From: an uncultured Saprospiraceae bacterium
GTDB lineage: Bacteria; Bacteroidota; Bacteroidia; Chitinophagales; Saprospiraceae
Assembly: GCA_937921555.1 (NCBI GenBank)
Contig: CAKZUV010000092.1
Coordinates: 1-33,097, forward strand
Direction: 5' to 3'
Length of the DNA stretch: 33,097 nucleotides
Part shown: positions 1 to 33,097 of the stretch, one piece after another
How the letters are laid out: every line of letters begins with the position of its first letter
Position numbering within the stretch: the stretch's first letter is position 1
The notes under the pieces: model-generated
Seen by the model: the letters and a program-made list of their open reading frames with translations, nothing else
What the model was told of the DNA's origin: nothing
Databases searched by the model: none
Program-made: the position numbers and the translations under genes

Positions 1-1505
1 GGTTTGGGAATGTTGTTAGATGATTTTACCGGTGGCGTTTCCACTACTGCGGGAGCAGGTGCTTCGATTCTTTGTGGATTGGTTCTTACCATGGCGACCG
101 CAGGTGGTTCTTTTTCCGGAGTGGTGGTTTCTGGTTCACAATCCTCTTCTTGCATTGCTTGTTGTTGCGCGTGCACCACGGCAGCAGGAGCCGTACTGAC
201 AGGGGATAAACTGGCTACGGCAGTGGAAGCCGGATCGGAGGTAGCATACGTATTTTGATATTTTCGATCAATATATAAAACTGGTCCGTTGCTGGGATTC
301 CATATTTTTAAATTAGCCGGTGGCGTAAAAACATCATAGGGATCAACCGATCCTACCTCGTCCGCATTATTGGTTTCGACCGTTCGGATCTCGATATTAT
401 TTTCACTAATAAAAATCCATTTAAACTGATTAAAACTCCCACTGTTACGCGTCCATTTTTTATCATCATTATTTCTGCGTAACGGAGCACCCCAGCAACC
501 TTCCCCGATGTAAACGGTACCCGTCTGATCATCGCGGATGAATCCCATATCACTGCCCGGTCCGGAGTCCGGCCGGACGGGCCAGGTGGTTTTTACCGTG
601 TGTGCATCTGATTCTACGACTACGTCAACACCATGGTCGTAAAAAGGAATTCCCCAGTTTTTATATTGTGCATTCTGTTCGCGCTTTGCCTTGGTATGAG
701 GCCGGATCGCAAAATGATATTGCGCAAATTTCCAAGTTATATGATCGTTGCGGGAAAGGTCATCCCGCAGCCATGCTCCCTGGTCACCACCGCTGGCAAT
801 CAGTGAATTCAGGGTATAAACCCGCAGTAAATTTCCGCCGAGATTTAACGCATAATAAACTTTGGGGTTTTCTACATCAAAAATATCTACGATGGATTCA
901 TTGGAATATTCGTGATTACCACGGGCGACAATCAGTGGCGTCAGCCGGCCATCTTCTCCCACGGTGTACTGCCAGTCGTCCAGCCAGTATTTCCATTCCC
1001 GGGCCTTGTCAGATCCCGTCATGTCACCCCCGAACATAACACAATGAGGCCGTAATTTACTGACCAGTTTATTCGCATTTTTTCGTCCGGTCCGGTGATT
1101 ACGGGAATCTCCTCCTGCGATAATACTCAGACGTTCGTACGGGTGATCAGGGGCTGTTCGGAAAGACATGGGTTCGCTGACTCCTTCGCTGTCCACGATG
1201 ATAAAATAATAAACGGTATTGGGCTGTAAACCACGGAGCCGGACAAACTGATTATTCATCCCTTTGGCCATTACCGTCCGGTCAGGACTTTGCGACCACG
1301 TATAGGCGCGGGTATCCGAGCCGTGCTCGTAGATGTCGTAGTAAAGCGTAGGGCTATTACCGGATATCTGATTCCAGCCAATCGTCATGGTGGTCGCGGG
1401 ATCGTTGCGCCACATACAACGGTATTTGTCCGTTTTCGCACATAACTCATTGGTAAATCCCATCAACATCAAAATAACAGCAAAGCGAAAAATTGGTAAA
1501 TACAT
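1..1505 (-). CDS. Secreted purple-acid-phosphatase-like metallophosphoesterase, C-terminus cut by window edge
   Basis: The frame is open from an ATG at 1505 to the left edge, 501 codons without a stop. A signal peptide (hydrophobic residues about 4-17, likely cut after LCA near 23) is followed by a fibronectin-like N-terminal domain typical of purple acid phosphatases (WRNDPATTMTIGW, then LRGLQPNTVYYF). The metal-binding motifs come in family order: GGDSR (D133), GGDM (D161), GNHE (N197, H198), YHFAIRPH (H264, H270) and SDAHT (H302). The second motif lacks the usual GDxxY tyrosine and the last is SDAH instead of GHxH, so the metal site or substrate may differ from classical enzymes. After about residue 400 comes a low-complexity tail rich in Pro, Ala, Val and Glu, with no folded domain visible before the edge. 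The role is likely phosphate-ester hydrolysis outside the cytoplasm; the substrate is unknown. Confidence 0.85.
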   Translation of the reverse strand, partial: MYLPIFRFAVILMLMGFTNELCAKTDKYRCMWRNDPATTMTIGWNQISGNSPTLYYDIYEHGSDTRAYTWSQSPDRTVMAKGMNNQFVRLRGLQPNTVYYFIIVDSEGVSEPMSFRTAPDHPYERLSIIAGGDSRNHRTGRKNANKLVSKLRPHCVMFGGDMTGSDKAREWKYWLDDWQYTVGEDGRLTPLIVARGNHEYSNESIVDIFDVENPKVYYALNLGGNLLRVYTLNSLIASGGDQGAWLRDDLSRNDHITWKFAQYHFAIRPHTKAKREQNAQYKNWGIPFYDHGVDVVVESDAHTVKTTWPVRPDSGPGSDMGFIRDDQTGTVYIGEGCWGAPLRRNNDDKKWTRNSGSFNQFKWIFISENNIEIRTVETNNADEVGSVDPYDVFTPPANLKIWNPSNGPVLYIDRKYQNTYATSDPASTAVASLSPVSTAPAAVVHAQQQAMQEEDCEPETTTPEKEPPAVAMVRTNPQRIEAPAPAVVETPPVKSSNNIPK

Positions 1506-1525
1506 ATACGTATCTTATTTTTTTT

Positions 1526-1533
1526 CAAATGTA
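1526..1533 (-). promoter_or_regulatory. Possible -7 element (TACATTTG) of the phosphoesterase gene
   Basis: Read on the minus strand this matches the Bacteroidota -7 consensus TAnnTTTG and lies 20 bases upstream of the ATG at 1505. I see no clear TTG -33 element at the usual distance, so the call rests on the -7 match and its position. Confidence 0.35.
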
Positions 1534-1711
1534 ATAAGAATATGAGTAAATCAGGTCTTTGGAACTTCTTTTTTTATAAACCTATTTGAGAAGACTTTAG
1601 TATATAGATTTACGTATCAAGTAAGTATTTGTGTAAATCTTTATGAGCATTATACGGTATATGTCCGCAAAATGTGTCGGATTTTAACGCTTCTTTTCTT
1701 ATGAAACTTCG

Positions 1712-1719
1712 TACCTTTG
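1712..1719 (+). promoter_or_regulatory. Possible -7 element (TACCTTTG) of glyA
   Basis: This is an exact TAnnTTTG match, about 62 bases upstream of the glyA start, in the divergent gap between glyA and the phosphoesterase. It would leave a leader of roughly 55 bases. No convincing TTG -33 element is present. Confidence 0.45.
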
Positions 1720-1781
1720 TTTCCATATTTATCGTTCCCTGCCAAATTTTTTTATAACAACTTACTCAAACCTTATCAGCA

Positions 1782-3065
1782 ATGAAAGATGCTATTATTT
1801 TTGGATTAATCGAAGAAGAATTACAACGACAGCGACACGGGATAGAACTGATCGCTTCTGAGAACTTTACCAGTCAGGAAGTAATCCAGGCGATGGGAAG
1901 TTGTCTGACCAACAAATACGCGGAAGGATATCCGGGTAAACGATATTATGGAGGTTGTGAGGTCGTTGATAAAATAGAACAACTGGCCATTGACCGGCTC
2001 AAGGAATTATTCGGAGCGGAATACGCCAACGTGCAGCCGCACTCCGGGGCACAGGCCAACGCGGCGGTATTTCTGGCCGTTCTGAATGCGGGAGATGCGA
2101 TTCTGGGATTTGATTTGTCACATGGTGGTCATTTATCGCACGGTTCTCCGGTCAATTTTTCGGGGAAAGTTTACCAGCCACATTTTTACGGTGTGGAGGA
2201 AGCGACCGGAATGATTGATATGGATAAAGTAGAGGCCAAGGCGCTGGAAGTAAAACCAAAACTGATTGTATGTGGTGCCTCTGCCTACGCACGCGACTGG
2301 GACTACGCCCGTTTCCGGGCGATTGCCGATAAGGTCGGAGCCTTGTTGTTAGCAGATATCGCACACCCGGCAGGATTAATTGCAGCTGGTTTGCTCAACG
2401 ATCCGATGCCGCACTGTCATATCGTTACCTCGACCACTCATAAAACATTGCGGGGCCCCCGTGGAGGAATTATTATGATGGGTAAAGATTTTGAAAATCC
2501 GTGGGGACGAACGACCAAAAAAGGAACCGTCATTAAGATGTCTTCCATTTTGAACAGCGGGGTTTTTCCCGGTATGCAGGGTGGGCCGCTGGAGCACGTA
2601 ATTGCGGCGAAGGCCGTGGCTTTTCAGGAAGCATTGCAACCGTCTTTCAAAGCGTACGGTGAGCAGGTCATCAAAAATGCCAAAGTTATGGTCGGAGCGT
2701 TACTGGAAAAAGGATATAAAGTGATTTCCGGTTCAACCGATAATCATTTGATGCTGATAGATTTGCGGTCTAAGGGAGTCACGGGAAAGGTGGCGGAACA
2801 GGCGCTGGTCAAAGCAGATATTACTGTCAATAAAAATATGGTTCCTTTTGATACACAGTCTCCTTTTGTTACCTCCGGAATTAGAATTGGAACGGCGGCG
2901 ATTACGACCCGTGGATTTACGGAAGCAGATTGTTTGAAAACGATTGACTGGGTTGACCGCGTACTTTCTGATCCGGAAAACGATGCGGTGATTAGTGCGG
3001 TAAGAAAAGAAGTCAATCAGTTTATGGCGCGATTCCCTTTGTATGAAATGGAGCAGGTGAGTTAA
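1782..3065 (+). CDS. glyA: Serine hydroxymethyltransferase
   Basis: A PLP enzyme that interconverts serine plus tetrahydrofolate with glycine plus 5,10-methylene-tetrahydrofolate, the main one-carbon source in the cytoplasm. The 427-residue length is normal for bacterial SHMT. Diagnostic segments are [11 protein letters not shown] (21-31), [17 protein letters not shown] (42-58), the PLP-ring aspartate in ADIAH (D192) and the Schiff-base lysine in [13 protein letters not shown] (K221). The product feeds purine synthesis, which suits the presence of purD in the same window, although that gene is on the other strand. The start at 1782 gives the usual short N-terminus before the IASENF block. No Shine-Dalgarno is seen, as is normal for Bacteroidota. 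Downstream genes on the same strand are unrelated. Confidence 0.97.
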
Positions 3066-3117
3066 CCGTTATCAATTATTATTTACAACAAATAAATTTC
3101 TAATAAAATAAATAAAC

Positions 3118-3582
3118 ATGAAAAACCTATTTTTCTTTTTACTGCTGTCTGCTACTTTTTCTTTTGTCGGATGTGGAGATGACGAAGACGATGACCCAGC
3201 CGATTTTATGACAGCGACCATTAATGGAAATGCTTTCGAAGCGAATATTGTCAATGGATTTTCAGATGATAGTTTTGGCGAAGAACTGGTATTGATTATC
3301 GGAAGAGAAAACAGTACGGGTAACGCTATCGGACTTAATGTTCCCACCAGTATTGGTACCGGGTCCAATCAGATTGCAGAAGATGATTTCGGAATTACAT
3401 TCAGTGATGATATTGACAATGGGACAAGCGCCTTTTTTACAGTAGGTACCCTCAATATTACCCGAAACGATACGACTGAAAATGTGATCGAAGGTGATTT
3501 TAATTTTACGGCAACCGATGAGGATGATGCGGCTAACATATTCAATGTTACCGATGGAGAATTTAAAGTTTCTTATCAGTAG
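3118..3582 (+). CDS. Small acidic lipoprotein, possibly DUF6252-like
   Basis: A 154-residue protein with a lipoprotein signal peptide: Lys3, a hydrophobic stretch at 4-17 and lipobox FVGC with Cys19. The cysteine is followed by GDDEDDDP, an acidic run resembling the lipoprotein export signal that sends Bacteroidota lipoproteins to the cell surface, so surface exposure is likely but inferred. The mature part begins FMTATINGNAFEA and is rich in Asp, Asn and Thr. This opening resembles the DUF6252 group as I recall it; no enzyme motif is visible. The gene starts 52 bases after glyA behind an A/T-rich leader (AATAAAATAAATAAACATG) of the kind that drives strong translation in this phylum. Confidence 0.8.
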   Translation: MKNLFFFLLLSATFSFVGCGDDEDDDPADFMTATINGNAFEANIVNGFSDDSFGEELVLIIGRENSTGNAIGLNVPTSIGTGSNQIAEDDFGITFSDDIDNGTSAFFTVGTLNITRNDTTENVIEGDFNFTATDEDDAANIFNVTDGEFKVSYQ

Positions 3583-3671
3583 ATAGCAAGGGAAAGGGTA
3601 AGGTGTTTTCAGGAGTGATTTGCAAGGAATATATTTTTTTCATAAATTTATAGAAATCGAATTTCTTTATT

Positions 3672-4304
3672 ATGAAAAAAAATAACATCCTGATTCTGTT
3701 TTTTGTTTCTATACTTACCACTCTTTTATGGAGGTTATTTCTTCCTTTAAATGACGAATTTTTAGAAATCAGCAATATTGAAATCAATGAAATTCCTCTT
3801 GGATTCGGTGAAATACTTGTATATTTTCTCATCGCTTTACTAGTATCCTTTTCGTTTATCTTTCCTTTTTTATCGAATAAAAATATTCAACCCAAACGTC
3901 CATATTGGGCCAGTATAGTGACGACTATCTTAATCGTATTTTCTGGCTTGTTGATTTTGGATAACAGTATCAAGGGCATTTATCTGGTTAAATACATGGG
4001 AGATGATTTTCCCTTTATTCATCGAATAATAAATTTATATTTTTTACTTCCCATTGCCTTTTTTTTGATCACCAGAGGATCAATTATTCACCTAAAACTA
4101 AGATGGTTGTTACCTTTTTTTTTAATAAACTTTTTATTATTATTGACCTATCTCATGGAATCAGAGAATACGATGATTTTGGCGATAAAGAATTTTAGGA
4201 ACGCTGTGTCTAAAGGCCACTTCTTATTTTATGGAACATTTTTACTCGGACTTTTATCTTTGATATTGGCCAATAGAGTGGAAAATGATGCTTTAAAATC
4301 GTAA
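3672..4304 (+). CDS. Polytopic membrane protein of unknown function
   Basis: A 210-residue protein with about six hydrophobic segments (roughly 5-25, 46-68, 80-97, 117-135, 142-160, 186-203) and short polar links, so an inner-membrane protein. I recognise no family and see no conserved charged pair or catalytic motif. The gene is visibly more A/T-rich than its neighbours. A 6-bp hairpin (AGAAAT at 3652-3657, ATTTCT at 3661-3666) sits just before the start codon and could affect translation. The stop is 2 bases before the ATG of the DUF1684 gene, so the two are very probably co-transcribed and translationally coupled. Confidence 0.7.
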   Translation: MKKNNILILFFVSILTTLLWRLFLPLNDEFLEISNIEINEIPLGFGEILVYFLIALLVSFSFIFPFLSNKNIQPKRPYWASIVTTILIVFSGLLILDNSIKGIYLVKYMGDDFPFIHRIINLYFLLPIAFFLITRGSIIHLKLRWLLPFFLINFLLLLTYLMESENTMILAIKNFRNAVSKGHFLFYGTFLLGLLSLILANRVENDALKS

Positions 4305-4306
4305 CC

Positions 4307-4918
4307 ATGAAAAATCTATTTTTTCTTTTCTTGATTCTAACTTCCTTTACGGTGGTTTCTTTAGATGATTACCAAAAAGAAATTATCGAATACCGGCAGC
4401 AACTCAACGCTGATTATATGAGCCCCGAAAAATCTCCGCTGGATTCAATGTTGCGGGAAAAATTCCGGAAAGCAGGCGGACACCCATTTTTTGAAATAGA
4501 TAAGAACTACAGAGTCGAAGCCAGATTCAAAAAGCATATTGATACACTGACGGTTGAAATTCCCACCTCTTCCGAACGGATGGCCGTTTTTGACAAATAC
4601 GGCGAAGCGACATTTACACTGAACGAAAAAGAATACACGGTAACCATTCATCAATCTCATCGTAGCCGAGAAATGGAGGAGTATAAAGACTGGTTGTTTT
4701 TTATGTTTACCGACTTAACAAACGGAGAGGAAACCTACGGCGGTGGCCGCTATATTGATCTGAAAATTCCGGAAGGCGAAACCATTATCATTGATTTTAA
4801 CAAAGCCTATCACCCGTACTGCGCCTTTACCTACGGTTATTCCTGTCCCGTTCCACCCAGAGAAAACTTCATGGATGAGCAGATTACCGCAGGCATAAAA
4901 TTACTGGAATTGAAATGA
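4307..4918 (+). CDS. DUF1684 family exported protein
   Basis: A 203-residue protein with an N-terminal hydrophobic signal (about 1-18). The core matches DUF1684: an early YQKEIIEYRQQLNADY, then LFFMFTDLTNGEETYGGGRY with YIDLKIP, and a C-terminal IIIDFNKAYHPYCAFTYGYS followed by CPVPPRENF. These Gly/Tyr-rich and CAF...CPxPP blocks define the family, whose biochemical function is not established. It follows the unknown membrane protein by 2 bases, and the pair probably works together at the envelope. The stop codon lies inside a 13-bp sequence that recurs at 5257-5269 in the following repeat region. Confidence 0.85.
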   Translation: MKNLFFLFLILTSFTVVSLDDYQKEIIEYRQQLNADYMSPEKSPLDSMLREKFRKAGGHPFFEIDKNYRVEARFKKHIDTLTVEIPTSSERMAVFDKYGEATFTLNEKEYTVTIHQSHRSREMEEYKDWLFFMFTDLTNGEETYGGGRYIDLKIPEGETIIIDFNKAYHPYCAFTYGYSCPVPPRENFMDEQITAGIKLLELK

Positions 4919-4920
4919 GG

Positions 4921-5092
4921 TTGGTTGGTTAATTAGTTATCGGTTATCGGTTATCAGTTAATCGGTGATTTGTTGACTGGTCACGCAATACGTAATACAT
5001 TCAGGTCATTTGGGACTGTTCAACAATCTGTGTTTTTTTGATACGTTAGCATTGCGTAAAAAGAGACTAATCAACCAATAAACTGATTAACA
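4921..5092. repeat. Short-period array with inverted partner (locus A)
   Basis: The left arm at 4936-4964 has units GTTATCG, GTTATCG, GTTATCA, GTTAATCG (period 7-8) and degenerates up to 4980. The right arm at 5069-5092 has 8-bp units AATCAACC, AATAAACT, GATTAACA, the reverse-complement sense of the left motif. The arms could pair into a long imperfect stem. This lies in the 482-base gap between two convergent genes, the DUF1684 gene and the surA-like gene. I see no coding gene in that gap. Confidence 0.65.
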
Positions 5093-5201
5093 TTTACTTA
5101 TAAAAAATTATTTTATTTATATAAATTAAACTAATTGACTAGACACAGTTAAATGAACATTCCCGACCAGTCACGCAATACGTAATACATTCAGGTCATT
5201 T
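4980..5201. repeat. Exact 32-bp direct repeat, two copies 190 bp apart
   Basis: Positions 4980-5011 and 5170-5201 are identical; the copy begins GTCACGCAATACGTAATAC and ends GGTCATTT. The bases just before differ so that GACTGGTC in copy 1 becomes GACCAGTC in copy 2, its exact reverse complement. Between the copies, ATTGCGT near 5051 is the complement of ACGCAAT in the repeat, so nested pairing is possible. Only two copies exist here, which rules out a CRISPR array. Confidence 0.75.
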
Positions 5202-5265
5202 CAGCCCCAGTTGATTGAACACGCTAGACGATCTTGCATATTATCAGGAAAATGGATGAAATGAG

Positions 5266-5407
5266 GTTGTCTTGTTAAGTGTGTTGGCGCGTTGGCCTTT
5301 CTTTAGGAACACAAGGTGCGGGAAGCCAAATGACACACATGTCGTACAGTCCCGATAAAATCCGCATATCCGCACATCAAAAAATCAAAAAATCCACTAA
5401 TCAATAC
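5266..5407. repeat. Short-period array with inverted partner (locus B), overlapping the end of the surA-like gene
   Basis: The left arm at 5266-5297 has GTT-headed units spaced 8-9 bases. The right arm at 5360-5407 has six back-to-back 8-mers: ATCCGCAT, ATCCGCAC, ATCAAAAA, ATCAAAAA, ATCCACTA, ATCAATAC. The last unit overlaps the stop codon and final residue of the minus-strand surA-like gene, so that protein end was probably built from, or invaded by, the repeat. Confidence 0.6.
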
Positions 5408-6750
5408 CCCTCCTTCCATCTCGCCAGATCATCACAACCAGAATACTGCGGATCTAACTCAATGTAAGTATCTCTGATTTTTTGTCCTACCCATTCGGAC
5501 ATAAATCTGTTCTTTTTAGATTCCAGTGCCGCCGCCTTGATTTTTGAATAATCGAGTGCCAGGCTGGCTTTGTGTGGCTTGGTACGGGACCGTAGCTGAA
5601 TAGCGCGATAACCCTTACGTCCCGTCTGTTCGGTAAATTCAAAAGGAGCGGACAAGTCATTTACTTCCATCGTATCAATGGTAAAATAGATATCCGGATC
5701 GAGGTCTCCAACTTCATAAAAAGTATTACCCGTTTTAGGATTTACCAGATTACCACCATTGGTGTAGCTGGGGACATCTTCGTCCGAAAACCGGTTCACC
5801 GCGTAAACGAAAGGGATACTATCGTGGAGCACCAGATTACGAACCGAGTCGAGTCGGTTGCGGGCAAGCTCTTCGTCGGCTGGCGTGATCTCCGGCGTAA
5901 TCAAAATGTGACGAACGTGGATACTGTTTCCGCGCCGCTCCAGTAATTCCAGTAAGTGGTATCCAAATTGTGTTTCGATGACTTTGGATAATTCGTTGGT
6001 CTCCAGATTATACGCTTCCGCTTCAAATTCACCCACGTAACTTCCACGGGTAGCCCATCCAAGATCTCCGCCCTGTGCGCCGGAACCCGGATCATCCGAA
6101 TATTTTTTGGCCAGTTCCGCGAATTGAGCACCATCAATAATCTGCTGACGAATACCTTCCAGTTTTTCGCGGGCTTTGGTTTTCTCCTCCATATTCTGAG
6201 AAGGATAAATAACAATCTCGGCTACTTCTACTTCGGAATTAAAAAAGGGTAGACTATCTTTTGGAATTTGATTGAAGAAATCTTTTACCTCGGAAGGTGT
6301 AACGGTAGCATCGGCGATAATCTGCTGCTGCATCCGTTCGATCAGTAGTTTATTTTCCAAATCTACCCGAAACTGGGCCCGAACTTTTGAAACCGTGGCC
6401 CCGTAATATTCTTCAAATTGTTTTTCGTCACCGCCCATGTATTGCAGGATCTGATTGATTCTGGCGTCCAGTTGTGATTCAACTTCATTATCTGTGACCA
6501 CCACACTATCCAGCCGGGCTTGATTCAGCATCAGATTCTGGGCCAGCACCTGATCCATGATAACACAACGAGCTTCGTCTCCCAGTTCCGGCTGCCGCTT
6601 CTTGGCCAAACTAAACTGATCTTCGATATCAGAAAGTAAAACGAGCTCTTGACCGACGACTCCGACGACTTTATCAATCACCTGACGATCTTGCGCGTAG
6701 GAAAAGGATACGCTACAAATAACAAAAATAAAAACAATAAATTGACGCAT
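5401..6750 (-). CDS. surA: SurA-like periplasmic peptidyl-prolyl isomerase/chaperone
   Basis: A 449-residue exported protein with signal peptide 1-19 (SFSYA-Q). An N-terminal SurA-type chaperone region (DKVVGVVGQELVLLSDIEDQ at 26-45, a helical stretch to about 165) is followed by a good parvulin domain at about 173-272 (FAELAKKYSDDPGSG, GGDLGW, then QFGYHLLEL) and a second, diverged parvulin-like domain at about 277-388 (IHVRHILI, YTNGGNL). SurA escorts unfolded outer-membrane proteins across the periplasm; here the adjacent SprA barrel is an obvious kind of client, by inference. It is the last gene of a three-gene operon: its ATG overlaps the stop of the gene before it (TAATG at 6752-6748). 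The C-terminal end (EGY) abuts an 8-bp repeat array. Confidence 0.9.
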   Translation of the reverse strand: MRQFIVFIFVICSVSFSYAQDRQVIDKVVGVVGQELVLLSDIEDQFSLAKKRQPELGDEARCVIMDQVLAQNLMLNQARLDSVVVTDNEVESQLDARINQILQYMGGDEKQFEEYYGATVSKVRAQFRVDLENKLLIERMQQQIIADATVTPSEVKDFFNQIPKDSLPFFNSEVEVAEIVIYPSQNMEEKTKAREKLEGIRQQIIDGAQFAELAKKYSDDPGSGAQGGDLGWATRGSYVGEFEAEAYNLETNELSKVIETQFGYHLLELLERRGNSIHVRHILITPEITPADEELARNRLDSVRNLVLHDSIPFVYAVNRFSDEDVPSYTNGGNLVNPKTGNTFYEVGDLDPDIYFTIDTMEVNDLSAPFEFTEQTGRKGYRAIQLRSRTKPHKASLALDYSKIKAAALESKKNRFMSEWVGQKIRDTYIELDPQYSGCDDLARWKEGY

Positions 6751-7601
6751 TAGTTATAAACTTTTATGGTGTTTCGGTTAATCTCCCGCTCGTAAATCTC
6801 TTCCCGCTTTTCATCCAGTAAGGCTATTTTTCTTTTGTGTAAAATCACCCGGCTCATTTGATCAATAACGTATTCCATCGGTGCCACTTCTCCTTTGGGA
6901 ATTCGGCTCAGAATAGTTATGTAATATTTAAACTGATTATCAGTAAAAGTATTTTCCTGGCCGTTGGCAAAGTATTTACTTTTCCGGGAATTCTCTGGCA
7001 GCAGCGTCATCAGGTAGTCCGGACGATACCAGGTACTGTCGCTCATGACAAATTGTGTGCTGTGCGCTACCGCAAAATCTGTTAAATCTTCGCTGCCCGT
7101 TTCTGCGTGTTTTTTCCAAAGCCGATCCGCCTCTTTCAATTTTTCGCTATCTTTTGGAATTTCCATGAATAGGCATTGGACAATGGGCTGCTCCAGATGA
7201 AACTGCTCTTTATTGGTTTCATAATAATCCACTAATTCCTGGGAAGTAATGGTAGAATCCAGTTGTAATTCAACTAAAATTTTTTCATAATTATGCCGGA
7301 TCAGCGAAGAACGGTAATCACGCACCAGATCGTCGATTTTGAGATCTTTTGGTAAATTTCGCTCCGCCTCTTCCATCAGTAACGTTTCTCTGATCCATTT
7401 TTCCATAATCGCACCTGCGATCATGGTACTGTCTTCCGTACTGGCTTCGGCTGGTATCATGGCTTTGACCTCAGAAAGATAAAGTGGTTTTCCGTGGACC
7501 GTAGCAAGCACGGCATCGTTTGCTTCCGGCAGATTCTGTTCGCTTTTACAAGCAAATAAACAGCCGCATCCCCACAAAAAAAATAATAAAAACCGTTTCA
7601 T
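6750..7601 (-). CDS. Lipoprotein with SurA/PpiC-type chaperone N-domain, no clear PPIase domain
   Basis: A 283-residue lipoprotein: hydrophobic signal, lipobox LFAC and Cys18. After the anchor comes VLATVHGKPLYLSEVKAMIP, the signature opening of SurA/PpiD N-domains, then long helices (EKWIRETLLMEEAERN, SQELVDYYETNKEQFHLEQP). The parvulin core motifs (HILI, FAxLAxxxS, GGxLG) seen in both neighbours are missing, so it is probably a pure chaperone or holdase held at a membrane. Both ends overlap the neighbouring genes by one base in TAATG, giving tight translational coupling. It probably works with the flanking isomerases in outer-membrane protein assembly. Confidence 0.8.
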   Translation of the reverse strand: MKRFLLFFLWGCGCLFACKSEQNLPEANDAVLATVHGKPLYLSEVKAMIPAEASTEDSTMIAGAIMEKWIRETLLMEEAERNLPKDLKIDDLVRDYRSSLIRHNYEKILVELQLDSTITSQELVDYYETNKEQFHLEQPIVQCLFMEIPKDSEKLKEADRLWKKHAETGSEDLTDFAVAHSTQFVMSDSTWYRPDYLMTLLPENSRKSKYFANGQENTFTDNQFKYYITILSRIPKGEVAPMEYVIDQMSRVILHKRKIALLDEKREEIYEREINRNTIKVYN

Positions 7602-9592
7602 TATTTGATCAAACTTTTGAATACATCGTCATTCGTCTCCACTTTATAAGCGGCCCTTAATTCTTCCAGCCATTTCTTTTCCAGAAAATCCTGATAATCT
7701 GCGATGACATATCCGCGCGCTTCGTCCAGTGTTTTAACGCCCGGAGCCTTGGTATCTTTGACGATCATAAAGCTGGTAGATCGCGTCCGGTTATTTTTCA
7801 AAGCCGAAGTCGCCGCTCCTTTTTTCCATTCGATTCTGTCCAGATTTTCATCCCGGCCTCTTTCGTATTCTTTTTCCTGAATGCTCAGAATTTGTTTGTC
7901 GCCTTCATTTACGACCTTCAGGATATCTTCGGGGGTATTACCCGTGCCAAGCATCATCACAATATCTTTGACTTTACTTTCATTTCCGGAGCGAAGCGTA
8001 TACAAATCAACCACTGCCCGCTCTTTCCACTGGTACTTATTGGGGTTGGAAGCGTAAAACGCAGCCAGCCCTACACTATCAGTAGACGCCTTATCCCATA
8101 CCTGGAGTTTGGTCGCTTCGAATAATAATATGCCTTCCTCGTATTCCCGCATCAGTGATTTAAATTCCGGGTACTTGTTTTCCAGCTGTGATTCCTCGTA
8201 TTTTAAAGCACTATCGTCCACAAATTCTTCGTAAACGGTAGTGGCAACCATTTTAGGATCTGCATTTCTGTTCCGTCGCAGGCGAGTGGAAGAAGTCTTA
8301 CTAAATTCGTTGAAATCCGCTACGGTATATTTCATATTGTTGCCAAAAGAAAAAAGCTCACTTTTATCGGTCAGATCTTTTTTCCAGCGGTGAGAAATAT
8401 AACTGCTGTCAATTTTTGCCAGCATAGACGCTTTGGTATTTACATTTTCTTTAAAACGAGCGTCTTTTTTGATTTTGGTAATCATGGCTTGCTTAGCCAG
8501 TTCCTGACGGCTGGATTTACCAGCTTTACCTTTTGCGCTATTCTGTATTTTCGTTTGTAAACGCCTTTTGGCAATTTCCGGAGCTTCCGCTGGTTTCAGA
8601 GAGATACGGCGGACAATATGCCAGCCTACACTACTTCTGAAAGGTTTGGAAAAATCATTATCTGCTTTTAATTTAAAAACCTCATCCTTAAAAGATTCTT
8701 CGACGGGACTGTTGGTAGAAACAAAGCCGATATATCCGCCTTTGGCAGCAGTTTGCTGGTGCTGCGAAAACTGTCCGGCAAGTTTTTCAAAATCTCCGCC
8801 GTTTTTCAATACATTATAAAGACTATCAATCGTTGCCGCTTGCTGATCGTCGTTCTTTCCTTTTTCCGTACGGATGAGGATGTGAGCCGTTTCCACTTCG
8901 TTGCGGGCAGGACGTTTGCTGTTGAGCTTGATGATATGATATCCGGCTGCGGTGCGTACCGGACTGGAATATTTACCCGGCTGCAGACGGTAAGCGGCAG
9001 ATTCCATTTCGTAAAAACCAGGCCGGAAAATAGCGCCGAAAAAACCGAGACGGCCACCTTTATTTTTTGAATTATCATCTTCCGAAAATTCGCTGGCCAC
9101 GGCATCAAAAGATTTTCCACTATCCAGGACTGCTTTAGCCTTCATGATTTTTTGGTAAGCCATGAGCGTGTCCGCGGGTTGTGGATTAGCGGGCATTTTG
9201 ATCATGATATGGCTGATATCGACTTCTTCCAGACTTCTCTGATAAGCCTCTTCTACAAGTTTTTCGGTCACTTCTTTATCTACCAGATAACTGTTGGCCA
9301 GTTGACGCCGGTAACCACTTAGTTCCTTGATCAATGCCGGAATAGTATCCAGCTGCATATCACGGGCACGCTGTACTTTTAATTTGAATTTAATATAAAG
9401 GTCCAGATATTCTTCCAGTGATTTTTGGGAATAATCTGCTTTCTCTCCGTTTGTTTTTTTATAGATATAATCAAATTCAGAAACGTGTACCGGTTTATTC
9501 TGAACGGAAAACAAAACGGGATCATTCTGCGCGGTAGCCGACTGAAGAATACCGAAAATGAGAATGGTTAAAATGGATAAACGAAATGACAT
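7601..9592 (-). CDS. Large periplasmic PPIase with two parvulin domains (PpiD/SurA-like)
   Basis: A 663-residue exported protein with a signal peptide ending near SATA-Q (about 21). The N-domain at 25-115 opens VLFSVQNKPVHVSEFDYIYK. Two parvulin domains follow: about 124-225 (VDISHIMIK, FDAVASEFSED, GGRLGFFG, AAGYHIIKL) and about 233-331 (ETAHILIRT, FEKLAGQFSQ, GGYIGFVS, SVGWHIVRR). The remaining 330 residues are mostly helical and charged, with weaker similarity to further SurA-type segments (YTVADFNEFSK, AFYASNPNKYQWKER). It is the first gene of the chaperone operon and overlaps the next by TAATG. The long C-terminal region could be a client-binding arm; this is inferred. Confidence 0.88.
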   Translation of the reverse strand: MSFRLSILTILIFGILQSATAQNDPVLFSVQNKPVHVSEFDYIYKKTNGEKADYSQKSLEEYLDLYIKFKLKVQRARDMQLDTIPALIKELSGYRRQLANSYLVDKEVTEKLVEEAYQRSLEEVDISHIMIKMPANPQPADTLMAYQKIMKAKAVLDSGKSFDAVASEFSEDDNSKNKGGRLGFFGAIFRPGFYEMESAAYRLQPGKYSSPVRTAAGYHIIKLNSKRPARNEVETAHILIRTEKGKNDDQQAATIDSLYNVLKNGGDFEKLAGQFSQHQQTAAKGGYIGFVSTNSPVEESFKDEVFKLKADNDFSKPFRSSVGWHIVRRISLKPAEAPEIAKRRLQTKIQNSAKGKAGKSSRQELAKQAMITKIKKDARFKENVNTKASMLAKIDSSYISHRWKKDLTDKSELFSFGNNMKYTVADFNEFSKTSSTRLRRNRNADPKMVATTVYEEFVDDSALKYEESQLENKYPEFKSLMREYEEGILLFEATKLQVWDKASTDSVGLAAFYASNPNKYQWKERAVVDLYTLRSGNESKVKDIVMMLGTGNTPEDILKVVNEGDKQILSIQEKEYERGRDENLDRIEWKKGAATSALKNNRTRSTSFMIVKDTKAPGVKTLDEARGYVIADYQDFLEKKWLEELRAAYKVETNDDVFKSLIK

Positions 9593-9695
9593 TTTTCTGT
9601 TTTTTTACACTAAAAAATAAATAGAATAAGCGCATGTTTGATAAGCGCTTGTCTAAACCCGTTTCAGCGAATTAATTTTCACTTCAAACGGAGGA

Positions 9696-9703
9696 CAAAA
9701 ATA
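9696..9703 (-). promoter_or_regulatory. Possible -7 element (TATTTTTG) of the chaperone operon
   Basis: The minus-strand reading fits TAnnTTTG and lies about 100 bases upstream of the ATG at 9592. No good TTG -33 element is at the expected spacing, so this is tentative. Confidence 0.35.
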
Positions 9704-9877
9704 CGAATTTTACGCCTGTATTTTATACTTAAATACCTTTCAAAATAGCCTATCTGCTCAAATGCCGCCAATTGTTGAATCTACCGGCGTACTACTAGAT
9801 ATTTGCCGGGTTTGAGGTACGCCTTCAGCCTGGAAAGCACTAAATTTCCAGGTAATCAACAGGAAGAAAATATTGTA

Positions 9878-10031
9878 ACCGCAATCACAACTGCAACCGC
9901 AATTTCAAACACTTCCATCGTGTTTTCTTAACAAGCCACTTTTCATTCGTTTTGCAGGACGTCTATTTAAAAAGTGGTGTTGCTCATTTAGTAGGTTTTG
10001 AAGCTGAAGTTGAGTTTGAAATTGAAGTTAT
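9878..10031. repeat. Hexamer array with inverted partner
   Basis: The left arm has in-phase 6-mers ACCGCA, ATCACA, ACTGCA, ACCGCA, ATTTCA from 9878 to 9907. The right arm has 6-mers TTTTGA, AGCTGA, AGTTGA, GTTTGA, AATTGA from 9996 to 10025. Rotated, the left arm is (CAANNN)n and the right arm its reverse complement (NNNTTG)n. An 11-bp perfect inverted repeat (9900-9910 with 10014-10024) links them, and a further CCACTTTT/AAAAGTGG pair lies inside, so the whole block can fold back on itself. Confidence 0.65.
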
Positions 10032-10044
10032 TATTTGATCGTTA

Positions 10045-12531
10045 CTAAATAACTTCCTGAAAATAAACCCTTTTTACCCGTTCGGAGATTCCGGTGAAAA
10101 TCTCGTACGGAATAGTTTCCAAACTATCGGCCAGCCTGGTTACGGGCAGATCGGGACCGAAAATAATCACTTCGTCGCCCATACTCGCCTGCGGAACGCC
10201 GGTAATGTCCATCATACACATATCCATACAGATATTTCCGATGGTGGGCACCCGGACACCGTGCAGCAAACCACTGAAACGCCCGTTACCCGCTTTTCGC
10301 AGCAAGCCATCCGCATATCCGATATTGATGGTGGCAATAAGGCTGTCCCGTTGCGTACGTCCTTTCCGGCCATAACCGACAGAAGTACCTTTTTTTACCA
10401 GTTTTATGTGGGAAATACTTGCTTTGAGTGTGTGCACTGTTTCCAGTTGGGTGCTTCCACGGGTAGCCGCGTCGTACCCGTAGAGTCCGATTCCCAAACG
10501 AACCATATCCATCTGGTATTGTGGAAAACGAGTGATTCCGGCGGTATTCAGTACATGCCGGGTCGGCTGATAGCCAATTTTTTGAGAAATCTCCCGGTAA
10601 CTGGCTTCAAAAGCAGCAATTTGCTGACGGGTAAACGCATCGTGGTGATCCTCGTCGCTGGCCGCCAGATGGGTAAAAATAGAAGCCAGTTTCAGTGCCG
10701 GACAGTCCATCAGTATTTTGAATAAAGCCGGAAAATCTGTGGGTTTCAAACCCAGCCGGGACATACCGGTATCGAGATTGAGGTGAATAAGAAAACTGCC
10801 ACTACGTGAATCCGCCAGATTGGTCAGTTCGATCAGCCGGTTGAGCTGATTGATACTGTAGATTTCCGGTTCGAGTTGGTGCTGGACCAATGTTTCCAGA
10901 GAGGATTCTTCCGGATTTAAAACAAGGACAGGCAATTTGATTCCTGCTTTTCGGAGATCGACTCCTTCGTCGGTATAAGCGACTGCCAGATAATCAACGG
11001 AACGGGCGGCCAGCAGTCTGCCGATTTCTACGCTACCGATCCCGTAGGCTGCGGCTTTGACCATGACCATAATTTTGGTGGTGGGAGCTAACTGCTGTCT
11101 GTAAAAAAGCAGATTGTGCTGTAAGGCACTCAGGTTGATTTCCAGGACGGTCTGGTGATGTTTTTGCCGGAGCCGGGCGACAATTTTTTCCAGTTGAAAA
11201 ACCCTGGCTCCCTTTATCAGAATAATTTCTGATTGAAAATGATCGGACTTTAGCTGGGAAATGAATTTATCAGTAGTAGGGTAGTAGTCGGATTTTATTT
11301 TTTTAGAAAGATATTTTTTTAACGTGGTAATTTGTTTTCCAACGGCGATGATTCTCTCTATCCGGTGAAGCTTCAATAGTTCTGCCATTTTTTTATAAAG
11401 CAAATCTTTTGTTTTTCCGGATTCTAAAATATCGGATACGATCAGCGTGCGCGGACGGTCGTCTCCCTGCTGGGCCATAAAATTAAGCGCTGCTTTTAAA
11501 GAAGATAAATCTGCGTTGTAGCTGTCATTAATCAGCAGGCACTTGTTAATTCCTGTTTTTAATTCCAGTCGCATCGCTACGGGTTCGAGTTGATTTAACG
11601 CTGTTTTTATTTTCTGACTGGATAATTTCAGGAAGGTAGCGGTTACCCAGCAGTGGATTGCGTTTTCGATTGCAGTGGGTTCCGTAAACGGAATGATGAT
11701 CTGTCGTTTTTTTTCTTTATAAACAGCGGAAATTCTGGTTAGATTTTTAGCCGTTCGTTCCGTAGAAATAATTTTCCAGTCTGCGTTGTTATCAAAAGCC
11801 CAGCTTAGTGTTTTTCCTTTGAAATGGCGCTTAATCAGTTTGTCAAGCCGGGCATCATCGCTGCGATAGATGAGGGTTCCAGTATTTTTAAAAAGCACTA
11901 ATTTCTCCTTTATTTTCTGTGTGACAGAAGTGAAACCAGCGTTATGGGCATCTCCAATATTGGTGAAAATACCAATGTCCGGAGCGATGATATTCGCCAG
12001 ATTTTTCATTTCATCTGGTTGCGAAATACCCGCCTCGAAAATTCCCAGCGTATCTCCTTTTTTTAATTCTAAAACGGAAAGCGGAACCCCCAGTTGCGAA
12101 TTATAACTCTTGGGACTGCGGGTGATTTGAAATTGTGATTTTAAAGTCTGAAAAAGCCATTCTTTAACAATGGTTTTTCCGTTGCTGCCCGTAATGCCAA
12201 TGACGGGAATTTTGAATTTCAGACGATGTACGGTCGCCAGTTTTTGCAAAGCAGTTAGGGTTTTATTAACCACCACAAAGCCAGCCTCTGGCATTTTTTT
12301 AAAATCCGGATTGCGCTGTGTTAAAAAGTAGCGAACACCTTTTTGATAAAGTTCTTCCAGGTACTTATGGCCATCATTTCTATCTCCGGCAATAGCAACA
12401 AACAACGTGTTTTCGGGAAATACCAGTTTACGACTATCGTAGATCAGGTGTTTGACCAATTGCGGATTCCCGGAAGCGGCGTGTAGCTTTCCGTTGGTAA
12501 TTTTCGCGATTTCTGAAAGATAATATTCCAT
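10045..12531 (-). CDS. murF-alr: Bifunctional MurF ligase / alanine racemase fusion
   Basis: An 828-residue fusion typical of Bacteroidota. Residues 1 to about 455 are MurF (UDP-MurNAc-tripeptide:D-Ala-D-Ala ligase): ATP loop GITGSNGKT at 112-120, NDSYNADLSSL from 335 and LIKGAR at 438-443. From about 461 to the end is a PLP alanine racemase: Schiff-base lysine in VKAAAYG (K492), LDTGMSRLG near 587 and the second catalytic base in SVGYGRKG (Y720), with IGNICMDMCMMD near 764. One polypeptide can thus make D-Ala and ligate the D-Ala-D-Ala dipeptide onto the peptidoglycan precursor in the cytoplasm; Ddl is still needed between the two steps. The usual VKANAYG is VKAAAYG here. The start lies 46 bases after purD, so the two probably form an operon. 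Confidence 0.95.
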   Translation of the reverse strand: MEYYLSEIAKITNGKLHAASGNPQLVKHLIYDSRKLVFPENTLFVAIAGDRNDGHKYLEELYQKGVRYFLTQRNPDFKKMPEAGFVVVNKTLTALQKLATVHRLKFKIPVIGITGSNGKTIVKEWLFQTLKSQFQITRSPKSYNSQLGVPLSVLELKKGDTLGIFEAGISQPDEMKNLANIIAPDIGIFTNIGDAHNAGFTSVTQKIKEKLVLFKNTGTLIYRSDDARLDKLIKRHFKGKTLSWAFDNNADWKIISTERTAKNLTRISAVYKEKKRQIIIPFTEPTAIENAIHCWVTATFLKLSSQKIKTALNQLEPVAMRLELKTGINKCLLINDSYNADLSSLKAALNFMAQQGDDRPRTLIVSDILESGKTKDLLYKKMAELLKLHRIERIIAVGKQITTLKKYLSKKIKSDYYPTTDKFISQLKSDHFQSEIILIKGARVFQLEKIVARLRQKHHQTVLEINLSALQHNLLFYRQQLAPTTKIMVMVKAAAYGIGSVEIGRLLAARSVDYLAVAYTDEGVDLRKAGIKLPVLVLNPEESSLETLVQHQLEPEIYSINQLNRLIELTNLADSRSGSFLIHLNLDTGMSRLGLKPTDFPALFKILMDCPALKLASIFTHLAASDEDHHDAFTRQQIAAFEASYREISQKIGYQPTRHVLNTAGITRFPQYQMDMVRLGIGLYGYDAATRGSTQLETVHTLKASISHIKLVKKGTSVGYGRKGRTQRDSLIATINIGYADGLLRKAGNGRFSGLLHGVRVPTIGNICMDMCMMDITGVPQASMGDEVIIFGPDLPVTRLADSLETIPYEIFTGISERVKRVYFQEVI

Positions 12532-12577
12532 TTTTTACTTTGATCCCATCAGTGGAAAGTCCAATAAATCAACGACT

Positions 12578-13852
12578 TCACCCCATCAAGTCCATCCCGA
12601 TATCTCCCCGAAAATACTTCCCTTCGAAGTTGATTTCTTTCGCATTCTTTTTAGAAATAGTCAGAGCCTCTTCAAAATTGTCACCGAAAGAAGTGATGGC
12701 GAGGACCCTTCCGCCGTTGGTGAGGATCTGATCATTTTCGATTCTGGTGCCTGCGTGAAAAATGGTACTGTCTTTTACATTGTCTAAATGGTGAATGACT
12801 TTTCCTTTTTCGTACCCTTCGGGATAACCGCCGGAAACCAGCATAATGGTAGTTGCCGCCCGGGAATCTTCCTCAATAGTTATTTCATTTAAAGTCCCGT
12901 TTGCCGTTGCGACCATCAGTTCCGTTAAATCATTTTTGAGGCGTGGAAAAACCACCTCCGTTTCCGGATCACCCATCCGGCAATTATATTCAATCACGAA
13001 AGGTTCACCACCTACGCTGATCAGACCGATAAAAATAAATCCCTGGTAGATAATATCTCTTTGCTGCAATCCTTTGATGGTAGGAATGATCACTCTTTTT
13101 TCGACCTTCTCCATCATTTTTTCATCCACAAATCGAACGGGAGAAACAGCACCCATTCCGCCGGTGTTCAACCCCGTATCTCCTTCACCAATTCTTTTAT
13201 AATCCTTGGCGACCGGTAAAATTTTATAGTCGCGCCCGTCGGTCAGTACAAAAACGGAAAACTCAATGCCATCCAGAAATGATTCTACCACGACCCGGGC
13301 TCCCGCTTCTCCGAACTTTCCGTCCAGCATGGCCCTGAATTCCTTTTTAGCTGCTTCCCGGTCGGTCAGGATCAGTACGCCCTTGCCCGCCGCTAGGCCA
13401 TCCGCCTTGAGAACGATGGGAAGGTTGGTTTTATCCAGAAAATCCAGTCCATCGGCAACCGTTTCCTGCGTAAATTCCTGATAATCCGCCGTAGGAATCT
13501 GTTGTTCGGCCATAAATGCTTTGGCGAAAGCCTTACTGCCTTCCAGTTGTGCCCCTTCCCGGGAAGGACCGATAACGGGAACGTGTTCCAACTCCTCATC
13601 GGTACCAAAAAAATCAAAAATACCCCGTACCAGCGGTTCTTCCGGGCCGACGACGACCATTTCTATATCCTGTTCAAGGACGAAAGTTTTCAGCGAAGGA
13701 AAATCATTTGGATTAAGTGCCACATTGGTACCACACTGAGCAGTTCCGGCGTTTCCGGGAGCGATAAATAATTGTTCGCAGAAGGGGCTTTTCTGAAATT
13801 TACGGGCAAAAGCATGTTCACGGCCACCACCACCGAGCAGGAGAATTTTCAT
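12578..13852 (-). CDS. purD: Phosphoribosylamine-glycine ligase
   Basis: A 424-residue ATP-grasp enzyme of purine synthesis that joins phosphoribosylamine and glycine to form GAR in the cytoplasm. I place the start at 13852 because MKILLLGGGGREHA is the family's true N-terminus. An upstream in-frame ATG at 13918 would add 22 residues that do not match the family and overlap a promoter-like element. Family marks are GGGGREHA (6-13), VVGPEEPLVRG, GSKAFAKAFM, LKADGLAAGKGV, DYKRIGEGDTGLNTGGMGA and EYNCRMGDPETE. Length is normal. It lies 46 bases upstream of murF-alr on the same strand. Confidence 0.96.
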   Translation of the reverse strand: MKILLLGGGGREHAFARKFQKSPFCEQLFIAPGNAGTAQCGTNVALNPNDFPSLKTFVLEQDIEMVVVGPEEPLVRGIFDFFGTDEELEHVPVIGPSREGAQLEGSKAFAKAFMAEQQIPTADYQEFTQETVADGLDFLDKTNLPIVLKADGLAAGKGVLILTDREAAKKEFRAMLDGKFGEAGARVVVESFLDGIEFSVFVLTDGRDYKILPVAKDYKRIGEGDTGLNTGGMGAVSPVRFVDEKMMEKVEKRVIIPTIKGLQQRDIIYQGFIFIGLISVGGEPFVIEYNCRMGDPETEVVFPRLKNDLTELMVATANGTLNEITIEEDSRAATTIMLVSGGYPEGYEKGKVIHHLDNVKDSTIFHAGTRIENDQILTNGGRVLAITSFGDNFEEALTISKKNAKEINFEGKYFRGDIGMDLMG

Positions 13853-13867
13853 ATTGATATTTTCTGG

Positions 13868-13875
13868 CAAAGATA
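13868..13875 (-). promoter_or_regulatory. Likely -7 element (TATCTTTG) of purD
   Basis: An exact TAnnTTTG match on the minus strand, followed by C as is common, 15 bases upstream of the purD ATG at 13852. It would give a very short leader. The match supports the shorter purD start over the ATG at 13918. A second match (TAACTTTG, 14014-14021) lies farther upstream. No TTG -33 element is evident for either. Confidence 0.5.
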
Positions 13876-13928
13876 GCAAGGAATGACGAATAAGTAAGTC
13901 CCGGCTGACTTTAATCAATAAGAATTTT

Positions 13929-14110
13929 CCGAGGTGCTGCCTCGGATGAACACGCCTGCCTGCCGTGCCTGCTGCAGGAAATCCAGCAAAGGCAGGTTAG
14001 CGAGACTGATTAACAAAGTTACCGATTTAACGGTGTTTAGCTTTGAGCTATACTCCGACGGCTTGCCTCGGAGCGCTTCATTGAGGGCAGGGCTGACAAA
14101 ACCTTGTCAG
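13929..14110. repeat. Cluster of hairpins in the purD-ruvA divergent gap
   Basis: The 323-base gap (13853-14175) has no credible gene. It has three perfect hairpins: CCGAGG/CCTCGG (13929-13934, 13940-13945), CTCCGA/TCGGAG (14053-14058, 14068-14073) and CTGACAA/TTGTCAG (14093-14099, 14104-14110). CCTGCC/GGCAGG pairs lie between them. ACTGATTAAC (14005-14014) and ACCGATTTAAC (14021-14031), 16 bases apart, resemble the 8-bp arrays elsewhere in the window. The G/C-rich hairpins stand out from the A/T-rich surroundings and look like a REP-type intergenic repeat. Confidence 0.6.
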
Positions 14111-14175
14111 AAAAGAATAATTCTTATAAATCAGCCTTAAATTTTAGTATTTTCGCGTAAAAGAAGGAACAAATT

Positions 14176-14763
14176 ATGATTTCCTACATCAAAGGAGCTA
14201 TAACACACAAAAATCCAGCATATATTATTGTTGAAACCGGCGGTATCGGCTACCACGTCAACGTAAGTTTGCATACCTACGCGCAGATTGAAAAAGAAGA
14301 ACGAATCAAGATTTTGATTCATCAACACCTCAAAGAAGATAGCAATACTTTATACGGATTTAGCGAAGAAACAGAGCGAAGCCTGTTTGTACTCCTGATT
14401 TCAGTCTCGGGAATTGGTCCCAATACGGCCCGGGTCATCCTTTCCGGTATGCCACCGGACGAAGTTCGTGCATCCATATTGGGCGAAAATGTAGCTGCCT
14501 TTAACCGGGTGAAAGGAATCGGACCAAAAACCGCAAAAAGAATCATTTTGGACTTAAAAGATAAAGTGATGAAAGATTCGGGCGATATTGGCGTAAGTTT
14601 GAGTGGTCAGGACAATACATTGAGAACAGAAGCGTTATCTGCTTTAGTTGCACTTGGCTTTGCAAAAGTTACAGTGCAAAAAACCTTAAACCGGGTGCTG
14701 CAAGGCGAACAATTTACCAGCGTTGAACAACTTATAAAGGTTGCCCTGAAACAACTTTCTTAG
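14176..14763 (+). CDS. ruvA: Holliday junction branch migration protein RuvA
   Basis: A 195-residue protein, normal length. The N-terminal OB domain (MISYIKGAI, VETGGIGYHVNVS) is followed by two helix-hairpin-helix motifs (LISVSGIGPNTARVIL near 75-90 and VKGIGPKTAKRIILDLK near 110-126) and a C-terminal domain III (ALSALVALGF, SVEQLIKVAL) that contacts RuvB. RuvA tetramers bind the four-way junction and load the RuvB motor during recombination repair. The start follows an A-rich leader. It lies upstream of sprA on the same strand; I recall ruvA-sprA adjacency from other Bacteroidota, but the 349-base gap makes independent transcription of sprA likely. Confidence 0.96.
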   Translation: MISYIKGAITHKNPAYIIVETGGIGYHVNVSLHTYAQIEKEERIKILIHQHLKEDSNTLYGFSEETERSLFVLLISVSGIGPNTARVILSGMPPDEVRASILGENVAAFNRVKGIGPKTAKRIILDLKDKVMKDSGDIGVSLSGQDNTLRTEALSALVALGFAKVTVQKTLNRVLQGEQFTSVEQLIKVALKQLS

Positions 14764-15112
14764 TTCCTGTAAAGAAAAAAGAAAATTGAATCGGTATCAT
14801 CAGGTTTTTCACGTTTCTTGAGTCCTTCCGTTCCGATAATATTCACGGTGATCAGAATTCATCTTTACCACTAACTTTTAACCAAGATAACAAATAAGTA
14901 GGGATAACTTATTTGAGTTTTTTACGTAAATATATAAATTAATATAATAAGTTTTACCATTAGAACAACTTAAGCCTGGGTTGTGGGCAAAAAAGTACGG
15001 GAACAAACGCAAATGTTAAAAAAAAGTTATCCGAACTAATATACCACCTTAGTGACGTTACTCTATGGCGATACATTTAGTATCATTTATATTTTTTGCA
15101 CTGAAATCGATT
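14764..15112. other. 349-base gap between ruvA and sprA with one palindrome
   Basis: No credible ORF. A perfect 9-bp inverted repeat, CAAATAAGT at 14891-14899 and ACTTATTTG at 14907-14915, is followed by GTTTTTTAC. It could be a weak terminator for ruvA or an operator for sprA. The rest is A/T-rich and may carry the sprA promoter, but I find no exact TAnnTTTG. The nearest is TATATTTTTTGC at 15088-15099, which has one extra T. Confidence 0.5.
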
Positions 15113-18100
15113 ATGAAAATAGAAAATTTACTCCTGTCAGTGATCTTTTGTTTCTCTCTGATCAGCCTGACGAATGCCAGTCTACCCGCCGGTAATAATC
15201 TGAAAGACCCTTACGGTCCGGAAATTATATTGGCCCAGGATACATTACCTCCGGTATCTGAACGCTTTGGCGATCATATTTCCAATCCGGCTAATAATCC
15301 GTTTGATCTTAGAGATCCCTCTATTATTGAAAAAGAGGTAAACTACGATCCAGCTACGGGTACCTACATCATCACCGAAAAAATCGGGGACGAATACTTC
15401 CGGATGCCTTCCTTTATGACTTTTGACGAATATTTGGAATACAAATCCAAACAGGAAGAAAAAGAGTATTTTGATCGCCTCGCAGGAGTCGGTAAAAAAG
15501 GCGGTAAACTGTCCAGCCGGGACGATCCGTTAAGCAAAATCGACGTCCAGGAAAGTCTGCGGGACCGGCTCTTCGGAGGGACTGGCGTGGATATCCGACC
15601 ACAAGGTAACATTGATCTTACTTTTGGAGTGGATTTTCAACGGACCGAAAACCCCGCGTGGACTATCCGTCAGCAAAAAACAGGCGGATTTGATTTTGAT
15701 ATGGATATTGAAATGAGTGTAGAAGCCGCCATCGGTGAAAAACTCAAAATGAGCACCAATTACAATACGCAGGCAACTTTTGATTTTCAGAATACCATGA
15801 AACTGGATTATGATTCGGATGCTTTTAACGAAGACGACATCATCAAAACCATCGAAGTGGGTAACATCAGCTTCCCGCTCCGGTCCTCGCTCATCAAAGG
15901 TAGTCAGAGTCTTTTTGGATTACATACTGAACTGAAATTTGGAAAATTAACCCTCGGACTGGTTGCTTCTCAGCAAAAATCACAAAACCAGAGTATCCGG
16001 ATCGAAGGAGGAAGTCAGGTGCAGGAATTTGAAGTACGGGCCGACGAATACGATGAAAACCGCCACTTCTTACTGACGCACTACAACCGTGCTACCTTCG
16101 AAGAATCCCTCGAAAATCTGCCACAGATACAATCATTATTCAAGGTTACCCGAATGGAGGTCTGGATTACCAACGACCGGAATGAGGTGGAAAATATCCG
16201 GGATATCGTCGCCATGTCTGATATTGGTGAGCCGGACACGCTGACCAACGAAACCGATACTTACGGAACACCACTGCCAACCCGGCACCCGGACATCAAT
16301 GGTCGTGGACTACCGGGAGTAGATTTGGCAACAAATATTGGCGCCAATAACATCCTGACAGACCTGGTCGGAGATTTAAACGATACCCTCGCCGCCGGAA
16401 GAAGTCTGGACAATGCCGTAGCCAGTCTGACCAGTCTGGGCTTTCAACAGAGCCGGGACTTTGAAAAAGTCAGTGCCCGTCTGTTAAGTCCCAACGAATA
16501 TACTTATAACTCAGATCTCGGTTTTATTTCTTTAAATGTAAATCTGCGGCCAGACCAGGTATTAGGGGTGGCATTTGAATACGATTATAATGGGGCCACT
16601 TATCAGGTTGGAGAATTAACTAAAGAAGGGGCCGGAAATAACGAAGATGGAGACTTAACCGTTTTATATGTTAAAATGCTGAAGAGTACCACTCAGCGGG
16701 TGGACGTAGCTACCTGGGATCTGATGATGAAGAACCACTATAATATTGGTGCGTTTCAAGTGAATCCCGACGATTTTGTTTTTGATATTTTTTATGATGA
16801 TCCGGGAAAAGCACCCAAACGATTTATTCCCGAAAGAACCGATCAGCCACTGTTGCGGATTTTTAATCTCGATCAACTGAACGTGCAGGGTGATCCCTGT
16901 CCCGACGGAATTTTTGATTTTGTTTCTAACATTACCATCAATCCGCGAAACGGACGAATCATGTATCCGGTACTGGAACCCTTTGGTAATTCTCTCCGGG
17001 AATCGTTAAATCAACTGGAACCTCCAGTTGCTGAACCGATAGTAGAATCTTATATCTACGACGAGCTATACCGCCAGACCGTTTTTAACGCACGGGAATT
17101 TACCGAAAAGAACCGTTTCATCATGAAGGGTACTTACAAATCCAGCGTTTCTTCCGAAATTTCTCTGGGGGCATTTAACTTGCCCGAAGGTTCGGTGACC
17201 GTCCGTGCGGGTGGTCGGGTACTGGTGCCCGGACAGGATTACGACATTGATTATAATATTGGTAGAATAAAAATCCTGAACGACGGCGTACTGAATTCCG
17301 GAACACCGGTAGATGTGTCGTTTGAAGATAACACGTTATTTAGCGTACAAACCAGAACCATGTTAGGTGTCCGCGCCGATTATGAAATCAATAAAGATTT
17401 TAACATCGGAGCTACGTATATGCGATTGTTCGAAAGACCATTTACACAAAAAGTAAACATCGGGGATGATCCCATCAATAACCGCGTACTCGGATTTGAC
17501 ATCAACTACCGGAAAGAAGCACCGTTCCTCACCAAGATGGTCGATGCGATTCCTTTTATCGAAACCAAAGAACCATCGAGTATCAATTTTGTCGCGGAAG
17601 TAGCGGCGCTCAAACCAAGTCATCCACGGGCCATCAACGTTGGTACCAATGACGACGATGAAAAAGGTGGGACCGTTTACGTAGATGATTTTGAAGGAAC
17701 CACCAGTAATAATGATCTGAGAATACCCGCCAATAATTGGGTGCTCGCCTCGGTACCGCAAAATGCGGTAGACGAACTGGGCTCCCGGGTTCTTTCGGAA
17801 TCCAGTCTGATCAACGATATCAACGGAGGTGCCAACCGTGCCCTCATCAACTGGTACCGAATCGATCAGACCATCAGCGGGAATAACCAAAGCGCGTATA
17901 CGCGTCTGATCGAACAGGATGAAGTCTTTCCGGGACGTCAGGTGCAGAATCTGGGTTTTGGAACACTGGGAACTTTTGACATCACTTATTATCCGCGCGA
18001 ACGTGGACCTTACAACTTTGATTTGCCGGGTGGAGTACCCATCCCGGACGGTATGACTGCGGGACTTGACAATACGGGAGGATTATTGGAGCCGGAAACC

Positions 18101-21100
18101 CGGTGGGGTGGAATCATGCGGGCACTGAACAACAATGATTTTCAGGCAGCCAATATTGAATATTTAGAATTTTGGGTACTAAACCCATTCATTGATAATC
18201 CAATAAACGGAACCAACGTCGATGGAGGTGAATTGAATATTGACCTTGGAAATATTTCAGAAGACATTCTGCGGGATTCCCGGAAGTTTTTTGAAAACGG
18301 AATTCCTACCGAACCTAACGTTCCGACGGACGAAACCAACTGGTCCAGAATACCTCGTACCAACGCGGTAACCAACGCTTTTGATAGTGATCCTGCATTG
18401 CGGGAAATTCAGGATGTCGGACTGGACGGATATAATTCTGACCAGGAAGCTAATATCTACGGAGAATATTTGAATACCATCAATGGTTCTGCGCTGAATG
18501 CAGATGCCAAAGCAAGAATTCAGGCTGATATTTCCAATGATGATTTTGTGAATTTCCGGGACCGGAATTTTGATCCTCAGGCTACAGTTTTCGACCGTTA
18601 CCGGGCCAATAATAATCCCGAAGGAAACTCTGGTGCGCCCGAAGATGGAATCGTTAATTCCTCTACCAATATTCCGGATGCGGAAGATTTGAATAATGAC
18701 AATACGCTGGGAGAAACGGAATCTTATTTTAATTATAAAATTCCAATCCGACCAACAGGGGTGCCCGGAGAAAGTGGCGAAATAGAAATTGACGTAGAAA
18801 ATTCTTCTTTTATTTCGGACGAACGCCGTATTGCCGGTACCAACCGGGTTTGGTACCGTTTCAGAATCCCGCTGAATGGTCCCGAAAAAAGAGCGATTGG
18901 AGGTATTCAGGATTTCCGTTCTATCCGCTTTATCAGAATGTATCTCAGAGAATTCCGTCAGCCCGTTACTTTGCGTTTTGCAACCCTTGAGCTGGTCAGA
19001 AACCAATGGCGGCGGTACACGCTGCGCGGACTGGACACGAATCCTTGTCCTGATACGGATGGCTGTATGGATGATGATGTGGCCTTTGATGTAAATGCCG
19101 TCAACGTAGAAGAAAATTCCGGAAAGATTCCATTTGCGTACGATCTGCCACCGGGAATTATCCGGGAACGGTCACTAAATACTACGTTCCCCAATCAGTT
19201 TCAGAATGAGCAATCGCTTACGCTGGAGGTTCAGAACCTGGATCGGGATTTCGGGGTAGGTGCCTACAAAATTATCAATATGGACTGGCGGCTCTACGAA
19301 AACATGAACATGTTTGTCCACGCCGAAGCCTTTGATGATTTCAATCTGGAAGCGGTTCCTGACGGAGAGGTTTCGCTCTTTATCAGAATGGGTAGTGATT
19401 TTGAACAAAATTATTACGAATACGAAATTCCGTTGGATTTGAGCCGTGATCCCGTTGCGGCTATGTCAGACGCCTTTGAACTCTGGCGTACGTCGAATGC
19501 CATTGATATAAAACTGGACGAATTTAAAAATGCAAAAATTGAACGGAATGCGACCAGCTTTGATGTGACTGAACGGTACGTCAAACCCTACGAATATCGG
19601 TATCAGTTTGATCCAACTGACGAAGATGATCCGGAAGAAGTGAAAATAAATAATATTATCGTCAAGGGTAATCCCAACCTGGGACAAGTAAAAGGGGTGA
19701 TGCTTGGCATCAGGAATAATGGCAACGCTGAGCACAGCGTAGAGGTATGGTGTAACGAATTGCGGCTCAACGGAATTGACGAACAAGGTGGGGTAGCTGC
19801 CCTGGCACGGGCGGATATTCAACTGGCTGACTTTGCGGATATGACGATTTCAGCGAATGCTAACTCTATTGGCTGGGGACAACTGGAAGACCCGGTAAAT
19901 GACAGAGCACGGGAATCTACCCTGGCGTACGACGTAAGTGCCAATATCGCTATGGACAAATTTTTACCAGAAGAAAGTGGTATTAAGATTCCATTATTTG
20001 TAGGATATTCCAAATCTACGGATACGCCGCAATACGATCCTTATGATCAGGATTTGACTTTGCAGGAAAGTATGGACGCTGCGGCCACCGAGGAAGAGCG
20101 CCGGGAAATCAAGGAAAGTGCCCTCGATGTTACAGAAATAAAAAGCTGGAATGTTACCAACTTACGAAAAGAGCGGACCGGCGGAAAAGATGATAAACCC
20201 AAACCGTGGGATATCGAAAACTTTGACCTGACGTACGCTTATACGAATACAAATCGTCACAATCCGATCATTGAAAGAGATATCGAAGAAGTCCGCGAAG
20301 GCCGGATCAATTACCGATTTAACCGGAAATCAAATTATATTCAGCCGTTCAAAAAACTGTCGAAAAGTAAATATCTCAAACTGATTACTGATTTTAACTT
20401 TAGTTTGTTGCCAAGCAGTGTGGCCGTTTCGACCGATATGATCCGGGAATTTCAGCAGACGCGGTACCGGTTTGTGGATGCCGGTGCGGGAGAATTCAAC
20501 AGAGAATTTTTTAATAAGCAATTCCGCTGGAACCGTAGCTACGATCTGAACTGGGACTTTACCAGAAACCTGAAATTCAATTTCAATGCCCGTAACGAAG
20601 CAGTAATTGACGAATTGAAAGAGATTAATCCAGACGGATCAAAACCAGGTGATGAAGAAAAGAAAGAAACGATCTGGGATGGCATTAAAGATTTCGGTCG
20701 TAATAAATTTTATACCCACCAGTTTGGAGTAGATTATAAATTGCCACTGAAGAGTATTCCATTCCTGGACTGGATTCAGGTAAAGGCACAGTACAACGCT
20801 GACTACAGTTGGACGGCTGCGGCCCTGAATACTGTTGAGCTTGGTAACGTAATTCAAAACGGTCAGACCCGTAAGCTGGACGGAGATATTAATTTTGAAC
20901 AGCTTTACAAAAAGTCCAAATTTCTGAGTGCGATTGACCGGAAGAAGCCGCGTCGCCGAAGCCGGAATAAAAGAGGAAAAGACGATAAGAAGGACACCAA
21001 GAAGAAAGAGGAAAAAGAAGAAACAGCGGAAAAAACAAAGAAAAAACGGAAAAAAGGAGAAGTATCCAATGCGACCCGTCTGGCACTACGACCTTTATTG

Positions 21101-22561
21101 TTTTTACGAAAGGCCAGATTGTCTTACTCGCAGCAGTTCTCTACCGTGATTCCCGGATTTATGGAAAATAGCGAACTATTCGGTCAGTCGAGCGGATTTG
21201 ACGCACCGGGCTGGGGCTTCGTAACGGGACTCCAACCCAATATTGATGCGAATAGTGGAAATGATTATCTGGATCAGGCTGCTACCAAAGGCTGGATTTC
21301 GGATGATCCGTTTTTAAACCAGCAAGTGATTCAGAATTCGACCGAGCAGTTGGATGCCAAGATTACCCTGGAGCCATTTACCGATTTTGCGATTGACCTG
21401 ACGGCAACCCGTAAGTTTACCGAAAATCAGTCTTTGTACTTTAAGTTTTTTGATGAGCCAGTTGATCCGAATGATCCCAATAGTGCTACCAGAGGGTTTG
21501 ATCATGCGCTGCCGAGGGAGTTTGGCTCTTACGAAATTTCCTACTTTGCGTTAAACACCTTGTTTGGTGACGCGGATGATCTGTTCAATACCTTCCTGGA
21601 AAACCGGGAAACGATCTCCCAGAATCTTGGTGCGGGTACCCACGCCATTGACGGGGCGGAGTACACCGAAGGTTATGGCCGGGTCCAGCAGAATGTAGTC
21701 CTTCCGGCCTTTATTTCTGCTTACACCAAGACCGATCCGGGGCAGGTAGAAGCGACTGATAATTACGCGAAAGAAGTACTCTTTAAGGTATTGCCGAAAG
21801 TAAACTGGCAGCTCAATTACCGTGGATTGTCTAAGCTGAGTTTTTTCGAAAAATACTTCAGTAGTTTCAATGTGACGCACGGTTACCGATCCACTTTGCA
21901 GGTAAACAGTTTTATTACCAACCAGCGATTCATGAACGATAACACGGATTTTATCAATCTGCCTACGGGTAACTTTATCACCCGTTTTGAAATTCCTGAG
22001 CTGGTCATCAACGAACAATTTGCGCCGCTCCTTGGACTGGATGTCCGCTTGCACAACGAGATGACTTTTAAAGTAGACTTTAAAAAATCCCGTTCGTTGG
22101 CATTAAGTTTACAGGACAACAGTTTGAACGAAACCCGCTCGGACGAATACGTTATCGGATGGGGATACCGGATGAAGGACGTTTATATTGCTTTCCTGAA
22201 AGGAGGAAAGAAGAAAAATAAGAAGAAAACCAGAAAGAAGTCGTCTAAAAATAATCCGTCACCTAATGCGGGCGGCGGTAATAATAAGGACGACGAAGTG
22301 AGTGATTTAAATTTTGCTTTTGATTTTGGTTTCCGAAATAACCGTTCTTTCCGGAATGCATTTGACAACAGTATTGAAACCTCGGAAGCGACGCGGGGTA
22401 ACAAGACAATTACCATCAATCCGGCGGTAGATTATGATATCAGTAAAAAATTAAACGCCAGATTGTTTTTCGATTATACCCGTACGATTCCAACGACGAC
22501 GGCGCAGTTCCCAACCACCAATATTGCGGGAGGTGTGCGGATTCGGTTTACGCTGGATTAA
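15113..22561 (+). CDS. sprA: T9SS outer-membrane translocon SprA/Sov
   Basis: A 2482-residue giant protein, close to the roughly 2400-2500 residues of known SprA/Sov. SprA forms the very large outer-membrane barrel through which type IX secretion substrates leave the cell. I start at ATG 15113 because MKIENLLLSVIFCFSLISL then reads as a clean signal peptide; ATG 15065 would add 16 residues in front of it. Family features are the early RDPLSKIDVQESLRDRLFGG and GVDIRPQGNIDLTFGVDFQ segments, WEVWI/NNRNE-type repeats (MEVWITNDRNEVENI), GTVYVDDFEGTTS, WNRSYDLNWDFTRNLKFNFNA and a C-terminal barrel strand ending RIRFTLD. Two Lys/Arg-rich stretches (about 1943-1983 and 2363-2396) look like long loop insertions. 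It stands alone between ruvA and a strong hairpin terminator. Confidence 0.95.
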   Translation: MKIENLLLSVIFCFSLISLTNASLPAGNNLKDPYGPEIILAQDTLPPVSERFGDHISNPANNPFDLRDPSIIEKEVNYDPATGTYIITEKIGDEYFRMPSFMTFDEYLEYKSKQEEKEYFDRLAGVGKKGGKLSSRDDPLSKIDVQESLRDRLFGGTGVDIRPQGNIDLTFGVDFQRTENPAWTIRQQKTGGFDFDMDIEMSVEAAIGEKLKMSTNYNTQATFDFQNTMKLDYDSDAFNEDDIIKTIEVGNISFPLRSSLIKGSQSLFGLHTELKFGKLTLGLVASQQKSQNQSIRIEGGSQVQEFEVRADEYDENRHFLLTHYNRATFEESLENLPQIQSLFKVTRMEVWITNDRNEVENIRDIVAMSDIGEPDTLTNETDTYGTPLPTRHPDINGRGLPGVDLATNIGANNILTDLVGDLNDTLAAGRSLDNAVASLTSLGFQQSRDFEKVSARLLSPNEYTYNSDLGFISLNVNLRPDQVLGVAFEYDYNGATYQVGELTKEGAGNNEDGDLTVLYVKMLKSTTQRVDVATWDLMMKNHYNIGAFQVNPDDFVFDIFYDDPGKAPKRFIPERTDQPLLRIFNLDQLNVQGDPCPDGIFDFVSNITINPRNGRIMYPVLEPFGNSLRESLNQLEPPVAEPIVESYIYDELYRQTVFNAREFTEKNRFIMKGTYKSSVSSEISLGAFNLPEGSVTVRAGGRVLVPGQDYDIDYNIGRIKILNDGVLNSGTPVDVSFEDNTLFSVQTRTMLGVRADYEINKDFNIGATYMRLFERPFTQKVNIGDDPINNRVLGFDINYRKEAPFLTKMVDAIPFIETKEPSSINFVAEVAALKPSHPRAINVGTNDDDEKGGTVYVDDFEGTTSNNDLRIPANNWVLASVPQNAVDELGSRVLSESSLINDINGGANRALINWYRIDQTISGNNQSAYTRLIEQDEVFPGRQVQNLGFGTLGTFDITYYPRERGPYNFDLPGGVPIPDGMTAGLDNTGGLLEPETRWGGIMRALNNNDFQAANIEYLEFWVLNPFIDNPINGTNVDGGELNIDLGNISEDILRDSRKFFENGIPTEPNVPTDETNWSRIPRTNAVTNAFDSDPALREIQDVGLDGYNSDQEANIYGEYLNTINGSALNADAKARIQADISNDDFVNFRDRNFDPQATVFDRYRANNNPEGNSGAPEDGIVNSSTNIPDAEDLNNDNTLGETESYFNYKIPIRPTGVPGESGEIEIDVENSSFISDERRIAGTNRVWYRFRIPLNGPEKRAIGGIQDFRSIRFIRMYLREFRQPVTLRFATLELVRNQWRRYTLRGLDTNPCPDTDGCMDDDVAFDVNAVNVEENSGKIPFAYDLPPGIIRERSLNTTFPNQFQNEQSLTLEVQNLDRDFGVGAYKIINMDWRLYENMNMFVHAEAFDDFNLEAVPDGEVSLFIRMGSDFEQNYYEYEIPLDLSRDPVAAMSDAFELWRTSNAIDIKLDEFKNAKIERNATSFDVTERYVKPYEYRYQFDPTDEDDPEEVKINNIIVKGNPNLGQVKGVMLGIRNNGNAEHSVEVWCNELRLNGIDEQGGVAALARADIQLADFADMTISANANSIGWGQLEDPVNDRARESTLAYDVSANIAMDKFLPEESGIKIPLFVGYSKSTDTPQYDPYDQDLTLQESMDAAATEEERREIKESALDVTEIKSWNVTNLRKERTGGKDDKPKPWDIENFDLTYAYTNTNRHNPIIERDIEEVREGRINYRFNRKSNYIQPFKKLSKSKYLKLITDFNFSLLPSSVAVSTDMIREFQQTRYRFVDAGAGEFNREFFNKQFRWNRSYDLNWDFTRNLKFNFNARNEAVIDELKEINPDGSKPGDEEKKETIWDGIKDFGRNKFYTHQFGVDYKLPLKSIPFLDWIQVKAQYNADYSWTAAALNTVELGNVIQNGQTRKLDGDINFEQLYKKSKFLSAIDRKKPRRRSRNKRGKDDKKDTKKKEEKEETAEKTKKKRKKGEVSNATRLALRPLLFLRKARLSYSQQFSTVIPGFMENSELFGQSSGFDAPGWGFVTGLQPNIDANSGNDYLDQAATKGWISDDPFLNQQVIQNSTEQLDAKITLEPFTDFAIDLTATRKFTENQSLYFKFFDEPVDPNDPNSATRGFDHALPREFGSYEISYFALNTLFGDADDLFNTFLENRETISQNLGAGTHAIDGAEYTEGYGRVQQNVVLPAFISAYTKTDPGQVEATDNYAKEVLFKVLPKVNWQLNYRGLSKLSFFEKYFSSFNVTHGYRSTLQVNSFITNQRFMNDNTDFINLPTGNFITRFEIPELVINEQFAPLLGLDVRLHNEMTFKVDFKKSRSLALSLQDNSLNETRSDEYVIGWGYRMKDVYIAFLKGGKKKNKKKTRKKSSKNNPSPNAGGGNNKDDEVSDLNFAFDFGFRNNRSFRNAFDNSIETSEATRGNKTITINPAVDYDISKKLNARLFFDYTRTIPTTTAQFPTTNIAGGVRIRFTLD

Positions 22562-22566
22562 AGAAA

Positions 22567-22643
22567 GCTATTGGCCATTAGCTATTAGCCGTTGGCTTCC
22601 CTTTACCACGTTAAAAGAGCGCCAATAGCAAAAAGCCAATGGC
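22567..22643. repeat. Heptamer array with inverted partner downstream of sprA
   Basis: Left arm: four 7-mers ATTGGCC, ATTAGCT, ATTAGCC, GTTGGCT (22570-22597). Right arm: GCCAATAGC and AAGCCAATGGC (22621-22643). GCTATTGGC (22567-22575) pairs exactly with GCCAATAGC (22621-22629), and GCCGTTGGCTT pairs with AAGCCAATGGC with one mismatch. It begins 5 bases after the sprA stop and is directly followed by the strong terminator. Confidence 0.65.
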
Positions 22644-22712
22644 CTGGAAAAAAAATACCCGAATTAGATTTTGACTTAAAACCAAAATTTAATTCGGGTA
22701 TTTTTTTTCCAG
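22644..22712. terminator. Very strong hairpin terminator after sprA
   Basis: A perfect 23-bp inverted repeat: the left arm at 22644-22666 (CTGG, eight A, TACCCGAATTA) pairs with 22690-22712. The 23-base interval holds a further ATTTTG/CAAAAT pair (22668-22673, 22683-22688). With one G-U pair between them, this makes a nearly continuous 30-bp stem with a 9-base loop. A-tract and T-tract flanks would let it stop transcription from both directions, isolating sprA from the kinase gene. Confidence 0.9.
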
Positions 22713-22754
22713 TTAAAAGACTGTTAAATAATGAAAAAGGGAAAATCTAAATGT

Positions 22755-22762
22755 TAAATTTG
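22755..22762 (+). promoter_or_regulatory. Possible -7 element (TAAATTTG) of the kinase/regulator pair
   Basis: An exact TAnnTTTG match 28 bases upstream of the kinase ATG at 22791 and downstream of the sprA terminator, where a promoter is required. No exact TTG -33 element is seen. Confidence 0.5.
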
Positions 22763-22790
22763 TTGCACAGGAATTTAGCACAAACATTTT

Positions 22791-24248
22791 ATGAATAAAA
22801 AAGCAATATGGGCCATCATCGGGTTAATGAGCGTTGCGCTGATTGGGATTGTCCTGTTGCAGATGTACTGGATTCGGCTTTCTATTCAGGAAAAACAGGA
22901 TAAATTTAATCTGAACGTCACCGAAGCACTCAACCGGGTGAGTATAAAACTGGAAGCGGTAGAAGATAAAAAGAATAAAGATTCTGATTTAGAATTTAAC
23001 GCGACCGGATTTGACGAATATAATCAACCGATAGATGGTGTGCCGAGGGTCAATGAAGGATTGATGAGCGAAGCAGATAGGACGCGACGCTACAAGGCCC
23101 TGGAAAAGCAGCGGCAACGGGAGAGTTACCGGGAACTGATTAATGGGATTCCGCTGAGTGAAAGAATTAATCTGGAAGATCTGGAGATTTTTTTAAAAAA
23201 TGAATTATCCAACCAAGCCATTAATATTGAATACGATTACGGCGTATTTGACCGGGAAGAAAAGTCTTTTGTGATACTCAACGGATATTACGTGGTGCAG
23301 GATAAGTCGCCTTTAATGTTACTGGCGGGTCACAAAAATATTTACAATTCAGATTATAAAGTAGATTTATTTCCGTCTGAACTCCAGTCACCGGGCGTCA
23401 TTATGGTGCATTTTCCTACCCGGACCAGTGTGTTGTGGAGTGGTGTATGGCGGTATTTATTGCTGTCGAGTATTTTTATTGGAATTATATTGTTCTGTTT
23501 TACGTATTCTGTCATGGTGATTTTTATGCAAAAGAAATTATCAGAAATGAAAACGGATTTTATTAATAACATGACCCACGAATTTAAGACGCCCATTGCG
23601 ACCATTTCGTTGGCTGCGGATTCGATTACCAGTCCGATGATTTTAAATAATGGAGATAAGGTGAAGCGTTTTGCCGAAATCATCAAACAGGAAAACAAGC
23701 GGATGAACAGTCAGGTGGAGCGGGTATTACAAATGGCGGTGATTGATAAAAGAGATTTTCAGTTGAAAGTCACGACCATTGATCTGCACGAAGTCATCAA
23801 ACTGGCGGTAGAAAATGCCAGCTTACAGGCTGCCAAAAAAGATGGAACCGTAACCGTAGAACTGAAGGCCGGAAACCCCATCGTACAGGGCGATATGACG
23901 CATATTTCCAACATGATCAACAACTTATTGGAGAATGCTAACAAATATTCACCGGAAAAACCAAAAATTAAGGTCTATACACGCAATGTTCCGAGCGGAG
24001 TTGAAGTTATAGTGGAGGATCATGGTATCGGCATGAATAAAGAAGCACTGAAACATATCTTTGATAAATTCTACCGCGTCCATACCGGAGACATTCACAA
24101 TGTAAAAGGATTCGGTTTGGGACTAAGTTATGTCAAAGCGATGATGACGGCGCACAACGGACAGATCGACGTAAAGAGTCAACCGGGAAAAGGGAGTAAA
24201 TTTTATCTGATTTTCCCACATCAGCAGAAAATTCCGGATGAGAATTAA
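22791..24248 (+). CDS. rprX: Membrane sensor histidine kinase, RprX-like
   Basis: A 485-residue sensor kinase. TM1 is about 5-27, a periplasmic region of about 190 residues has no recognised domain, and TM2 is about 222-245. The kinase core follows directly with no HAMP visible: phosphoacceptor H263 in NNMTHEFKTP, N box NNLLENANKYS, G1 VEDHGIGM, F box FDKFYRV and G2 GFGLGL. The adjoining regulator is very close to Bacteroides RprY as I recall it, so this is the RprX partner. In that genus RprXY has been tied to envelope and stress responses; the signal here is unknown. The gene has its own promoter region after the sprA terminator and is followed by a 162-base gap before the regulator. Confidence 0.9.
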   Translation: MNKKAIWAIIGLMSVALIGIVLLQMYWIRLSIQEKQDKFNLNVTEALNRVSIKLEAVEDKKNKDSDLEFNATGFDEYNQPIDGVPRVNEGLMSEADRTRRYKALEKQRQRESYRELINGIPLSERINLEDLEIFLKNELSNQAINIEYDYGVFDREEKSFVILNGYYVVQDKSPLMLLAGHKNIYNSDYKVDLFPSELQSPGVIMVHFPTRTSVLWSGVWRYLLLSSIFIGIILFCFTYSVMVIFMQKKLSEMKTDFINNMTHEFKTPIATISLAADSITSPMILNNGDKVKRFAEIIKQENKRMNSQVERVLQMAVIDKRDFQLKVTTIDLHEVIKLAVENASLQAAKKDGTVTVELKAGNPIVQGDMTHISNMINNLLENANKYSPEKPKIKVYTRNVPSGVEVIVEDHGIGMNKEALKHIFDKFYRVHTGDIHNVKGFGLGLSYVKAMMTAHNGQIDVKSQPGKGSKFYLIFPHQQKIPDEN

Positions 24249-24310
24249 AATACAGAAAAAAGCTCCATGTTTTTTTAATTGAAAACTGCTGAAAAAAACA
24301 AAACAAACCC

Positions 24311-24341
24311 TCTGATCGTTGATTAACTGGATCAGACTTTT
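24311..24341 (+). terminator. Hairpin with T-run between the kinase and regulator genes
   Basis: TCTGATC (24311-24317) and GATCAGA (24330-24336) flank a 12-base loop and are followed by CTTTTT. It lies between the kinase stop and the regulator start. If active it would reduce read-through, so the regulator may be expressed separately or at a different level. The loop contains GATTAACTG, a unit found in the 8-bp arrays. Confidence 0.55.
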
Positions 24342-24410
24342 TATAAACTTGAAGGTGAACAAATACTAATTTATCCGCCGTTCATTATTTACTCAGAAAA
24401 ATCAATAAAA

Positions 24411-25142
24411 ATGGCAAACGAAAACAATCGAATCCTGTTGGTAGAAGATGACCGAAATTTTGGTGATGTACTGCGTTCTTATCTGGAAATGCACGACTAC
24501 AACGTCACACTCGCTACAGACGGGGAAGCTGGTCTGGAAGCCTATAACAAAGGAACATTTGACCTTTGTATTTTTGATGTCATGATGCCAAAAAAAGACG
24601 GCTTTACGCTTGCCACCGAAATCCGCGAAAAGGACGGTGACAAAACGCCCATCATTTTTCTGACCGCTAAAACCATGAAGGAAGATGTATTGAAAGGATT
24701 TAAGATCGGAGCGGACGATTATATTTCCAAGCCTTTTGTTTCCGAAGAATTACTCTACCGGATTCAGGCTATTCTAAAACGCAATCAGGCGGCGGTTAAT
24801 CCAAAAGAAGAAATCAAAGAGTTTGTCATTGGCAAATATCACTTTAATTTTCCGTTGCGTATCCTGACATTCACGGATGATAACGGAGACGAATCCAAGG
24901 ATAAATTATCACCCAAAGAAGCGCAATTGCTCAAGATGTTCTGCGTGTATATGAATGACATTCTGCCCCGTTCCGAAGCGTTGACCAAAATCTGGGGAGA
25001 AGACAATTACTTCACCGCGCGTAGTATGGATGTATTTGTTACCAAACTACGGAAGTATCTGAAGAGCGATAATAATATTGAGATTGTAAATATACACGGT
25101 AATGGTTTTCAGTTGCTGGTAAGAGGAGGAGAAGTGGTGTAG
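24411..25142 (+). CDS. rprY: OmpR-family response regulator, RprY-like
   Basis: A 243-residue regulator: receiver domain at about 6-122 with acidic pocket EDD (12-14), phospho-acceptor D56 in CIFDVMMP, FLTAK with the conserved Thr, and KPF lysine. A winged-helix DNA-binding domain follows at about 140-238 (LSPKEAQLLKMF, TARSMDVFVTKLRKYLK, IVNIHGNGFQLLV). The receiver text DVMMPKKDGFTLA and GFKIGADDYISKPF closely match RprY of Bacteroides and Porphyromonas as I recall them. It is the partner of the kinase just upstream, and acts in the cytoplasm as a DNA-binding transcription factor. A terminator follows. Confidence 0.93.
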   Translation: MANENNRILLVEDDRNFGDVLRSYLEMHDYNVTLATDGEAGLEAYNKGTFDLCIFDVMMPKKDGFTLATEIREKDGDKTPIIFLTAKTMKEDVLKGFKIGADDYISKPFVSEELLYRIQAILKRNQAAVNPKEEIKEFVIGKYHFNFPLRILTFTDDNGDESKDKLSPKEAQLLKMFCVYMNDILPRSEALTKIWGEDNYFTARSMDVFVTKLRKYLKSDNNIEIVNIHGNGFQLLVRGGEVV

Positions 25143-25196
25143 TGGGAAAATTGCTGAATGACAGACATTGACTGTTATTTATTGTAAACAAAATAT

Positions 25197-25235
25197 AAAA
25201 AGCGTCGATCCATTGTTTTGGGTTGGCGCTTTTTT
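25197..25235 (+). terminator. Terminator after the RprY-like gene
   Basis: GCGTCGATCCA pairs with TGGGTTGGCGC through G-C, A-U and G-U pairs around a 6-base loop, with A and T tracts outside. Bases 25208-25235 match the reverse complement of 25752-25779 at 25 of 28 positions, that is, the terminator on the far side of the next small gene. Confidence 0.85.
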
Positions 25236-25303
25236 GATTTAGTTTGTTGTTTTATTTTACAAAAATAATATGTATATTGTTTTTAATGCAAAAATATAGT
25301 GCT

Positions 25304-25654
25304 ATGAAATATTTAATGATGCTCACACTTTTAATCTTGTCTTCCTGCTCTAAGGATAGCAATCCTATAGATAATGTAACTTCTAAAAACCCCTTTGATT
25401 ACCTGTCGGATGCTGATAAAGAAGATAGAACAAATCAAATGACAGACTATTTAAAATCATCTCTTGAAATTGATTACAAAAAAGATCTAACGCTCATCCG
25501 TGATAAAGCACCCGAATACAAAGCGGCCTACGAAAAGGCCAGTGACCATCCGGCGGATAGATTGAAGTATCTGATGTACGGTAAAGATCTGGAAAGACGT
25601 TCAAAATCCTGTTTTCATGCCAATGACTTGTTACAGTTTGATGCGCAGCACTAG
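25304..25654 (+). CDS. Small lipoprotein of unknown function
   Basis: A 116-residue protein. I start at ATG 25304 because MKYLMMLTLLILSSC then forms a proper lipoprotein signal (lipobox LSSC, Cys15); an upstream ATG at 25244 would bury it. After the anchor come KDSNPIDN and a mostly helical, Lys/Asp-rich body (DKEDRTNQMTDYLKSS, KAPEYKAAYEKASDHPAD). No known domain is recognised. It is more A/T-rich than the regulator upstream and stands alone between two near-identical terminators of opposite orientation, so it may be a recently inserted or exchanged single-gene unit. Confidence 0.65.
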   Translation: MKYLMMLTLLILSSCSKDSNPIDNVTSKNPFDYLSDADKEDRTNQMTDYLKSSLEIDYKKDLTLIRDKAPEYKAAYEKASDHPADRLKYLMYGKDLERRSKSCFHANDLLQFDAQH

Positions 25655-25690
25655 TGCCACAAGCACTAAGTTTTTATATAATTCTGGAGC

Positions 25691-25737
25691 CACAAAGTCA
25701 CAAAGGACACGAAGAAAAAACATTGTGTTCTTCGTGT
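25691..25737. repeat. CACAAAG-type repeat with hairpin
   Basis: CACAAAGTCACAAAGGACAC is followed by a perfect 10-bp hairpin, ACACGAAGAA (25707-25716) with TTCTTCGTGT (25728-25737). CACAAAG/CTTCGTG strings of this kind are, as I recall, dispersed in many genomes. The stem lies between convergent genes and may also help transcription end. Confidence 0.55.
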
Positions 25738-25751
25738 TTTAGTAGCAAAAT

Positions 25752-25790
25752 AAAAAAACGCCAACCCAAATGAATGGATTGGCGTTTTTT
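25752..25790. terminator. Bidirectional terminator between the lipoprotein and hemD
   Basis: AAAAAACGCCAACCC and GGATTGGCGTTTTTT form a stem with one mismatch and A/T tracts on both sides. It serves convergent genes. Its left part is an inverted near-copy of the terminator at 25208-25235. Confidence 0.85.
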
Positions 25791-25810
25791 ATATTTTTAA
25801 ACTTTACTTT

Positions 25811-26587
25811 CTACTTATTTGATTCCCGCAGGTAAGCTTCCAGGGCTGCCGTCATAGACGTGATGCCCGGTGCCGGACAAGCGATATTAAGATCAAGTCC
25901 TAACTCTTCCACTTTCTTTTTGGTGCTGTTTCCGAAGACGGCGATCCGGGTTTCGTTTTGCTCAAAATCGGGAAAGTTAATATACAGCGATTCGAGGTCA
26001 CGCGGACTGAAGAAAACGAGTACATCGTATTTTACGTCACTCAGATCAGACAAATCACTGCTAACGGTCCGGTACATCATTGCATCCTGCCAGTTAAATT
26101 CGTTTTCCGTCAGGAATTTGGAAACGGATTTACTGCCCAGGTTAGAACAAGGCAGCAGGAAATTCTCTTTTGCTTTGTGTTTGATCAAGGCAGGTTTCAA
26201 ATCCATAATCGTCCGTTTGCCGGAAAAAACCTTCCGCTTCCGGTAGACAATGAATTTTTGCAGGTAGTTGGCTACCTGCTCCGTAAGGCAGAAATACTTG
26301 GTATCCTGCGACATCTTGATGCGGAGTTCTTCGCACATCTGGAAAAAATGATCCACCGCATTCTTGCTGGTCAGAATAACCGCAGAATAATCTTCCGGTT
26401 TGATCCTGGTCTTGCGGAACTCCTTTACGGGCACCGGTTCGACGTGAATAAAATGACGCCAGTCAATCTTCAGATCGTACTTTTCTTCCAGTTTATAGTA
26501 TGGAGAACGTTCTGGTTTTGGTTGGGAAACCAGAATGGTTTTTACTTCTTTATAGGTTTCTTTCAAAGCTTTAGACGATGAGGTCAT
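25811..26587 (-). CDS. hemD: Uroporphyrinogen-III synthase family protein
   Basis: A 258-residue protein of the HemD fold: two alternating Rossmann-like lobes, with TILVSQPKPERSPYYKLEEKYD at the start, the conserved AVILTSKNAVDHFF (about 69-82), KYFCLTEQVANYL, ENFLLPCSNLGSKSV, YRTVSSDLSDL and DVLVFFSPRDLESL, and a closing VFGNSTKKKVEELG. HemD closes and flips hydroxymethylbilane to uroporphyrinogen III for heme or siroheme. The HemD active site has few invariant residues, so the annotation rests on the overall pattern. The DUF4271 gene is upstream on the same strand, 129 bases away, a pairing I recall in other Bacteroidota. Confidence 0.85.
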   Translation of the reverse strand: MTSSSKALKETYKEVKTILVSQPKPERSPYYKLEEKYDLKIDWRHFIHVEPVPVKEFRKTRIKPEDYSAVILTSKNAVDHFFQMCEELRIKMSQDTKYFCLTEQVANYLQKFIVYRKRKVFSGKRTIMDLKPALIKHKAKENFLLPCSNLGSKSVSKFLTENEFNWQDAMMYRTVSSDLSDLSDVKYDVLVFFSPRDLESLYINFPDFEQNETRIAVFGNSTKKKVEELGLDLNIACPAPGITSMTAALEAYLRESNK

Positions 26588-26716
26588 TTATATAATGTTT
26601 TTGGATCGTCGCACCGTAAGGTTATATCTGATCCACAATAAATATTTTAATTATTTACTACTTAAAATACTGTTTATCAGTAAAATAAACAATATAATTA
26701 AATTTATATATCGAAA

Positions 26717-27787
26717 TTATTGGTTTGTTACCAATTTTACCAGGACTAATAATGGCGCTATTTCGATGGTGCAAAGGTAAACAAAAAAATGAAATTTGTG
26801 CAAGCTTATATATTTAAGACCGATGAAAAGGCTGCGCAGGATACGGTAAAGATATATCAGACCAATTACAATAAATGTTCCGTAAATCAGTGGTAGGGTC
26901 AGGTTAGCCGGAGCGTAAATGATCAATAAAATGGTTGGCAGTAGAAAAAATCCAATCATAGTTCCAAAAATAATGATGGTAAAACTATATTGCTCTATCT
27001 CTTTTGAGACAGGAAAAACAGATCCGATGATTTGCAGAATCAGATGTTTTATTATAAAAATAGCAAAAACACCACCCGTACAGGCCAGGAAATTGAGGAT
27101 AGGAGCAGCAAAGAAGGCTATTTTATAGTGTGTAAGGACCACAAATACAAAGGTGCCGATCAGAATGAGTGCGAATACGTAAAGAATCAGATAAGGAATC
27201 ATGGATACGGTACCATAATCCCGGTGGACCATTTTTAGAAAATTATCGTTTAAAAAAGACCGGTACACTTTTGCCAGGGCGGATTTGTAGATATTTACGA
27301 GTACTGTGAGAACCGTTACCAGCAAAATGGTCATCCAGAGTTTAAATTTTCCGCTCAGTGGTTCCGTTCCGGTAATCACTGATTTTTTATTGGGCGTAGC
27401 TACGGATGCTTTTGGCGTTGAAAACGAAGGTCTTTTTACTTCAAAGGGATTTTGGGGATCAACGGAAGATTCAGCGGAGGCGTTTTCGCCGGAACTGCCG
27501 GGTGACTCGCCGGATGTTGTAACTGGGGAAGCATCCATTTCAAACGGATTGTCCTGATTGGGAGGGGTCTCCGTGGCGGGTAATTCGGTCGCAGTATCTT
27601 TTTCGATTTCAAAGGGATTCTGATCCGTGGGCACAGCGACGGGAAGATTGGTTTCGGGATTTACTTCCTCGGTGGGAATCTTCCGGCCAGGCAACTCAAA
27701 CGGATTATTTCCCTGCTGGGCCAGGAGACCAATGGAGGCAGAGAGTAAACTCAGAAGAATCAAAATGTGTTTTCCCAATTTCAGCAT
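26717..27787 (-). CDS. DUF4271 membrane protein with four NPFE motifs in its exported N-terminal part
   Basis: A 356-residue protein. A signal peptide or signal anchor (1-23, ending SIGLLA-QQ) is followed by a low-complexity Pro/Glu/Thr region to about 145 and then by six or so membrane segments making up the DUF4271 domain (from about 150 to the end). The low-complexity region holds four NPFE motifs at 28-31, 57-60, 80-83 and 113-116, each followed by a bulky hydrophobic residue (L, I, M, V) and mostly preceded by Q/D/N. The function is unknown. It lies upstream of hemD on the same strand. Repeated NPFE could be a docking motif for a periplasmic partner; that is speculation. Confidence 0.85.
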   Translation of the reverse strand: MLKLGKHILILLSLLSASIGLLAQQGNNPFELPGRKIPTEEVNPETNLPVAVPTDQNPFEIEKDTATELPATETPPNQDNPFEMDASPVTTSGESPGSSGENASAESSVDPQNPFEVKRPSFSTPKASVATPNKKSVITGTEPLSGKFKLWMTILLVTVLTVLVNIYKSALAKVYRSFLNDNFLKMVHRDYGTVSMIPYLILYVFALILIGTFVFVVLTHYKIAFFAAPILNFLACTGGVFAIFIIKHLILQIIGSVFPVSKEIEQYSFTIIIFGTMIGFFLLPTILLIIYAPANLTLPLIYGTFIVIGLIYLYRILRSLFIGLKYISLHKFHFFVYLCTIEIAPLLVLVKLVTNQ

Positions 27788-27791
27788 GACA

Positions 27792-27799
27792 CAAAGTTA
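27792..27799 (-). promoter_or_regulatory. Possible -7 element (TAACTTTG) of the DUF4271 gene
   Basis: The minus-strand match to TAnnTTTG is 4 bases upstream of the ATG at 27787, so transcription would start at or next to the start codon (leaderless or nearly so). There is no -33 support. If this is the true promoter, the next in-frame ATG should be considered as a start too. Confidence 0.35.
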
Positions 27800-27892
27800 A
27801 ACAATAATCAAGAAAATCTGCTTGTTAATAAGCTGTTAAGCGTAAGCTTTGATTTTTTATTCTTGCGCAGATCGAGTAGCTTCACGTAGGAT

Positions 27893-29161
27893 ATGGAAAA
27901 TAATATTATTCGTCGGGTAGTCATTTTAGGTGCCATTACGATTATCGGGATTCTGGGTATTCAGGGATACTGGGTGATGCGAACCTGGGATATTCAGCAA
28001 CAGGAATTTAGTCAGACGGTAAAAATTGCCTTACTCAGCGTGGCAAAGGAACTTGAAACCCTGAATGGCCGCAACAGTCTGCCCATCAAAGGACTGATCA
28101 GTCAGCAATCCAGTAATACGTATATTGTCAATATCAACGACGAGATCAACGCAAATACCCTGGAATTTTATCTACAGAAAGAATTGGAGGCCCGGGCGGT
28201 TAACGCCGATTTTGAATATGGTATTTTTGATTGTGAAAGTCGCGAAATGGTCTATGGCCGGCGGATCAATTATTCGGAAGATAAAGAATTAAATACCCAG
28301 ACCAATCCGCTGCCGACTAATGGAGATTTCGATTATTATTTTAGTGTTCGTTTTCCCAATCAGAAAGGATATCTGCTGGAAGATATGCGACTGGCGATCT
28401 TTTTTTCGATTATCTTATTTTTCTCAATTTTGTTTTTTATTTACTCGATGTTTATTATCATGCGGCAAAAGCGGCTCTCCGAAATGCAGAAGGATTTTAT
28501 TAATAATATGACCCACGAGTTTAAAACACCTATTTCGACCATCAAGATTTCTGCGGATGTATTTTTGAAAAATGAGGTGATAAAAAATGACCAGCGCCTC
28601 AGCCGCTACGCACAGATTATCAAAGAACAAAATCAGCGGCTGAATATGCAGGTAGAGAAAGTACTGCAACTGGCAAAAATTGAACGGAATGGTTTTTCGC
28701 TTAAAAAAGAAGCCGTCAACGTACACGAATTACTGGCAGAGATTACCGCCAGCGCACAGGTCCGGCTGGGGGAAGTTAAGGGTAGTTTAATCACAGAATT
28801 TAACGCCACGCAACCCAACATTCAGGCAGACCGTCTTCATCTCAATAATATTTTATACAATCTGATTGATAATGCGATTAAATACAGTTACGAAAATCCG
28901 GAAGTTCGGCTGACCACACGAAACGAAGGAAATCAGTTCATCATCAGTATTGAAGATAACGGAATCGGAATTACCAGAGAAAATCAACAGAGGGTTTTTG
29001 ATAAATTCTATCGGGTGCCAACCGGTGATATTCACAATGTAAAAGGTTTTGGACTCGGACTGTTTTATGTTAAAAATATTTGTGATGCCCACGAATGGGA
29101 ACTACAACTTAATAGCGAACCGGGGAAAGGAACGAAGATCGAGGTGTTGATTGGTGGATAG
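27893..29161 (+). CDS. Membrane sensor histidine kinase, second paralogue
   Basis: A 422-residue kinase organised like the one at 22791: TM1 about 9-28, a periplasmic region of about 140 residues, TM2 about 166-188 and no visible HAMP. The core has H208 in NNMTHEFKTP, N box YNLIDNAIKYS, G1 IEDNGIGI, F box FDKFYRV and G2 GFGLGLFYV. Around the His box and the F/G2 boxes it is nearly identical to the first kinase (LSEM, DFINNMTHEFKTPI, TGDIHNVKGFGLGL), while the periplasmic regions differ, so the two likely read different signals with one ancestral output module. The regulator partner follows after 169 bases filled by a repeat array. Confidence 0.9.
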   Translation: MENNIIRRVVILGAITIIGILGIQGYWVMRTWDIQQQEFSQTVKIALLSVAKELETLNGRNSLPIKGLISQQSSNTYIVNINDEINANTLEFYLQKELEARAVNADFEYGIFDCESREMVYGRRINYSEDKELNTQTNPLPTNGDFDYYFSVRFPNQKGYLLEDMRLAIFFSIILFFSILFFIYSMFIIMRQKRLSEMQKDFINNMTHEFKTPISTIKISADVFLKNEVIKNDQRLSRYAQIIKEQNQRLNMQVEKVLQLAKIERNGFSLKKEAVNVHELLAEITASAQVRLGEVKGSLITEFNATQPNIQADRLHLNNILYNLIDNAIKYSYENPEVRLTTRNEGNQFIISIEDNGIGITRENQQRVFDKFYRVPTGDIHNVKGFGLGLFYVKNICDAHEWELQLNSEPGKGTKIEVLIGG

Positions 29162-29166
29162 GGGAT

Positions 29167-29330
29167 TGGTTAGTTAGTGGTTAGTTAATCGGTTAATCAG
29201 TAATTGGTTAACTGGTGGACCCACGATAGCAGAGCACTAATTAACCGATTAACTAATGAATATCCTGCGATGGAAGCGTACCGATTAACTGATTAACTGA
29301 TTAACCAATAAACGGATCAACTAAAAAACC
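29167..29330. repeat. Octamer arrays in inverted orientation between kinase and regulator
   Basis: Left arm 29183-29214: 8-mers AGTTAATC, GGTTAATC, AGTAATTG, GTTAACTG. TTAGTTAATCGGTTAAT (29181-29197) pairs perfectly, 17 bp, with ATTAACCGATTAACTAA (29240-29256). A further right arm, 29283-29330, has six 8-mers in register: GATTAACT, GATTAACT, GATTAACC, AATAAACG, GATCAACT, AAAAAACC; the last ends at the base before the regulator's ATG. The block therefore supplies the whole ribosome-contact region of that gene. Confidence 0.75.
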
Positions 29331-30014
29331 ATGCAACCACATTTACTCTACGTAGAAGACGACGAAAGTTTGAGTTTTGTAACCAGAGATAACCTGGAAT
29401 TACAAGGATATCGTGTTACTTATTGTGCCGATGGTGCCACTGCGATGGAACAAATAAAGGACGGAAAGTTTGACCTTTGTATTCTGGATGTGATGCTGCC
29501 GGAGGTGGATGGATTTACCATTGCACAGGAAATCAGGAAAACGAATATTGAAGTGCCCATTATTTTTCTGACAGCTCGCTCTTTGAAGGATGATAAAATA
29601 CAGGGACTAAAACTTGGGGCGGATGATTATATGACCAAGCCATTCAGTATCGAAGAATTATTATTGAAGATACAGGTGTTTTTAAAACGGTCTAAAGTAT
29701 TTCACGTTGCGGGTACCGATAATCAGCTGGGGGATTATATTTTTGATTATAAAAATTTGTCTCTCCGGAATGGAGATTACAATAAAGTGCTTACGCAAAA
29801 AGAAGCGGATTTGTTGAATTTATTTTTTTTGAATCAGAATGAAATAATCAAACGCTCAGATATTCTGGAAAAAGTATGGGGCGAAGATGATTATTTTTTA
29901 GGGCGAAGTCTGGACGTGTTTATCTCAAGACTTCGTAAATACCTCAAACAAGATGAATCTTTAAAGATTGAAAATATTCACGGCGTAGGTTTTCGATTAA
30001 AAACTAAGGAATAA
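29331..30014 (+). CDS. OmpR-family response regulator, second paralogue
   Basis: A 227-residue regulator. The receiver domain at about 3-118 has EDD (9-11), phospho-acceptor D53 in CILDVMLP, FLTARS and KPF. The winged-helix domain at about 130-226 has LTQKEADLLNLFF, LGRSLDVFISRLRKYLK and IENIHGVGFRLKT. It is a clear paralogue of the RprY-like protein at 24411 and partner of the kinase just upstream. Its start codon directly abuts an 8-bp repeat array, which forms the leader. A hairpin terminator follows the stop. Confidence 0.92.
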   Translation: MQPHLLYVEDDESLSFVTRDNLELQGYRVTYCADGATAMEQIKDGKFDLCILDVMLPEVDGFTIAQEIRKTNIEVPIIFLTARSLKDDKIQGLKLGADDYMTKPFSIEELLLKIQVFLKRSKVFHVAGTDNQLGDYIFDYKNLSLRNGDYNKVLTQKEADLLNLFFLNQNEIIKRSDILEKVWGEDDYFLGRSLDVFISRLRKYLKQDESLKIENIHGVGFRLKTKE

Positions 30015-30017
30015 AAA

Positions 30018-30049
30018 AAGCCATCCCAAAAATTAATTCGGAATGGCTT
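30018..30049. terminator. Terminator between convergent regulator and adhesin genes
   Basis: AAGCCATCCC and GGAATGGCTT form a stem with one mismatch and an A/T-rich loop, A-tract before and TATTT after. It sits between the ends of two convergent genes, so it can serve both. Confidence 0.75.
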
Positions 30050-30075
30050 ATTTCGTTCAAATTTTCCTAACCTTA

Positions 30076-33000
30076 TTATTCGTTAGCGATAATAAAAGTT
30101 TTAGTGTTACTTTTTCCACCTCCTAAAATATTCAGGTGGTAAGAACCAGTCGGTAAATCAGTAATATCAAGCTGTACTGAATTGAGGTCGTCTCGTACGG
30201 TACCAACGCTAAGTCGTCTGACCGTTCTTCCCTGCATATCCACTACTTGCATTTGAGCTTCATCTGAGTTAGAATAGAATTTTATGTTGATCACGCCCAG
30301 GTTGCTGCTGGTTGGATTAGGATATAATTCTATTTTATAATCAGTTGTACAATCCGTATTCACGTTGATGATCTTAGAGTACTCAAAGCTGCCATCCAGG
30401 TCTACCATTTTCAGACGGTAGTAATTAAACTGGCTGGCTGTCTTATCTGTATAAGTATACCAGATGCCTGAAGAAGTATTACCAGTTCCTTTGATCGTTT
30501 CAACCTTGCTGAACAATCGTCCATCACCACTACGTTCAATTTCGTAGTTAGCGAAGTTCTCTTCTGTTTCAGCGTGCCATCTCAACTCTGTGTTACAACC
30601 ACTTGCCCGACCAGAAAAATGAGTCAAGGTTACCGGAAGTACTACGAGTGCCTGGAAATCTTCCACCTCTCCATTGGTCTTTCCACCGGCAAAATCAGTA
30701 GCGACAAAAGGATCATCGTCTGCCCGTAATCTAACGTTGACACTATTTCCAACACTAGCTGGTGCCGTAATCGTTACGGTAGCAATAGCGGGACTAGCAG
30801 TTACTTGCGAACCAGTATGGAAGTCATCATAGACACCATCCTCATCCCAGTCAATCCACATTCCGTAATATACAAGATCAGCTTGTGCAGAATTTACGGT
30901 GATATCAACGTCGTAGCTAGTACCTGCTTCGGCGAGCAGCGGGAATTGTCCTGCTCCTGCTCCGAAGGTAATCGCATCATCAAATTGATCCCCATCACTG
31001 GTCGGACTACTTTGCTGAGCTGCTTCAAAACTGGTGCTGGTTCCCAACCAAACGTCGGTTGCACCATCCAGCAGATTGTCATCATTGCTATCGGTTACCG
31101 CACGGTGCCATACTGCCGGATACGTAACCGGTGCGTCACCATAATCTCGTTTTACATCTAAAACAGAGATCACAAGGGTCGCATCTTCGCAGGCCATATT
31201 GGTCGCATCATCATCACAAGTAGTATATGGTACATTGACGTTTCCGACAAATCCAGGAGCTGGTGTGAAGGAGTACGAACCATCACTGTTTAAAGTCATT
31301 TCACCCGCGTTGGCAACAAAGACACCCATGTCGTTGGTACCTCCTACCGTCGTTGGTGTTCCTACGGTTCCAGGAGTATCTCCTGCTCCATCTCCATCAG
31401 CATCTACTAAGAAACCAGTAATCGCTTGTGTATCCATTTCACTATCGGTATCATTGCTGGAAACGTTATTAGTGACCGTTACTCCAGCATCGGTTACTTC
31501 TGCATCATCATTGGCAAAGGTAGTATTACCATTGTCAGGAAGAACATCAATAATCAATTCTGTATCATCACAAACAGCTGGTGCTTCCGCATTACAAATA
31601 GTGTAAGGCTGTGTTACAGTACCGGTGAAATTTCCAGTTGGTGTAAATGAATACGAACCATCTGCATTCAGCGTCAAGGTACCTGCATCAGCAACCGGAT
31701 TGCCATCTTCATCCACACCCGGAACTGTCTGAGCAGCGAGGGTGGTGGTAACGGCAGGGTTTAACGCATCAGGATCCAAATCATTGGACATAACATTCCC
31801 CGTACCTGTCTGACCAGATTCAACGGTGTTGACATCCGGATTAGCAATCACAAGTGTGTTCTCAGGATTTACCTCAGGGAATACTTCCAGATAAACGGTA
31901 GCAGTATCACAAGCCATCGGTGTTCCATCATCACAAGTTGAATATTGAAATGATGTTTCTCCTGTAAATCCAGGTGCCGGATCAAATGTAAACGTGCCAT
32001 TTGGATTAAGCGTTACCGTTCCTTCCAGTGGGTCCATACCTCCATTGGTATCATCTAAGCTGGTGGTTGGTGTATCGCCTTCTTCGTCTGTATCATTGGT
32101 TGTTACATCAATTGTTACAGGTGTATCAAACGGTGTATTGGTAAAGTCATCTTCGGCTACGGTATCATTGACTGGGAAAGTAGTCAGGTATAACGTTGCG
32201 TTATCCGTATCAGCACCATCCGTAGTCGTGTAAGGAATCACTGCGGTTCCAACAAAATCATCTTCCGGATTCCAGTCATAGGTTCCGGCGGTTGATGAAA
32301 CAGTAATGGTTCCAATTAAAACACCGTCCTGATAAACATCTACTGGTGTTCCGGCTACCGGTGTTATTGTTTCAGAAATTCCATCGCCATCGGTATCTAC
32401 CAAAATGCTTTGTACATCCTGATCGTCTCCCTCCGGGTCATTGTCATTAGTGAGCAGATTGCCAGATTGATCAACTCCCTGGTCACCTGAGTTGGTATCG
32501 TCATTTGCGTAAGTAGCATTGCCATTGTCTGGTTCAACTCCAATGGTTAACGTGGCATCATCTGTTCCGCCATTACCATCACTGATGGTGTAATCAACGG
32601 GTACCTCGCCGGTGAAAGTTGGTTCCGGATCAAAGGAATAAGTTCCACTGGCATGCAGGGTTATCGTACCTGCTAATACAGTATTTCCATCTTCATCTGT
32701 TCCGTAAATTGGCGTTGGCAAGGATAAGGTTAATGGTTCATCTACTATACCGTCTCCATCTGTATCTGCCAATGCTGAAGTTACCGTTAAGGCATCACCT
32801 TCGGGATCAGAGTCATTAGGATCAATAACATTTCCAGATACATCTGTATCGATTTCTGTTGTATTTGTATCATCGTTTGCTACTGGTGGATCGTTCTGTG
32901 CCGGATCATCAACTGGCATCACTTCAATACTTAAAGTGGCTGCGTCTGTTGCTGGATTACCATTGTCATCGACGACTACATATTCTACGGGTACTTCTCC

Positions 33001-33097
33001 GGTATAATCTGTTTCAGGTGTAAAGTCATACGAACCATCTGCGTTGAGCGTTATAGAGCCAGCTAAGGCTCCTGCTTCGTCGTAGATATCGGTTGGG
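30076..33097 (-). CDS. Large repeat adhesin with GEVED-like module and T9SS sorting domain, N-terminus beyond window
   Basis: The frame stays open to the right edge, about 1006 residues in view, so no start is visible; the GTG at 32922 is only an internal codon. From the N-terminal side there is part of one repeat and then five cadherin/VCBS-like repeats of about 95-120 residues, each opening with a Asn-Asp-rich segment (NDDTNT, SNDLDPD) and closing with a GTxTLNxDGSYSFTPxxxFTG strand pair. DTDGDG segments suggest calcium binding. Next come a GEVED-like module (RDYGDAP, MWIDWDEDGVYDD, NGEVEDF), a linker domain common in such proteins (VTLTHFSGRA, TELRWHAETEENFANYEIER) and a type A T9SS C-terminal sorting domain (ELYPNPTSS, DITDLPTGSYHL, KTFIIANE). 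It should be exported through SprA and attached to the cell surface, probably for adhesion. Confidence 0.92.
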   Translation of the reverse strand, partial: PTDIYDEAGALAGSITLNADGSYDFTPETDYTGEVPVEYVVVDDNGNPATDAATLSIEVMPVDDPAQNDPPVANDDTNTTEIDTDVSGNVIDPNDSDPEGDALTVTSALADTDGDGIVDEPLTLSLPTPIYGTDEDGNTVLAGTITLHASGTYSFDPEPTFTGEVPVDYTISDGNGGTDDATLTIGVEPDNGNATYANDDTNSGDQGVDQSGNLLTNDNDPEGDDQDVQSILVDTDGDGISETITPVAGTPVDVYQDGVLIGTITVSSTAGTYDWNPEDDFVGTAVIPYTTTDGADTDNATLYLTTFPVNDTVAEDDFTNTPFDTPVTIDVTTNDTDEEGDTPTTSLDDTNGGMDPLEGTVTLNPNGTFTFDPAPGFTGETSFQYSTCDDGTPMACDTATVYLEVFPEVNPENTLVIANPDVNTVESGQTGTGNVMSNDLDPDALNPAVTTTLAAQTVPGVDEDGNPVADAGTLTLNADGSYSFTPTGNFTGTVTQPYTICNAEAPAVCDDTELIIDVLPDNGNTTFANDDAEVTDAGVTVTNNVSSNDTDSEMDTQAITGFLVDADGDGAGDTPGTVGTPTTVGGTNDMGVFVANAGEMTLNSDGSYSFTPAPGFVGNVNVPYTTCDDDATNMACEDATLVISVLDVKRDYGDAPVTYPAVWHRAVTDSNDDNLLDGATDVWLGTSTSFEAAQQSSPTSDGDQFDDAITFGAGAGQFPLLAEAGTSYDVDITVNSAQADLVYYGMWIDWDEDGVYDDFHTGSQVTASPAIATVTITAPASVGNSVNVRLRADDDPFVATDFAGGKTNGEVEDFQALVVLPVTLTHFSGRASGCNTELRWHAETEENFANYEIERSGDGRLFSKVETIKGTGNTSSGIWYTYTDKTASQFNYYRLKMVDLDGSFEYSKIINVNTDCTTDYKIELYPNPTSSNLGVINIKFYSNSDEAQMQVVDMQGRTVRRLSVGTVRDDLNSVQLDITDLPTGSYHLNILGGGKSNTKTFIIANE

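Follow-up and report, generated by a model that had tools for sequence, protein, structure and literature searches.

The mirror arrays in the DNA analysed, a window of 33,097 nucleotides from an uncultured Saprospiraceae bacterium (GCA_937921555.1, contig CAKZUV010000092.1, positions 1-33,097, + strand), are pairs of low-complexity tracts, one at each edge of one intergenic gap. These tracts show a strand rule: read on the coding strand, an array beside a start codon is in the majority of cases, not all, A/C-rich, and an array beside a stop codon G/T-rich. A gap has its mirror look because its edges have opposite polarity and a common vocabulary. In the samples studied, tracts of one gap had common words oftener than tracts of different gaps, and some tracts in the genus adjoin a dispersed 14-nt core, which may stand as an inverted pair. 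We give a probability of about one half to the reading that the edge tracts were grown by slippage and fold-back copying and were partly spread by core-carrying repeats. The strand rule and the core are both additional to the original prediction, which described five intergenic loci where a degenerate array is followed by its reverse complement. Among the titles and abstract openings listed by searches of open-access papers, neither a two-sided strand rule nor the 14-nt core was found described.

Three of the five predicted loci were clear mirrors and one was weak (Table 1). The arms are built of 8 bp units at 29168-29324 (GTTAATCN and NGATTAAC), of 7 bp TTAGCTA-like units at 22567-22644 and of mixed 7-8 bp units at 4919-4980 and 5067-5091. 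RNA folding supported a stem at each of them (z=-5.6 for 29178-29258, z=-3.45 for 22562-22645 and z=-2.9 for 4925-5100; 0/200 shuffles equally stable in every case). The 6 bp CAANNN locus, 9875-9915 against 9996-10029, was a weak mirror (alignment score 13; fold z=-1.46, 15/200 shuffles equally stable), and a relative 71% identical to it, with CAANNN ends, was found at L263:777-971. The fifth locus, 5266-5297/5360-5407, is not a mirror: its left part belongs to a dispersed repeat of ~75 bp with five other matches (L010, L236, L017, L012 and L079, the last over 36 bases only), its right part is no more than an 8-bp array, for which no mirror partner was found, and its fold was worse than that of shuffles (z=+1.68, 196/200). 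The period does differ between loci, and all of them lie at gene ends as claimed: in each case one arm is at a stop codon or no more than ~15 bases from it. The array at 9996-10029 is an exception to the strand rule, being A/C-rich on the coding strand though it stands after a stop. The repeat at 5012-5164 is related to L027:15043-15131 and to sequence in the orthologous gap L032.

Table 1. Arrays, cores and associated repeats of the window.
Feature	Position	Strand	Context
G/T-rich 8-bp array (GTTAATCN)	29168-29215	+	begins 6 bases past stop of histidine kinase gene (27893-29161)
Core copy 1, CACGATAGCAGAGC	29222-29235	+	one mismatch to YRCGWTNNAAGAGC
Reverse-complement array (ACTAATTAACCGATTAACTAA)	29236-29256	+	partner of the 29168 array
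Core copy 2, TGCGATGGAAGCGT, diverged	29266-29279	+	same orientation as copy 1
A/C-rich 8-bp array (GATTAACT)	29280-29324	+	ends 6 bases upstream of response regulator start (29331-30014)
G/T-rich 7-bp array	22567-22596	+	begins 5 bases past stop of SprA-like gene (15065-22561)
Core CACGTTAAAAGAGC	22607-22620	+	exact fit to YRCGWTNNAAGAGC
A/C-rich reverse-complement array (GCCAATAGC...)	22621-22644	+	
G/T-rich 7-8-bp array	4919-4980	+	directly past stop of DUF1684 gene (4307-4918)
MITE-like repeat, imperfect terminal inverted repeats (17/22 positions)	5012-5164	.	
Core variant TGCGTAAAAAGAGA	5053-5066	+	within the 5012-5164 repeat
A/C-rich array	5067-5091	+	within the 5012-5164 repeat; partner of the 4919 array
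8-bp array (ATCCGCAC/ATCAAAAA)	5360-5404	+	overlaps stop of minus-strand gene 5401-6750
CAANNN array	9996-10029	-	15 bases past stop of minus-strand alanine racemase gene (10045-12531)
Weak reverse-complement partner array	9875-9915	-	partner of the 9996-10029 array
Core-like sequence CACGATGGAAGTGT	9909-9922	-	read on minus strand

The strand rule was counted as the ratio of A/C-rich to G/T-rich arrays at each kind of edge. In contigs of the source genome taken by number it was 9:1 at 5' edges and 2:12 at 3' edges (p=5e-4), in congener stretches 3:1 and 0:6 (p=0.03), in the HK-locus set 10:1 and 0:8 (p=1e-4), and 17:4 and 6:24 (p=3.5e-5) when three sets selected without regard to arrays were pooled. 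The rule held in those three sets when only ATG starts within 60 bp were considered (18:4 vs 11:25, p=3e-4); it was not significant for ATG-only starts in the congener set alone (4:1 and 2:7, p=0.09) or in the stretches from the family and order (5:2 and 4:6, p=0.33). The rule is strong in the Saprospiraceae source genome and weak across the wider family sample. A/C-rich leaders may suit translation starts that have no Shine-Dalgarno sequence, and a stem past a stop codon may be tolerated, or may help slightly as the 3' end of the mRNA. G/T tracts were also seen at convergent 3' ends, for which the leader idea gives no explanation.

Recurrence of the paired architecture past the window was examined in 237 gaps of the source genome, drawn from the window and 40 further stretches taken by contig number (41 in all). 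Inverted repeats scoring at least 12 were present in 51 of these gaps, whereas 20 dinucleotide-shuffle sets averaged 4.6 such gaps (highest 9); arrays scoring at least 12 were present in 28 gaps, against 0.75 (highest 3). Judged by eye, ordinary short-loop terminators make up many of the 51 inverted repeats. A reverse-complement partner at most 150 bp away in the same gap was found for 29 of 125 arrays, with 7.8 expected from other gaps, in a pool that includes some contigs picked for having arrays. By gap type, partners were found for 20/72 arrays in tandem gaps (4.3 expected), 8/35 in convergent gaps (2.2) and 1/18 in divergent gaps (1.3). Contigs taken by number alone showed a small mirror excess (5/29 vs 1.8) beside 5 same-strand partners vs 2.4. 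Same-strand partners were likewise in excess among the pooled arrays (21 vs 9.2 expected), and word sharing is therefore not specific to mirrors. The recurrence exceeds both shuffled DNA and cross-gap pairing, and the prediction was not refuted by the comparison with shuffled gaps that had been proposed against it, run here on a sample. A permutation of arms among 26 hand-picked elements (own sum 297; mean 207 and maximum 265 in 10000 permutations) is not relied on, since arms were the reason for picking many of the elements, and the strand read for L226 was the wrong one.

The core pattern YRCGWTnGAAGAGC (YRCGWTNNAAGAGC) occurred in 37 exact copies in five congeners, vs 3 for the reversed control; because the window and its congeners supplied the pattern, its matches in the window are not independent. 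The congener copies fetched were intergenic in 27 of 30 rows, two of which are one site. Within the window, the core stands between the arms at two of the three clear loci (exact at 22607, one mismatch at 29222), and at the third the right arm lies within the dispersed inverted-repeat element 5012-5164, which carries a variant with two mismatches. The original view that the arrays are not one dispersed repeat family stands only in part: two of the three clear loci share the core, with a variant at the third, and the other two loci overlap recognisable repeat families, but units differ between copies and most strong arrays are coreless: at 43 of 46 in the own-genome sample the expected side holds nothing core-like.

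Outside the genus, the one-mismatch core exceeded the reversed control in six of six genomes (G088 56:34, G007 48:16, G009 28:16, G011 40:24, G021 39:20 and G022 32:23). Among 15 fetched loci of G007, G009, G011, G021 and G022, 13 lay in coding frames and 2 were intergenic without arrays; exact-pattern loci from other genera, with G009 and G088 counted apart, were called coding in 15/15 cases, L224 at a different match. In G088, two of three fetched loci (L213 and L290) resemble mirror elements with the core. Given the coding locations elsewhere, the intergenic core element is seen in the source genus and G088 only, in a small sample. A PWM scan for the core was partly circular, its seeds including sample members, and the pattern counts with the reversed control take its place here. 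A broad degenerate scan gave 98 own hits vs 90-131 for ten shuffled patterns and is therefore no evidence by itself, supplying candidates only.

In the reading that we prefer, replication slippage would grow the tracts and turn them over, template switching at a fold-back would copy a tract onto the opposite strand across the gap, and tracts would be kept where they do little harm. Generation in place, one of two origins originally suggested, fits the data because close copies, and orthologues too, vary in the number and sequence of their units: unit number differs between the MITE copies L329 and L330, and the orthologous left array in L032 consists of near-perfect copies of TTAGTTGA. No mutation event was observed among these copies and orthologues, and no template switch was caught. 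It is possible, and we hold it only tentatively, that the polarity itself is the rule: arrays would be written or kept at gene boundaries, each edge having its set strand (A/C running into starts, G/T running out of stops), some of them core-capped away from the gene, making the gaps array-armed fold-back units whose words are free while polarity and complementarity persist.

A doubtful alternative is a dispersed, REP- or MITE-like non-autonomous family of fold-back elements, capped by the 14-nt core and spread by a transposase into gene-end gaps, with the arrays as arms and inverted doublets as mirror arrays. The core copies in the source genome and its congeners and their largely intergenic location argue for it, as do cores in inverted doublet (L314) and in direct tandem (29222/29266 of the window, and G002:C330). 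One subfamily, with the end ATGCGAATCAGGAGTT (45 places vs 1 in the control), has seven distinct complete copies of 191-377 bp with inverted ends, a short length and termini like those of MITEs; by eye, five of the seven show a target-site duplication of at least 5 bp, L330 and L333 being without one. The 14 sites of this subfamily are too alike for covariation to be judged by eye. Against the alternative stand the coreless majority of strong arrays, the separate units used by arms of separate copies, and mirror arrays with other centres or no centre (L028, L069). A link to Y1 (RAYT) transposases was unsupported, the 12 Y1 loci in six genomes having no flanking arrayed cores. Core-like sites with one mismatch lay within 100 bp of the Y1 gene at two of these loci, both lacking an array: in L317 the site overlaps the gene end, and in L319 it is 71 bp from the gene. 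At L322 a mirror element lies ~590 bp from a Y1 gene.

It is unlikely that the arms are selected as RNA hairpins that terminate transcription or stabilise the mRNA at its 3' end, in which any sequence that keeps the stem would serve. The better-than-shuffle stems at the three clear loci and also at L014 and L087 favour such a role, and mirrors were found for 28/107 arrays in tandem and convergent gaps vs 1/18 in divergent gaps (p=0.07). A scan of 22400-29500 for terminators (a G+C-rich stem with a run of T after it), however, gave no call at 29168-29324 and one weak minus-strand call at 22633-22645, which uses part of one arm, and a separate near-perfect stem follows at 22644-22712. No Rfam family reached its curated threshold: the window had five weak hits with E values up to 5, each under its gathering score. 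One locus sits between a kinase and its regulator, genes that usually share one operon, and the core elements in congener tandem gaps (n=18) were read 9 times with transcription and 9 times against it. In the two orthologous gaps compared, no compensatory change was found in the arms. Pairing of own arms (19, 15 and 14, 14) was no better than cross-species pairing (17, 14 and 16, 18), so the other origin originally suggested, selection as long stems, is unsupported; the orthologue L090 is without the left G/T array altogether.

That the arrays before start codons are of the TAACTGA type is improbable. The tract at 29280-29324 holds forward TAACTGA just before a start codon, in the position described by MacGregor 2015, but the units in general are diverse (6-9 bp, many sequences) and the opposite-strand tracts past stops would need a separate explanation. 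Least credible is an artefact of composition, in which A-rich leaders and T-rich trailers make complementarity expected: array-free edges in own contigs by number do lean in the direction of the rule, but the lean is small (+0.08 at 5', -0.06 at 3') and absent at 3' edges in two other sets (+0.02, +0.003), and this artefact is largely refuted by the cross-gap control, which retains composition and vocabulary.

Strings of low complexity between Bacteroidota genes readily escape attention. The strand rule at gene edges is a measurable regularity that every theory of how they arose has to account for; it ties the strings to mRNA 3' ends and to translation starts that lack a Shine-Dalgarno sequence, and it can be counted in complete genomes. 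If it fails there, the finding reverts to ordinary repeats. The 14-nt core provides a handle on which arrays are mobile.

In Nostoc, small dispersed repeats are linked with heptamer arrays, and short tandem repeats occur. Their likeness to the window arrays is judged by description, not by sequence. Small dispersed repeats are mentioned in PMC3116915. Template switching is described in PMC8794818 as creating and repairing hairpins, and would give reverse-complement copies beside the original; here it is a proposed mechanism only.

MacGregor 2015 (PMC4679880) describes TAACTGA direct repeats in Beggiatoaceae, Cyanobacteria and some Bacteroidetes, as 7-bp intergenic units standing forward just before starts; in Flexibacter litoralis one set lies right past a stop codon in reverse orientation. 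The array at 29280 likewise contains forward TAACTGA units shortly before a start, but they are not in exact tandem, being spaced 8 and not 7, and other loci have other units. As set out there, that system is one fixed heptamer, whereas the arrays here have many units of 6-9 bp, tend to obey the strand rule at both kinds of gene edge, form mirror pairs and in some cases adjoin a separate core.

REP and REPIN sequences with their RAYT transposases, as presented in PMC3733652 and PMC3116915, are short repeats near gene 3' ends that occur as inverted doublets and singlets, and gene-3'-end repeats, doublets and singlets are found here also. Unlike their units, stem-loops of 20-40 bp with a GTAG or CGTC tag, the half-core CACGATAGAAGAGC has no internal stem, as one-sided copies show directly, and the 12 Y1 genes of the six genomes are not flanked by copies as RAYT genes are. 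BrickBuilt of Porphyromonas gingivalis (PMC4596501) is an intergenic MITE of Bacteroidota that bears a tandem array, as here. Its unit is 23 bp of fixed sequence, whereas here a core lies between mirrored arrays of ~7-bp units and the arrays as a set are not tied to one MITE.

Three of the five gaps of the window in which the original prediction placed an array followed by its reverse complement proved to be clear mirror arrays, with two arms of short degenerate repeats in one intergenic gap; the mirror was weak in a fourth and absent from the fifth (see table). The predicted location at gene ends was borne out at every locus, where an arm adjoins the stop codon of a gene for a histidine kinase (which precedes a response regulator gene), an SprA-like protein, a DUF1684 protein, an alanine racemase or a rotamase.

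Features in the window and in fetched stretches (L) or a congener genome (G002)
Position	Feature	Remarks
29168-29324	Clear mirror array	Kinase-regulator gap
22567-22644	Clear mirror array	
4919-5091	Clear mirror array	DUF1684 gap; long, period mixed
9875-10029	Weak mirror	
5266-5407	No mirror	
22644-22712	Near-perfect inverted repeat	Score 27.5; A and T runs at ends; directly after the 22567 element; likely a two-way terminator
5012-5164	Separate inverted-repeat element	153 bp; imperfect inverted ends, 17/22
4975-5011, 5165-5201	37-nt direct repeat	95% identical; exactly flush with both sides of the 153-bp element
13919-14082	Dispersed repeat, ~164 bp	Near full-length relatives L257, L027, L080 (88-90% identical); partial copies in several further stretches
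25665-25755	Dispersed repeat	Relatives in L066, L013, L012, L027
5277-5353	Dispersed repeat, ~75 bp	Inside the non-mirror locus; GTGTGTCA...TGACACACA in relatives; five matches, one of only 36 bases
L055:4916-5077, L055:10638-10835, L051:2538-2704	Another dispersed hairpin family	Centre AACGTAGAC...GAGGCTTTTTAACGAA
10024-10044	21-base end piece of the L051 hairpin copy	
L063:2666-2730, L069:4980-5038, L086:8690-8752	GTTGAAAT-like arrays	Directly beside a second sequence, short and palindrome-like (CCTGC...GCAGG type), which may be a further cap
G002:C330:31113-31154	Three exact core copies	Direct tandem, 14-bp period

The window is a 33-kb contig of a metagenome-assembled genome (5.44 Mb, 403 contigs), part of whose contigs were examined. 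Its closest relatives in a protein search (five loci, 90-94% identity) were Saprospiraceae MAGs. ORF length was the sole basis of gene calling, with starts set by a simple longest-ORF rule; score thresholds were our own choice and several counts were read by eye off tables. The stretches of relatives were picked by hand on contigs already viewed, not by strict random sampling.

The expected excess over shuffled DNA was found. In 237 gaps from the window and 40 own-genome stretches picked by contig number (41 stretches in all), 28 arrays scoring at least 12 were observed against 0.75 in dinucleotide shuffles, and 51 inverted repeats scoring at least 12 against 4.6, many of the latter being ordinary terminators by eye. 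In a stricter test, each array was searched for a reverse complement (score at least 12) no farther than 150 bp away in the same gap, and array flanks from other gaps supplied the expected number. Of the 58 arrays of all own stretches, including contigs chosen for arrays, 15 had a partner and 5.5 were expected to (same-strand, 12 and 6); for the 29 arrays of contigs taken by number, 5 and 1.8 (same-strand, 5 and 2.4). The corresponding values were 3/16 and 0.9 in congeners (same-strand, 2 and 0.9), 2/22 and 0.7 in family/order stretches (same-strand, 5 and 1.6), and 9/29 and 0.7 in the HK-locus set (same-strand, 2 and 0.7), whose 75 loci (L094-L168) surround one homologous gene and are not fully independent. 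Pooling all 125 arrays gave 29 partners against 7.8 expected (same-strand, 21 against 9.2), distributed as 20/72 in tandem gaps (4.3 expected), 8/35 in convergent gaps (2.2) and 1/18 in divergent gaps (1.3; same-strand, 5 against 1.4).

For arrays lying no more than 45 bp from a gene edge, A+C was compared with G+T on the coding strand. When every such edge in all own stretches was counted, 17/18 start-codon arrays were A/C-rich and 28/36 stop-codon arrays G/T-rich (7 A/C-rich, 1 neutral). With the nearest edge only, A/C:G/T ratios at 5' and 3' edges were 9:1 and 2:12 in own contigs by number (p=5e-4), 3:1 and 0:6 in congeners (p=0.03) and 10:1 and 0:8 in the HK-locus set (p=1e-4); the rule was not significant in family/order stretches (5:2 and 4:6, p=0.33). 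Pooling the three sets that had not been selected for arrays, namely own contigs by number, congeners and family/order stretches, gave 17:4 and 6:24 (p=3.5e-5); a further 1 and 4 arrays were neutral. As a guard against a possible bias of longest-ORF start calls towards A/C tracts ahead of starts, a second run of the test accepted ATG starts alone and arrays within 60 bp of an edge: 8:1 and 3:12 in own contigs by number (p=0.002), 9:1 and 1:16 in own array-chosen contigs and the window, 4:1 and 2:7 in congeners (p=0.09), 6:2 and 6:6 in family/order stretches (p=0.37), 11:0 and 1:11 in the HK-locus set, and 18:4 and 11:25 in the three pooled sets (p=3e-4). Edges without arrays, in own contigs by number, showed just a slight lean in the same direction. 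Gaps of the own genome thus tend to be G/T-rich at the left edge and A/C-rich at the right edge, regardless of gene direction; this opposite polarity, with a vocabulary common to both edges, results in the mirror.

Orthologous gaps were compared for co-evolution of the arms. Own-arm pairing scored 19 in the window and 15 in congener L093 for the kinase-regulator gap, where cross pairing reached 17 and 14; the DUF1684 gap gave 14 (window) and 14 (orthologue L032) for own arms and 16 and 18 for crossed ones. In L090, a second congener compared at the former gap, a core (below) and a right array are kept but the G/T array on the left is missing, and L032 has a near-perfect TTAGTTGA array in place of the window's degenerate one. 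Over this span of divergence the two arms thus change independently of each other, which argues against strict selection on pairing in the two gaps. By eye, matching changes in both arms were seen in a single case, the MITE copy L203.

Comparison of the kinase-regulator gap with L093 and L090 revealed a conserved 14-nt sequence between the arms, the core. With one mismatch allowed, YRCGWTNNAAGAGC matched the own genome 120 times and the reversed pattern 68 times. In the own sample, from whose loci the pattern had partly been written, 10 of 19 matches were intergenic (reversed pattern, 0 of 9), and a mirror arm was present at 8 of the 10. In congeners, YRCGWTNGAAGAGC with one mismatch gave match:control counts of 45:9 (G001), 96:25 (G002), 53:9 (G003), 66:15 (G004), 56:32 (G005) and 96:18 (G006); exact matches numbered 37 against 3 in the five without G005. 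Intergenic calls were made for 27/30 fetched congener rows, among which L309 and L312 are the same site and L314, called coding, is intergenic by eye. By eye, a tract of short words, in most cases A/C-rich and of several types, comes after nearly all of the intergenic congener cores. Where both edges were known (23 cores), the tract side lay toward the nearer gene edge in 18; the core ran 9 times with and 9 times against transcription in tandem gaps, while convergent gaps held 3 cores and divergent gaps 2. Among the loci fetched from outside the genus, the core was seen as an element in G088 only. Arrays do not need the core: in the own sample, 43/46 strong arrays lacked a core-like site on the expected side up to a distance of 60 bp. 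Further mirror arrays are built around a different centre (CCCGCGATCGCGGG in L028, for example) or have no centre.

In one subfamily the core and 7-bp mirror arrays are central in elements with inverted ends ATGCGAATCAGGAGTT, an end found 45 times in the genome against once for the reversed pattern. Fourteen sites of this subfamily were listed, some of them partial. Seven distinct complete copies measured 191-377 bp, and 5 of these lie between direct duplications of 5 bp or more. Copies vary in how many GCAAATA-like units they hold. If the 37-nt repeat around the separate 153-bp element is a target duplication, it would be unusually long.

The arrays may grow and turn over by slippage, and the mirror could be made by fold-back copying; template switching has been argued to be able to create and mend hairpins (PMC8794818). 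According to PMC3155529, Bacteroidetes generally lack Shine-Dalgarno sequences and their leaders have a reduced folding tendency, which A/C-rich tracts before starts would fit. The G/T-rich tracts that follow stops where genes converge have no comparably good explanation.

Two defining features of REP/REPIN sequences were looked for in the core elements and neither was found. BrickBuilt (PMC4596501), a MITE of Bacteroidota, carries an array within it. In MacGregor (2015; PMC4679880), TAACTGA repeats are reported to stand in forward sense before start codons, and one set in Flexibacter litoralis to be reversed directly after a stop codon. The polarity there, for one heptamer, is the same as here. 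The present arrays extend the TAACTGA polarity to many units and couple the two edges.
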